A stretch of 64,000 bases of DNA from Leuctra nigra. Its lineage: Eukaryota > Arthropoda > Insecta > Plecoptera > Leuctridae. The stretch spans positions 48,633,411 through 48,697,410 of the forward strand of contig OW203762.1 of the NCBI GenBank assembly GCA_934045905.1. Direction: 5' to 3'. Made by a program: the position numbers and the translations under genes. Every line of letters begins with the position of its first letter. Positions within the stretch are counted from its first letter, which is position 1. The notes under the pieces are model-generated. The model was not told the DNA's origin. It saw nothing but the letters and a program-made list of their open reading frames with translations, and made no database searches. Shown here one piece after another: positions 1 to 64,000 of this stretch.

Positions 1-1311
1 GCGTAGGGGCCAGGATATAACATCTTGCCACAAACTTCGCAAGGAACTAGGGTGCGTGCTATAGAGTCGTCATTATGAGCACTTATCATGTGTTTGGACA
101 AAGATTGTTTGGACAGAAAAGTGGCCTCACAGTGAGTACAGGTGTGCGGAATGCGGTTTCTATGTACTACATAATCTTCATGAATCTTACAATGCTCCTT
201 GCGTTCCAAGGCTGTGGAAAAGATTTCCTCACAAGATTCATGTGAACATTTGAACACAACTGTTTCTTTGTTTATATTTTCAACAGACTTGCCATGAACA
301 TCTTTCCAGTGTACTTCAAGAGATTCCACATCATGCAGCTTTTCCTCACAGAGATAGCAAGAGTAAAGTCGACTGACAACATGTAGATCACAGCTGTGTT
401 TAATATATAACGGTTTGTGCACAAAAGTCTCTCCACAGTTGCAGCGATACGGAGGTTTCCCAGCATGCATTCGCATCATGTGTTCGTACCGCTGCGTCTC
501 GTTATTGTATCCCGCTATTCCACATTCTGGGCAAGAATATTTCTTGTATTTACGCGGACGCCCAATATGAATATGTTGAATATGCCTCTTCATAGAATTT
601 CTCTGATTGAAAGTTTTCTGGCAAATGTCGCAACGGAAACCTTTCGGAGCGTTCATGTGAAGATTACGAATATGATTCCGTACAGTTGCCTTTGTGCGGA
701 ATGCCGATCCACATATATCACAGACGAAGTCTCTGATATTGAAGTGCCGAGTCGAGTGAAGGTTTAGGCGAAAAGCATCGTAAAACGTCCGAGGGCAGAG
801 CGAGCATAGGTACTTCTTGACACGTGTTGAATGGATCATTCGAATATGAAGTTTGACATGCTTGTACCAGTTGCCACAGATAAAGCACAGTTCCTTTTGA
901 TCTGCCTTTTCATGGACTTCTTTCTGGCACTTCTTGGAGGAACTACGGGTAATCACGTCTTTCTTCACTGACTTCACTCTAACACGAGGTTCCTTCTTGA
1001 CTTTGCCTCTATGCTCAAGTCTATTGTGTTTATTCAGTAAAGCTTTGAACAAAAATCCGGTGTGACATCTTTGACACTGGTATGGATGAACGCCGGTGTG
1101 TTGAATCATATGTGTCTCCAACATGGCTGCATTGTTGAATATCTTATCGCACACTTGACACTTGGAAGCCTCCACAGCATGGCTCTTGATGTGTCGCAGT
1201 AACATGGCTTGATGAACATATGAACGCCCACATGTCAAGCACACGTATCTTGAGTTGCGTACTCGCTCAGTAGAGGACAGATCCAGATTCACGGCGGTGA
1301 AATTATCAGAC
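1..1311 (-). CDS. Alternative terminal exon J: at least thirteen C2H2 fingers (3' end off window)
   Basis: Acceptor tatttctttcacag|G TCT at 1312/1311. The frame is open for 436 codons to the window edge with no stop, so the exon is 3'-truncated here. It has twelve complete fingers, including CLTC, CQVC, CQRC, CFIC, CSLC, CDIC twice, CPEC, a CNC finger with one residue between its Cys, CYLC, CSHESC and CTHC. A thirteenth (CEVC) is cut by the edge. It is homologous to exon I. Further terminal exons may lie to the left. Confidence 0.85.
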
Positions 1312-4300
1312 CTGTGAAAGAAATAAAATAGGATGATAATGAAAGTAAATTTTACTTGTAACTTGCCATTATCATTACTGAAGAGTAGGTACTAGGTAGT
1401 AGCTAACCTGAGATATTTCATATCGGTGACAGAATTATATAACATTATTACTTATGGTTTCTCCTCCAAGATCCAATATAGTACATTGTACCTATTATAA
1501 TTATTGTTTGTATAATATGAAGCTATGTATACTCTGCTCTGCATTGCTATTATCACTTCCTAGTATTATGCAGTATTAACGTTGAGTGTTGAATGCCAAT
1601 TCTCAGTAGGCACTTCAACATACTAGTAAAATAACTGGGTAGAAGTTACACTGATGCAAATGTCCAGATGTCGAGCACCAGTGGTTAATTTGGGGGTGGC
1701 CGCGTCCCCTCACTCTTTTTTCAGGCTGGACGCTTATTTTTCACACTTATTTTTCACAGAAGTAAAGTTGGCTTAAAATTGTGTACACATCGCGTAGAAA
1801 GGCACCAAATTTGGTTATGAAATTCAAAATTTTCCCGGGGTTATGCGCCCTGGACCCGCATTGTATTGGGGGGCCCTCCCCCCAAACCCACTATTGTTTT
1901 CGGAAGCAAATATGTTTCCCCTGATATCACCGAGCATCTACCTACTAATTATTTTACAAATTAACCACTGTCGAGCACCACAAATAGCCCAAATCAAAAA
2001 TGACTGAAACATGTGCAGAGAGAGACCATTAAAAATGTCTTCATTACTACATCATAGGCGACTAACTAACAAAAATCTAGTTTCAAAATGATTAGGTAGG
2101 TTAAAGGTACGTTTACAGCTCGGCATTCGTTCGACGTTCGGCGCTCGACATTGAGCCTCCTGATTGGCCAACGCCGAGCGCTGGCGTTCAAGGTCAAATA
2201 TAAACCATGTTCATCTTTCAGCGCTAGTGCTGAGCGTCGAACGCCGATTTCAGTATTTGGAAGTATTCGGCTTTTCCCACTTCGTGACGTCAACACAGCC
2301 GGCAACTGCTTGATAGTCTGTATGCGCTGGCATGTGATTTAGATAGAAATGTCCTACTCCATGACGTCACAGAGTTGGACAAAGCCGAATACTTCCGAGT
2401 ACTGAAATCCCTCGATCGGTTCAACCTTTAGAAGAGAGTATTGTATAGACGTTGGTCAGCAACTATCTAGTTATCTAGTTGGTTGGGCATGTGTGCAAAA
2501 TTTCAGATTGATCGGTGAAACTGTTTATCCTGCGGGCTTATTCTCGAAAAAGTTATCACGTCATAACTCCAAGTTATGATGTCATAAGGAAGTTTGTCCT
2601 ATCTCTCACCATGTTAATATTATGACATTTTTATGATTCATAACTTATGACGTGATAACTTTTTTGAGAATAAGCCCCCTGATCGCCAGAGCATGACTTC
2701 AAAAAAGTTAAGTGCCAAGAGAATGAAAGATTTCAACATTCAACTTACAACATTCGATGCACCAATTGTTTCAAAGCTACGTGAAAATAGACTACGTTGG
2801 TGGGGACATGTACAACGGCGGGAAGAGGAGCACATGTGTCGTAGAGTTTTGAAGCGGGAGGTGCAAGGAAAGAGAAGGAGAGGAAGACCATCTAAGACTC
2901 TAGAGAAGAAAGTTGAGGAGGACATGCGGGAACTAGACCTGTCAGTTGGAGACTGCCAGGATCGAGCCCGCTGGAGGAGATTGTGCCATGTCGCCGACCC
3001 CACCTAGTGGGAAAAGGCTGAAGGAAAAGAAGAGGAGGAGAGTGAAAGATTTTTCACTAAAGTGTAAACTAAAAGTTACTAAAGAGTAAAGATTTTTTTA
3101 CATGATGGTTGTTGTTTTGTTCCCTGAATTAGGAACCCAATTAGAATTAGTATACTAGTTTAACCCTACAAGTGCCAAGGCTAAAAAGTGTCCCTATTTA
3201 GCAAAATTGTGGACATAATTGGGAAAATTAATTTGAAGATGAAATTGTTCAACAATATTGGGATCGGTTTAAATGTTTCAGAAGAGTCTAAAGAATCACA
3301 TGAGTGCATGCATGACATTTAAATTTTTTTCAAAATATCAAATCATTAAAAATATAATTTTTCGTATAAAATTTTATTTCAAATAAAAAAAGATAGTTGC
3401 CATATTATTTGCACAAAATAATCACAAATGACTTGAGGTCAGTTAGGGTACCCAGGTACGCCATTACCCAAGTACAATGGCGGGTACTCGGGTATATATA
3501 TATATTTTTTAGTAGGTAATTATATTTATATTTGAATTTATTTGCATCAGTTTCCACTTAATCACCAGCTGCATTGTTTATAGTTATGTAATTCATATTC
3601 ATATTTCCCAAATCTCAACAATCCCAACCAATACCTAATTGGTTTGTAAATTCATTGTTAGTAATTTTATCAGAATGCTGATGAGTTAAGGGATAGATTA
3701 TTGATGGGGAGGTGGGTGGAGGATTGATGGAGGGGATGCAGGCACGATATACCTTGTTTTCAACCTTCCATTGTATGGACGTTGCGTATCTTGGATAGGG
3801 CGGCAAGCTCAATGCAAAACATTTCAAAGCATTTAAAAACAAACAAAAAATATATATTTATTACCCGGGTAATTAAAGCGGGTACCCGGGTACAAAACAT
3901 TACCCGAATCCGGCCTCTACAAATGCCATCTTTATGAATCCTGTTTCACGGCCTTCTAAAGTGATTTTATCGACTGATCCAGCTCAACAATTGATCCACT
4001 ATTGATCAAATATACAAATCCAACAACAAAATACTCTTGTGCGGCCTTAAATAAAATTTAGGGCCCCAAATTTACGAAGTGTCGAAAAAATCGACAGTGG
4101 CACTTGGAGGGTGCAAGTTATAAAAAAATCTCCATTCACGATCATATTATTGAGGTAGTGAATTAATTATTTTATATATCCATCAAGAAAAGGAATCACT
4201 TAGTATGCTTATAATATCCAATGACAGGTTTTGAGTAAAAAACATTCCTTACTTCCATTTGTCTCATTTTTTGAAGATTCAGGTGGCTTCTTACTTTTCT

Positions 4301-7300
4301 TCCACTGGATACCTCAGATGGATGACGATATAAATAAGTTAATAATACATTTGAAAAGTAATCAATCACCTAATGAAGTGGGGACCTATGTCCAAATTAA
4401 TGTAAATATAAATCAATATAAAATATAATATGTAAAACCTGTATTGTGCTGTTAGCTACAGTATAAAGCTACTAATTGGTTTTATTCTTGGAACAGTTAA
4501 GTTGTAAAGCTCCGTTAGGAAAGATGATTAATACCTACACGTCTGTAATAATCTCAAAAAATTTGGGTTTAAAAATGTATTAACTATATAGGAAATACTC
4601 AATTGCTTGACTGCCTAGTTACTTGTTATATTATATTACTCATGTCTAAGCACCTGCGATCAGGAACACTATCAAGTACTTTTTCAAATTAATTTACAGC
4701 ATTCAATGGAACAATTCTACGCTCTTCTGTGAAGAGGCTGGACAAACTTAGAGAACGAGTCTTTTATAATTAAGATGGAAAATGGCAAAGAAACACACAA
4801 GACCCATAGTAGCAATAATTATTTTCATCTTTATTTATTAATATACAACCAATTACACATACCAAAGACTAAATAACCCATATAAACAAAAAGAAGCAAT
4901 ATTGTGAGCTCTAATAGCACTACTTATGCATATTAAGACGATGTTTGTTGCGATCTCCACTTTGAGCGAATGCGCGACCACAGATGTCACACTGATAGGG
5001 CTTCTCGCCGGTATGTGTGCGGATGTGTGTGCGCAGATGTGACTTCTTGCGGAAGTGTTTGCTGCAGATGGGACACTCCACCGGCATGAGATCGGTATGA
5101 GTCAACAGATGCTCCTTAAGACTGGACTGCAGACGGAATGACTTGTTACACAGCTCGCAAGTGTAGTTCATGAGACCAGTGTGAATGGTCATGTGTTGGC
5201 TGCGAGTGAACGCTTGACTCAACTCTTTGCCGCAGATCTCGCAGGGATACTTGATGCTGCGGTCTCGTTGATGGAAGAACTTCTCGTGCTGGCGGAGCCC
5301 TTGCATCGTGGAGTAGCTCTTGTCGCAGTCATGCTCCTTGCAGCTGTACTCCAGCGTCAAGCTGTGGTGGTCACGCAGATGGTCACGCATGGCCTTGGTG
5401 CTGGGGAAGGTCACATGACACAGATCGCAGGCCGGCAGCTGCTTGGGAACGTTGGTCTGGTGAGTCTTCAGCATGTGTCGCTGCTGACCCGCTCGACTGA
5501 AGAACACTCTGTCGCAGAGCAAGCAAGCATGAGCCCCTTCCTCGATCAAGGGATCCCCGCCGTGGACTTTCTGCTGATGAATAGTGAAGCCTCCCTTGGT
5601 TCCGAAACTCTTGCCACAGTCGCAGTGGAAGCGGAAGCGAGTGTCCTCAGGTTTGGTCTGGTGTGCGTCGGCCATGTGTTGGAGAAGAGTGGCCTTCTGC
5701 TGGAAACAATGTCCGCACTCCGAGCAGCCGTACGGCATGGTGCTACTGTGAGAGGCAGAGTGTTCAGTAAGCAGCTTGTGCTCCAAGAACGAAGCACCGC
5801 ATACGTCGCAGATGAAGTTCTTGACGCCCACATGGCGAGCTACGTGCTGCTTGTACGTCACAGCACTCTCAAACGTCTGCCCGCAAAGCTGGCACAAGTG
5901 TGTCTTAGGTCCGTCGCCATGCACGGTGATCATATGTTCGCTCATCTCGTGCCACGGGAACGACTCGTTGCAGATGGAGCAGAGCGAGCGGTCAGAGGAA
6001 GAAGTTTCGTGGGCAATTTTCTTGTGGTGTTGCAGCTTGCTACTGGTGGAGAAAGATTTCCGACATTCATCACACTTAAAGCATTCCGTGTTGAGCTCAT
6101 GCTCCAACAACAAATGCTTATGCAGTGAAGATTTGAAGATGAAACCCTTCTGGCAGACGTAACACTGGTGTGGATGAACTCCCGTGTGCTGGATCATGTG
6201 TGACTCGAGCATGATTGCGTTCTTGAAGGACTTGCAGCAGAGAGTGCACGAGGCCGGCTCCACGGCATGGGTCTTGGCATGTTGAAGCAAGGTCAGCTTG
6301 CGAGCGAACCGTCTCCCGCAAGTGTTGCAAGCGTACTTGGCCTTGGCGACGGCGCGAGAAGTTGATTTCCATTGCTCATTGCCAGGGGCCGTGTCCCACT
6401 CCTCCTGCAGGGCATCTGCTGGTGGTGTCTTCGTGACAGCCGACATTTTCTTCTTGCTCTTCAGCACTACCACATTGGCAGCAGAGTAAGAGATGCGAGA
6501 ACTTTCGATGGCGTGGTGGCCCATTGGCTCAACCGAGACTGGGGCAATGTACATTTCCTCCTCTAATCTGGAAATGAGATCGAATTGGTCAATCAAGAGC
6601 GGAGTACAATACAGTTCAATTAACGAGCGGAGTTCAATTAACGTATAAAATTTGAAATACAATGGAAGGGTTCTAGGAATTGATGCCCAGAACAAAGTCA
6701 ATTGACCAGTTTATTTCTTATAATTTCAAATACATCAAATATTATCCACATATGTAATATGAATATGACAAACTAGTATTGTACATCATAAATTTAACTT
6801 TAATTCAATGTAATAACTTGTTTCCATCTCTTGAGAATCAAGTGTTATAACTTATATATATTTTACTCTTAAAGCACAAGACATTATACCTCAATTACTT
6901 TATAGTTTTGGAAATAAGATAATGCAGGCAGAAAAGTGGAAATACATATTTATTGGGCATTTTACAATGAAAATAATAGCACAAACCAAGAATGTTAAAA
7001 CGAAATTATTATATTAATTAATTAGATAAATGTGAATAAAGAAGGTCTAAAAGTATGGGCGAAGAGAAACACAAATGAGACTCGTCCATAAAATAGGCAA
7101 TCTAAGTACCTTCTGCAGTCGTATCTGTCTATCTCTGAATGCTGTGGCGGGATTTCTCATGTTGCTTCAAGTACCTCTTCTGAGCGAAACTGAGTCCGCA
7201 GCGAGCGCAAGAGAACGGCTTGGCATCGGAGTGGATAAGTTTGTGTCGAGTCAGATCATTCTTCACTCCAAACCGCTTGGCACAGAACTCGCACTCGTGC

Positions 7301-10300
7301 GCCTTCTCTCCTGTGTGCTTGGTCAGATGCGCCAACAGCTGTTGACGCCAACGGAAGTGTTTGTCGCAGTAGGTGCAGGGATGCGGGAATGAATCTGTGT
7401 GGATCTTGGCGTGGATGTAAAGCGATGCCTTGGACTTAAAGGCCTTGCCACACTCGTGGCAAACAAATGGACGTTCTCCAGTGTGGATACGGCGATGATC
7501 TTCGAGGGCGGCTTTCAGTGCAAAGCTGCGACCACACAAGTCGCAAGCATGTTCCTTGATTCCAGCATGAACATGTCGCAAGTGGTACGACAGCCCACCA
7601 GTGTGTGAAAATGATTTTCCACAGATATGACATGTGAAAGGTTTTTCACCTGTATGAATTCGTTTGTGGGACAGCCATGAGTCCTTCTGAGCAAAGTTCT
7701 TATTACACAACTCACACCGGTAGATTTTCTTATCCTTTTCACTTGTATCGACCACTTCTACCTCAGGAACATCTGCAGACGTGTCATTGTCATCTGCAAT
7801 GGATGGTGTACTGGGAGTACTTGGTGTACTCTTCTCCTCATGGGAAGATATGTGTTTATTAAAACTCGAACTGTGTTTAAATGTTTTGTTACAAACATTG
7901 CACACCATACTAACATATCCTATCTTGCTTTTTCCGGACTGAGGTTTTTTAGCTGCCTGAGGCTTGTGCTTCCTGGAGTGTGCGCCAAGCTGTCTCTTGG
8001 TATTGAAGACTTGACCACATTCCTTGCAAGGAAATGATGCAAGCGGCTTGTAGAGCACATTGGAGGCACATCGAGCTCGATGGAATGAGTCAAATGTTCC
8101 CGGATCACCTGACCTAAAAAACAAAGGCATTGAATTATTAAATTCATACACGACTGCTGAATAATCCAGTTCTTGATCACAGGCAACTTACTTATAAAAA
8201 TGAACTTGTCCACGGATTCAGAATTAACTGCCAATAAGTGTACTCTAAAATGCAGGCAGATGGAAATGGGAGGATAAATGGCATTCAAAACTAACTCCAA
8301 AAGGGCTGTATATTTGCATTTGTTATAAGGCAATATAAGGCAATAAAATATGGCTAAGGTAATTTCAATGAAGAAATAATGTAAGGTACTAATAAATAGG
8401 ATAAAACTTAATGGTAAAAGGGGTTCAATAAATGCACTGATAGCCTTTAAAGTTATTTTAATATCAGCAAGTTCTATTGTTGATATGATGGATTTCCAAG
8501 CTTAACTTGGTATCTTGCTATATGAAACTGCATTTCATATGAGAATTAACCCAACCTTTCCCTGAATTTTGTTATATTTCTGTAACATTTTCTTATTTTG
8601 AAAAAGTACCTACTTGGGTATTTTGTGAACCAAAATGTGACAAAATATTGACCGATTCTAACACATATATATCGTGTCTGAGAATTGTTTCTGGCACAAA
8701 ACCCAATTTAAAGCTATCCGTGTCATTGTGATTCCGAGCGTGACTAACCAGATATTGTTGGTTTGGAACTTCTTCAAAGCAAACAAAGTTCGAATTGTTT
8801 GTTCGGAGCAAACAAAGAAAGGGCTTCTCGCCACAAGTAGATGATCATAATGTTGGCCCATGCGGAACTTCGTGTTGCAGTGTAGATCTTGACGTGACCG
8901 TGCAGTGGGAAGACTCTGGTCACTCGGGTGGCAGAGAAATGGGGGCTCGCCCTTTCACACAGTAGGCAACACGAAATTGACTTAGTCGAAAGCATTAACT
9001 GTCAACGGTCGTCAAAGCAGCAGGTAAAAGTACAGGACAAATTAAGAAAATTTTATTTAGTTTAATTTTTTTTTTTATAATTGTAGGTAGGTAGGTACCT
9101 ACCTATAAGGAGTATGCACGTGATCTGTGATTTTGATTTTTGGCCGCCATGACGGGTAGGCTCAAGCTTGTCGAGAGCTTTATTTTGTCTAAATAGTTTA
9201 AAAGCTATATCTTTAGGGCAACTGACAGTGATATTTGACATTATTCATGTTACAGCTTGTCTGCATTTATGTCAAACATACATTCAGGCATTTATTTAAT
9301 TGATAATCCTCTTAAAATAGACAGTTGTCAGCATGGCCAGCGAAATTTGAAACGTATCTTCTGGAAAATGTAATGTTGGAATCAATCAAAATCCATTATC
9401 ATTGATTGAATAGTCTAACCATTAAATATGAACACTAGGGATAACATTTCACCAAGAAAGCAGACGTAAAAGAGTAGACAAATACTAAAATATACAATTT
9501 AAAAACTGGCTTTCACGTTTGACTTTTGTTTTTTTGGGACTGTCATGGCGAAATTTAGGCGGTTAAGAAGGCCGTGAGCTTTCTCGTGCATACTCCTTAT
9601 TGTCTTGAAAAGTACCTCTAGGTAAAAGAAGTTGTGAATCAACCGATTAATGCAACCACCAAATAGACGATTCCTAAAAGTATCTGGGTGGCTCTGGTTT
9701 CTGAAATAATTCATATGCAGCTTGATTTCCAGATATCAATTGACATGTGTGTAACCCATTGTTGACACACATCAATAGGTAAGTGGAAATCAAACAGCAA
9801 GTGAAATTTTCTTATAAAGCAGAGCAGCTCGGATACTTTTAGGAATCGTCTATTGTGTCAATAATTTGAAGCTGTACTTATTCAAACAAAATATAAACAT
9901 ACTTTAAAATAATAAATATAATTTTAAATGTGCATGAGCGCAATTGAAAACTGAAAATGAATGTAAATATACATACCCCAGAATGTCATTAATCAAAGAT
10001 TTGATTTATCTTACCAAGATCAAAGTGTAGTACGATTTACAAAACGTTTATAATATTGGTTGTGAATATTTAGAACTGATAAAGCAAATTTGGAAATATG
10101 TTCTGAAGGATTCATTCTGTGCTGTGTCTTCACTCCTAGCTAGGAGGCTTTTTATTACAAGTTATAAGTCCACTCCTGGACACGGAAAATGGTCCGCAGT
10201 CAATATTCACTCGACTCCTAGGCTAGTATTTATTATTTATTTAAAGTAATTTTTCGGCCCTAAACTCACACTAGCCATCCGGTCTTTGTGCCAAAAAATT

Positions 10301-13300
10301 ACATTAAAATAAATGTTAAATACTTGCCGTAGTGCCACTTGAACATTGACCGCGGACAAATGTCAGTGTCCAGGACCCTTACCTAATATCGCGAAATGGT
10401 AGGACGGTGCTAGTTAGCACGGTGCTACCCATCTTAATAACCCGTAGTAGCACCGACATTGAACTCAGCACCAACCATCATAGTACCAACATTTTGCAAT
10501 ATTAGGTAAGGGTCCAGAAGTGTACCTCTATCTCTTTTAAGATCATGTGCCTGCATTTCTTATGCACAATCTACGGACCACCAACTCTTCAGCAGTAAAC
10601 ACGCTTGCCATGACAATTGCAGATCTGAACTTTGCCTTGCGAAATAGTGAAATACCGAACTCAATGTTGTACGGAAGATAGCAAATGTCTTCTGTCGATC
10701 AGATCAGAAAGAATGTTTGTTAAGGTCAGTGTGCACCCTGTTTTCATCAGCAAAATAACTGTTTCACAGAATGTCTTATAATTGCTTTATTCAAGAGTTT
10801 ATTATTGATTGATCATCATTTCTGATAAGAAATATTTATAACTTATGAAGTGATTAAATCTGCTGAAAAGGGATTAACATGAATAAAATTAAATTTTGGG
10901 TATTACAAATGCTCTTTATTTGAATCAAGTGACACAAGAAACAACTCTACTAGGCACAACTCTTACTCTATGGCTCAAACGCATGTGATTTCTTAAATAT
11001 CGCTTCTGGGAGTAATGCTTGCGGCACATAACACATTCGAAGGTTTCTGTGCTAGTGTGAATCAAAGTGTGCTTCTTCAGACAGCTTTTAGTACGGAACT
11101 TCTTGGCGCAGATTGAGCAAGAGAAGGGCTTCTCGCCACTGTGCACTCGCAGATGATTGTCGTAATGTTGGCGCATGCGGAACTTCTTTTCGCAGTGTGG
11201 GCACTGGTGTGGGAATGAGTCTGTGTGGAACTTGTAATGCACTCGGAGTGTGCCATTGGAACGGAATGCTTTGCCACACATATGACAGATGAAAGACCTC
11301 TCCTGGGAATGTGTGAAGATGTGTTCGTTTCGCGTGTTGAAAGTAGCGAATGTCCGACCGCAGATATCGCACCCATATTTCTTAATCTGCTCATGGACAT
11401 CATTGACGTGACGCTGCAACTGTTCCACAGTGCGAAACTGTTTCCCACACACGTGGCATGTGAAGGGTTTCTCCCCGGTATGAACCCGCAAGTGGGTCAA
11501 GAACGAGTACTTGGACTTGAGATGATGTTTGCAGACTTCACAGCGGAACCAGTTTTGTCCATCCACAACTACTCGAGCCCGTTCCATGGCTGCCAGTTCC
11601 TCTCCCTCATATGTCTTACGTGCCCGCTTCCTCACTGTACGCGGAACCTCTCCGCTGCCGTGATGTTCCTTGTGTCTCAGCATGTCGTACTTCCGAGTGA
11701 AAGACAAGCCACAATGGATGCATGGGAAGAGTTGCCTTGAACCTGAGGGCGAGTCGGTTTCCAAGGCCATCTCAACTTGCTTGTGCTGACAAAGCACGTG
11801 TTTTTGCATGTCGAATTTCCGCGTGAAGCTCTTGGAGCAAACGTGGCATTGAAACAGACGGGGAAACCGAGGATTCACTTTCCGATTTTCTATCTTGATG
11901 TCGGAGGAAGCTAAAAGTGGCTCACCTTGGGTTAACTCATGGGGTTCTGTCTCAAATGTTTTGTCTTCGTGATGGGCCCACCTGGAATACAAAGTGGCAG
12001 AATGATTATTCTGTAGTCAGAGGCTTGCTATGCATCACGGTGGGGCAGGAAATCCAGGCCAATATCAATCTCAAGTTACAGCAAAATCAGACTGTACTTG
12101 TCTTTTCCAGGATTACACAGCTGAGTAAACGGCAGAAACATTTCGACCTATAAAACTAAGTTACATAATCAACAGAATATATTTTTGGTGACATTAGTCG
12201 AACACAAAATAAGTGATTTTTTCATAAAGAGCAAAAATTCATATTTTTTAAATTAATATAATTGGTATATAAACAGTGTGGTCACATTGTAACAGCTAGG
12301 CAAATTGAAACTTAATAAGCGTGATCTTAGTTTTACTACTTTAGTACCTAGAACAAAAATTTAAATGATAGACAAGTAGGTATAGTATTATGTATCATCA
12401 ATTTGTGTTCATTCAAATTAAAGTTTGTGTATTAGATTAATGATAAACAAATACTTCATAAAAATAAAGTAGAACACTTCACTGCTCTTTCATTTAAAAA
12501 CAGAGGTGCCAAATAAGATTTAATATCATAATCTAATGTCAAAATAAAAATAATTGGTAATCGGGACTAAATTTGCCTTTTTTATACATATTTTCTTATT
12601 CAAAAAACTTTCGATTATAGAAGTAATACTTTGAACAGTAGCAAAGCACAGTGGAAAAATCTTGGACAAACCAAGTATGGGATATTGAGTGATCGAGATA
12701 TGATTCAAGAAAATAAGGAACACAACTGACCTCTGGTGGATTTTGTGGTACTATGTAAATGGCGGCTATCAAGGGCGCATTTGCATAAATATAAATATTT
12801 GATATAGTTGTTTGTTATGGCCAAAAAAGTAAATTTATAGCTAAATATCAATTTCATTTGTTTATTCTTTTTTCACTGTTTTATGGAAACACGAAATGTA
12901 AAAACAAACAAATTAATCTGTGGACCTGATAGTAGCCATCTTGCCAGAAGTGGCTCCATCACATATCACTTATTTGTGGGAATAGAGAGCAGTTTGTTGG
13001 TTGTGAAACTACTGTGTTGAGATGGAAGAAAGGAATTTCCTTTCACCTTTTTGACGAAAACGTTACCCGTCTCGACCAATTAGAGCTAATCACAAAAATG
13101 ACAGACGGCGACAAAAAATGTAGCATCAACCTCAACTTTCTCCGTTCGCCGTTCTTCGTCGGGGTGGGAAATACAGTCTCAACTTTTTACAGCTAGGTGT
13201 GTAGTATTTAATGTTTGTGGATTTTCTGTCACGAAATTATAACATATCATTTAATTCTGAAGGGTCCAGTATTAGTGGCTACGAAGGTCAGTTTAATTAA

Positions 13301-16300
13301 TCAAGTTTGGAAAGATCATCCTAACTGTAAAATTAAATATTTTGTTTTGTAAAAATGAATTCGAGGAACAAATTCTCGCAAAAGATTTGATTTAGCATTT
13401 AATAACAAAATCTAATTGCAAGTAAAGAACCTGAATATGTAATGTGGCACCTAGTGTCACAAACGGCTGGCAGATGGCAGATGAATATCATTTGCAATTT
13501 CAAAACCAATGCAAAATGTTGCAGTCATGGAAAGGCAGAACAGATGAATTTATAATCAAATTGAGATCAATTTTGAAGGTAAACACAAAATATGTTTTTT
13601 GTTAAATACCTACCTATGTTGTTTGTTGTAATATGTTCTCATGAGTTTTTACATTTTTAATTATCAATGTCAATATGTTTGTAAATTAAATTTACACTCA
13701 ATGAATAAAAAAATAGCACACAATTTTGATATCTTCAAACATTAAGTGTTTCATTTTTTCGTTTTCTACTGATCACAAATCAAATCCTTTTCATCAACAA
13801 TGGAGTGATTTTTTGATTTCAGGTACAATAAGAAAAAATATTGTTTCCATAGTACTCACTGACCCTTTAATATATTATTTTATACTGCAATATCGAATGG
13901 CATTATATTGTATAGATTGGGAACAAGTAAACAGTGACTCTGTGCAAACCCTGAGTTAGCTAAAATTTTAGACTTTGTTCTTAAATCTGGTTCAATATCC
14001 CATCATGCAAATAACTTTAAATCAATTTGAATTTCTTACATAAGTTATGAATTGGAGAACTCTGGATTCTTAAACAGTTCGAAAGACGAAGTTGGACTTC
14101 TTAATTATATCTAATATTGATATGATATGAATTGATTCGGTTCAACTTCTCACATCTCGCTTTCGAAGTATCAACTTCACATTAGTTGACAATTAATTAA
14201 TACATATTAAATAGGTCCACAAGTCCACAAATGACATCATTTTCTAGCTCCCTTGCTGATATGTTAGACAAAAATACATCCAAGAAATCGAAAAAAGAGA
14301 TAAGTAAGAATACTTATAGAATTGAATCTCCAACAATAGCATAAATATTAACACTATTTTTGTGACCACTGTAACATCTGGTTTTTAGGTATGAATATCT
14401 CAAAATCTTTAGTAACCAACAGGCATTTTATTGTTGAAGGCAAACATGCACAGCAGATTAAACTGCTCCGAGGAAATTACTTGATCGGCTGAACCATTAT
14501 GAAGTAAGCGAGCAGTGTTTAGGACGGAGCTACACTCTTGTGGCTGATTCTTTTGTGCTCGCGCAGATATCGTGCCTGAGCAAATGTTTTATGACACTCG
14601 GAGCACTCGTAAGAAGCATTGGGGTGAGTGTGAATGAGAATGTGGTTTTTCAGCTGCGTCGTGGTTCGAAACGCTTTGCTACACATGCCGCACGGATGCG
14701 GTTTCTCGCCTGTGTGCGTACGCACGTGAGCGTTTAGACCCTGCAAGGTGCGAAACTTCCGGCCGCAGTGAGAGCAGCCGTGCTTCCTGGTGCTCTCCCG
14801 ATGAAACCTCCCGTGGACGTTCAAACAAGAACGAGTCTTGTAAGCCTTGCCGCACACGTGGCAGACGAAGGATCTCTTGTCAAAGTGGGTGAGGGTATGA
14901 TCGTTGCGCAATGCGCTGTTGGCAAACTTTTTGCCACAAACATCGCAACCGTAATTCTTTATGCGTAGATGGACGTCTCGAACGTGACGGCTGAGTTCTT
15001 GCGTTGTTCGGAATTGTTTGCCGCAAATGTGGCACGTGCAAGGTTTCTCCCCAGAGTGGATGCGCAGATGATGAATAAATCTGTAGCGCGTAACAATAGT
15101 GTGGTTGCAATGAGGACAAAGGTAGCGAACTTGACCATTTTCTATGACTCGAGCCTTAGCCACCACCTCATCTTCCTTTGGTGTCCGAGCAACTTGGCTC
15201 CTTGGCAATCTCGTGTGCTGCGTCACATCATCGTCATCATTGTCTTTGTCGTTGTCGTTGCCACAGTGAAGCGTCTTCTGATGTCTCAACATATCATAGT
15301 AACGAGTGTATTCTTTGCCACACCCAGAACAAACACTGCTCTTCTCTGGAAACACATTCACCTTAGTCACCCGGGGCTTCTTTGCAATTCCCCCTGGATG
15401 TAGGTTACTCATATGTCTCTGTAAGTCGTACTTGCGTGTGAAGATTCTCCCACAAATTGTACAAGTGGAACTAGACTCTGGCTCTGGAAAATGTGTCTTC
15501 CTATGAGATGTCAGCTCGTACCTGGTGGGGAATACTTGCATACAAACTGTGCACGTATGTGGCTTGTCCGAATTGTGCACCTTCATGTGCCGTATTAAAT
15601 CAAACCTCCGAAACATTTTACCACACACAGAGCAAGGAATTTTAGTGCTATCCTTCTTGTGGTTGGACACATGTATCATGAAATCGCTCTCACTGGCCTG
15701 GTAAAGATCGTCGCACACATGGCAATGGAACACGCTCATGTGATGGTCATTGGTCATGTGAGAAGCCAGTTGTGTTTTACGTTTGAACAAGAGTCCGCAG
15801 TGAACGCACACAAGCAGACCTGTGTCCGTGACGGCTTCTTGCTGACTTCTAGTTGGTTCTTGGCACCTGCAAGACAAAGCGTTCAGTCACCGCCTACATC
15901 GCTATTTGATCAGCCAAGAGTCGAGCTAATTTCCTACATACTTCACCTCAAAAGGTGTATTAGGATTGAGTAGAATGATTGTGCAATGATGGGAGTAGGA
16001 AATAATACCTCACGATGAAATAAACAAAATAAAGTTATGACTATATTTTATTAATAATTTACGACATAAGTTATGGCAAACAAAATCACATGACATTAAG
16101 TCAACTATAATGCCGATGTCATCTTATTTTGCTGCATGGGTCTTTCTATGGTTATACAAGTATTTCTTCAGGGAAAAGCATTGTTTACAGATTGGGCATT
16201 CAAAGGGTTTCTCAGTTGAATGAGTGAGAGTGTGTCTCCTAAGTTTCTGTCGTTGACTAAAAGACTTGCCGCACTGCGTGCAAGAGAAGGGGGTTTCTCC

Positions 16301-19300
16301 CGTGTGATTCAGGATATGATAGTTAAGCTCCTGCTTGCGACGGAACCGTTTGTCGCAGTGCGGACAAGGATGGCGGAATTCATCCTGATGGTAGATTGAG
16401 TGAGTGTATAGCGATGCTTTCGTCTTGAACGCTTTGCCACAAGTCGGGCAAATGCAAGGCCGGACGCCAGTGTGAACGCGCTCGTGCTCATTGCGTGTTT
16501 GGGCATTTGCAAATAGCCGGCCACACGTGGAACATGGATGGTTCTTGATCTTCTCGTGGACATCACTCACGTGTCGAAATAGTGTGGAAGAGGTGCGGAA
16601 CTGATGAGAGCACACTTGACACACAAACGGTCTCTCTCCAGAGTGAATGCGGAGGTGATCCACGAAACTAGAGTGTTGTTTGATGTTTTTGGCACATATG
16701 TCGCAGTGGTAGAGAATTTGATTATCAACAATGACCTTTGCCCGAGTGATAGCAGCTAGCTGCGTTTTGCTGAGTCGAGTCCTACGTTTCTTGAACTCTA
16801 GATTAGCATGTACTTTGACAGACTGTTTCTTAACAAATAACTCCCGTACTTGTACCTTCACCTGAGAGGCAGACAAGTAATTGACGGTTTGCGGTTCTAT
16901 TTGTTCCCCCAGGAATGAATTGAAGCTATGTGGAGACTGGAAATCCCTGAAAGACAAACATTAATTGTCACTGCAGCACTGAGTAAAAAGCTAAGAGTCT
17001 CTACTTTGACGCTGAATTTGCAGTTGCGTCTCACGTAAATTACATAAAAAAACACTTGCTGGTTGCATGCCAAGATACGATGATTCGGTCTCCAAAAACA
17101 ATCAAATAATCTACTTAAGTGGAATGGAAGACCTAAGAAGTATGGTATACCTACTACAAGCAAACACATTCTCAGATATGATCATTTATGTACACATACG
17201 CTTTATTTTAATATCAACAAAAAGTTGTGACAACATATCTCATTTTATATTAATATCAGTACCTTTTAAAGAGACGTGTTTCAAGAAAATGAGTATTTTA
17301 CACCAGGAATATAAGAAATCAGTACAGAATTATCATACAATATTTCAATAAGAAATGTAAGACCTTGATTCCGTTTAGTAGTATGGTATGCATTCTCATC
17401 CAATTCAAGAAAACAAGAAACACGACTGCACTCTGGTGGCTATTGTGGTACAAGTTAAATTGCAGCTATCAAGGGCGCATTTGTATAAATAGAAATATTT
17501 GCTATAGATGTTTGTTATGACAAAAAGAGTAAATTTATAACTAAATTTCAATTTCAATTTCAATTGTTTCTCCTTTTTCAATACACTATGGGAACACGAA
17601 ATGTGAAAACAAATAAATTAATCAGTAGACTGATAATAGCCATCTTGCCAGAAGTGGCATCATCACGTATCGCTTATTTGCGGGAATAGACGATTCCATT
17701 AAGTATCCGAGAGGCTCTGGTTTCTAAGAAAATTTCACTTCCTGCTTGATTTCCACGTACCTATTGACGTGTGTCAACAATGGGTAACACACGTCAATAG
17801 ATATCTAAAAATCAAACTGCATGTGAATTTATTCTTGATATTGTCACCACTTCATAAGTTATGATTTTATGAAAAGTCATAATATTAACATTCTGTGAGA
17901 TGGGGCAAACCTCCTTATGACATCATAACTTGGGAGTTATGACGTGATAACTGTTTCAAGAATAGCCCTCCAGATACTTTTAGGAATCCTCTATTAAAAA
18001 TCCAGAAATAAACCCTAATAAGAAGTGGTCAAAACTCACTACATTTTGTGGCCTTGTTATTACTCTCAAGGGAGTATTCTATTGAGTCTCATGAGTATAT
18101 GACCATGCAAAATTTTGATCTTTCCAGATCCATTGAGGACCATTTTGATTTTTTAATTAATCAGGAGATATTTATTTTCATTGTATGTAACCAATGAACA
18201 GATTTAAAAAAAGTCTGCAAACCACAGTGGTCTTTACAACAAAATTTCAGATCGATTTCAGTGAAGCAGTGCAGGTCCGTGTCAAGGAGTCATTCACTCT
18301 ATTAGGTACATTACCGATGATATTCTCAATAAAAAAAATGCTCACCAGTAGTACAACATAGAACAGCTTTTTATCAAGGCTAACTCGGCACATTTTACTT
18401 ACTTTCCCCGCAGTGAATACTCAAAGGTCCTTCCATGGGCGTCCATGGGGGTGGGGGCCTTGATGTAAGGAAAAAATTTGTGGTGTTTTACGGCAAGTTT
18501 AATTTTTTTTTAAATATATAAAAAATCATTTCAAATTGTCATAAAACCAAAATATGCCCTGTGGCATATGGTGCTCCACCACCCCAAAGTGTCAATTTTT
18601 TAAAAAAAATATTGTATATTTCAACAAAATACCCCTCAAAATTTCTCAAAGTTGATTTCAAAGTGCCTAAACACCAAAATCCGGGTGGGGGCGCGCCACA
18701 CAACTCCTTCAGCCCGTGGAAAATTGTTTTCCTTACACTTGAGCTGAGAAGAAAATTGTTTCAAGGCCTCTTTTTTGTAAATATACTAGCCACTAAAAAT
18801 AAAAGTACGATCAGTAATCATTAACTGCTAATTACCTAATTAATAATATAAACACGGATTTAATCACAGAAAGAGAACAGCGAGTCGCTTAGCACAGGTT
18901 GCGGACCTGGTCCGCAACTGACCAACTTGAAGTTTGCAATAGATGGGTGGGAGGACAATTATTAACTACCAAAATATAGATATCTTAAAACTAATTATTA
19001 GTGGTGAAGAATCTAATCAGGAGTAAGAATGCATTTTGCTACTCTTCTCATTTCCACTCCTACAATAGTGTATAGTACAAAAATGATCCAGCATCTAGCC
19101 AGGTATATATACAAAACTTTAAAAAAAGTTTTCAGCTATGTATGTATATGCTATGTATTTCAGGTATGTAATTTGTAGATTACATAAAATACTCTTGTAT
19201 TTTTTATTATAAAAATATGTAAAGGAGCCCACAAGAAAATGTATGGCCAAACCATAATTTGAGACGATGAGACAGTAAAAGCAAAACTATGACTGATGAC

Positions 19301-22300
19301 GGAAAATTAAACGAATAGCAAAGACTGCTAGAGAGGAATCGAGCATATAAGCATATTTGAGATGTATCAACAGTTGAAGAAAATTCCTTTTAAATATCTT
19401 TGATATCACATGTGAAGAACTGTTATTGTTTCTGGTTCATCCAAGTGCCAGCCGCACTGCATGAGTCTTGGAATGATTCCGCAAGTATCTCTTCTGCGAG
19501 AAGGATTGGTTACAGACAGGACACTCAAAAGGTTTCTCTGTGGAGTGAGTCAAAATGTGTCTCTTTAACTCCTGACGTTGACGGAATGTCTTCGGACACA
19601 CTTGACAACCAAATGGTTTCTCGCCCGTATGAATCAAGATGTGATCGGTGAGCTCTTGCTTTCGGCGGAACTGCTTATCACACTGCGGACACTGATGTTT
19701 AAAAACGTCCAAGTGAAATGTGTTGTGAACATACAGCGATGCCTTCGTCTTGAAGGTCTTGCCACAGATGTGACAGATGCAAGGCCTATCTCCAGTGTGC
19801 ACGCGCATGTGCTCATTGCGCGCACGACGGTGCGCAAACAGCCTGCCACAGTCGGGACACGGGTGTGTCTTGATCTTGTCGTGAACATCACTCACATGAC
19901 GCACCAGCTGGGAGGCAGTGCGGAACTGCCGGCCACACACGTGGCACGTGAAGGGCCTCTCGCCTGTGTGGATGCGAAGATGAGTCAAGAAGCTGAACTG
20001 ATGCATGATGTTCTTGTTGCAAACCTCGCAATGGAACAGAGTCCTATCACCAACCACCATCTTGGCCCGAGCAACTGCAGCCAGCTGAGATTCGCTTAGA
20101 CGAGACTTGCGCTTGTTCTGTTCTAACTTTGGGCTAGCTTCCCTCGGCTCAATATCGTGCACTCTTTGCCGAGAAGTTGACAAATAAAGAGAGCTTTTTG
20201 GGTCTATTTGTTCCCTCAGGAACGATTTGAAGCTATGTGAAGACACGAGTTCCCTGAAAGACAAAGGTTTAAGAGTGAATGACTATTGGTTTTGGATTTA
20301 TACTTCATTCTATTATCACAGGAAAGGTAGGAAATTTCAATCATTAGGTCCTATAGAAAAATACTGTACATTTGAACGACTATAAAAAGAAAAATTTATT
20401 ACATTGTAAATACGCCGGATATGCAAGTTGAAGTTTAATGGTCCGCGGGATGATGAGTCTTATTATGCCTCTTGAGATAACGCTCTTGCTTGAACCGCTG
20501 ACCACAGGCGGGACAAAAGAATGGCTTGTCTTCGGAATGCAGCAGCTGGTGTTGCAGCATCTCATTCTTGGCACGGAAGCCCCGACTGCAGACGGTACAG
20601 ACATGTGGCTTCTGTCCCGTGTGAGTGATGGTGTGTTTTACTAACTCATGCTGGTTGCGAAATCGCTTTCCGCAGTGCGAGCAGCCGAAAGGAAACACAT
20701 CGGTGTGAGTTTTGTTATGAATGTACAAAGTAGCTTTGGTCTTGAATGTCTTCCCGCATGAGCTACAGACGTACGGCCGCTCACCGCTATGAATCCGACG
20801 ATGATCTTCCAGCGTAGGTTTCGTGGCGAAGTTCCGGCCGCAAACATCGCATGAGTGCTCCTTCACGCCTGCATGTACATGCTTGAGATGATAGTACAAG
20901 CCAGTCTGAGAGAAGCGCTTTCCACACACGTGGCATGTGAAAGCTTTTTCCTTGGTGTGAACCACTTGGTGAGCGCCCAATGTGCGCTTGCACGCCAGCT
21001 GCTTGCCGCACAGTTGGCACTGGAAGCTGGTGGAGCGGCGCACACGGCGCTTCAATCTTTGAGAGGCACCAGACTTCAGCGCCACCTGGAAGCTTTGGAA
21101 TGAAGGCCACCTGCAAGACAAGATTCAGCCTCAAACACGATCTTCTTAATGAGGCTTCTTCTATGAGCGACTTCAAAACTCAAGACTGTTGGTCATTCAA
21201 ATTCAGGCCACAGTATAAAGCAAACACTACGATCCAGAGTGGAGAGAAGTGAGAAGAGTTTGAAAAGGATGGATAGACAAAATCAGTACTTATCTTAACG
21301 AAACCATGTAATCTTTATTATCTTGTTTAGAAAGTATTATCTTGGATATTAAAGAACAGTGGTAAAGCATTATGTATTTAAGCATAGATAATTTTGCAGA
21401 ACCTATAAACATCAAGAATATGATTTTGCTTTTGAATTTAAAATTCTGCTAAACAGGCATTCCATTGCGTTAACGGCTGACACAATTTACACTTAATTAT
21501 TACATAAAAACCCTAAAACAATAATATAACTAGAGCGCTCTTAGTTTTTGAAAATATGCATCCTTGTAAAATGTAATGGTGTTCAATATTTCATTTAAAT
21601 CTAAGAAGTGGCCGAGCTAGAAAATAATTTCGGCACACTTCTTACTAGAAATAAATGAAATTTGGTACACTTTGTGTCACATTTAGCTGGCCAGTAAGAT
21701 ATTTAGAATACCTTTGAAATACCCCTCGTAAGACTGCACGATCAACCTGGTTGCACACAATGAGCGTCTGAGGGATGGACACATAAGCTGTTTTTGCAAA
21801 ATAGTGGCCACACACACCTGACAGACAGTTAAATGTGACATGAAGTGTAGTTACTTACCCACATTGTACGAAAGGATATATACACATATAGAAACTACAA
21901 GAGTTCAAGTTTATGTCCGTCTTTATATCAAGAATATGTGTGATTTGTCCCACCCTCAGCCATTCGGCGTTTCGAACTTCTTTCCGAAATTTAATACCCA
22001 CTTGTTTTCTGAGCACAGTAGTTTTTGTAAATAACTTAATAGGTAGTTACTATAATATTATGTCTGGAAGTAGAAGACTCTGATTTTCATTAGTGTTCCA
22101 AGTATTCCAAATCTTTCATTCTCCGTACGTGCCACTAATATACTTAAACCATTTTTGTGATGTGTAAATAAATTTTTTATAAAAGAAACGCAATGGAATT
22201 GCAAACCAATACTGTACAAAATATATGTTGGGTATTGTATAGAGAAATTAAAATAAGGAAAAGTTGTTTAATAATGTAATCTAAGGTTGTTATTAAGCAC

Positions 22301-25300
22301 AAAATTAGACTTTTGTGATCACATAAACTATACTAGCGACATATTGAAGCAAGTGGCTGGAGGATGTACGCGTGCATGCTTAGCAAGCTCACATTGCGAT
22401 ACAAAGCACTTCTGACATGTTACGCAAGTGTAGGGCTTTTCGCCTGTATGTGCGCGCTGCATGTGAACACTGCGATGGCTGGCACGCTTGAACCTCTTGT
22501 CACAGTGTGCACAGTTGAACGGCGCTTCGTCAGAGTGAGACTTCCGATGCAAATATAGTGTGGAGGAACAGTGGAACGCGCGCCCGCAAGTCTCGCACAC
22601 AAATGGTCGTTCTCCTGTGTGCGTGCGTGCATGATCCGCTAGATCGCGTGTCGTCTTGTAGGCCTTGCCGCATGTCGTGCACACGTGGTCACGTATGCAT
22701 TCATGCACAGAGCGCACGTGGCGCCACAGGCCGGCGTTCCCAGCAAACTGTTTGCCGCACACGTGACACGTGTAAGGTCGCTCGCCAGTGTGAGTGCGCC
22801 GATGGTCGGCCAGCTTGTGTTTCGACTTCAACTCGCGCAGGCAAATGTCACAAGTGTACTTCTTGCTCTTCCTGCAAGACAAATCAATTCTCAAGCCTTC
22901 CATCCGGCCAGGCTTCACAGTAGATGTTTGCCATTCATTTGTTATTCAGGAGAGACAGAGAGGATGTGATTAAGGCCACAAAAATGAGGTAACTATCAGT
23001 TTCAATGCAATCTAGGTCCATTTCCACACTATATCACAAGTTCCCAACAATGTTACATCTTTTGTACAACCATCAGCGAATATCATGTGTCAACAATGTA
23101 ATAATAATACATTATACAAAAGAGGACACTAGATTGAGCTAGAAGTAGTCAAGCGTAATTTATATTAAATTAAAGGGAAATATTAATAAAGATTTCACAT
23201 TAATATAAATATTAGGGGTGTGCGAGTACTCGAAATTTCGAGTTCGAGTCGAGTTTGGGGGGTGAATCGAGTCAAAAAGGGTTAAACTCGACTTTATCTA
23301 TCCTGCCTACATCCTTAACAGACCCCTACCTACTTCTTCCATCAATAATCCACTCCTCAACTCACAAGAACACATGCATTTCTGTTAAAATGTCACACAA
23401 TGAAATAATAATGACGCATTGTTGGATGAAATTGTTGAGATTTGGGAAATATGATATTCCTGCTGATAAGTGACATAACTCGTCTAAGTGCTTCCGACAA
23501 TACTTCTAGGAATGCAAAAACCCAGAATTTTGGCCTAAGGAAGTTCTAGGGTCTTTGGCCTTTACATTCTATGTAGTGCCTAGTACCTAGTAGTATTTCT
23601 AGTTGCAGATTGCATGGATTTTTTCCCCCAAAATACAGCAGCTGTTAAAGCTTAGATCTTTACTTGTCATTCCAAGCTACAAATTTCTAGTAGCAGCACT
23701 TCAAACCACAGTAGTATGAGAATCAAAATTATTTACCTATATACATCTTATCTTATTATCTAGTGGAGCGGTCGCTCCACCCAGCCAAGTCGTACTGTAC
23801 ACTCACACTCACTCAACATACCCTAAATGCCTAATAAACTGAGGAGCAGACCATCTAGTGGAGCGGTCGCTCCACCCAGCCAAGTCGTACTGTACACTCA
23901 CACTCACTCAACATACCGTAAATGCCTAATAAACTGAGGAGCAGACCAAACACTTTTACTGTAAGCAACAACATGGCATTTTCGGCCTACTGGATCTTAA
24001 AATTGGAAAATCTCACATTGTTGTGAAATGTCTTAATTTCGAGCTATGGCCCACCCCATCCCATATACCAAATTTGGGAACAACAGGTTTTGCCATTTGC
24101 GAGCTAGAGGGCCATGAAAACAGTGAAATTATACCCCTTCTTAAAGCTATCTGATGATGATGATGATGATGATTCAGATATCAGGAAACATTGTTGACAG
24201 GGCCACAGCCTAAACGGCTAAACCGATCGATCTGAAATTTTTACCACATGTGCACTTTTGGCGTCTGATGATACCTTGCCCTTATGAATTTTTTGTGCCG
24301 CCATTTTGAAACCGGAAGTGACGTCATATCTTGAAAACGGCTGAACCGATCGGAACGAAATTTGCGCCAATCGATTCAGACGGTCCTCTATAAGAAATAA
24401 CAATAGTGAAATTAAAGTTTTCTAATTACTGAAACCGGAAATGACGTCATAGTTTAGCGAAATCTGCCTAAATTCACTTCCCTTTATATAAAAACCAACT
24501 ACATATTCAGAAGGCTTATAATGAAATATTAGTATTTATATACATATTAATACAATGTGTAAGAGCTTTCAGCCGCCATTTTGAAAACCGGATGTGATGC
24601 CATATCTCGAAAACGGCTGGACCCATGGAACGATGCTTTCGCAATAATTCATGGCATATCACTTGTTTATATTTAGCTCCAAACATATTTTTTTAGTAAC
24701 TAATTCGGAAATGGCGTATTTTTTTAAAGGAATTAGCCATTGTTGCCCTAATAAGTTTTACAAGTTGTGTAAATAAACTAAAAAAATAAGTGATATCCCC
24801 ATAAAAAACACTCCGTGTAAAAAAACAGCCAAGTCTCTTCAACTAAAAAAAAAAATTATGAAATCTAAAATTTCTGCACTGAAACGTAGTGATATCAAAA
24901 AATGAGCCAAGTCAAAACTTTATTTGAAAATTAAAAAATACTTGGCGCATCGTTTTTTTAGGGCATTGTAGGTATAGGTACTATAAGTATATGTATTTAT
25001 ATCTAGCCTATACTTCTAAGCTATTTATATACACGATGCGCCAAGTATTTTTTAATTTTCAAATAAAGTTTTGACTTGGCTCATTTTTTGATTCACTACG
25101 TTTCAGTGCAGAAATTTTAGATTTCATAATTTTTTTTTTTAGTTGAAGAGACTTGGCTGTTTTTTTACACGGAGTGTTTTTTATGGGGATAAGAAATTAC
25201 ATGAATTAGCAGCCCTACAATGTATAGATGATGTATGATTAATGTAAATATTTCTATTCATTTTGTGATGGTCGAATAATAATTTTATGACCTAATAGTA

Positions 25301-28300
25301 CATAGGTGAACATTTGCTAAACATGACTCGAACTCGACTCGAAAAACTCGATTCATCTCACTGACTCGACTCGAACTCGACTCGACCTTAAAATATCAAA
25401 CTCGCACAGCCCTAATAAATATTACTGTTTTTATTAATACCATCACAGTATTACAACTTATTCCGGCAGTATTTGATGCTGTACAACATGAAAATTTCCT
25501 ATAACTCTCTTACGATGCTATTACCGTGATTCAACTTATTATTTATTTGTAAGGTTATACTTCTTCATGAGTCTAGTCCCAGAATTAACACAACGTTGCA
25601 TTTAACACTAGAATATCGTTCGGTGTAACGCGTTGATAAGCAAGCACCAATTCGTCCAAAATCTCGAACCAGATTTTCGTAACGCACAGAAAACATGTAC
25701 AGATGGAATGCTCCTTGAATTATTAAGTATCATAATTTGGACACCAAAATGTACTTTACACTGTAACAAATTTAATATGGGGTAATTACTTTAACATTTA
25801 CATGTGCTAACTTGCAAATGGGGGGTGAAAGCTCTTGCACAGTACAGAGTGTATAACTGTCCTGCCATGTTGCACAGATGATTGAGCTTTCTCCCAGCAA
25901 GTAAGAGGTTCGATTTTGGGCTGGATAATTTCCAGTTTGTACATCCCGTCTCCCCGAAAGTCTTCCAGAAGTGACAAAACACAGCATCATAATGTAAAAA
26001 TCCTTTCAATATTTAGAAAAGACAAAGGGACAAAGGGACAAAATTAGTTCAGCATGAAGAATTGTGTAGTAATATACCTACCTACTAAATTGGGAAACTG
26101 ATAGAAGATAGTGATAAATAAATGCATTCCAGTGAGAGTTCAGTAGCTGAATGTTCTTAGAACTGTGAATATTCAAGATCAAATTACACAAAAAATTAAA
26201 CTATAAGCTGAGATCATAATAATTAATAATATAGAACAGCATAATTAATAGCAAAATTCTTGAATGATATACTGTACATTAAGAGGAGTCCAGATTATAT
26301 CAAGCGCCGTAATTCTGTTGGGTAGGATGCCGAGACTTCTCATGATTTCTCAGATAGCGCTTCTGTCGAAAGCTTAGTCCACAAGAAGGACATGCAAACG
26401 GCTTAGCATCCGAGTGAATCAGTTTGTGTCGCAGCAGCTCCCCCTTGAGTCGAAACTGTCTGTTGCATATTTCACAAACGTGAGGTCGTTCCCCTGTGTG
26501 TGTCGTGACGTGAGACAGAAACTGCTGCCGCCGACGGAATCGCATGGTACAATAAGTGCACGGATGAGGGAACGAGTCGGTGTGCGTCATACTGTGAACA
26601 TAGAGCGACGCTTTTGACTTGAATGTCTTGCCGCAGGAATCGCAGATGTAAGGACGCTCACCAGTATGCACGCGGCGGTGGTCATCGCGCGTTGCTTTTG
26701 ACGCAAAGCTCCGTTCACACAAGTCGCACGGGAAATTCTTGATACCTGCGTGGACGTCCTTGAGATGCCGCGCCAAACCGCTAGAGCAACGGAATTGTTT
26801 CCCGCACATGTGGCAAGTATACGGTCGTTCTCCAGTGTGTGTACGCATGTGGCGATAGTAATTACTCTTTACGGCAAACGTCCTGCCACACACTTGGCAG
26901 AAAAAGGTGGAATTTTGAACAAAGGATTTGTCGTCAATGTGATCGCGAGCGTGTTTCCTCAAGTCACTCTTTTTAAGGAAGCTTTGGTTGCAGTCAGCGC
27001 AGACACAAGGTTCAATGATGCGCATGCTGGCACGTAGTTTATACTGTCTCTGGTGGAAGGCTTTGAATGTGGACCTGCAAGACAAAGCAGAACCATTCAT
27101 CTTCGCAGGTATCTTCTATTGCAACCGTTGATTGTTCATGCCTTTAAGTGATTAGGTCAGTTCCCCACACACGACACACACACCCCCAAGCACATACACA
27201 CCAAAAGAGAGTTTCTTCAAGGATAACTCCACTACACTGTTTGGTAGTATCATAATTTGTTTGCTACCTAGTTGTGAAAATATTTAAATATTGGAGCTTG
27301 CATTAAAAGGATGGGAAGTATTGAAAATAAAATCAACACAATGTACCTATTGTTATTTAATTCACAAGCATTACTAAAAGTAGTATTTACTAAATAATTA
27401 CTCTCAACCAAAAGTACCTCACCATGAGTCAACACTGAGGCTGACAGCCCATTATTATTATTGATCATTATCACAAATGATTCAAGGCCCATGCACAATT
27501 GACATAACTTGCAGCCACAACCCGTAACCCGCAGCCGCAACACGCAACCCGTATCACTATCTGTGCCCAATTGACGTAACCAAGACGTAACGGACCAAAG
27601 AAGCACATAGAGTTAAAAAATATGACGCACACATCTCGGTATCATTGATCGCAAGGCACGGCTTCCTCTTTGCCTGACATTTAAAAACAAGAAAAGAACG
27701 AAAAATCTAAGAATAATAATGACAATACAATTTTGGCGGCTGGGTTAGGTTATGTTGTTGTAAGTATAAAGTTTGATAATTGACTTTTTCCGATTCCGGT
27801 TTTGTTATTTCATTCCGATTGGCTGCCCGTCAGAATGTGATAGATAGATTATTAGGGTTTAACGGCGCGTCAACGACGAGGTTATATTGCGCACATTAAT
27901 TTTAACTTTTATCTTTGTTGATCAAAGTGGAGGACATCGGGAGGGGTCGACCTAACGGGCCCGATCCGGGGGAGTCTGAAACTGGTAAGAAAGCCAGTTC
28001 AGAATGGGGACAGACCGGGGGGGGGGGGGGGGGGGGGGGGGGGATGCGTCGGGCCGGTGGGACCCGATTTCAGGGGGATCACCATCTCGAGGGGGGAGGC
28101 CGGCCCGAGGGGCCCGCGAATTTGGGGAGGGCATGGGACTAGGCCGACCCTGGACTGCACTTGGTTGGGACCAACTCGTATGTGAGCCGGTCCCATAAGC
28201 CCCACCACCGCGTCAAGGTGGCAGTCCATTGGTGGGGCCGTCAGAATGTGGGTGTGGCCTAACGTAGCTTACGTAAAATTGTTGAAACTTGGTCAACTCT

Positions 28301-28542
28301 TGCGGGCTACGGCTGAGGGTATGTCAATTGTGCGCAGGTGCATTGGTATGCATGGTTTCAACTGTTCACGCAGTTGCGCTTACGGGATGCGGCTGCGGGT
28401 TATGTCAATTGTGCATGGGCCTTAAGTTGGACCCAAAATTCCACCTTATGCATCTATTTGCCAGTAGATGCAAATAGACAATCTATTCACGAACAAAAAA
28501 GCCTAGCAACAAGACTCTCGCTGTAAAACAGATGTTGAGCCC

Positions 28543-28595
<53 letters not shown>

Positions 28596-31500
28596 CTTAT
28601 ATAAATGTTACTCATCTTTTATCTGCTATCATAAGTAGGTACATATTCCAACTCAATCACTTATTTTGTATATAACTTTATGAACTGCTTTATTCTAAAA
28701 AGGTAATACTTACATAACATTGGCAAGAACTGCTTATAAAATAAGGTGGAACACTGCAGAGATACTTGCACAATTATTTTTCCAAATTAGGTGCCTACTC
28801 TTTGAACACTACCAAAAACATCAGATGATGTTCACAACACCTAAAGTAATTTCCTGATCATAAACTAATGAGCCTCTGAAATAAACTCAAGTTTCCCTAC
28901 ATCCAAAGATCTGCATGGAAATATCTAATACCTACACATATAGCATACCTTTCTTTTTCGTGGTCTAAGGTGGATATGTTCCGTAAGCAGCTATCTTCAC
29001 ACAGCGAAACTCATCTTGAAAATCACTTCAACCACCTTTACACAGCAATCCATGAAGGTAGGTATGTAGACACTTTCGGTAAGAAAATTTTTCAACAAAC
29101 TTATAGGTAAGGTAGGTATAAATGAATTACCTATAGGTATTTATGTCCGTGTAAAATGATGCCAAGTCAGCCTCCACATTCCTTCTTGATGTCTTCTGAA
29201 ATCTTCAGTAATTTCTTTTAGTTTTCATTCACTCTTGATGCACTCGTTTGTAGAGTCGTTATCCCTCTTATTTTTTATAATTTCTGGCAATTTTCGAACC
29301 CTCCCAAATATTTCTCATTGTAATCAAATCTTCAAACCTTGCCAAAATTAAAACAAATTTTGATACATAGAATACCTACGTTACACTTTGCACTATCCTA
29401 CTTCAGAATTTTATATATCTTGGTAACTACAAAATTAGGTACCTACCTAGTTCTGTTGTCTTTATATGTATAGGTGGGTACCCGAATCATTAAAAATCAA
29501 AATAACGAAAATAAATTTCTTAATTGAATCAGGACAAATTATGTCTAAAATGTGTTCATCTTCAGCAATCTTCAACCCTAACCAGTTATACCTAGACCCT
29601 ACAATGTACAGGAATGGTTTACACAAGAAATTTGGAACGGAAATAGTAGGTACCTGGTACCCCATTCATATTTAAATTGTGTTTGTAACATAATGTTTGT
29701 AAGTAGGAAGGCACCTACCTTGTGACTTATACTTCAAGTCATCCTAATTGTAGAGATTTCTGTAGGCAATTGTGACTTTCTCCTGCTCAGCACACGGCAT
29801 GTAACTTAGTGTTTTGATTAAAAAAATCCGAGTGAAAGCAATTCGATCACTAAATAAAATCAGCATTGACCAGCAATAAACACTCTTCATGGATTATTTC
29901 CACAGCAGTTACAGAAACTTCAACCGACTTATGTTCCTAAACTTCCTATAGGTAGGTCTATATTAAAAGTGCCAAAAAGGGCTAGGTACCAATTTACTTA
30001 TAAACAATGTTCTTGTTTAAAATGTTCAAACTGCTATTTCACCAAATTCTATTACGTTCATAGTTATACGCAGTGCAAAATTAAATTTGAATTTTGAGAA
30101 ATATTCTTTTTGTTTGCTCCTACACTCTACATGGGAGATTAAGAATAGTGGGATATACAGACAGAGGGGTATAAGTTTCATGTGGAACAATCCTAAAAAA
30201 CCAGAATTTTGTTCCCACTCAAATAGGTACCTCTCAACATCTAAACGAAGTAGGTAGGTAATTACCTACATACTCGCTACACAAATAGAATTTTTAAATA
30301 ATAGGCCTAGGTACTTCAATGATTAGTAGAATTAAAATTCTGAGATGTTAGGATTATTCCGAACTGACAAATATGTTTGTAACTACATAACAAACTAGCA
30401 TGGAAGATAGCTTACTTCATGTAAGTAACTTGCAACACAATCTTGGCAATAGTGTAGGTACCTAGGTAAGGTAGCGCACATTACATTGTTTGCAATTCGA
30501 GCGACAATGAGCTATGCCTACTTAAAAGTTTATTAACAATTCAAACATTTCATAATTATAGGTAGGTATGTACTAGGATAGGTACCTACCTACTAAGCAT
30601 TATTTGATGATACTACCAAACTGTTCTGAAACGTAATAAAATACATTGCTTTCTTGCCAAGAGAATACACAAGTAAACTATCTCAGAACTCATCTCAGTA
30701 ACTTCCACTTTTGCACTTACCTACCTGCAGTGTCTGGCAAAAAGCAAATTTGTAAAACTTAGGTAATACCTAGGTAAGGTAGGTACCTACAATAAATTTG
30801 ATGAATGGGGGAAATAATTAATACACCTTGTCGCTTCAGTAATGAGGGGCCTTATCTAAAATACCTATCTTAAATAATAACATGACCTAATCTAAATTTT
30901 CCTACCTACCTACTCATTCTTGTTTCTTGAAATTAGGGCTCAACTGTCTTGACCAGAAACTGCATAAATACTGCACAACATTTAAAATCTCATGGACAAA
31001 TGAAATAGAATCCAACAATGATGTTGCCTTGGTAACCAAAAATATTATAACAAATGGTTATGTTGTATACTACATAATTCCATAAGGCACTGGAATAACC
31101 AGATTCTTCATAATCATAAGTAGTGAATTTTCATAGAAATAAGAATGTATAATGGATTTAGCAACAATTATTCAACATAAGAATGAATGATTGATAATGA
31201 TATGATATGATAACATTAAGGATTCAATGATGAGGCCTTACTTTCAGATCTTGATAGTAGGTAGGTAGGTAGGTATTAATTTGATCAAAATACGAAAGGA
31301 TGGTAAACTTCTCTGAACATGTCTCAGGAAGGCGCAAATACCATAATATTGGTACCTAGGTAGTAATAATTAAGCTTTTACTTTTACAAGAATACCTACA
31401 TGGAGCACTAAAACTTGAGTAGGTATGTGTATGTCGCGCTTTGGTACATTACATATGTATGAGCTTACGACATATGTTACGAAGGTAACTAGGTACCTAC

Positions 31501-34500
31501 TTATTGAAAGAGCATGTCTCATGTCCACGCTGCTCATGCAGTTCATTGAACAGTGAAAGAAAATTAGCGTTTAGACTAGACCATCCATAGCATTGCTGAT
31601 AGCATCATGCAAACTTTACGGGTGTCCCTAAAGTAACGCAACAATTACCTAGAACTAAAGGACCGAAAACTGAAAAGCAATACTAAATTCTAATAGACCA
31701 CATTTTATATTATCTAGTTGGCTCTGCTTTTCAAAAAATTTCATATGCAGTACTGTGATCCTCATATCTATTAGTGTTTTTCAACAATGACTCATAACAT
31801 GAATACCTAGATTATATTATATTAGGATCACGGTACTGCGTATGAAATTTTTTGAAAAGCAGAGCCAACTAGATAATTTAAAATGTGGTCTATTAGTTAG
31901 GTACCTAAAATGGAAAAAAATAAAGAAATAATTTTTCTATATCTAAGTTGCTTCTTCAGGTTTTTATAGACCCAAGCTATTACGCTCTAAAACATAAAAT
32001 AATTTGCAAACAAATTGTTGTAACAGAAATTAAAATATAAAAGTAATGACGCAACCATTTTTATGACGCCAGTAACAATACGTATCAAAAAAAGACTGTA
32101 GAGCTCAAAAACCAATCAAATAAAAACTTCACTTTGCAAACAGCCTTGAAATGGGTGGGTTGCATAAAATTTAAGTGACATCAAGGTAGGTACGCAAGAA
32201 GGGAGTAAATTAGCCCGGCAATTTGTTAGCTCGTACTATTTCGAATTTTGCAGCCGAAGAAACTTTCTTCGAAGTGATGCCAGGTGAAGGATGAATCGCT
32301 TTATTGCGTGGTTTCAGACTAGTCAGCACAAACCAAGGCAAGCTACTGGGATGAGTTCAATATCAATATAAAATTAATGCTTGATTGATTCCTACCTTTC
32401 AGTTGCTTCGCTGGTCTCTGGATCGCTTACTTCGGTCTTGGGTTGGATTATTGGTTCACTCTTCTTGCTTCTTAGCCGACTGCGCACCTGAAATTCACCC
32501 ATTCTCTACTCAGTATCTTTAATCAATTAAAGTAACCGTTACAGTACTGGACAGTATGCACTTACAGTAGGTTTCTTAGCAGGAACTGTAGCCTTAGATG
32601 TGCTCGGTTTGCTCAGATCGCCAAGGGGGTCTTCCAGCAACTACAACAAAATATGTGAATTATAATTAAAACGACTACTAAATAAAACGACTACGACATG
32701 ATTCATAAGATTTCACTTTCGTTTCAGCATACATTAACTGGGACGCAGTGGCGTGCCGTGACATTTGAAGTGAGGGAAGCAAATTGCCAGGAAAGAAATT
32801 TGCCCAGACCCGGAGGGGGGTCTGGGGGGCTTGCCCCCCAGCTTAGCCCCGCAGGGAATTTTTTAAAATTTGACTAATTTTAGATGGTTAAAAACAATTT
32901 TGAAAGTACCTTTTTGGAAGATTACTTGAATTTAAGAAATGGTCAAAGGAGGATTTTCAGACTAATTTTTTATATTTTAATCATTAGTTTTTTGAAGGCA
33001 AATACGAGGGCAAATACAGATATACAAAAACTTTGTAGAAATGCGTAAACTGAACTGAGAATCCGAAACTGCAATATTTTGTAGATATTACAAGTTTAGA
33101 CATTCAACCGCTCTTGAGCACTGTCACCGACCGATCACATGTTCGTTCCAATCCTGTCAACTCGGGAGTAGTTCGGCTGCGTTCGGACTGTGGATGCAAC
33201 TCTCCGATTTGCTTCCCTTGGCTAGAATACGCCTGCAGAAATAGACGCATTTTACACAGAAATGCTTTGTGTTTAGACCGGCAAATAATGTTATTATCAT
33301 GGCAAAATAAGTTTTTATTATTGACAATACTTTCAGGTGGCTGCAGATTAACATATTTGATTGTAGGCAAATCACCTAATGCATGCGTAACTCCCGTATA
33401 TAGAGCGAGGGATTGGAAGCAATTCGAAAAGTGAATCCCTTGGAGCCGGCCGACTGCCGAGCCGAGGCAAGTGTATGCGTGCGCACGCGCCTTGCCCACC
33501 TCCTGTCTTAGAAACCGCGTTTACTTTGAAATCAGAGCGAAAGTGGTGACATTTGTGTTCGTAATAAGAATTCTATAAGTAGTATTAAGTGATGAATATT
33601 TTTGTAAAAAGATTAAATTATTATACATATAATTATTATATTTTAATATTGTTGGAATGGAAAAGGAAGGGGAAGCAATGCTTCCCTTGCTTCCATTGAG
33701 TGCACGCCACTGCTGGGACGGGAGACTATAGTCTATATATGCAACTTGTGACTAGATGCGGGAACGTCCACGAGAGTGTCCATCGAATTTTTTCACTTAT
33801 TTAAAGGCTTGATAAGGTTGAGAAGTTGAGAAGCTAGGAGGAAGGAGCTGGGAGTGGAAAGTTTGAGGTTCAAGATGGGTAGCTAGAGAGATTGCGTTGG
33901 TTTGGACACATGAAAAGAATGGATCTCACGAGAATCCCAAGACAGAAGAAGAGTGGGGAGACCAAGAGAGAAGTGGAGTGGTCTTATCAGAGAAGACGTG
34001 GAGGACAGGCAGCAAAGGTGGCAGGTAGTGGAAGCAGATAAGTGGTGGGAGGACAAGAGGATCTGGAGGGAGCTGGTGGAGAAGTTGGAGGAAGGTGACG
34101 AGGATGAAGAAGAGGAGGATAAAACGTCAGGCCTGGCCAGCCGGTTTAGAAGAGATCCGAGGCCCTAGACCCAGTGGGAGCTCCCACTGTCTGACCTGAC
34201 AACATTGTCGAAACCAGAAAAAGATTATTATTTATTTAAAAAAAAAATTATGTTTTTTTAATTTTTTAATTTACCTAATAATATGTAGTACTAGGTATCT
34301 TTTAAGACAGTACTTAAAATAATTAATATTATATTTGACATTAAAAAAATCTAAAATTTAAATTTTGTGATTTTTTTTTATAAAATTTTAATTTTGTTAC
34401 AGTACAGGTAGTAAAATAGCTACTATTGACAATCTTCAAATAATCAAATATATAGTCTTGACCTACTATCAAAAAATATTTTAACGTTACAACGTTACAC

Positions 34501-37500
34501 TAGATAACGTTACATGACCAAAATTTATTTTCTCTGGAATTGATAACAAATAAAGCAAAATTATTTGTAGTACAGTATTTTTTTAAGGTGCCATTGAATT
34601 TGGAAGTGTTTCTAGGAGCTAGTAAGATATACATTAGCTGAAACATGGATCCAGGAGAAATATGTTTCGTAATTCTCATGTTGAAAGAGCAATGTTTTTT
34701 GTCACAAGAATAACAATACATTTATCCCCAATTTTCAATTAAATCGTGTAATATTTCAGTCAAGTTTGTATTAAGATTGCAATGATTGCAAAATGAAAAA
34801 TGCAATGACAAAATATCCTATTTCATTTAATTATGTGCGTGCTCCAAATGTCAATAACAATGGACGTTCCCATAAACGTAACGTAGTGTAGTCTCACTTT
34901 GGGACCATTGGCGACAACAAGTGTAACTTTATGCAGAGTAGGTATATGATTTAAATCATTGATTTAAATCAGATTTAAATCAAATGAATAGATATAAAAA
35001 AGTGCAGACGAATGAAATATTTGTGAAAGTACTTTATTATTAATAAAGTAGACCGTACTTTCACAAATATTTCATTCGTCTGCACTTTTTTATATATTTT
35101 TTTGATTTAAATCAATATAAATCCGATTTTAATCAATAAAAATCTGATTTAAATCAAATAATAAAAAAATTGATTAAAATGGATTTAAATCAAATAAATT
35201 TGAGTTTTTGATTTTTATTAAAAAAATTTAAAAAATCACATACCCTGACTATGCTAAGCAAATGAAACCAACAACACATCATCATTGTTGATCTATAGGT
35301 AGGTGGGGTAGGTAGTTAAAAGCATGTTTTTAGCAAAGCAAAGATCACATCTACATTTTTAAACTAGTAAAATTAAGGAAGAATACCATAAAAAGAGGAA
35401 CATTGTATTGAACACACCTCGACGTGTTTGGAATCATCATCGTCAAAGTTGTCATCTGACTCTCGTTCTTTGTTCAGTTCTTGTTCACGCAGTTGCAGTA
35501 ACTTTTTCTCCGCTGTGACGCAGCCGATGACGAGGTCATGCCAAGCTATGAGAGTTGATGCACACTGGTAGCATACTTGCAGGGGCAGCTTGTCACTTGC
35601 TCTCACCTGGGGACAGTAGATACTCTCTCTCACAAAGTGTAAGTTGCTTGCCATGTACGTTTACACCAGAGTGGTGGCCGGTGGGTAAAACAGAACCAGC
35701 CTTTACATGTACGTACTAGGGCTGGGAAAAACTGAGAATTTGAGTAAACGTTTACCCCTCCCCCCACCCCCAAAAAAACTTTTAATTGGATCACTTAACT
35801 TTTACCAAAATAAGTGTAGTAGGTAGGTACCTATGGTCGGTGACATGACAGGCAAAGAAGAACCCGTTCTGGCATAGGCCGCCCTATACAAATTTGCTAA
35901 ACTGGATTCAGCTTTGCCTGTCACTGACATTAGGTACTATTTGAGCATCAATTGACCAAAAAAGTATTTGACCAGTCAAATCCCATCCCTAAAGTAAAGA
36001 TAGTAAACAGAATGGAATGTCCAAGAGTAATTTTTCTTACCTGAATTGGAAGGTGTTTCTCTATTTTCATTCCTAGCTGATGCTCTAAGCCCTCACCATC
36101 AAAGATTGGGATGAGGTACTCATTTGAGCTGGCACAGATGCGACATAACTGATTGGACTGGACTCCATCGGTCCATTGGTCAACATCACCAGGGTTGTAA
36201 TAATCTTCTCCTTCCATCATAGTGGTTTCCATCAAGCTCGAGGTCCCCGCATCATCCTCAGCTGAAACAAAATGTAGAGTTAATATCGCATACCTCAGCC
36301 CCTCCACTTCCTCGATTAGGTACTTTAAAATAGAAAGATATTTGAGAAGATATAAAACAATTCTTTACATGTAGACCCTCAAGTAGGTACATTAAGGTAT
36401 ACTACCTACATAACTATTACTCAACACATTTGAAGTAGGTACTGTACATTCATTGGTACTACCGTATAAACACGAATATAGTAGGTACAGTCTGTTTTTT
36501 TACTGTATGAACTCTCACCAGATGGAGCCACAGTCAGTTGTTCTGCTAGGCCGAGAAAGACTTCATTGCGCGCTCACCTTGCAATGTTGTCTTTCTCGGC
36601 CTAGCAGAACAACTGACGGTGTCCCGGTCTGTAGAGACAGAACTGTAGGGTACAGTGGCCACTACTCCCAGCTGATATTCTGGACCCTTATTTAATATCA
36701 CAAACCACTAGTTCGGTTATTTGAAGTCCTGGTCATAGCTATATCAATAACATTGCGGGACTAGCCTTGGACTAGGAGAACAATGCTAGTCCACCACTGA
36801 AGTCAAAGCCTAAATCGATATTAAATAAGGGTCCTGGCGCTGAACTGAAGTGATAGATTAAAAAATTATCATGTCGAAAATACTTTTTTTTTCATAAAAT
36901 AAATGATCTAACAGATGATTTTTGTGTATTTTGTTATCAAGCTTGATTTGTAGCGAATAAGTATATTTTTCCTCAAACTGAAGGTTCAAAAACAAGCCCG
37001 GTAACCTTACCCTATATTCAAGGACACGTCCTGAATATAGGGGTCAATACCGTATGTTGAACTGAAGCAAAATAAGTTACTAGTAGCTACCTAGTACCAC
37101 CAATCCTTCTAAAAATGTATTACAACATTTATTACTGTTAAATGGTCATTGCAATATCTTCTGCAATATAATTGAACACGATCTTTGGAGATTCAGAGTG
37201 AGGAGAGCTGTGAGGAATCCTCACTCAGAGTGAGAATACCTTTGATATTATGCCCTTTTAGGTCCTTAGTTAACCACATTATTAAAAAAACAAAAAACGA
37301 GCAAGACAGAGGAATTTTTAAGTTAAAAATTCCTCAAGTTTGTAATTTAGGTTCTTAGGCCGGGTAGGACCGACCAACTTTGGATTAAGTTAATTATCGA
37401 TGGTTAGTGGAAATTAGTGAATCGTATTGGCTGTGGAATTCGCACCAACTTGATTCATTGGTTAACCATAGTTAGTCCTACCCGGCCTTATAGGTCCATT

Positions 37501-40500
37501 CAAATGGGTAGCCAAGTCCAATGGAAGCAGCACAAAAAGAAAAATATATACATTTTGATTTTGATCTAGCTCGACCGACCCAGATTTTTATGAAATTTGG
37601 TAGGTAGTAGACACAATTAATTGTTAATTATAATGATCCAACATGTATTTTTTTTAGAATTTAAAGCTGGGTTCCCATACTTCGCTTTCGTTTCGCTTCG
37701 CATTCGGTTCACTTTCGCGTCGCGAAGTTTGTAGTCGTTTCCATAATTTCCGTTTCGCGTATCTATGGATACGCCGCACGCGAAACATAAATAGTATTCT
37801 GCCAATAGTTAAAAACAAAATTACAGATAATAATCAGATAATAAGCAAGAACGGCAAGAAAATGCGGAAAAAGTGGAACTTGAAAGTTGAAACGTCAAAA
37901 CGTCAAGACATATGTTCATTAATCGAATATCGAATATAAGCTCAAGGTCGACCGGAAATGGAGATTCGATATATCGCATCATTTCCGGATTTCGGGCGTT
38001 TCGGTTTCGTCGAAGTTGAAGTTGGTCCAACATTTTTGCATTTCGGAGACGAAATTAAACATGGACGATTTTCTGTGTTAAAAGGTAGCCATTTTGCTAA
38101 AGCGAACCGAATGCGAAGTATGGGAACGCAGCTTTAGGAAGAGGAGGGGTCAAAATTTATAGGGGGTTAAATTGTGTAACTTTTCCAACCCCGCGCGCCT
38201 AGCCTATTGCATTTTAATCATCAGGTTGTACTTGTAGTGAGGGCTAGAGAGCCGAGCAAAATTTTATTGGAAGGTAATTTTAAGCTCCATCTGGTTTTGC
38301 ATGAAAACTGACGATTTTGATGTCCAACATCATTTTTTTATTTACATTGCATTTTTTTAAATAAATACACTACCTAGACTACGGAAAAACCCCAATTTTT
38401 GTTTCTTTCTAAAAATATGCTAAAAGGTACCTACTCTAAAACCAGTGTCAAAATGACTTTTAAGCATAAATTAAACCCCTAAATTCCATGACTCAAAAAA
38501 AGCATGATAAAATAAATTAGGTATAGTTAAGTCGTGAAAACCTGCACGGTGTACAGTCAGGGAAACTAGATGGTTCATACTCTGCCTCTCTCTGACCCAT
38601 AACATAAACATGTTTTTATATGGAGCAGAGAGAGATAGAGTATGAACCATCTAGTTTCCTTGACTGTACCTACAAGTGACAAGCAAATTAAGGTAGGCTA
38701 CCTAATGGGCTTCCAAACTCAAAGCTAGAATAGAGCGCGCCATGGGCGATAATACCTCGTTGCTATGGCAAAGTCAAATGTTTGTTGACAGGTTGCTAAT
38801 TTGTCCGATTTGAAAACAAAAGAAGTTGTTTAACATAAAGTGATCTACCAGAATAAAAAGTAAGTAATTGAACATTTAAGTAGTAGGCAATATATTACAT
38901 TATAAATCAATTACCTTCACTCCGAACACAACAGTTTGGCAAATTTACGTATATTTCAAATACAAGAAGTTTAAAGTGAGCTGTCACTATCTGTCATTTT
39001 GTACAGACGCATACGTGGCAGGAAAAAAGAACAATTCTCCCTAGCGCTCATAGTGAGAGCAAATGGCAGCGTGGAAGCCCATTGATTTTCAAGTTCTATT
39101 TTTATTTTTAGAAATATACCTACCATACATTTTTGAAAATTATTGATGACCTGAGAAAAATAGCAAAATAATAACTAGGTACCTACCATGCAAAAAAAAA
39201 TCAGAGATCATATTTTTGGCTTGTGACAAGAATTTGCACGTTTTGGGAGAAGGACCCCACTCCCTAGTCACTTAAAATTTAGTACTACATGACTGGCATG
39301 GCATTCAATAAAATATGAATGGAGGAAGTTATCTCTTGTAGATTTCCAACAATATTCTTGGAAAGAAATCATGACATTGGGCAGGGGTCAGCAACCTGTG
39401 GCTCCTTGATGGTTCTTGAATGGCTCTTTATAATTTAAATAAAGACCTGGAATCGAACAATTTTAAAATCCAAAAAAACCGCCCTGCAGGGCAACAATTG
39501 GAATGTTATTTGGTTCAGTTTGTTCATTTTAGAGTCCCAAAATCACTTTTAAATTGTTGAAATTCTAAAAACCGCCCGCGGGGCAACAATTGGGGGTTTC
39601 GTCAACATATCAAAATAAACAAGTAATTCAAATTTTTATTTTTGGTGTATTATATTTGATTGCCTCTACTGCGGCTCACATTATTATCTAATTTATTAAT
39701 TATTGGGAAATTGGCTCCTTCACCAAAAAAGGTTGCCGACCCCTGACATAGGGCATCCTGTGTGAATTGAATTCACCAAAAAATCCCCTCGACAGGTCAA
39801 GCACAATAGCGTTTCATTCAATAAAGCAGTTTATAGCCATGTCATAATATCTGGCACTATGCCCAAGTCAATGAGCAAATGAGATTTAATAAATTTTTAA
39901 ACAAAAATATTTTTTATTATCATGAGAAAAGTGATATTTCTTGGGCTACAATGCTGATGATGTGTATCCCCTCGTGGCAGGCATGTGAAATAATCTGCTG
40001 ATCTTGTAGGTACAGGTAGGTAGTACAGTACTACCACAGATTAAATGGTAGCACTGCTCCAGCTCTCTATCTCCAGCCCCCCCCCCCCCCCCCCCCCCAT
40101 CATCGACCTAGCTCAAGGTTGCCCCACCCCTATATGATACGTGATTACTATATCATTTTTGCCCTCTCAAGCCAGGCCTCCCATCCAATTTAATGAATTA
40201 AAAAGTAGGACCATGGACTTTCATGAGTTTTAATCCCTCCTACTATGCAGGGAAAAGTAGGAGATTTTTGGCTAAAATAAAAGTAACAGAGAGGACAAAA
40301 ATTGAATTTGAAATAATCCAATAAAACCGAGGCTCTAAAAATCGGCATAATTCAGTTTCAAAATCCAGAGTGGCACGCAAGGACCTACCAGTCAATTAAA
40401 CAAATCACCGTTAAATCGCTTTGTCTTTTAGTGAATCCCTAAAAGTGGAAGGAAACTAGTGTTGCTGTCGCACCGCACCCTCAAGCAGACTGGGAGGTTC

Positions 40501-41609
40501 ATACAGGTTTTGAATTTCAGCCTTGGTTCATAAAACAACCAAAATTATAATTCAATTTCAGCAGAAATTGTGTATAAAAATGCTGCGAGGGCGCAGCAAA
40601 TTTTTTGAGTTTCCTGTTTCAGACCTATTGGATGGTTTAAATTTATGTTAGTGAACAAAATCTTGAAATAAAATTTAAAAATCCACAATTCAAAAGGGAA
40701 AAAATCCACGGGTCTTGGGGGGTGTGGGGACTTGTCCTTTGCACCCCACCCTGCCCTGCAGGACGTTTTTGTTATCGTGACAGTTTGAAATCAATTTTAT
40801 GATGTTTTTACTTTGATCAAAAATTCATTTAAATTTTGAAACTTTGGCCCCTTCCTTGCCCCGCAGGGCATAAAGCGGGTCTATGTGAGGTAATAGAGAA
40901 TATTTAAATGAAAAAAAGACAAGTCAAACACTTACCAAGTTACTTTCATTAAATAACACAGTTCAAAATTACCGCGCAGCGAATTTGTTGAAATTCAAAT
41001 TCTGAAATTTTTACCTAGCTTTGTGCCAAAAGTAGGACAATTATTCCTACTTTCCTACTAAAAAGTACCTAGGAAGAATAGGTAGGTAGGAGAAACTAGA
41101 GGAGAAACTGGGAAGTCTGCCTCAGGCCCTTATTTGCCTTTCCCCTAAGTGGATTAGTATTTGTACCTAGTTAGTATTCTGTCACCCTAGCATTTTTCGC
41201 GGCGCAGTCAACAAACACTTGCCGCTGGGGCTTCCTCTAAATGAAAGTGTGTTGTTTTTGCCTAGAGGAGCAAACCTGTTGCACCTAAAAGGTATATGTA
41301 CACCCTTACCTAATTACAGGACTTGGGTTCCTATGTCCAAAGTAAAACATCTTGAAAATATACCAAACAAAATGTTAAAAATGAGCTTGGCAAAATTCAG
41401 TCCAAACTTCATGTTACTACGAAACTCCACACAAAAGATGGCGTGCATTAAGAACCGAGCCGAGAAGCGAACAGTGCATGGCACGAACGCAATCCTACTA
41501 TTGATTTAAGTTATACACGTACACTTGTTGTCATTACTCACTAACAATGAGAGTATGTTTGCATCAACAATGTGAGTAATAAAATAATGCACTTACATTC
41601 TTTGGACAT
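1..41609 (-). CDS. ZAD-C2H2 zinc-finger locus with ten alternative 3'-terminal exons (whole coding span, 3' end off window)
   Basis: Predicted nuclear sequence-specific DNA-binding protein family made from one gene. Seen: five constant exons join in frame (13, 221, 189, 75 and 92 nt) and encode a ZAD plus linker, about 197 residues. The final donor at 32396/32395 leaves two codon bases (AG). Ten downstream exons all start at an acceptor with one base then an open C2H2 frame, so AG+G (nine exons) or AG+A (one exon) always gives Arg. Complete terminal exons are all 1 modulo 3 in length and end at their own stop. Known: ZADs usually dimerise and C2H2 arrays bind DNA; lola and mod(mdg4) use this layout with BTB domains. 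Inferred: mutually exclusive terminal-exon choice, by cis- or trans-splicing. Predicted isoforms are about 377 to 745 residues. The alternative, separate ZNF genes each with its own unseen first exon, is less economical. Confidence 0.85.
1679..1970. mobile_element. hAT-like non-autonomous element, 292 bp
   Basis: Perfect 14-bp terminal inverted repeats CAGTGGTTAATTTG / CAAATTAACCACTG, flanked on both sides by the 8-bp duplication TCGAGCAC (1671-1678 and 1971-1978). The CAGTGG terminus and 8-bp duplication are typical of hAT. There is no coding capacity. Confidence 0.85.
2534..2677. mobile_element. Palindromic MITE, 144 bp
   Basis: A foldback: GGGCTTATTCTCGAAAAAGT at the left is the near-complement of the right end, which finishes TTTTGAGAATAAGCCC. 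The core contains further TTATCACGTCATAACT / AGTTATGACGTGATAA symmetry. Related sequence is embedded in the element at 17685-17995. Confidence 0.75.
2690..3030 (+). mobile_element. Non-LTR retrotransposon RT C-terminal fragment (RTE-like)
   Basis: An open stretch encodes a typical C-terminal tail of a non-LTR reverse transcriptase: RLRWWGHVQRREEEHMCRRV, then RRRGRPSKTLEKKV, EDMREL, and a final ARWRRLCHVADPT. Everything upstream (endonuclease and RT core) is missing, so it is a 5'-truncated dead copy. Clade assignment is tentative. Confidence 0.7.
3440..3925. mobile_element. Element with CGGGTA-rich ends (probable degenerate hAT-like MITE)
   Basis: Left end has AGGGTACCCAGGTACGCC and repeated GGGTA; right end has ATTACCCGGGTAATT, GCGGGTACCCGGGTAC and ATTACCCGAATCCGGCCTCTA. 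The right terminus, read in reverse (TAGAGGCCGGATTCGGGTAA), matches the left end of the fragment at 54288. No target duplication was identified, so the left border is uncertain. Confidence 0.5.
4830..4835 (-). promoter_or_regulatory. Poly(A) signal of exon I
   Basis: AATAAA on the minus strand, 85 bases after the exon I stop. Confidence 0.6.
4920..6567 (-). CDS. Alternative terminal exon I: sixteen C2H2 fingers
   Basis: Acceptor gatctcatttccag|A TTA, the only one opening with A (AG+A, still Arg). It encodes 548 residues with sixteen fingers, the largest complete array in the window. One finger (HCDCGKSF...) has a single residue between its two Cys, a spacing also present at a comparable place in exon J. 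Finger 12 has the wider CKEHDC spacing. It is the sister of exon J: leader fingers and the phrase HMIQHTGVHP are shared. AATAAA at 4835-4830. The long plus-strand frame inside it (5181-6128) is an antisense shadow. Confidence 0.88.
6568..6948. other. Short spacer between exons H and I
   Basis: AT-rich sequence with the exon I acceptor at its left border and the exon H poly(A) region at its right. No first exon, start codon context or repeat seen. Confidence 0.5.
6949..6954 (-). promoter_or_regulatory. Poly(A) signal of exon H
   Basis: AATAAA on the minus strand, about 175 bases after the exon H stop and before the exon I acceptor. Confidence 0.55.
7129..8113 (-). CDS. Alternative terminal exon H: nine C2H2 fingers
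   Basis: Acceptor cctttgttttttag|G TCA. It encodes 327 residues: two N-terminal fingers (CKEC, CNVC), a Ser/Thr/Pro-rich acidic spacer (STPSTPSTPSIADDND), then seven fingers (CELC, CHIC, CDLC, CHEC, CTYC, CEFC, CARC). The spacer is HLRHVHAGIK. Its C-terminal fingers are closest to exon A, though A lies 19 kb away, suggesting older duplications or reshuffling within the array. AATAAA at 6954-6949. Confidence 0.87.
8593..8995 (-). pseudogene. Decayed C2H2 terminal exon (relative of exon G)
   Basis: Minus-strand reading gives finger-like remnants broken over at least two frames: CCLLCERAS, then KFRMGQHYDHLLV, which matches KKFRMRQHYDNHLRV of exon G, then FVCFEEV and YLVSHARNH, which recalls the last finger of the array. 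Nucleotide similarity to exon G around 11130-11220 is obvious, with small deletions between. No usable frame remains. It lies between exons H and G, where a tandem copy would be expected. It shows that the array loses exons as well as gaining them. Confidence 0.65.
9086..9105. repeat. GTAGGTAGGTACCTACC motif
   Basis: A short palindrome-like run of AGGTA/TACCT units; the same motif recurs throughout the introns, densest at 28,600-31,500. Confidence 0.7.
9662..9854. mobile_element. MITE, 193 bp, TIR AATAGACGATTCCTAAAAGT
   Basis: Terminal inverted repeats of about 23 bp: AATAGACGATTCCTAAAAGT... at the left and ...ACTTTTAGGAATCGTCTATT at the right. The interior contains AATTGACATGTGTGTAACCC and TTGACACACATCAAT symmetry. 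A related, larger copy is at 17685-17995. Confidence 0.8.
10173..10376. mobile_element. Foldback element with TCCTGGACAC ends
   Basis: Imperfect inverted repeats: TCCTGGACAC...TGGTCCGCAGTCAATATTCA at left and the approximate complement GAACATTGACCGCGGACAAA...GTGTCCAGGA at right. Its right end overlaps or abuts the next element. Confidence 0.55.
10371..10517. mobile_element. MITE with GGACCCTTACCTAATAT ends
   Basis: Inverted repeats GGACCCTTACCTAATATCGC at the left and TGCAATATTAGGTAAGGGTCC at the right. The interior has paired CGGTGCTA / TAGCACCG motifs. The same terminus (GGACCCTTATTTAATATC) occurs in the element at 36680-36836, so this is a family. Confidence 0.65.
10915..10920 (-). promoter_or_regulatory. 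Poly(A) signal of exon G
   Basis: AATAAA on the minus strand, four bases after the exon G stop; an unusually close position. Confidence 0.55.
10925..11981 (-). CDS. Alternative terminal exon G: nine C2H2 fingers
   Basis: Acceptor actttgtattccag|G TGG. It encodes 351 residues: two N-terminal fingers (CHVC, CIHC), a basic spacer (RTVRKRARKTYEGEE), then the seven-finger core (CEVC, CHVC, CDIC, CHMC, CPHC, CSIC, CVMC). The spacer after core finger 2 is HVNDVHEQIK. The C-terminal tail after the last His is short. The poly(A) hexamer AATAAA is only four bases after the stop, so the 3' UTR must be very short if that signal is used. A decayed relative lies upstream at 8593-8995. Confidence 0.87.
11982..14426. 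other. Spacer between exons F and G
   Basis: AT-rich DNA carrying one copy of the 280-bp dispersed repeat at 12707. The small plus-strand frames at 13014-13196 and 13726-13959 have no recognisable domain and are not called as genes. Confidence 0.5.
12707..12986. repeat. Dispersed 280-bp repeat, copy 1
   Basis: From GAAAATAAGGAACACAACTG through CTATCAAGGGCGCATTTGC to CTTATTTGTGGGAATA. It is about 90 percent identical by eye to 58761-59044 and somewhat less to 17405-17690, all in the same orientation. No long terminal inverted repeats are evident and no coding capacity. Confidence 0.85.
14427..14432 (-). promoter_or_regulatory. Poly(A) signal of exon F
   Basis: AATAAA on the minus strand, about 87 bases after the exon F stop. 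Confidence 0.55.
14519..15866 (-). CDS. Alternative terminal exon F: thirteen C2H2 fingers
   Basis: Acceptor gctttgtcttgcag|G TGC. It encodes 448 residues with thirteen fingers. Six N-terminal fingers (CVHC, CHVC, CSVC, CTVC, CTIC, CSGC) are followed by a disordered Asp-rich spacer (DNDKDNDDDD). The seven-finger core then follows (CPHC, CHIC, CDVC, CHVC, CSHC, CGMC, CSEC). The spacer after core finger 2 is HVRDVHLRIK. The core is homologous to that of exons D, E and G, so the extra N-terminal block looks like a lineage-specific extension. AATAAA at 14432-14427. Confidence 0.88.
16047..16052 (-). promoter_or_regulatory. Poly(A) signal of exon E
   Basis: AATAAA on the minus strand, about 72 bases after the exon E stop and upstream of the exon F acceptor. 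Confidence 0.55.
16124..16946 (-). CDS. Alternative terminal exon E: seven C2H2 fingers
   Basis: Acceptor gtttgtctttcag|G GAT. It encodes 273 residues with the same leader as exon D (DFQSPHSFNSFLGEQI) and seven fingers (CDIC, CQVC, CSTC, CPTC, CPHC, CTQC, CPIC). The spacer after finger 2 is HVSDVHEKIK. The linker before the first finger is basic (FKKRRTRLSKTQLAAITRAK). Compared with exon D, the finger framework is conserved and helix residues differ, consistent with changed DNA preference. An AATAAA lies at 16052-16047. Confidence 0.87.
17405..17690. repeat. Dispersed 280-bp repeat, copy 2 (divergent)
   Basis: Same family as 12707-12986, with more substitutions (GAAACACGACTGCACTCTGG, TAGCCATCTTGCCAGAAGTG). 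Its right end runs directly into the MITE that starts at 17685. Confidence 0.8.
17685..17995. mobile_element. Composite MITE, 311 bp
   Basis: Left end AATAGACGATTCC and right end GATACTTTTAGGAATCCTCTATT match the 193-bp MITE at 9662-9854. The interior additionally contains a TTATGACATCATAACT... GAGTTATGACGTGATAACTG block ending AAGAATAGCCC, which resembles one half of the 2534-2677 element. It looks like one MITE inserted into another, followed by a deletion. Confidence 0.65.
19203..19208 (-). promoter_or_regulatory. Poly(A) signal of exon D
   Basis: AATAAA on the minus strand, about 229 bases after the exon D stop. Confidence 0.45.
19437..20253 (-). CDS. Alternative terminal exon D: seven C2H2 fingers
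   Basis: Acceptor cctttgtctttcag|G GAA. It encodes 271 residues: a leader of about 70 residues (ELVSSHSFKSFLREQI...), then seven fingers (CEVC, CHVC, CPDC, CHIC, CPQC, CQVC, CPVC) with the spacer HVSDVHDKIK after finger 2. It is clearly the sister of exon E: leader, linker and finger order all align. The pair is therefore a relatively recent tandem exon duplication. An AATAAA lies at 19208-19203. Confidence 0.87.
20395..20400 (-). promoter_or_regulatory. Poly(A) signal of exon C
   Basis: AATAAA on the minus strand, 35 bases after the exon C stop. It lies only about 140 bases before the exon D acceptor, so termination and splicing signals are close together here. Confidence 0.6.
20435..21110 (-). 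CDS. Alternative terminal exon C: seven C2H2 fingers
   Basis: Acceptor cttgtcttgcag|G TGG. It encodes 224 residues: a basic leader (QRLKRRVRRST) and seven fingers (CQLC, CHVC, CDVC, CSSC, CSHC, CTVC, CPAC). The second finger is one residue short in its loop (KRFSQTGLYYHLKHVH) and is followed by the family spacer HVHAGVKEHSC. The order matches the seven-finger core shared by most exons here. An AATAAA signal follows at 20400-20395. Confidence 0.87.
21111..22266. other. Spacer between exons B and C
   Basis: AT-rich DNA without a recognisable gene or mobile element. Confidence 0.5.
22267..22272 (-). promoter_or_regulatory. Possible poly(A) signal of exon B
   Basis: ATTAAA, the common variant hexamer, about 56 bases after the exon B stop on the minus strand. 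Confidence 0.4.
22328..22871 (-). CDS. Alternative terminal exon B: six C2H2 fingers
   Basis: Acceptor gatttgtcttgcag|G AAG. It encodes 180 residues, the shortest array: a very short leader (KSKK) and six fingers (CDIC, CHVC, CTTC, CETC, CAHC, CVTC) followed by a short non-finger tail (HPPATCFNMSLV). The second finger ends with the family spacer HVRSVHECIRD. Finger 5 has a four-residue HMQRAH gap. It is G/C richer at third positions than the flanking DNA. An ATTAAA-type signal lies at 22267-22272. Confidence 0.85.
23758..23947. repeat. Two tandem 95-bp units
   Basis: Units 23758-23852 and 23853-23947 are nearly identical (ATACCCTAAATG against ATACCGTAAATG). Each contains the stem GTGGAGCGGTCGCTCCAC. 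Confidence 0.9.
24794..25191. repeat. Long inverted repeat (hairpin), arms about 158 bp
   Basis: The left arm 24794-24952 (TATCCCCATAAAAAACACTC ... TACTTGGCGCATCG) is the near-perfect complement of the right arm 25034-25191. The loop is about 81 bp. It would fold into one long double-stranded RNA if transcribed from either strand. Confidence 0.9.
25415..26299. other. Spacer downstream of exon A
   Basis: AT-rich DNA; no canonical minus-strand AATAAA for exon A and no recognisable element. Confidence 0.45.
26300..27074 (-). CDS. Alternative terminal exon A: eight C2H2 fingers
   Basis: Acceptor ctttgtcttgcag|G TCC. The exon encodes 257 residues to the stop. A 30-residue leader precedes eight C2H2 fingers: CADC, CQVC, CHMC, CDLC, CDSC, CTYC, CEIC and CPSC. 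Classic TGERPY/TGERPH linkers separate several of them. The third finger ends with the family's non-classical spacer HLKDVHAGIK. The last four fingers closely match exon H (HPCTYC...RRQQ and KPFACPSCGLSFRQKRYLRNH). It is the terminal exon nearest the common donor (5.3 kb intron). No canonical AATAAA was found just downstream. Confidence 0.85.
27484..28423. mobile_element. 940-bp element with 25-bp terminal inverted repeats and a G/C-rich core
   Basis: Left AAGGCCCATGCACAATTGAC(ATAAC) and right (GTTAT)GTCAATTGTGCATGGGCCTT are exact complements. Subterminal GCAGCCGCAAC / GCGGCTGCGGG repeats follow. The core (about 27925-28260) is far richer in G+C than its surroundings and contains a run of 27 G (28017-28043). 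No clear target duplication. Frames through the G run are low-complexity and are not called. Confidence 0.6.
28542..28594. repeat. (AAT)n microsatellite
   Basis: About 17 uninterrupted AAT/ATA units. Confidence 0.95.
28600..32395. other. Intron before terminal exon A, rich in TAGGTACCTA motifs
   Basis: This part of the intron after the common donor (32395) contains one MITE and very many AGGTAGGTA / TACCTACCT words. No further C2H2 exon was found on the minus strand. Confidence 0.6.
31691..31895. mobile_element. Foldback MITE, 205 bp
   Basis: Arms of about 65 bp: TAATAGACCACATTTTATAT ... TTTCATATGCAGTA against TACTGCGTATGAAATTTTTT ... AAATGTGGTCTATTA. TA at the tips suggests Tc1/mariner type. 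Confidence 0.8.
32396..32487 (-). CDS. Constant exon 5: basic linker and the common donor for all finger exons
   Basis: 92 nt, 30 codons plus AG. Acceptor gtgaatttcag; donor GAAAG|GTAGGAATC. It begins with a basic stretch (VRSRLRSKKSEP), a possible nuclear localisation signal, and ends acidic (SDPETSEATE). It is the last exon before the first finger array, and its two leftover bases AG match the one-base opening of all ten downstream acceptors. It is therefore the proposed switch donor. A KTE site (QPKTEV) resembles a SUMO acceptor, but weakly. Confidence 0.75.
32566..32640 (-). CDS. Constant exon 4: linker
   Basis: A short 75-nt exon of 25 codons, phase 0 at both ends, with acceptor ttttgttgtag and donor ACT|GTAAGTGC. 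It encodes a Ser/Thr/Lys-rich, probably disordered linker (LLEDPLGDLSKPSTSK, then ATVPAKKPT). No domain is recognised. It is supported by strong splice sites and by joining in frame with both neighbours. Confidence 0.7.
32746..33712. mobile_element. hAT-like non-autonomous element, 967 bp
   Basis: Termini CAGTGGCGTGCCGT and GTGCACGCCACTG. Perfect 8-bp target duplication CTGGGACG at 32738-32745 and 33713-33720. Subterminal GGGGGTCTGGGGGGCTTGCC and ATGCTTCCCTTGCTTCC. Frames at 33104-33499 and 33114-33434 overlap on opposite strands and show no transposase motif. Confidence 0.88.
33836..34230 (+). mobile_element. Decayed non-LTR retrotransposon 3' end
   Basis: Same family as 53550-54140: the frames read, across a frameshift, WFGHMKRM then GRPREKW and a tail rich in Glu ending RRDPRP. 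The DNA ends in GATTATTATTTATT. No intact frame remains. Confidence 0.65.
34934..35247. mobile_element. Element with GATTTAAATC-rich ends and a central hairpin
   Basis: Ends CAGAGTAGGTATATGATTT and AAAAATCACATACCCTG are approximate complements. Both sides carry repeated TGATTTAAATCA. The middle (about 35001-35095) is a hairpin with arms GTGCAGACGAATGAAATATT and complement. Candidate target duplication is imperfect (ACTTTATG against ACTATGCT). A hAT-like origin is likely but not proven. Confidence 0.55.
35418..35606 (-). CDS. Constant exon 3: C-terminal half of the ZAD domain and acidic tail
   Basis: Acceptor ctgtccccag, donor GAG|GTGTGTTC, 189 nt, phase 0 at both ends. It supplies the second ZAD zinc-binding pair (VCYQCAS) and the long C-terminal helix (IAWHDLVIGCVTAEKKLL), which in known ZADs forms the dimer stem. 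A charged tail follows, with a run of Asp (DDNFDDDDS). Together with exon 2 this gives a complete ZAD of about 75 residues with all four Cys. Confidence 0.88.
35717..35991. mobile_element. Possible hAT-like MITE with TAGGGCTGGG end
   Basis: Left TAGGGCTGGGAAAAACTGA and right ACCAGTCAAATCCCATCCCTA resemble the TAGGG termini of other elements here, but no 8-bp duplication was found. It fills most of the intron between constant exons 2 and 3. Confidence 0.45.
36041..36261 (-). CDS. Constant exon 2: N-terminal half of the ZAD domain
   Basis: Acceptor tttgtttcag before 36261 and donor CAG|GTAAGAAA after 36041; 221 nt = 2 + 73 codons. The first 35 or so residues are acidic and Met-rich. The ZAD then begins with the first zinc-binding pair, QLCRICAS, followed by the typical LIPIFDGEG turn and a helix ending KHLPIQ. 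Exon end is phase 0, so it joins directly to VRASDKLP in the next exon, completing the ZAD. The open frame continues upstream past the acceptor, but that part is intron. Confidence 0.85.
36533..36617. repeat. Dispersed hairpin, copy 1
   Basis: Arms GTCAGTTGTTCTGCTAGGCC... and complement with AAGACTTCATTGC / GCAATGTTGTCTT continuing the stem around the loop GCGCTCACCTT. A second copy is at 44996-45074. It does not have tRNA structure. Confidence 0.8.
36680..36836. mobile_element. MITE with GGACCCTTATTTAATATC ends
   Basis: Left CTGGACCCTTATTTAATATC, right GATATTAAATAAGGGTCCTGG. Same family as 10371-10517. Confidence 0.7.
37356..37490. mobile_element. MITE with TAGGCCGGGTAGGAC ends
   Basis: Inverted TAGGCCGGGTAGGAC and GTCCTACCCGGCCTTA, 135 bp. 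The interior has GGTTAGT / ACTATGGTTAACC symmetry. Confidence 0.65.
37662..38136. mobile_element. Non-autonomous DNA element, 475 bp, TIR TAAAGCTGSGTTCCCATACT
   Basis: Left TAAAGCTGGGTTCCCATACT(TCGC) and right (GCGA)AGTATGGGAACGCAGCTTTA. Subterminal TTCGCATTCGGTTC matches GAACCGAATGCGAA at the right. The minus-strand frames inside have no domain. Superfamily not determined. Confidence 0.75.
38552..38668. mobile_element. Tc1/mariner-like MITE, 117 bp including TA flanks
   Basis: TACAGTCAGGGAAACTAGAT ... and ATCTAGTTTCCTTGACTGTA: long inverted repeats bounded by TA dinucleotides, nearly a full foldback. Confidence 0.8.
39382..39745. mobile_element. hAT-like element, 364 bp
   Basis: Termini CAGGGGTCAGCAACCTG and GGTTGCCGACCCCTG, a classic hAT tip. 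Flanks ACATTGGG and ACATAGGG match at 7 of 8. Internal repeats of AACCGCCC..GGGCAACAATTG. Confidence 0.8.
40077..40098. repeat. Poly(C) run, 22 bases
   Basis: Uninterrupted C homopolymer; length may be affected by sequencing. Confidence 0.9.
41597..41609 (-). CDS. Constant exon 1: start codon and first four residues
   Basis: The first coding exon is very short: ATG at 41609-41607, four codons (MSKE) and one extra T before a good donor, GTAAGTGC. The extra T joins the CT that opens the next exon at 36261 to make a Ser codon, so the phase fits and the protein continues as MSKESEDD. The region upstream is CG-rich, as expected of a promoter and 5' UTR. The call rests on phase and donor quality, because 13 coding bases carry little coding signal. 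The alternative start is an in-frame ATG within the next exon. Confidence 0.6.
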
Positions 41610-42060
41610 TGCGGGTACGGCGGCTTCACACCTGCTTGGGCAGAGCCGCTAAATGGAGGACAAATCAGAGAATGGCGACGCGAAGTGAATGCAGGCGACG
41701 CTTCGAAAATCAATCGATTTCCCCCTCTTACTTGATGTTTACTACATTATGAAACCAATTTGGAAACTTACACAAAAAGCACTAATATCAAATCAACAGA
41801 TTGAAGCTAATATTCGGGCGCTTTGTACTAAAAACTTTCTAGCGGCAGAGTCAACGCGTAAACCAGCCAAGTTTGTTCCAGACAAAGCAGAAGGAGGGGA
41901 GGGGGAGGCAGGCAGCTCTTCGGTTCGGCTTCCTCGCTCAACAATGGATGCCGCGCCGGCGCGGCAACGGCTTGCTTGCTCGTGTGCTTGGTTTGCGCGC
42001 GGTGTCTTCGAAGGACAAGGACAACCACTTTTCATTTCGCCTAGTTTCGCTATTACCAAT
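41610..42060 (-). promoter_or_regulatory. CG-rich probable promoter/5' UTR of the ZAD-C2H2 locus
   Basis: The stretch immediately 5' of the proposed start codon is much richer in CpG than its AT-rich surroundings, most clearly at about 41870-42030, where CGCGCC and GCGCGG runs occur. Open reading frames on both strands here show no recognisable domain. The position suggests the promoter and 5' UTR. No TATA box or initiator could be fixed. Confidence 0.35.
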
Positions 42061-44435
42061 AAACTTACAAAATATGTTGGGTAGAACTAGATAACGAGCA
42101 TTGGCAAATATTGTTGTGCCACGAGGGCTAATCGTAACCAATGCTATTATCAGTTCACTGTCACCTGAGCTGAAATGAAGGAAAACTCACAATTTAATTA
42201 AGGTAAATAAAATCATAGCATAATTTAAACATAAAAAATATTACAACAAAAATACATACATTTTGACGATAATTATTAATTTATAAAAACTTTTAAACTA
42301 AACAAAACCAATTGTATCATAATTATGAAAACACAAATTTTAAATCCTGGAAAATGAAAAAAATTTAATAATTATTTTCAACGGAATTAAATTCCACATG
42401 TGAGGAGGTACGTACTAAAGAGGAGGGAGGAGAGGAAACCCTGTACCGGCAAGTAGCGTTGAGTGTGTTTCCCTCTTTATGTACACTTCTCAATAAAAGC
42501 TTCATGCTCAAAAGAATTTCCAGATTTATCAATGTAAGTGCCCAGAACCTACTGGATTCCGTCCATAAGATTATTAGCACACGGTCTTGTGGTTGAGGAT
42601 TGATATCCGACTCCGAGACTGCTAATTGAGCGAGCGTCTCCTTTTGGCTCTTTTGGCACGGACCTGTTTTTTTTTTGTTTTTTTTCTGTCTTGAGGATAT
42701 ACAGGTCAGAGTTTTTCTTCGATCGAGCTGAAATTTTGCACACATGTACATAACATTTCTGATTGTTGCAGACCCTAATTTTTTGAAATCCATTGTTTAC
42801 GCCAGATTGTGAAAATATTCATGGATATGATTGAAATTAAAATAAGCCATGTTACCTATATTTAATTTTTTTCAAAATAAATCATGTTTAAAAATAAAAA
42901 TACATATTTTTGATTATGGCTCAAATTTAAAAAAAAAATCTTTCGATTGGTGGGTTTGATCAATTTGAAATTTTGACAAGTCATTACGACCAACATTTTC
43001 CCCAATCTTACAAAGTTGCAGCTAAATCCTCCCATTGGTTAAAATTTTAAAAAGTCTTTCATGTGATTTTTGAAATTTAAACTAGAACCGTTGGAGCGAT
43101 AAACTTAAAACTTGGCATGATCATTGAGACCAACATTACCTGTATTTTTGATTATTTTCAGACTAATCTGTGTTTATAAAATTCAAAAGTTATTGACAAT
43201 TTACGGACATTTTGCATGTTGGCTGTCAAATTTCTCGAAAATGTTGATCACGGCAGCTTCGAATCTTCATAGTTCCAAGGTAGTTAGAGTAGAAACTTTC
43301 AAAAGGAATGAAACTGATATGACCGTTCAACAGATCGATCTAATATTGTGTACACACACCAATATCATATGAGTTTTCCCAGATATATACTTTTTTTAAA
43401 GAGATCCTGTGATTTTTGAATATTAACAAGGAACAGTTCAATCATAAAGGTTCAATCGATCAACATAAAACTTGCATGGTTATTGGGACTAACATTTTAG
43501 GACTATTTGGAGATTCGAAGTCTGACGAAATTCAAGAATTATTGGCTTTTAATGATATTTTCGATAGACAGAATTTCGGTTCGAGGTGTTGCGCGTATCC
43601 GTGCTCGCTCATCAACACGTTACTCAGAGCGTTTTCCTAGTAGGTATCTACTTGGGGACGCAACTTCTTTTGAGCATGAGGCTGTAAGGGAATTAAGATT
43701 TGGTTAGGTGTATTCCTGCCATCCTTAAGTCATGTTTAATATTTATTTTTTATTACTTTATAATGCATGGTCTTTGTAATTTGATTGACTCATACATAAC
43801 AAAGAAAGAACATCACAGAGCAATTATTTCAGAATCTCTGAACAAGATAATAAATAATGCTGCAAACTGCAGTTTGGCAATGACGCAGTCTTCCAAACTA
43901 AGCTAACAACACTCATCGCATCCTGGTAACACTGAACATTGATAACTAGTGCCAGCCATCAGGCTCACATATATTCAACTGCTTAACACTTGATCAACAG
44001 CAGTTAGTTTAATAAAGGTTTGATACACCAAATTAGTCATATCCATGTAAGTAGTAGGTAGAAAATAGTTTCAACTTTCCTCTAGTTACTGCCAGCCACT
44101 AAGAATCAAATTGCACGAAAGAGACAAGTCAGTAGAGGCTGGCAAGTGGGACAGAAACATAAGCAAAATCAGAACAATGTACCTACCATCTACTACCATA
44201 GCAACTGCTCTATACATAACATAATTGCATATCTATGATACTTATCATTGTTGATACAAACAATATTAAATAAATACTTGGAACCATAAGCAAATATATC
44301 ATCATGCTATCATATTATATAAATAGTATTAGAGAAACGATAGTATATCGAGTAGGTAAAACTTAAAATTAATGATTACGAATCACCATCGAAGCATTGA
44401 GCATAAACGCTGTTAACAACCACTCAAAAACGGCT
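42061..44435. other. Intergenic region between BIRC6 and the ZAD locus
   Basis: About 42,590-43,440 belongs to a dispersed repeat also seen at 58,086-58,600 (TTTTGGCACGGACCTGTTTT, GAAATTTTGCACACATGT). About 43,560-43,690 carries GTGCTCGCTCATCAAC and GAGCATGAGGCTG, words shared with 59,119-59,190 and about 55,140. The BIRC6 3' UTR lies at the right border. No gene recognised. Confidence 0.55.
42590..43440. repeat. Dispersed repeat (GAGCGTCTCCTTTTGGCTC / ACGGACCTG family), copy 1
   Basis: Contains CTCCTTTTGGCTCTTTTGGC, a T-rich run, ATACAGGTCAGAG, TTCTTCGATCGAGCTGAAAT and TTTTGCACACATGT, in the same order as 58,100-58,420. Borders are unclear. Confidence 0.65.
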
Positions 44436-44885
44436 TCAATCATACGCTTTTGAATTTATGAGTTTATCCACTTCCATTTGTAAAACTATATCAAGAAAAT
44501 TCTGTCCAGCAGCAGTAAACTCAGATGACTCTGGGAAAATCTCATCCACTTCCGGAAAGATTTCAGCTGGCTGCATGGTATCGTTAAAAGGATGGAAAAT
44601 ATTGTCAACTTCCATCATAACATCTTCAATTCCGGTCAATTCCTCCGTTGGCGGTGAATGATTGGTTGTGGCCTCACTGGTGAGAGGCAAGTCGTTGCTA
44701 TGTGCTGGTATGATTGCGGGCGGAATCACGTTGCTGGTGGTATCGGCTGGCAAACTCTCAGTGGGGTTGGAAGAGTTGCTGGACACAGGTTGAGAATCGG
44801 AGGTAGATGCAAAGTCATCTGCTTCGCTCAAACCCTCGGGAACCTTCAGCTTTCCCATCTCTTCTCGCAACTGACGAAAGTTGCG
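44436..44885 (-). CDS. BIRC6: BIRC6 last coding exon
   Basis: 450 nt with stop TGA at 44438-44436. Acceptor tgtctcttcacag. Starts [19 protein letters not shown], matching the vertebrate C-terminus, then continues for about 125 residues of Ser/Thr/Pro- and acid-rich, probably disordered tail ([34 protein letters not shown]) and ends [20 protein letters not shown]. The tail is longer than in vertebrate BIRC6 as I recall it. Confidence 0.9.
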   Translation of the reverse strand, partial: RNFRQLREEMGKLKVPEGLSEADDFASTSDSQPVSSNSSNPTESLPADTTSNVIPPAIIPAHSNDLPLTSEATTNHSPPTEELTGIEDVMMEVDNIFHPFNDTMQPAEIFPEVDEIFPESSEFTAAGQNFLDIVLQMEVDKLINSKAYD

Positions 44886-47800
44886 CTGTGAAGAGACATA
44901 AGGGCATGCGTGTTAGTCTCGTCACTCTGGGTCTCCTTTCCTTGTTACAGTCGGGGCGCCGAGTGTTTGAACTCTCAACAGAATGCGCTATTAGGCAGTT
45001 TTTCTGCTAGGCCGAGAAAGACTTCATTGCGCGCTCACCTTGCAATGACGTCTTTCTCAACCTAACAGAGCAGACCCCCCCCATGATAAGAATAGTTTCT
45101 ACGCGCCTATGAACCTACCTGATCACGTGACTTTTTTAAAAGTGCGGCCTGCCAACAAAAGCAAATTTGTAATATTGGCCCGCAAGTAAAAAAGGTCGAG
45201 TACCACTGATAAAACCCTTCAAATTTTGAAGACAATCGGACAAGCCGTTCAGCATAAAGTAGGGGCCGCCTATTTATGGTTGATTGTGGTTAACAACATT
45301 TTAATTAAAATAACTTAATACGCAGCAGTATCTACCTATATGCAACATACAACACACGATTGAATGTCACAAATGTCACGTACAACCCACAGCTAATACA
45401 TTTTTATGGATTTTTAGGAAAGTTTGTACATCCGAATCTCAAATTTCTGCGAGTATTATCGCCTCTTACTCATAAGTCATAAGTCACACACACATTTAGG
45501 TAAAAAATGTTGTCCCCTGCATGTTGCTACTACAGAGAATATTACTTTGCTCAACAGATCAGAGCAAGTGAGAGATGTGATGTTATAACATCACACATAA
45601 TGTGTTATATATATATATATGCTGGCAAGAGCGCTCGCATTCATTCAATTGCTCCAAGTAGGAAATAGAACACGTCCAGAAAGACTCACCTTCAAGGCCA
45701 TGGCATTGAGTGATATGGAGCGGGCTGTTCGTCGGTCCGTGGATTGCGTCTCAAGGTCGGTGATCCACGTCTCAATCTGGGCACAGATCTCGGCTCGTTT
45801 CATCCAGAAGTGTGTATTGATGACCTTCAAAAGGAAGTTCCGAGTTAACGTGGAGAAGCAAATACTGATCAAGTCTATATTCTCAACATAGCCAAGGTTT
45901 CACTAGTGAGAATGTAATATCATGAATTAATACACCTATACAGGGATAGATAACGCCGTATCAATTACATGCTAAACGACAGTCCCTATCCGTGTCCTGT
46001 TTTCAAATAAAATTCAGAGAAATTAAACATGGCCGACCACTAAAAGCCAAATAGTATGAGTTTTCTCGTCAAGCTGACACAATGCCTACACCAATATATT
46101 TCCAAAACATTATGTATATAGGAGCGATAATACAATATCGACTTAATTAAACCAGACAAACCTTAACAAACAGCTTATGTACAGAGAAAGCCATGTCAAC
46201 ACGAAGGCGGGTTTTCAGATTCTTAAATATGGACGGAAAAATTAAATAGTTTCATTCTGATGTCTTGCTAATTTACATATTTACTCTCTGCTTCATGGGC
46301 AATTAAATAAACACTGATTCTTCTTCTTTGGCGTGGGAGTATTCACAGTATTGTCAGTTATTTTACGGATGAAGAAACAATTAAAGAAATTACAATATAT
46401 ACGACAAAAGCACATTGCTATCATAGCACATTTCAGTCTATTGCTGCATGGAGTGAAAGTCAAGGACTCTCTTTAAACACTTCGAAGACCATATCAATGA
46501 TTATAGGGAACAAATGTCAACGGATCAAAATACTTTATAGTGAATTTAAACTACATATAAATGGTTCTATTATTCCCACTTCAGAAAATGCAAGGAATTT
46601 AGGTTTGATAATGGACAGCCAAATGACTTACTCAGATCATATTCAGAAAGCAAATAGCAAAGCTTACGGCAAACTACGAACAATGCAAAGATTTAAACAA
46701 ATTCTGACAAGATCAACAAAAAGCAAGCTTGTTGAGGCACTTATAATATCTAATTTTAATTACTGTGACATCGTTTACGGACCGTGTATTTCGAAGAAAG
46801 ATGTAGGTCGTATTCAAAAAGTCCAGAATTCTTGTGCTAGGTTTGTATTCAATATTAAGAGAAGACACCATATAAGTCCCTACATTCAAAAACTTCATTG
46901 GCTAAAGATGGAAGCGAGAAGAAGCCTACATTTAACATGCGCAACGCACAAGATATTGAGAACGGGAGAGCCAAAGTATTTAAATGATAAGTTGAGAAAG
47001 CGTCGTGATATTCACCTACGAGACACGCGGTCCAAAGATAAGCTAGACTTTGGAACTCATCGAAGTAAAAAATTCAAGAACTGTTTTTCCTATTCAGCCT
47101 CAGTAGCATACAACACAACAACAACAGAAGAGCAGACCCTAAGTTTAAAAGCTTTCAAGACGCTCGTTAAGGATAAACTCGCTATCATTCAAGAAAGAGA
47201 ATTCGTGAAGTAATGATATTGGAAGACGAGAATCAAGAATACATCCTGCTGAGAATGTTTTTTCAGTGGTTTTCCCTCAGCTAAAAAGCAAATGCTTGGA
47301 TGTTCTTCCAATATTACCACTGATATTGAAGCACAATTTTAATGACTATTATGAATTAAGAAGAAGTAGGTAAATGGTGAAGATGTGAAGCAGCTGAAGA
47401 GAAGAGATGGATGTATGGAAGATCAACGACTCGATTGTTGAATACAGACCAATTATGTACCTATTTTATGTGCTCAATAAATTACATTATTATTATTATT
47501 ATTATTATAAAATATGTCAAAACATTTTTGTATCAGGAGGCCAAGTCTTGAAACTTACGCCTTCAGGACGCAAACGCTCTCGGACGTCATAAAGTCCCAT
47601 TTACTGTAAGAATGATCGCCATTGAAACATAAAGTCAAGCCACTTATTTGATTGGCATCCAGTAATCTATTGGAAACAATTTATTAACATTATAATTATA
47701 ATTACAGATATTATACAGTCATAAAACCTTATTCAAAATTAAGCTAAACAGTTCAAGGTAGATTTCAAGGTCATCATTCTTACATTAAATGGGACTTTAT

Positions 47801-50800
47801 GACGTCCGAGAGCGTTTGCGTCCTGAAAGCGTAAGTTTCAAGACTTGGCCTCCAGCTGTTTCAATGAAGTGACTTTCAGAAGGCTGTGGTTTATATTACT
47901 TTTACTGCATGCATGAAAACTGCGTGAAAACGAAAGTAGAAATGTTTAGAAGGCTAAGGTGAATCAGATAGTTCAAATGAAACGCGAAGTTATCTATCCC
48001 TGTATAGGTGTATTAATTCATGGTAATATAGAGAAGGGAACAGAGAAAACACAATGGCTTAACTTCCCATCCAAAGGGCAGTGTGCCATTCACATCACGG
48101 GCCGTCACAGGAGGAGGGAGGCCAACACATTTTTGAAGCAATTAGCAAATTTACTCGAATATAAGTCTCGGGTACCTACATGCAATTATTTAAATTCATG
48201 AAACCCTAGGGAGTCTAATAATTGCATATGGCATACCTACATAAATTTTACATACCAAGCGTTTTAAAGAATAGATTTCCAAAAACTGGGGTGAGGCTTA
48301 TATTCTAGTAAATATGGCAGTTGCAATGTAGGCATGTGGCAGCCCTGGTATGAGATGATTCCGTACCTGTCTAAAGCATGGGCAAGGGTTCCGCAGTTGC
48401 TCCAGCATGGCCCACTTAACTGTGGCCTGGCATATGTTGGAGTTGTATTCCCGGGAGCTCTGCGTGCCGGAAGGAGTCCCTCTGGACCTCTCGTAGCCTG
48501 GCTCATTGAAGTAGGGCTCCGGAACGAGGATAAGGGACTGGATGGATACCAGCACCTGCAGGAATCACCACATATAATCTTATTCAACTTTACCATTGCA
48601 TTCAAACACTCACTCCAGTCGGCTGGGTGACTTCTAGGTGTTTTAAACACTTGCCCTCCTCATTGTTTTAGATCTAATTAAAACTAAAAAAGCAACACAC
48701 TGGGGTTGAGGACATCCGATGTGTAGCAAAGCAAGTGTTGTTGCATACTATAAAGGTAGGTACTGAGAACATTTCTCCTTCAGATCAATTAGATTAGGTA
48801 CAATCTCAATCCCTGATAGCAGTAGGTATTAGGTATAAGTCTGCTGTTCGTTCTGGAACACTTGTGTTTAAGAGCAATATTAACAATAATTTAACTTCTT
48901 GGGGTGATTACTGATTATTTCTGGATGGAACCCTTCTGCAGGGCGATTGTATAACTTTCTTAGCCGAGATAATGGATCGTTATCTATACCAATTGATGAA
49001 AGTTAACTAATAATATCATTGTTAATGTTTTGAATTGTGCAAAAGCTACGAGGATATGAAATATAATTACATTATTTATCTCGGGAAGTCGACTTTACCC
49101 ACTTTGAATTCCTTTACATTCTGATAGGCTAAATTACTTTCATCAATTGGTATCGATAACGATCCATTATCTCGGCTAAGAAGTAATACAATCGCACTGC
49201 TGGTCTGGACCATTAACAGTGACCTCAGGTTGTGTACAATATCCTTGGAAAACACTCTTTCAGACAAATGTCTGTGATAGTTTGATTATCAACCAGGAGA
49301 CACATGCTATTCCTCCACTGAACAATAACAAGGAAACCCGAGGTGTCCAAGGGGTTGATGTGACTCACCTGCAGTAGACTGGATGTGTGAGCGCTCCACT
49401 TCTCCTCGGGCCGACCGTGCCAAGTGTTGAGCACGCTGAGGCACACTTTGCCGTCGTTGTAGAGGTTGGGGTTGAAGCGGATGGTCTGATGGCCAGTGGT
49501 CTGCAGGTTGATCAGCATGGGCGAGGTGGGATACTCGGGAGGGAAGAACACGTCGAACTCGAAGCAGCCGTTGGCGTACGGAGTCTCCGCGGGGCCGGTG
49601 ATCAGAACCTGCAACACAGTAGAGTCAGATCTTACTCTAGCCTTGGCAATCATTATAAACGTACAAATGTGGAATTTTCAGACAATTATTTTTGGGTAAA
49701 TTATTTTCTTAATTTTTGAAGTAATAAAGTAATAATTATTGATTAATGATTATTTATGTTAAATTGGTACTTGAGGACCCTGTCTGTGCTTCTGTATGAT
49801 GTCCATTATTTGTCTATTTGTACATTTTGTTATTTTCAATATAAGCAAGTGTTTGTTAGAATGCTGAGAATGCTAGAGATAAAAGAGATTGCTGCATACC
49901 TTCATGAGATCGAGCCTGTCCGTGTCGCAGCGCACGAACACCGAGCTACTGAACGACAGCGGGAGGGACGAGGACAACGTTACCGCTTCCTGAGCCAGCC
50001 GCTTGACTCGTGCCGGATGCCGCTGCTGCCCAGCGGCTCGCAGATTCGACTCAAAGTGGTAGGAGACGGCGAACTGGAAGCCGCCGGTCGACTCGGCTAT
50101 CATCTCACACGAGTCAAACTGCAGCCGGCGCATGGCGCACAAGTAGCGCTGCTCCAGCGAGCTGCAGTCTGGCGCAGCTGGCACGGCGCCAACGTCTGGC
50201 ACTGGTGCGTGGTCTGCAGATGCGGCCTGCAATTGCCAGGAAATGTAATGAATAATGATAATTTAATGAAATTTGATGTCTTTATGTGAAGAGTATGCTT
50301 GAACCATAGAACAATGTAATTTTCTTGAATTGATATTAATCAGCATCACGACTAACTGGAAAGCATTGAATAAATATAATATCTGCATAGTAATATCTGC
50401 ATAGTTTTAATTTCAATTTTGAACAACTTCATAATTAATTTCATGTATTTTAAATTGATAGTTATTCTGTGTTTGTACAACCTTTGTTAATAAGGCAGAC
50501 TTTATTTCTGTGAATAAAGATATATACCTATATATTAGGGATGTCGGCGGGTCCAAAAATCAGGAATCGGGTATCCGTCATAAATACTCGGGTCGGAATC
50601 GGGTAATTAAACCCCCCTAATTTTTATTTTTTTTTTGGTGGTGGGTGGCTAGGTAAGGGGGTAGGGGTTTAGGTAAATAAACACGTGGCACTTAGCTGCG
50701 TGAGAGGAGAAAATTACCCTCTCTCAGGGCCATCTGTGTGCTTGTCCTTGAAAAGAATTTGAGAAAACAGGACAGGACATGATAACATTCTTTGATAACT

Positions 50801-53800
50801 AACAACTTTGATAACTTTTTTGGTACCCGCGATTATTATTTATTACCCGAGTAATTGATTACCCGGAACCGCCCGGGTACCCGGGTACCCGCCGACATCC
50901 CTACTATATATATGTCACTTCTCATGTACGAACCTGCACAAGCTTGGCAGTGCGCTGCATGTCGCGTATGAACATGGCAAGGTCAGCCTCACCCTCTCCC
51001 TCCTCTCCGCCCAGCCTGCCGCCCAGCCTGGAGGCGTACGTGTCCACGTAGCCACGCATGCGAGCGAGCAGTCCGACCACCGCCTCGCCGCCGCGCAGCA
51101 TGGGCACCAGGTCAGGATGTCGAGCGATGCTGCGCAACAGACGGAACAGCGCGCGGTACAGCGGCACATGCTGCGCCATGTCCAGGACACTGTCGTTGCG
51201 CAGGTAGCCTCGCGCCGCCGGCAGCACGCAGGAGTGCTGGAGCAGGCGGGAGAAGGCGGGGGGCAGCGCCACGCTCGTTGTCACTTCTCCACCACGAGGG
51301 TTCATGTAGCAGCCCAGTGCCTGCACAAACATACAATACGATAACACTCAGTTCACATCATGAAATGTAGAGCTCAAGTCTTGGGACAAAGTTCTCATTC
51401 ACATATTGAATGAAATGTTTACGTTCACCACAGTCATTTATGTAGTATTGTAAACTGACTTAAATAAGTTTCTTTCCAGATCCCAGTGCTGATGGAAAAC
51501 TGGTTTTCACAAACTTCTGAAAGTACGCAAAAGTCTGTAATTCTCTGGGAAATTATTTTCAAGGGAACCTGAAGTATGTATTCTGAAAAGTACTCGCAGC
51601 TACTAGTGTGGGTAATGCAAATGTCTGACCTGCAGCAGCACTGTCACTTGCTCCTCTTCCCCCCGCTGCCTCATGAGAGCCTGCTCCATGTTCCATGACT
51701 GTGCCGTGGAGCCGGTGCCGAAGCCGGTGCCCTTGGCCCAGTACAAGTGTGCCTTATCCTTCTCCTCCTTCTCCTCCCCCTCGTGTTTGGCGTCGTCCAG
51801 AGGCCACGCCTCCTCGTCCTCCGCCTTCGACTCGGGATCCTCGTACTCGTCCGCGCAGGAGTTCAGCGTCGTCTACACACATCAGTCATCAGCTGAATGC
51901 TTCAGTAGGATGTAAAACATTTAAGGGTGTGCGAATATTCGAAAATTTCGAATACTTCGAAAATATTTGGTTCGAATATTCGATTTGGTATTCGAAAATA
52001 AAGTATTCGAAATTTCGAATACTTCGAAAATTCGAATATTCGAAAATTTTCGAATAGTTCATGTCTTTTTAATTCAAAATTATCCCGCCATTTCTCAAAT
52101 AAGAGTGTTTTTCAATGCTGCCAACTGCTGCAAAGTCTAAAACTCCAACCGGAAATAGTCGTGGCCGCCATTTTGATTTCGAGGGAATATTATTTGTAGG
52201 TTAATTTTAGTGACAAGACAACAATATTATCCTTGCATATTACATCATAATCATAGTACATACTTCATTCTCACTATGGCCATCTTTCATTCTAGTCATA
52301 TGAAAACAGTTTGGTGCCCAATAATTTTTTTTAATTGATATTATGTATTTTAATTTAGGTTCCAATTATTCGATATTCGATTCGATATTCGAAATAATTT
52401 ATTCGATATTCGTATTCGAAGTCAAAAATCACTATTCGCACACCCCTAAAAACATTCAAATAAAAATTTGGGCTTCATAATTTATTGCCTTCATTTTTCA
52501 ATGAATGCTGTCTAAAGCTTCATATTATCCTACATACCTACTAGCCATAAGCAATAAACGGTGGTCACAATACCTACCATTTTTTGTAATGGATTAAATT
52601 TTTTGATTTTACATTAAATTAATAATAATAAATGCTACTACTTACGTATTGTAAAATGTCAACAAAATAATTAAAATTGATGTGACTCCACCCTCCTACA
52701 AGTACTACCTACTTTCAATACCACATTTCACTCTGTTTTGCTTTATAAAATATCTTCCACCATTTTGGCAATGTATAATCCAACTCAGGCTGCCTATTGT
52801 ATATGTAATGCATCAAGTTTCTTGAAAATGTTCACCATGCAAAAATGAGTAAATGCACAAGGATTCAGCTACTTTATCATCTTATGATCTTTTGTTGATA
52901 AAAAAAAACATTTCACATAATTTCGCATAGTTGAACATTTTCGCATGCGTTTTCGATTTGAGAATTGATATCCTGTGAAGTGAATAAACGCATTCAAATA
53001 ACAATAGCCAAGGTTATTACGTTATTACTTATTTAGTAAAGAGTTAATTTAAATCCAACATGAATGTTAGTGCAGTGTCAATTTAAATTAAACAGAGGGA
53101 TAATTTATATGACCAAACAGGATGAAGAATAAGTCGTTCAATAATCTGGAGACTCACTTCGCCGTTGAGTGCATCAGGCTGGTGAGTGAACACAGACAAG
53201 CACCGGAGCAGCAGATGCACGGCTCCCGTGTCGATGGAAGCCTGTCGGAGAGCGATGGCTTCGGTGGAGTCCCAAGCCAGAGAGTCGTAGAGTTGGCACA
53301 GCGCTTGGAACGAGAGAGTATGCAGCTCGGAGAGTGCAAACACGTTGCCTGAAAGCAAGACAATCTTTAACACTTTCTCCACTTGTGGATATTCATTATT
53401 CATACTATGAAGCCCCTGAATTGAATGAATTCTAAGCTTGAACTGAGTTTAATATAGAGTCAATGGATTTGCTATTTGCTTTTTAATTTGAATACAGTTC
53501 TCAGCATTTTTCACGAAATATGACAAAATATTGGCATGAGAAGTTTCCAAAAGTGTGAAAAATGATAATGTATAAAATGTATTTCCTGCCAATTCTAACA
53601 TACGGGGCAGTGACGTGGTCAGCGGGAGGACAGGAAATGGATCAGCTTCAGGCAGCGGAGATGAAGTTCTTGAGGAGTGTGAAGGGAGTCACAAGAATGG
53701 ACAAGATCCGAAGTAAGAAGATAAGAAGTGAGCTGGGGGTAGAGAGATTGGGGTTTAAATTGGGCAGAGAGAGGCTTCGGTGGTTTGGCCACATGAAGAG

Positions 53801-56800
53801 GATGGAAACAGGGCGAGTGCCACGGCGGGTGTTTGAGTCGGCTACTTCGGGACCACGTAGAGTAGGAAGACCAAGAGAGAGGTGGATGGAGTTATTAAGG
53901 ACGATGTTTTGGAGAGAGGAGGAAGTTGGAGTGAGTTGGAGGCTGAGAGACAGTGGGAGGACAGAACAAGGTGGAGGCAATTTGTGGAACAATTGGAAGT
54001 GGAGGAAGAAGAAGAAGACGAGGAGGAGACGCCAGGCGTGGCCAGCCGGTCTCCAGTAGTCCTGCGGCCCTAGTGTTGGTGGGAACACCCACCCCCTGAC
54101 CCATTAAATTGGAACCAGCGGATAGATTATTATTATTGACAAATTGTATTTAACACAATAAACTATTTCGATATGGCTTGTTATTATTTCGTAATTCTTG
54201 CAGGTAGAATGATTGTGGAAACTCTAAAGCACTTTGGAAGTTTTCCATTGAACAATCAGTAACTACCCACACTTAATAAACACTAGTGGTCGGATTCGGG
54301 TAACATTTTGGCCCCGGGTACCTATACGTTTTAATTATTCAGGTATCTAATACCCAAGTAATAACCAATTATATATAAAAAAAATTAGATGAAATCAAAT
54401 TTATTAGATTTATATAACAACAACGAAGATTTTTTATAACTCAAAAATGTAATGAAAGAAAAAAAACTAAGACTAGGTAATGATAAGGTGTCCGCACTTC
54501 TCGACTCTCATGAAGATAATTACCATCTTCGCCAGAATCTGCCACACCAAGCACAAGGCGCAAGAGACACTGCGCGGCGCGGCGGCGATGTTCGCGCAGC
54601 AGCACGCCAGCATAGCCTGGCAGGCGCAGGAACAGCGCGAAGGCGGCCAGTGCGTGGGGCGGCACGGGAGGAAGTGAGGGGGCGGTGCGGCTACCTCCAG
54701 GAGAGGAGATGTATGCAGGGGCGTCGTCCACGTCGTCGTAGATGTCGTTGCCTCCCGCCTCCACCTTTACCCACTCGGCGTCCAGCTGAGATTCATTCGG
54801 CTGACAACAGAAATATTGATCATTCTATCTCCTGGCTCCTCCAACTGATGTTAGATAAAGTGCACTGTATCACAGCTGGTCTATTATCCAAAGTTAACTA
54901 GATAGCACACAAAGTACACTAAATGAGAAGTAAAGTTAGATAAATTGAAATAAAAATCAGGAGTTGCCTCATATTTAACATGGCACTTGAAGCAAAGTAA
55001 ATGCAGTAAATTACATTACTTTTTTACTATGTAAAGGACAAAGGCCCCATACTCAAAGGAATTTTCAGTTTTATGAACGAAAGTATGCAGTCTACTGGAT
55101 TCCAGTAGTTTGGGTCTTGTGATGCCTTGTGGAAATTTGTGGCGCAAATATCTACTTGCGGACTCAACTTCTTATGAGCATGAGGCTGCTATTACATAAT
55201 TGATGGCTCTACATCTTTCAACTCTCTGACTTTTACCTTGTCTGCTGGTGGATAGCGCCAGGTCTCAGGGTACACAGTGGGGAGATGAAGCGCCAGCAGC
55301 GCCAGACCGCCATGTTGTGAGAACACCTGCAGGGCCGTGGGCAGCGCTTCGTACACCGTCGGCGTCTCCGCTGTACAGAGAAGTCACCGATTGCACATGG
55401 TTGCGGATGAATGTTATGACTTTCACAAGAGCAATGTGTACTACTGACCTCGCGGGGCGTTGGGAGTGGACTGCACCAGGGACAGTTCGATGCTGGGGCT
55501 GCTGATGGAGCCTCCCTGGTCGACAATGTATTGCAGGAGCTGGCTGAGGCTCATCGACGACACTTCAAGTCCGCAGCTGTGGTGGATTGTGTAGCCTGTA
55601 ATATACACGACAATAGAAACAAGGACAAACTTATATTTTATAACATTTTCTTTTCAGAGTTTTTATATACACTTGGTATAACTAAAAATGATTGCTCAAT
55701 AAACTGATGGACTGAAAATGTTAGATTGCACCATCAGAAGTCAGTCCAAGCAATATCATTGTCCCACTCATGTACATCACCACTCATTTAAAAAATACTA
55801 CATAGTAAGTAACAAGCATTGATTGTAATGGAACATGCAGTCATTGGTAATTGGTAGAGCCCCGTAAAAGAGGTTTAGTTTTTTTTAACAAATTTCGTTT
55901 CAAAATTAGAAATGTTGCATTTTGGCGGTGTTATTCAAATAACCCTCTATTTTGTTACCACAGCCCTGAAAAATTGACATTGACAGAGGGTTTTGGCATT
56001 ATTGAAACCGCACCACTTATTAAACTCGCACCAGTAGGAAATAACATGAAAACGTGAACAATACTGCGCGTCCTCTGCTGAGTGTTGACTGAAGAGACTA
56101 AAGACTTGTTGTGACTTGCGAGTTGGTTGCGTTGTGACTCACTGCTTGGTCGGGCCGGTCCACTTGAGGGGGTGGGTTGTCAGTGGGTAGGGGCAGGTAG
56201 TGGTGCATCGCGCTGCTGACCTTGGCTTGTTATCGTGCGAGGCAAGGCAAAGGAAGGATGGGCTAGGGCTATTTTTTCTTGTTGCATTTATAATGTATTT
56301 TGGAAAATATGGCGCGATTTCGTGCTTATTTCGCAGAAAAACTACCTATTTCGTTTTTATAGTTGATTTTTCTTCAATTCCTAAATAAGTTTAATGAAAC
56401 AACTAATACAGGAGGTCCTGGTCATTTTTGCAGTTGTACCTACATTTCAACTAGTTGCATTGCATTGAAATATCAATGCACCAAAACATAAATGTGTGTG
56501 TACATTTTGAAACAAAGTTCACTCATTAGTAATAGTAATGCTTGAAGAACTCACGAGTAGCTGACGGCGCCGGCGCACTTGGCTTGGCCTCAGCTGACCT
56601 TGAGCTGACATTCTTTGCCTCCTTCGTTCTCTTGTCCATTGGCTCCTCAACAATACCCTGGATACAAATAAAATCTGTTAAACGCCGACTTCATGCCACA
56701 CAACTGCATACACATAATGAACTAAGAAAGGCATGAAACCATGGTTAATTCAGCTAATTCTTGTTAACCTTATTTATATGGGCGAGTGAAATCATAATAA

Positions 56801-59800
56801 AAAATCAAAATGATCAGGCTGGATACCTGGTGACAAGAGTGTGACTCACGGTAACGAGCTGTACAATGTCAGCGCCAGTGCTGTGTACTGGAACCCGCAG
56901 CAGCCTGTGCTCGTGTCTCGCGCCGTAGCTTGGGTGCGCGCCACACGCCGCACTGTCTCCCGGCGTTACATCTCCACGCACGCACACGATCACACGCTCC
57001 GACTCTAGCAGCAGCTGCAGGACCAGGCGGCGTGCAAACCCAGACATCCCACGCCTTTGGCCACCAATCACATCGCACAAGGCAGCCGAGAGGAGGGTCT
57101 GATTGGCCGGATGGCAGGAGCAACACCGGGAGAGGAAAGTCACCACGCTCGTCTCCAGAGCTGATCTTCCTGTGTCGGGAAGAAGACATTCTGTCCGGGA
57201 CAGTCGGGAGAGGAGAGGGTGCCAGAACACAGACGCCTCCTCCGTTCCCATCCAGTCTCTCATCCTCCCATCCAAGGTGAGCTGTGTGAGAAAGTCCAGC
57301 AGAAGAGTGACATCCTCCAGGTCTTCCTGCGTCTGCTCCAGGATCATCCGCGATATCCGGGCCGGAAGTCCCGAGTCCAGGAGGTGGGTGACGTTGGGAG
57401 GAGACTGACAGGCGGTTGCCAAGGTCACGAGACAGCCGAGGTCCCCGCCAGTGTCCAGACACTTGACAGCTGAGTCCAGGAGGCGCTGGAAGAGTTCTGG
57501 GCGAACCCGGCACACGGAGCAGAGGCATAAGTCCGCTGCTAGCTTCACGTCCAGTTCACATGCTGGGCTGAAACATAAATCACAGGTTCAGCAAATACTC
57601 CTAACATTAACTGTGAATTCCGGCGAGTTCAAATTAAACAATTATATTATGTAGACAATAGAATAGGGAACTCCTCGCTCTAGTTGTAGAATGGATTAAA
57701 AATGTGAAATATTGAAAGTATACATTGTCTAGGATGTAGACAGACAAACAAAACTTTATTGTGGAATAAATAGTTTTCAAGTACAGTGGAACCTATTTAG
57801 TACGTTACTCCTTAATATGTTTTTCTCCTAAGTACGTTTTTTTTAAAAAGGTCCATTCCCCATAAGAACACATGCTAAATTGTTTCATTAGTACATACGT
57901 TTTTTTTCTTCAGTCCCTAAAACGTACGAAAGAGGTTCCACTGTACCTAATAGGCTTGTTCATGCAAAGCTCAGCATAGACGGCACCACTACGCTTCCTG
58001 CTGTCAGCCTTCTTAAAATCTATGGTTGCTATGGCAACCCACTTGAACTTGAACTAATCCTCTATTACGACATAACACACTCTTGTTACTTTCTGCTATT
58101 TGAGCGAGCGAAGCGAGCGTCTCCTTTGGGCTCTTTTGGCACGGACCTCTGTTTTTTTTTTGTTTTTTTTGCTATTAACCGATACACAGGTTGCACCGTT
58201 TCAGCGATCGATCTGAAATTTTGCACACATGTAAAACCAACCTTCTCTGTTTGCAGACCCAAATTTTTTTTTAAATCCATTCATTGGTTAAAATTTAAAT
58301 AAATATCTCCTGATAGGCTGAAAAATTAAAACGGTCTTTCGTTAATTCTGATCAAACTCATATTTTGGCAATACAGGTCAGAGTTTTTCTTCGATCGAGC
58401 TAAAATTTTGCACACATGTAAAACCAACCTTCTCTGTTTGCAGGCCCTATTTTTTTTGAAATCCATTCATTGGTTAAAATTTAAATAAATATCTCCTGAT
58501 AGGCTGAAAAATGAAAACGGTCTTCGATATTTCTGATCAAACTCATATTTTGTATGATCATTAAGACCAATATTGTCTCTTATTTTACAAAATTTCATCC
58601 CAATTAGTTAAGAACGTATGAACTTATTGATATTTTTAATATCTGTCATTAATGAAGTATCGAAAGTAATGTTTTCCAGTGCCACTTGAATTGAATCTGA
58701 TTTGCTTTATTTACCAGGGTGCTTAGATTAGATGCTGTTTTCAAGTTTCGATGAAAAGCATCGAGAAAATAAGGAACACAACTGACCTCTAGTGGATTTT
58801 GTGGTACTAGGTAAATGGCGGCTATCAAGGGCGAGTTTGCATAAATATAAATACAAATATTTGATATAGTTGTTTGTTATGGCCAAGAAAGTAAATTTAC
58901 AGCTAAATATCAATTTCATTTGTATTTTGTTTTTTCACTGCTTTATGGAAACACGAAATGTAAAACAAACAAATTAATATGTGGACCTGATAGTAGCCAT
59001 CTTGCCAGAAGTGGCTCCATCACGTATCACTTATTTGTGGGAATACTTTTTTATGGATTGAGTGATCATATTTCAATTAAATATGGATGCTAATGTTTTC
59101 TTTGCGTTATGTACGCATTTCCGGTTCGAGAATTTGCACGTACCCGTGCTCGCTCATCAACGCGTTACACTGAGCGTTTTCCTAGTTATTTAAATATGCT
59201 GATATGAATCTGCTTCATGACTCACCCAGGTTGACTGAGAGCCAAGAGCCGAGCGAACTCTTGATTGCTGACGACCAGCTGCGCCCGCCACATAGCAGCC
59301 GCTGCCGAGCGCAGGTACTCAGCTCCAGGCCTGGGGGTGTCGCACAGCCATCCCAGCAGCGCCTTGAGTCGCTCCGTCTCCTCGCACACCGCGCTCACCA
59401 GTGCAGCCGACACGCGGCGCTCTAGCAGAAGCGCCAGGCGCTCGGGCGGCGCTTGTCTTGCCAAGCACAGCAGCACTGCCTCGGCCGACGACGCCGGCAG
59501 ATCGGCACAGGCTTCCAACAGGCCCGGCGCCTGCTCGGTGGCACTCGACATGGCGGACGACAAGTGTGGGATAGGCGCTGACACCAGGAGGCAACGCTGA
59601 AGCAGCGCTAGCCAACGCAGGCTGATGTTTGTTGCCAAGGACGTCTGTAGCCAGAACAGTTTCATAAATACCTCAAAAGGAAAACTCTTCCTAAATCGTA
59701 AATCTTTATTTTGTTTAATGAACTTTGTTTTTAATTACAATTGAAAACATCACAAATCAAGTGAAGTAGTAGCAGGCCAGTGAAAAGTACCTTAGTGTTC

Positions 59801-62800
59801 GTGGCGCATGCGGTGGGAACTCCGAGCAGTTTGACCTGCGCCAGTCCCATGTTAGCGCAGTCCCGTGGCCGGTAGAGCCGCAGGAGCACGGCGCAGGCCA
59901 GCTCGGGCTGTGGCAGCTGCAGGCGCAGCAGTGTCTGACCAGCAGTGTCAGCAGCAGCACACAGTGGCACCAGAGTGCAGTCCCGAGCCACCTCAACTGC
60001 CACCCGGGCGGGACATGTAGCCAGTGCAGCCAGGTGGGGCACCAGTTGCACCTAGAACATCAGACAACATTACAAAATGTAGTGTTCAGAAAGATTCATG
60101 TGTTTAAATCTCAAAACTATCCCAGTACTTCTACTGGATTATTTTATACTGTATTTTTCTCATATTTTCTAAGATTAAAATGATATTTTTTTTAGTATCT
60201 ATCAAAGGAGTGCAGCCCTAATCCACATCCAACCAGTCTGGGCATGTGGATATTCGAGTTTTGACTTCAACTTCAACATCAAATTCCAGAATAGTGAATA
60301 GTCCCTCGACCTGATTCTTTCCAGTGATTGAAACGGTTTGAAATGTCTAACCTGGTGCAGCATGACCGCGCAGGGCAGACGCAAGAGCAGCTCCACATAT
60401 GCCTCGTCCGCGTAGAAGCGGTGTGACCAGGGCGGCGTGCGAGCCCGGCGGTGCGGGGGCTGGGCCTGAAGCAGGACCTCGGCAGGAGCAGCGGTCGAGC
60501 TCACCGAGCACAATGGGGCAAAGTTGCTCAGACCGTCGATCTTGGGCTCCGCGTCCGTCTCGCTCAAGTGGCGCATCATGGAGGACACGGCGCGCGCTCC
60601 GCCAGAGCTCTTTGCGCCGCACTCGACAATTCTGCACAAAATTCACAAATTGTAGCATTTTATATGGCAGAAAAAATGTCCATATATATGGATGGAACTG
60701 TACAATTTTATAGATTCTAGTACTAGGTACCTATCTATGAACATGTAGATAGATGTAGGTTCTATCGCATGTAGGTACACCTACACCTACTTGAAACAAC
60801 ACCGTTTCAAGGTTTGATCCATTCACACCAATACCTCTTCCACAAACTTTTGGAAACAAATTCAATCTGAATTGATATTGCCAGTCATATTATCCTTATG
60901 GCAGCAAACAAAATGGGTTTAAATCTGTTTATAGAATAAAATAAGGTCCCAGAAAAGCTCCAAAAAGATTTTTTCACGGACAATACAATGACGAACAGCA
61001 ACGACATTTAACAAGGCTGGTCAAAGAGTTAAACATAATTAGCCAAGCCCCATCCTGATGCTAATGAGAAGTAAAGAATGATTTCTGATATCGTTCACTA
61101 CAACCCCGACCGAGTAATGAGTGTTCTGACCTTGTAGCGAGCAGGTCTGCGCCGCCATGCTGCACCCACGCCTCCACGGCCGGCACGGAGTCGAGTGTGG
61201 CCAGCAGGAAGCGCGACATGGCCTCACTCATCTCCGTCTGTGTCAGCAGCTCCAGCGCGCCCAGCAGCACCGGCTGCGCTGACAGCTTCATGAGCGTGCG
61301 ATGGAGCGCGCTGCCCAGTGAAGACTCCTCCTCCGTCCAGGCGTTGAGCGCGGCCAGCAGACGCAGCACGGTGGCGCGCCGTGTGGACATAGTAGGACAC
61401 TCAGCGGCCAGATCCAGCAGGCCCACCAGTAGCGTGTCACGGGAGGCTGGGCTTGGGGCTGCCGGCACGGAGCTCGCTGCACGCATAAAACACTCGATCA
61501 ATATATAGTCCTCCTAGACATCTTACAGAAGTCAACAATCTATAAACAAATAAAAATTGATCGGAACAGAAAATTAATAGTCTCGTACAATCCGTGTAAT
61601 ATGAAGGAAGCACTAGTAGATTAAGAATGTAAATTGCATTTGGAATAATTTGTTGTCAGTGAGCTTCAATATTAACGTGGCGCGATCACTCGATATAGCA
61701 CCTTTTTATTTATTATTGAAATAACCATTTCAAAAAACTTTTTACAAGAGTTCAACTATATTTAAGTATAAAATACTCATTTAAAGTCCTGTAGTTTGCA
61801 ACTCCCGCCCAATATTGAGTTTTCAATTTTATGACTTTTAAGAATGAACAAAACTTTAACATGAGAGGTATAGGAAAATCATTTCGAATTTGGTTAATAA
61901 CTTTTAAAATAGCACACGTTGGTATTGTTTTCGATTTTTTTCCTGATAGTATGTCCGTATGTCTACCAGAAAAAAAGTCTTCTTCTTCTTCTACCCTAGG
62001 GTTGGGATTCGATTTGCTTTTCTAAATCGATGTCAAAGTGAAAATTTCGACATCAAATCGAAACAATTTCGACATCGTAAAAATAGGCAACAAAAATAGG
62101 CACTCGACATCGAAATTACGGTGAAATATGGCAACATTGCAGTTTGCGCCTGGCCAAAGCCAAGGCCATGCGTCTAGCGCGAGAGAAATCCCTTTCCCAT
62201 CCCTTGCGGCAACAAAAGGACAAGGAAATGATTGAAGTGAAGTATTTTTTAGTTTGGAATGTCCTGCAAACATTTAATTATGTAAAATTGAACAATTAAT
62301 GTCATATTTCGTCTCAAATCCATTTGCAAATTCGTGGCTTTAGAACACTTTTTGCCGTAATATATTCCGCGAAGCAAAACATTGTCTGCTTTACTGTTAA
62401 CACCTAAAAAAAAAACACTTTCCACACTTCACTTTGTCTGTAATAATTTTTTGAAAGCCAACATAATTTCATAAGAGAATAAAAATAGCACACACCCTGA
62501 GAGGCAAGAGACAACTGACCATAGTGTCAGTGACCTTCCCTCCCCTATCCCAAAATACACAGGCGGTATGCAGGAAGGGCAGAAGTAGGCCAGCTGATCT
62601 TGTTGCACTGTTGCCAGATCTCCTTTTGGGCGCGAAATTTCAAACATTTAAGATACAAAAACGATGTCAATCGATTTTTCGATTTAGATATTCAGATCGA
62701 TGTCAAATCGAAAGTTAAAATCCATTCGACATCGATGTCAAATCGAAATATCGATGTCAAGTCCCAACCCTATTCTACCCGCAAAGATTGGGCTAAAAAC

Positions 62801-64000
62801 CCGTTCCGTCCTCAAGGTGCAGCCCATCTTTTCCTTGGCCCGCCAATGTCGCGCCTGCCCTTCAGTTCATAGTGAAGAGCCCATTTGGGAATTCTCTCAT
62901 TTGACCATAGAGATATATTACAGAGAGGGGTAACTACTGGTTAATGCTTGACTAATTTTGAAAGATCCTTTTTCTCCATATTGGAGATATTTCATAATTC
63001 ACTGCCACTGAAATGGAAAATTAATTCGGAAGGCAGTGAAAAAATTACTTTGAGCTGTCAAATTTTAAACTTACTAGAAACACGTTTTTAACTTGAATCG
63101 GAAGACTATTACAATATTATATCTTGTTTTTACTGTACATTTATTTGTTCTATGTTGTTTGTTACTGTGAAGTATGCACTGAAGGTTAGTACAAAGTAAC
63201 ATTCAAGTCTCTTGCCAACAACATTACAATCGAGGGGGGTGCCATTTTTAAAGTAATTTTTGAAATAATCTCCAAGATGGTGGCTGAGCATGCTCAGATC
63301 TACCCTGACAATGTACATCGCATCATACCAAGGCTGGCTATCTACTTGCCCCTCTCTGTAAGTATATGAATCTCTATGATTTGACATCCTTTCTACATGG
63401 TCGGCCCATCTTCTCCTGTACTGTGATATATTCTTATTGATTTCCTTAATTTCATTTTTTCCTTAGAAAAAAAGTTTTTTGTTAAAATCTAACGGCACAA
63501 AAAAATTAGAACTTCATTTTAGCTTAAAAAGACACGATTTTACTTGTCTGCCATAAGATAGCATGGGGGAGAAAACTCAAATTATCTCAGAAACTAGAGA
63601 CGAGAAGTTTTTAATTTTTTCAGGGATTGTGTATGGCATGATTATCAATAAGTACACAAAGAATCATGAAGATCTGAAACTATGCCTCGAGTGATCGCGC
63701 TACCTTAAATGCCAATATTACACCTGATGTAAGAATGGTTACACATTTCTAGTAAAACTCGCACTCACCAGGTGGTTTTGGCCGAACTTCGCTGCCGAGG
63801 CAATGCTCATAGACGATGACGGCGATTCTATCCGCAAGGTCATCTCCCACCGGCTCCTTCTTGGCACCTCTCAGCACCTCTACAAGCCGACATTGAGCAT
63901 CCAGAGGCCCAGTGCGGACCGCCAGAGGCCCGCCCAGCTTTGTCATGGCCTCCACCATCATAACGAGTCCGGCGGAATCATCGGCAGCCGTCAGCACATC
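44436..64000 (-). CDS. BIRC6: BIRC6/Bruce, C-terminal third (18 exons; 5' part off window)
   Basis: Giant inhibitor-of-apoptosis protein with hybrid E2/E3 ubiquitin ligase activity. It acts on the Golgi/endosome surface and at the midbody, and ubiquitinates caspases, caspase-9, Smac/DIABLO, HtrA2 and LC3B. Seen: eighteen minus-strand exons (listed) with matching phases encode about 1,690 residues. Conserved blocks in family order are [78 protein letters not shown] and the UBC domain with [15 protein letters not shown]. The WD-like and BIR regions belong to exons right of the window. The gene ends at 44436, 2.8 kb before the ZAD locus start. Introns hold many transposons. Identification is very secure from the UBC and flanking blocks. 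Confidence 0.95.
44996..45074. repeat. Dispersed hairpin, copy 2
   Basis: CTGCTAGGCCGAGAAAGACT and the complementary GACGTCTTTCTCAACCTAAC around the loop GCGCGCTCACCTTGC; same as 36533-36617 with a more decayed right arm. Both copies are preceded by GAACTCTCA(C/A)CAGA. Confidence 0.75.
45576..45595. repeat. Perfect 20-bp palindrome
   Basis: TGTGATGTTATAACATCACA, followed by a short (TA)n run at about 45607-45620. Confidence 0.85.
45690..45824 (-). CDS. BIRC6: BIRC6 exon after the UBC fold
   Basis: 135 nt, phase 0. Acceptor ccttttgaag, donor TTGAAG|GTGAGTCT. Encodes [20 protein letters not shown] and TRRTARS-like SMARTless helix text read as [18 protein letters not shown]. It corresponds to the helical extension that follows the UBC domain in BIRC6. 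Confidence 0.9.
46300..47509 (+). mobile_element. Non-LTR retrotransposon 3' end (jockey/CR1-like RT C-terminus)
   Basis: The open frame at 46497-47213, continuous upstream to about 46330, encodes the C-terminal part of a reverse transcriptase: [49 protein letters not shown] and [14 protein letters not shown]. The RT core is missing. A (TTA)n tail at 47487-47509 marks the 3' end. It sits opposite to BIRC6 in one of its introns. The 238-codon frame is intact, so the insertion may be fairly young. Confidence 0.8.
47536..47853. mobile_element. Foldback element, arms about 80 bp
   Basis: GGAGGCCAAGTCTTGAAACT ... TTACTGTAAGAATGA at left and TCATTCTTACATTAAATGGG ... AGACTTGGCCTCC at right, almost exact complements, with about 157 bp between. 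In a BIRC6 intron. Confidence 0.8.
48367..48555 (-). CDS. BIRC6: BIRC6 exon, C-terminal half of the UBC fold
   Basis: 189 nt, phase 0. Acceptor gattcctgcag, donor AGACAG|GTACGGAA. Encodes [20 protein letters not shown], then [19 protein letters not shown] and [15 protein letters not shown], near-identical to vertebrate BIRC6. Confidence 0.95.
48943..49195. mobile_element. Foldback element, arms about 65 bp
   Basis: GCGATTGTATAACTTTCTTA ... CAATTGATGAAAGTTA against AATTACTTTCATCAATTGG ... GTAATACAATCGC. In a BIRC6 intron. Confidence 0.75.
49369..49608 (-). CDS. BIRC6: BIRC6 exon with the UBC catalytic cysteine
   Basis: 240 nt, phase 0. Acceptor ctgtgttgcag, donor CTGCAG|GTGAGTCA. Encodes [27 protein letters not shown] and [20 protein letters not shown]. 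The E2 active-site Cys (residue 56 of the exon) is codon TGC at 49443-49441, after the usual NDGKV. All core E2 features are present, so the enzyme should be active. Confidence 0.95.
49900..50226 (-). CDS. BIRC6: BIRC6 exon preceding the UBC core
   Basis: 327 nt, phase 0. Acceptor ggcaattgcag, donor ATGAAG|GTATGCAG. Encodes [34 protein letters not shown] and [20 protein letters not shown], ending DRLDLMK, the N-terminal part of the BIRC6 UBC fold. Confidence 0.92.
50536..50903. mobile_element. hAT-like non-autonomous element, 368 bp, with CGGGTA-rich ends
   Basis: Termini TAGGGATGTCGGCGGGT and ACCCGCCGACATCCCTA, with perfect 8-bp duplication CTATATAT (50528-50535, 50904-50911). Both ends are packed with CGGGTA / TACCCG units. 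In a BIRC6 intron. Confidence 0.9.
50934..51320 (-). CDS. BIRC6: BIRC6 exon
   Basis: 387 nt, phase 0. Acceptor atgtttgtgcag, donor GTGCAG|GTTCGTAC. Encodes [40 protein letters not shown] and [14 protein letters not shown]. Confidence 0.9.
51630..51872 (-). CDS. BIRC6: BIRC6 exon
   Basis: 243 nt. Acceptor gatgtgtgtag, donor CTGCAG|GTCAGACA. Begins with a highly acidic segment ([27 protein letters not shown]), then the strongly conserved [18 protein letters not shown] and [16 protein letters not shown]. Confidence 0.9.
51922..52448. mobile_element. hAT-like non-autonomous element, 527 bp, with TTCGAA-rich ends
   Basis: Termini TAAGGGTGTGCGAATATTCG and TATTCGCACACCCCTA; perfect 8-bp duplication AAAACATT (51914-51921, 52449-52456). 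Arrays of ATTCGAA fill both ends. In a BIRC6 intron. Confidence 0.9.
53158..53348 (-). CDS. BIRC6: BIRC6 exon
   Basis: 191 nt. Acceptor gtcttgctttcag|GC, donor GGCGAA|GTGAGTCT. Encodes [20 protein letters not shown] and [20 protein letters not shown]. Phase matches both neighbours. Confidence 0.88.
53550..54138 (+). mobile_element. Non-LTR retrotransposon 3' end with frameshift
   Basis: The frame at 53562-54059 begins with an RT thumb-like stretch ([17 protein letters not shown] read from MYFLP) and continues [20 protein letters not shown] and [14 protein letters not shown] frameshift near 53,900 moves the tail ([29 protein letters not shown]) to another frame. Ends in GATTATTATTATT. Related to 33836-34230. 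In a BIRC6 intron, antisense to the gene. Confidence 0.7.
54288..54440. mobile_element. Fragment of a CGGGTA-ended element
   Basis: TAGTGGTCGGATTCGGGTAA, then CCCCGGGTACC: the same terminus as the right end of 3440-3925. The other end was not identified. Confidence 0.45.
54524..54800 (-). CDS. BIRC6: BIRC6 exon
   Basis: 277 nt. Acceptor tttctgttgtcag, donor GAAGATG|GTAATTAT. Encodes [20 protein letters not shown], then a proline-rich run ([20 protein letters not shown]) and helices ending [12 protein letters not shown]. Confidence 0.88.
55237..55370 (-). CDS. BIRC6: BIRC6 exon
   Basis: 134 nt. Acceptor ctctgtacag|CG, donor GACAAG|GTAAAAGT. Encodes [20 protein letters not shown] and [14 protein letters not shown], one of the clearest BIRC6 signatures. 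Confidence 0.9.
55449..55595 (-). CDS. BIRC6: BIRC6 exon
   Basis: 147 nt. Acceptor gtatattacag, donor CCGCGAG|GTCAGTAG. Encodes [20 protein letters not shown] and QYIVDQGGS, a conserved BIRC6 block. Confidence 0.88.
56555..56657 (-). CDS. BIRC6: BIRC6 exon (linker)
   Basis: 103 nt. Acceptor tttgtatccag|GGT, donor GCTACTC|GTGAGTTC. Encodes a charged, probably disordered linker ([25 protein letters not shown]). Confidence 0.75.
56850..57567 (-). CDS. BIRC6: BIRC6 exon (largest in the window)
   Basis: 718 nt, 1 + 239 codons. Acceptor atttatgtttcag|C, donor GTTACC|GTGAGTCA. Encodes [19 protein letters not shown], then helical repeats with [17 protein letters not shown], and ends GADIVQLVT. Antisense frames on the plus strand (56930-57280 and others) are shadows. 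Confidence 0.88.
57782..57945. mobile_element. pogo/Tigger-like MITE, 164 bp with TA flanks
   Basis: TACAGTGGAACCTATTTAGT(ACG) at left and (CGT)ACGAAAGAGGTTCCACTGTA at right. The CAGTGGAACCTC tip is typical of pogo/Tigger. In a BIRC6 intron. Confidence 0.8.
58086..58600. repeat. Dispersed repeat copy 2 with an internal tandem duplication
   Basis: GAGCGAGCGAAGCGAGCG, then GGCACGGACCTCTG, then two near-identical 180-bp units starting near 58190 and 58375, each containing TTTTGCACACATGTAAAACC, AACCTTCTCTGTTTGCAG and AAATATCTCCTGATAGGCTG. Related to 42590-43440 and to part of the 23213-25414 element. Confidence 0.75.
58761..59044. repeat. Dispersed 280-bp repeat, copy 3
   Basis: Same family as 12707-12986, same orientation, differing mainly by a short ATACAAAT insertion and scattered substitutions. 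In a BIRC6 intron. Confidence 0.85.
59226..59644 (-). CDS. BIRC6: BIRC6 exon
   Basis: 419 nt. Acceptor gttctggctacag, donor CCTGG|GTGAGTCA leaving GG, completed by C. Very Leu/Ala-rich alpha-helical stretch with [20 protein letters not shown]. Third positions are G/C-rich. Confidence 0.85.
59791..60051 (-). CDS. BIRC6: BIRC6 exon
   Basis: 261 nt, phase 0 both ends. Acceptor atgttctag, donor ACTAAG|GTACTTTT. Encodes [20 protein letters not shown] and a Cys-containing repeat, 87 residues. Confidence 0.85.
60352..60631 (-). CDS. BIRC6: BIRC6 exon
   Basis: 280 nt. Acceptor ttttgtgcag|A ATT, donor CACCAG|GTTAGACA. Contains [19 protein letters not shown] and [19 protein letters not shown], blocks well conserved in BIRC6. 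Confidence 0.88.
61131..61476 (-). CDS. BIRC6: BIRC6 exon
   Basis: 346 nt. Acceptor tttatgcgtgcag, donor CTACAAG|GTCAGAAC. Starts with two bases of a split codon and ends with AG, completed by A of the next exon. Encodes Leu/Ala-rich helical repeats ([38 protein letters not shown]). Confidence 0.85.
61997..62772. mobile_element. hAT-like non-autonomous element, 776 bp, with ATCGATGTC-rich ends
   Basis: Termini TAGGGTTGGGATTCGAT and ATGTCAAGTCCCAACCCTA with perfect 8-bp duplication TTCTACCC (61989-61996, 62773-62780). Both ends carry repeats of CGATGTCAAATCGAAA or its relatives. No transposase frame. In a BIRC6 intron. Confidence 0.9.
62781..63768. other. Remainder of the BIRC6 intron
   Basis: AT-rich DNA; the minus-strand frame at 63130-63387 has no recognisable domain. 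Nothing supported. Confidence 0.45.
63769..64000 (-). CDS. BIRC6: BIRC6 exon (5' end off window)
   Basis: Open to the window edge; donor CCACCTG|GTGAGTGC leaves one base (G), which joins CG of the next exon to give Ala. Encodes a helical-repeat type region ([19 protein letters not shown]). At least 77 residues. Confidence 0.8.

What the first reader, a model, noticed from the sequence alone, without database searches (positions are those of the whole stretch)
1..41609. A lola-like locus built on a ZAD domain: one 5' module, ten alternative C2H2 terminal exons
Seen: five small exons encode a complete ZAD plus linker and end after two codon bases. Ten downstream finger exons (six to sixteen fingers, about 94 complete fingers in total) all begin at an acceptor with exactly one base, always completing Arg, and each complete exon has its own stop. 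Known: Drosophila lola and mod(mdg4) do this with a BTB domain. I do not know of a described ZAD equivalent with this many terminal exons. Inference: the locus makes at least ten transcription factors that share a dimerisation domain and so could heterodimerise. The locus continues to the left, so there may be more.
Basis: partly seen in the sequence, partly recalled or inferred. Interest (0 to 1): 0.93.

Follow-up and report, generated by a model that had tools for sequence, protein, structure and literature searches.

The report
Insect gene with ten alternative endings
This insect gene appears to join one shared protein-pairing front end to any of at least ten different DNA-binding back ends, so one gene could make a whole set of related gene switches that pair with one another; database gene models show the same plan at the matching gene in cockroaches, termites, ants and other insects.

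Summary
On the minus strand five exons (41609-32396) encode a ZAD (Pfam zf-AD, E 1.4e-12) plus linker and stop after two codon bases (AG). Ten C2H2 exons downstream each start after AG with one base completing Arg; the nine complete ones have their own stop. Related insects carry the same module as annotated isoforms. In Periplaneta 18 of 18 rows (one contig length) share the module and diverge at the junction, 16 of them into different finger arrays; Cryptotermes (7), Macrosteles (3), Menopon, Anabrus and Cardiocondyla (2 each) do likewise. Exons A, C and H have orthologues in other orders that mostly keep the DNA-contact residues. New here: exons A-H share a near-invariant 12-base acceptor (TTTGTCTTGCAG) inside flanks without similarity. 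It works like lola and mod(mdg4), but with a ZAD; it is not a member of either family. No RNA evidence was available for this organism, and the isoforms elsewhere are gene models. Ten paper searches found no description. New variant of a known kind.

The parts
41597..41609 (-). 5' exon 1: ATG and first four codons plus one base (MSKE)
   Evidence: GT donor, frame joins exon 2; weakest exon, chosen by frame and donor; first exon varies between relatives (P0029 against P0006)
36041..36261 (-). 5' exon 2: first half of the ZAD (CRIC pair)
   Evidence: Pfam zf-AD residues 43-116 of the joined protein, E 1.4e-12
35418..35606 (-). 5' exon 3: second half of the ZAD (CYQC pair) and start of linker
32566..32640 (-). 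5' exon 4: linker
32396..32487 (-). 5' exon 5: linker; ends ..GAAAG|GTAGGA, leaving two codon bases AG; common donor
   Evidence: the same boundary (..ER..SR..NR..DR) in relatives
26300..27074 (-). Terminal exon A, 8 fingers, TGA
   Evidence: clade with Periplaneta P0016, Macrosteles P0024 (a long branch) and ant or unnamed rows P0121, P0114, P0115, P0118, P0119, support 98/92
22328..22871 (-). Terminal exon B, 6 fingers, TAG
   Evidence: no clear orthologue
20435..21110 (-). Terminal exon C, 6-7 fingers, TAA; no in-frame ATG before the fingers
   Evidence: 75% identical to Periplaneta P0015 over 195 residues; 100/100 clade with orthopteran and phasmid rows
19437..20253 (-). Terminal exon D, 7 fingers, TGA; starts 181 nt after the stop of C
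   Evidence: lineage duplicate of E
16124..16946 (-). Terminal exon E, 7 fingers, TAA
14519..15866 (-). Terminal exon F, 11-13 fingers, TAA; starts 257 nt after the stop of E
   Evidence: groups with G and Periplaneta P0031, 99/95, long branches
10925..11981 (-). Terminal exon G, 9 fingers, TGA
7129..8113 (-). Terminal exon H, 9 fingers, TAG
   Evidence: with Periplaneta P0018 and a hymenopteran exon clade
4920..6567 (-). Terminal exon I, 14-16 fingers, TAG; a second class of exon
   Evidence: groups loosely with Periplaneta P0017, P0019, P0020, P0029 and Macrosteles P0026
1..1311 (-). Terminal exon J, incomplete (runs off the left end), about 8-11 fingers so far; class of I
27075..27086 (-). 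Shared acceptor of exon A, TTTGTCTTGCAG (12 of 12)
22872..22883 (-). Shared acceptor of exon B (12 of 12)
21111..21122 (-). Shared acceptor of exon C (11 of 12)
20254..20265 (-). Shared acceptor of exon D (11 of 12)
16947..16958 (-). Shared acceptor of exon E (11 of 12)
15867..15878 (-). Shared acceptor of exon F (12 of 12)
11982..11993 (-). Shared acceptor of exon G (10 of 12)
8114..8125 (-). Shared acceptor of exon H (9 of 12)

Best explanation
A single ZAD-C2H2 locus makes a family of transcription factors or architectural proteins by alternative terminal-exon choice. The five constant exons encode the ZAD and linker and end at one donor (32396). That donor is spliced to one of at least ten finger exons, each with its own acceptor, stop and 3' end. 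Splicing could be in cis, since all exons lie on one strand in order. All isoforms carry the same ZAD, and three studied ZADs (Pita, ZIPIC, Zw5) form only stable homodimers. The isoforms would therefore recognise one another and little else: a closed set of homo- and mixed dimers (up to 55 kinds from ten isoforms, by arithmetic) that could each read, or bring together, two DNA sites. Shown: anatomy, phase, stops, orthology of some ends and conservation of their contact residues. Supported through relatives' annotated isoforms: the splicing pattern. Inferred: expression here, dimer mixing and biological role.
For: Exact exon structure and junction Arg in 10 of 10. Shared N-modules with divergence at the junction: 18 of 18 Periplaneta rows listed with one contig length (17 share the full first 232 residues, P0029 differs only at its start), 7 of 7 Cryptotermes rows (207 residues), 3 of 3 Macrosteles, 2 of 2 Menopon, Anabrus and Cardiocondyla. 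Orthologous finger exons: reciprocal best hits for 6 of 10 in Periplaneta; clades for A (98/92), C (100/100) and H (92/92). In-register DNA-contact residues agree at 0.64-0.89 in 7 orthologue pairs and 0.08-0.64 in 13 paralogue pairs. Five of ten exons (C, E, F, G, J) have no in-frame ATG before their fingers. Stop-to-AATAAA median 86 nt against 620 for random sites, 0.0016 of 5000 draws. No second ZAD in the window. Homodimer-only ZADs: PMC5509000 section 8.
Against: No RNA reads or cDNA for this organism. The relatives' isoforms are database gene models, and models over-join: Periplaneta P0007 puts a retinol dehydrogenase body on the same module, P0003 has no finger by the strict pattern. 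Belonocnema P0035 carries two finger arrays in series, so ends may not always be mutually exclusive. Exon B has no clear orthologue, and 4 of 10 exons (B, E, G, J) are not reciprocal best hits in Periplaneta. The orthologue and paralogue contact ranges touch at 0.64. Exons A and B lack AATAAA within 700 nt. No dimer was modelled. The ZAD match to solved ZADs by sequence is weak (grauzone E 0.042).
Confidence: 0.88

Rival explanations
1. A tandem cluster of separate C2H2 genes, one of which (A or another) owns the ZAD exons; the others have their own starts.
For: Genes with similar ZADs often form small clusters in insects (PMC5509000 section 8). A, D and I have in-frame ATGs inside the exon before the fingers.
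Against: tblastn with seven ZAD modules finds one ZAD in the window and nothing else below E 0.4; no zf-AD in the ten finger exons. Five of ten exons have no usable ATG, and B and H have one only on the intron side. Gaps of 181 and 257 nt leave little room for promoters. All ten acceptors share phase and eight share sequence. Orthologous exons in other orders are annotated on the common module.
Confidence: 0.05
2. Trans-splicing: the ZAD exons and some finger exons are separate primary transcripts joined in trans, as described for mod(mdg4) and lola.
For: The analogous fly loci do this (PMC4667647 and PMC11426971 passages). Some exons are widely spaced, with gaps up to 3.6 kb.
Against: All exons are on one strand in transcription order, so cis-splicing suffices; no finger was found on the plus strand. 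Tightly packed C/D and E/F leave little room for separate promoters.
Confidence: 0.12
3. A decaying array: only one or two finger exons are used and the rest are relics.
For: B and J are divergent; exon sets differ between species.
Against: Ten of ten frames are open over 180-548 residues. Between paralogues, third codon positions differ far more than first and second (D/E 112 against 44 and 45 of 211 codons; NG86 dN 0.23, dS 3.6, near saturation; dS not computable for the six other pairs). Contact residues are largely kept in orthologues of A, C and H.
Confidence: 0.04

Closest known systems
lola (longitudinals lacking), Drosophila
   Same: One constant 5' dimerisation module, many alternative 3' exons, mostly C2H2: 17 of 20 isoforms (PMC11426971, passages)
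   Different: BTB of the TTK type (hexamer-forming, broadly heteromeric) instead of a ZAD; trans-splicing documented; few fingers per lola exon (recalled), here 6-16
mod(mdg4), Drosophila and other insects
   Same: Constant 5' exons, 30 or more alternative 3' ends; tandem exon duplication (PMC4667647, passages)
   Different: BTB and FLYWCH domains; exons on both strands and trans-splicing in flies; its trans-splice sites are reported not conserved between species, whereas here the junction is kept across orders and the acceptor is near-invariant among eight paralogous exons
ZAD-C2H2 (ZAD-ZNF) family, e.g. Pita, ZIPIC, Zw5, M1BP, cucoid
   Same: N-terminal ZAD, C-terminal C2H2 array, likely architectural or promoter role
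   Different: In those described, one gene has one main finger array and the family grows by whole-gene duplication. Culicine cucoid has three isoforms with alternative 3' ends, which shorten the same finger array (PMC9810180, abstract and passages)
Unnamed loci annotated in Periplaneta, Cryptotermes, Zootermopsis, Anabrus, Bacillus, Macrosteles, lice, ants and other Hymenoptera
   Same: Same module and junction; orthologous finger exons for some ends
   Different: Known only by automatic names (for example zinc finger protein 260-like isoform X18); no description of the locus found in the ten paper searches

Membership tests
ZAD-C2H2 family | N-terminal zf-AD domain | tested here: met
   PF07776 E 1.4e-12, 48.1 bits against cut-off 28
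ZAD-C2H2 family | Two Cys pairs about 50 residues apart | tested here: met
   CRIC and CYQC in the window; a C-x2-C pair at both places in 18 of 18 non-outgroup N-modules by eye in the alignment
ZAD-C2H2 family | C-terminal C2H2 arrays | tested here: met
   zf-C2H2 in 10 of 10 terminal exons
ZAD-C2H2 family | ZAD homodimerisation | not testable with these tools
   needs a binding assay; literature on other ZADs only
lola / mod(mdg4) (as gene families) | BTB/POZ domain in the constant exons | tested here: not met
   Pfam scan of the five exons plus exon A finds zf-AD and no BTB; so it is not a member
lola-like architecture (works like) | One constant 5' module with a single common donor | tested here: met
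lola-like architecture (works like) | Many alternative terminal exons of one phase with own stops | tested here: met
   10 of 10 same phase, 9 of 9 complete ones with stop
lola-like architecture (works like) | Transcripts joining one module to several ends | tested here: inconclusive
   No transcripts for this organism. Gene models of 6 of 7 relatives with two or more rows put different ends on one module; in Ooceraea the two rows share the end
mod(mdg4) | FLYWCH domains in variable exons | tested here: not met
   none among Pfam hits of the ten exons
lola / mod(mdg4) | Trans-splicing | not testable with these tools
   needs phased reads; all exons on one strand here

The most novel reading that the evidence does not exclude
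The near-invariant acceptor TTTGTCTTGCAG before eight old, diverged exons is a locus-specific splicing code. One dedicated RNA-binding factor, or a deliberately equalised set of splice sites, governs choice among all class I ends, while class II ends (I, J) use a different site and rule. Together with one self-selective ZAD this makes the locus a combinatorial dimer system, kept since the ancestor of cockroaches, bugs, lice and Hymenoptera, in which splicing decides which pairs of DNA sites can be brought together.
Probability: 0.3. Interest if true: 0.82.

Novelty: new variant of a known kind. Interest (0 to 1): 0.64.

Why it matters
Insects are described as multiplying ZAD-C2H2 factors by copying whole genes. 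Here the copying is of the finger exon only, so every copy inherits the same dimerisation domain. Since the three ZADs tested in print bind only themselves, whole-gene copies can drift into separate partners, but these isoforms cannot: they should stay in one dimer network. That gives a natural test of what shared dimerisation is for, and an independent parallel to lola and mod(mdg4) with a different domain. The uniform acceptor makes choice of terminal exon directly testable. It also warns that automatic annotation scatters one locus over many unrelated-looking names.

Tried and rejected
Missed finger exons: a finger HMM over open frames of 20 or more residues gave no further frame with a domain at i-E 0.01. 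Plus-strand exons as in mod(mdg4): none found. A complementary docking site for the acceptor, as in Dscam (recalled): the plus strand has 4 of 3813 AG sites at 10 of 12 and none higher; taken as chance and not pursued. Naming the host insect: the N-module tree places the window nearest the cockroach-termite rows but in no supported clade; left open. dS-based dating: saturated. Own-genome search for exons left of the window: the tool did not complete. Structure prediction was not run; the ZAD call rests on Pfam and cysteines.

My first contact-residue count compared the last six pattern-matched fingers without alignment; B/A was out of register by one finger and exon C lost one finger to the pattern. 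Its figures are replaced by the aligned count, which narrows the contrast (ranges touch at 0.64).

Generic C2H2 hits (mammal ZNF74, fish and others, about 28-42% identity) were treated as background; of 167 hits 120 were listed, and I fetched 64 of the 114 new ones among these. Chrysoperla, Trypoxylus and Photinus ZAD proteins fall outside the N-module clade and were not counted as the same locus. Left out of the first finger tree: P0001, P0003, P0007, P0027 and window J (short, no block, or incomplete). Left out of the second: fifteen long-branch or class II rows, W_B and W_I among them; ten rows were added.

Full report
What is in the window. On the minus strand lie five small exons and, after a 5.3 kb gap, ten large single-exon finger blocks. 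The five exons are 41609-41597, 36261-36041, 35606-35418, 32640-32566 and 32487-32396. All have GT donors and, after the first, AG acceptors. Joined they give 590 nt of open frame that begin MSKESEDDAG and end ..SEATE plus the two bases AG. Pfam finds zf-AD at residues 43-116 (E 1.4e-12), with the two Cys pairs CRIC and CYQC. The ten finger exons (A 27074, B 22871, C 21110, D 20253, E 16946, F 15866, G 11981, H 8113, I 6567, J 1311) each follow AG and supply one base that makes AGG or AGA, Arg, in 10 of 10. A to I end in their own stop; J runs off the left end. zf-C2H2 is found in 10 of 10. I count 86 fingers strictly and 91-93 loosely. A finger HMM over open frames of 20 or more residues found no others at i-E 0.01, and tblastn with seven ZAD modules found one ZAD and nothing else below E 0.4.

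Is the shared phase more than chance? In each finger ORF several AGs could serve as acceptor. By a crude pyrimidine score the junction AG is best in 7 of 10 and second in 3 of 10, and it is always in the same phase. The stronger evidence is sequence. Exons A-H share the last 12 intron bases, TTTGTCTTGCAG: 12 of 12 in A, B, F; 11 in C, D, E; 10 in G; 9 in H; I and J have 7 and 8, no better than the constant exons (4 to 8). Of 3486 AG sites on the minus strand, the seven that score 10 or more are exactly A to G; the motif was taken from A, B and F, so those three are circular. On the plus strand 4 of 3813 score 10 and none more. Mean pairwise identity among A-H is 0.84 at -12..-3 but 0.22 to 0.32 in each of five flanking stretches. 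Random sets of eight from 325 other acceptor-like sites of the locus give 0.323, sd 0.033, maximum 0.468 in 5000 draws. A-H were grouped after seeing that I and J differ; with all ten the value is 0.73, and with A, B and F left out (C, D, E, G, H) 0.78, flanks again 0.20 to 0.33. A short site has been kept while the sequence around it was lost.

Relatives. Searching with residues 1-196 of isoforms A and I gave 27 rows of 328 candidates and 33 rows of 455, 34 different proteins. They include Periplaneta americana isoforms numbered up to X28, Cryptotermes secundus up to X18, Zootermopsis, Timema, Macrosteles quadrilineatus X1-X3 and the lice Polyplax and Menopon. One more Periplaneta row (P0027) joins part of the module to a Mos1-like transposase and is listed with another contig length. 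The 7 Cryptotermes rows share 207 residues. In Anabrus (214), Cardiocondyla (209), Ooceraea (209), Menopon (223) and Macrosteles (176-177) the rows also agree exactly up to the junction. The last shared residue is Arg, except that one of three Macrosteles rows has Ser, as expected if the codon is split AG|N. The Ooceraea pair differs by an inserted stretch and shares its end.

Which ends are old? By BLAST, 6 of 10 window bodies are reciprocal best hits with a Periplaneta body (A, C, D, F, H, I); B, E, G and J are not. In trees of the last six fingers (53 rows; 48 rows) exon C sits in a 100/100 clade with Periplaneta P0015, Anabrus, Bacillus and Dryococelus. A groups with Periplaneta P0016, Macrosteles P0024 (long branch) and five ant or unnamed rows (98/92; 92/89 with fewer rows). 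H groups with Periplaneta P0018 and a hymenopteran clade (92/92, 98/93). D and E are duplicates within this lineage (100/99). If the trees are right, A- and H-type ends predate the split of cockroaches from Hymenoptera. Cardiocondyla carries both on one module (P0117 H-type, P0121 A-type). No Diptera or Lepidoptera turned up; whether they lost the locus was not tested.

The fingers differ where it matters. With sequences aligned, the contact positions agree at 0.64-0.89 in 7 orthologue pairs and 0.08-0.64 in 13 paralogue pairs; other finger positions at 0.66-0.75 and 0.31-0.70. In 4 of 7 orthologue pairs (H with P0018, C with three rows) contacts are kept better than the rest and in H/P0076 about equally; in the two A pairs they are kept less well. 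In 13 of 13 paralogue pairs contacts agree less than the rest. Ends are therefore expected to read different DNA sites, most clearly C and H.

Against separate genes. Exons C, E, F, G and J have no in-frame ATG between the upstream stop and the first finger; B and H have one only upstream of the junction; A, D and I have one inside. D starts 181 nt after the stop of C, and F 257 nt after that of E; both gaps hold AATAAA (at 34 and 71 nt). Over nine exons the median stop-to-AATAAA distance is 86 nt against 620 from random sites, 0.0016 of 5000 draws; with ATTAAA allowed 80 against 322, 0.014. A and B are exceptions for AATAAA (752 and 1008 nt).

The acceptor in other species. Among unnamed or read-through rows (37 listed, sequences), thirteen can be lined up by eye as running across the junction into the translated intron. 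Seven read LSCR or MSCR (P0038, P0039, P0046, P0064, P0066, P0069, P0070), one LSFR (P0059), one LSSR (P0083), one LFFR (P0082); three ant-like rows read CFYR, LFCR, YYCR (P0109, P0118, P0106). LSCR is what TTGTCTTGCAGG encodes; window exons A, B, C and F read LSCR and D and E read LSFR. This is amino-acid evidence only; the DNA was not seen, and the ant rows do not fit.

Mechanism. Shown: anatomy, phase, orthology of some ends, conserved acceptor. Supported by gene models in relatives: alternative joining. Inferred: one donor competes for many acceptors along the nascent transcript, each end with its own poly(A) signal; all products share one ZAD. The ZADs of Pita, ZIPIC and Zw5 form only stable homodimers, and sites for different ZAD proteins do not support long-distance contacts (PMC5509000, section 8 read). 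If this ZAD behaves alike, the isoforms form a closed dimer network. Why eight acceptors are near-identical is open: a dedicated factor, equalised strength, or a copied site under plain splice-site constraint. The last is the dull reading, but plain constraint leaves pyrimidine tracts free to vary, as the other acceptor-like sites here do.

Known or new? It works like lola and mod(mdg4) (PMC11426971 and PMC4667647, passages) but no BTB or FLYWCH domain was found, so it is not a member. It is a ZAD-C2H2 gene by domain. Ten paper searches of an open-licence library found no description of such a ZAD locus; most subscription papers are not held. The isoforms are in public databases under scattered automatic names, so the raw fact is on record though apparently not described.

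Noticed in passing
window 49225-49677, minus strand: Ubiquitin-conjugating (E2) domain, UQ_con E 3.7e-20; the sequence resembles the E2 end of BIRC6/BRUCE (name recalled). Three further open frames on the same strand up to 61.5 kb gave no Pfam match.
   Followed up: partly
window 34987-35100, 36513-36637, 38551-38669: Three strong inverted repeats (46-57 nt arms, 84-96% complementary, 11-22 nt apart) in the introns of the ZAD exons, probably small transposable elements.
   Followed up: partly
window 46311-47213 plus and 53559-54059 plus: Open frames that look like pieces of LINE reverse transcriptase by eye; Pfam gave no match.
   Followed up: partly
P0007 (Periplaneta): Annotated isoform X25 joins the ZAD module at the same junction to a retinol dehydrogenase body: a modelling fault or splicing into the next gene.
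   Followed up: no
P0027 (Periplaneta): Part of the ZAD module joined at the same junction to a Mos1-like transposase in a gene model.
   Followed up: no
P0035 (Belonocnema): Two finger arrays in series behind one module; the second groups with the H-type ends. Ends may sometimes be strung together.
   Followed up: no
window exons A, C, D, E, H, first residues after the junction: A short motif ([ST]-F-x-[AS]-F: TFKAF, SFQSF, SFKSF, SFNSF, TFDSF) recurs soon after the junction, with like stretches in relatives (TFREF, SFKAF, SFRAF); seen by eye, function unknown.
   Followed up: no
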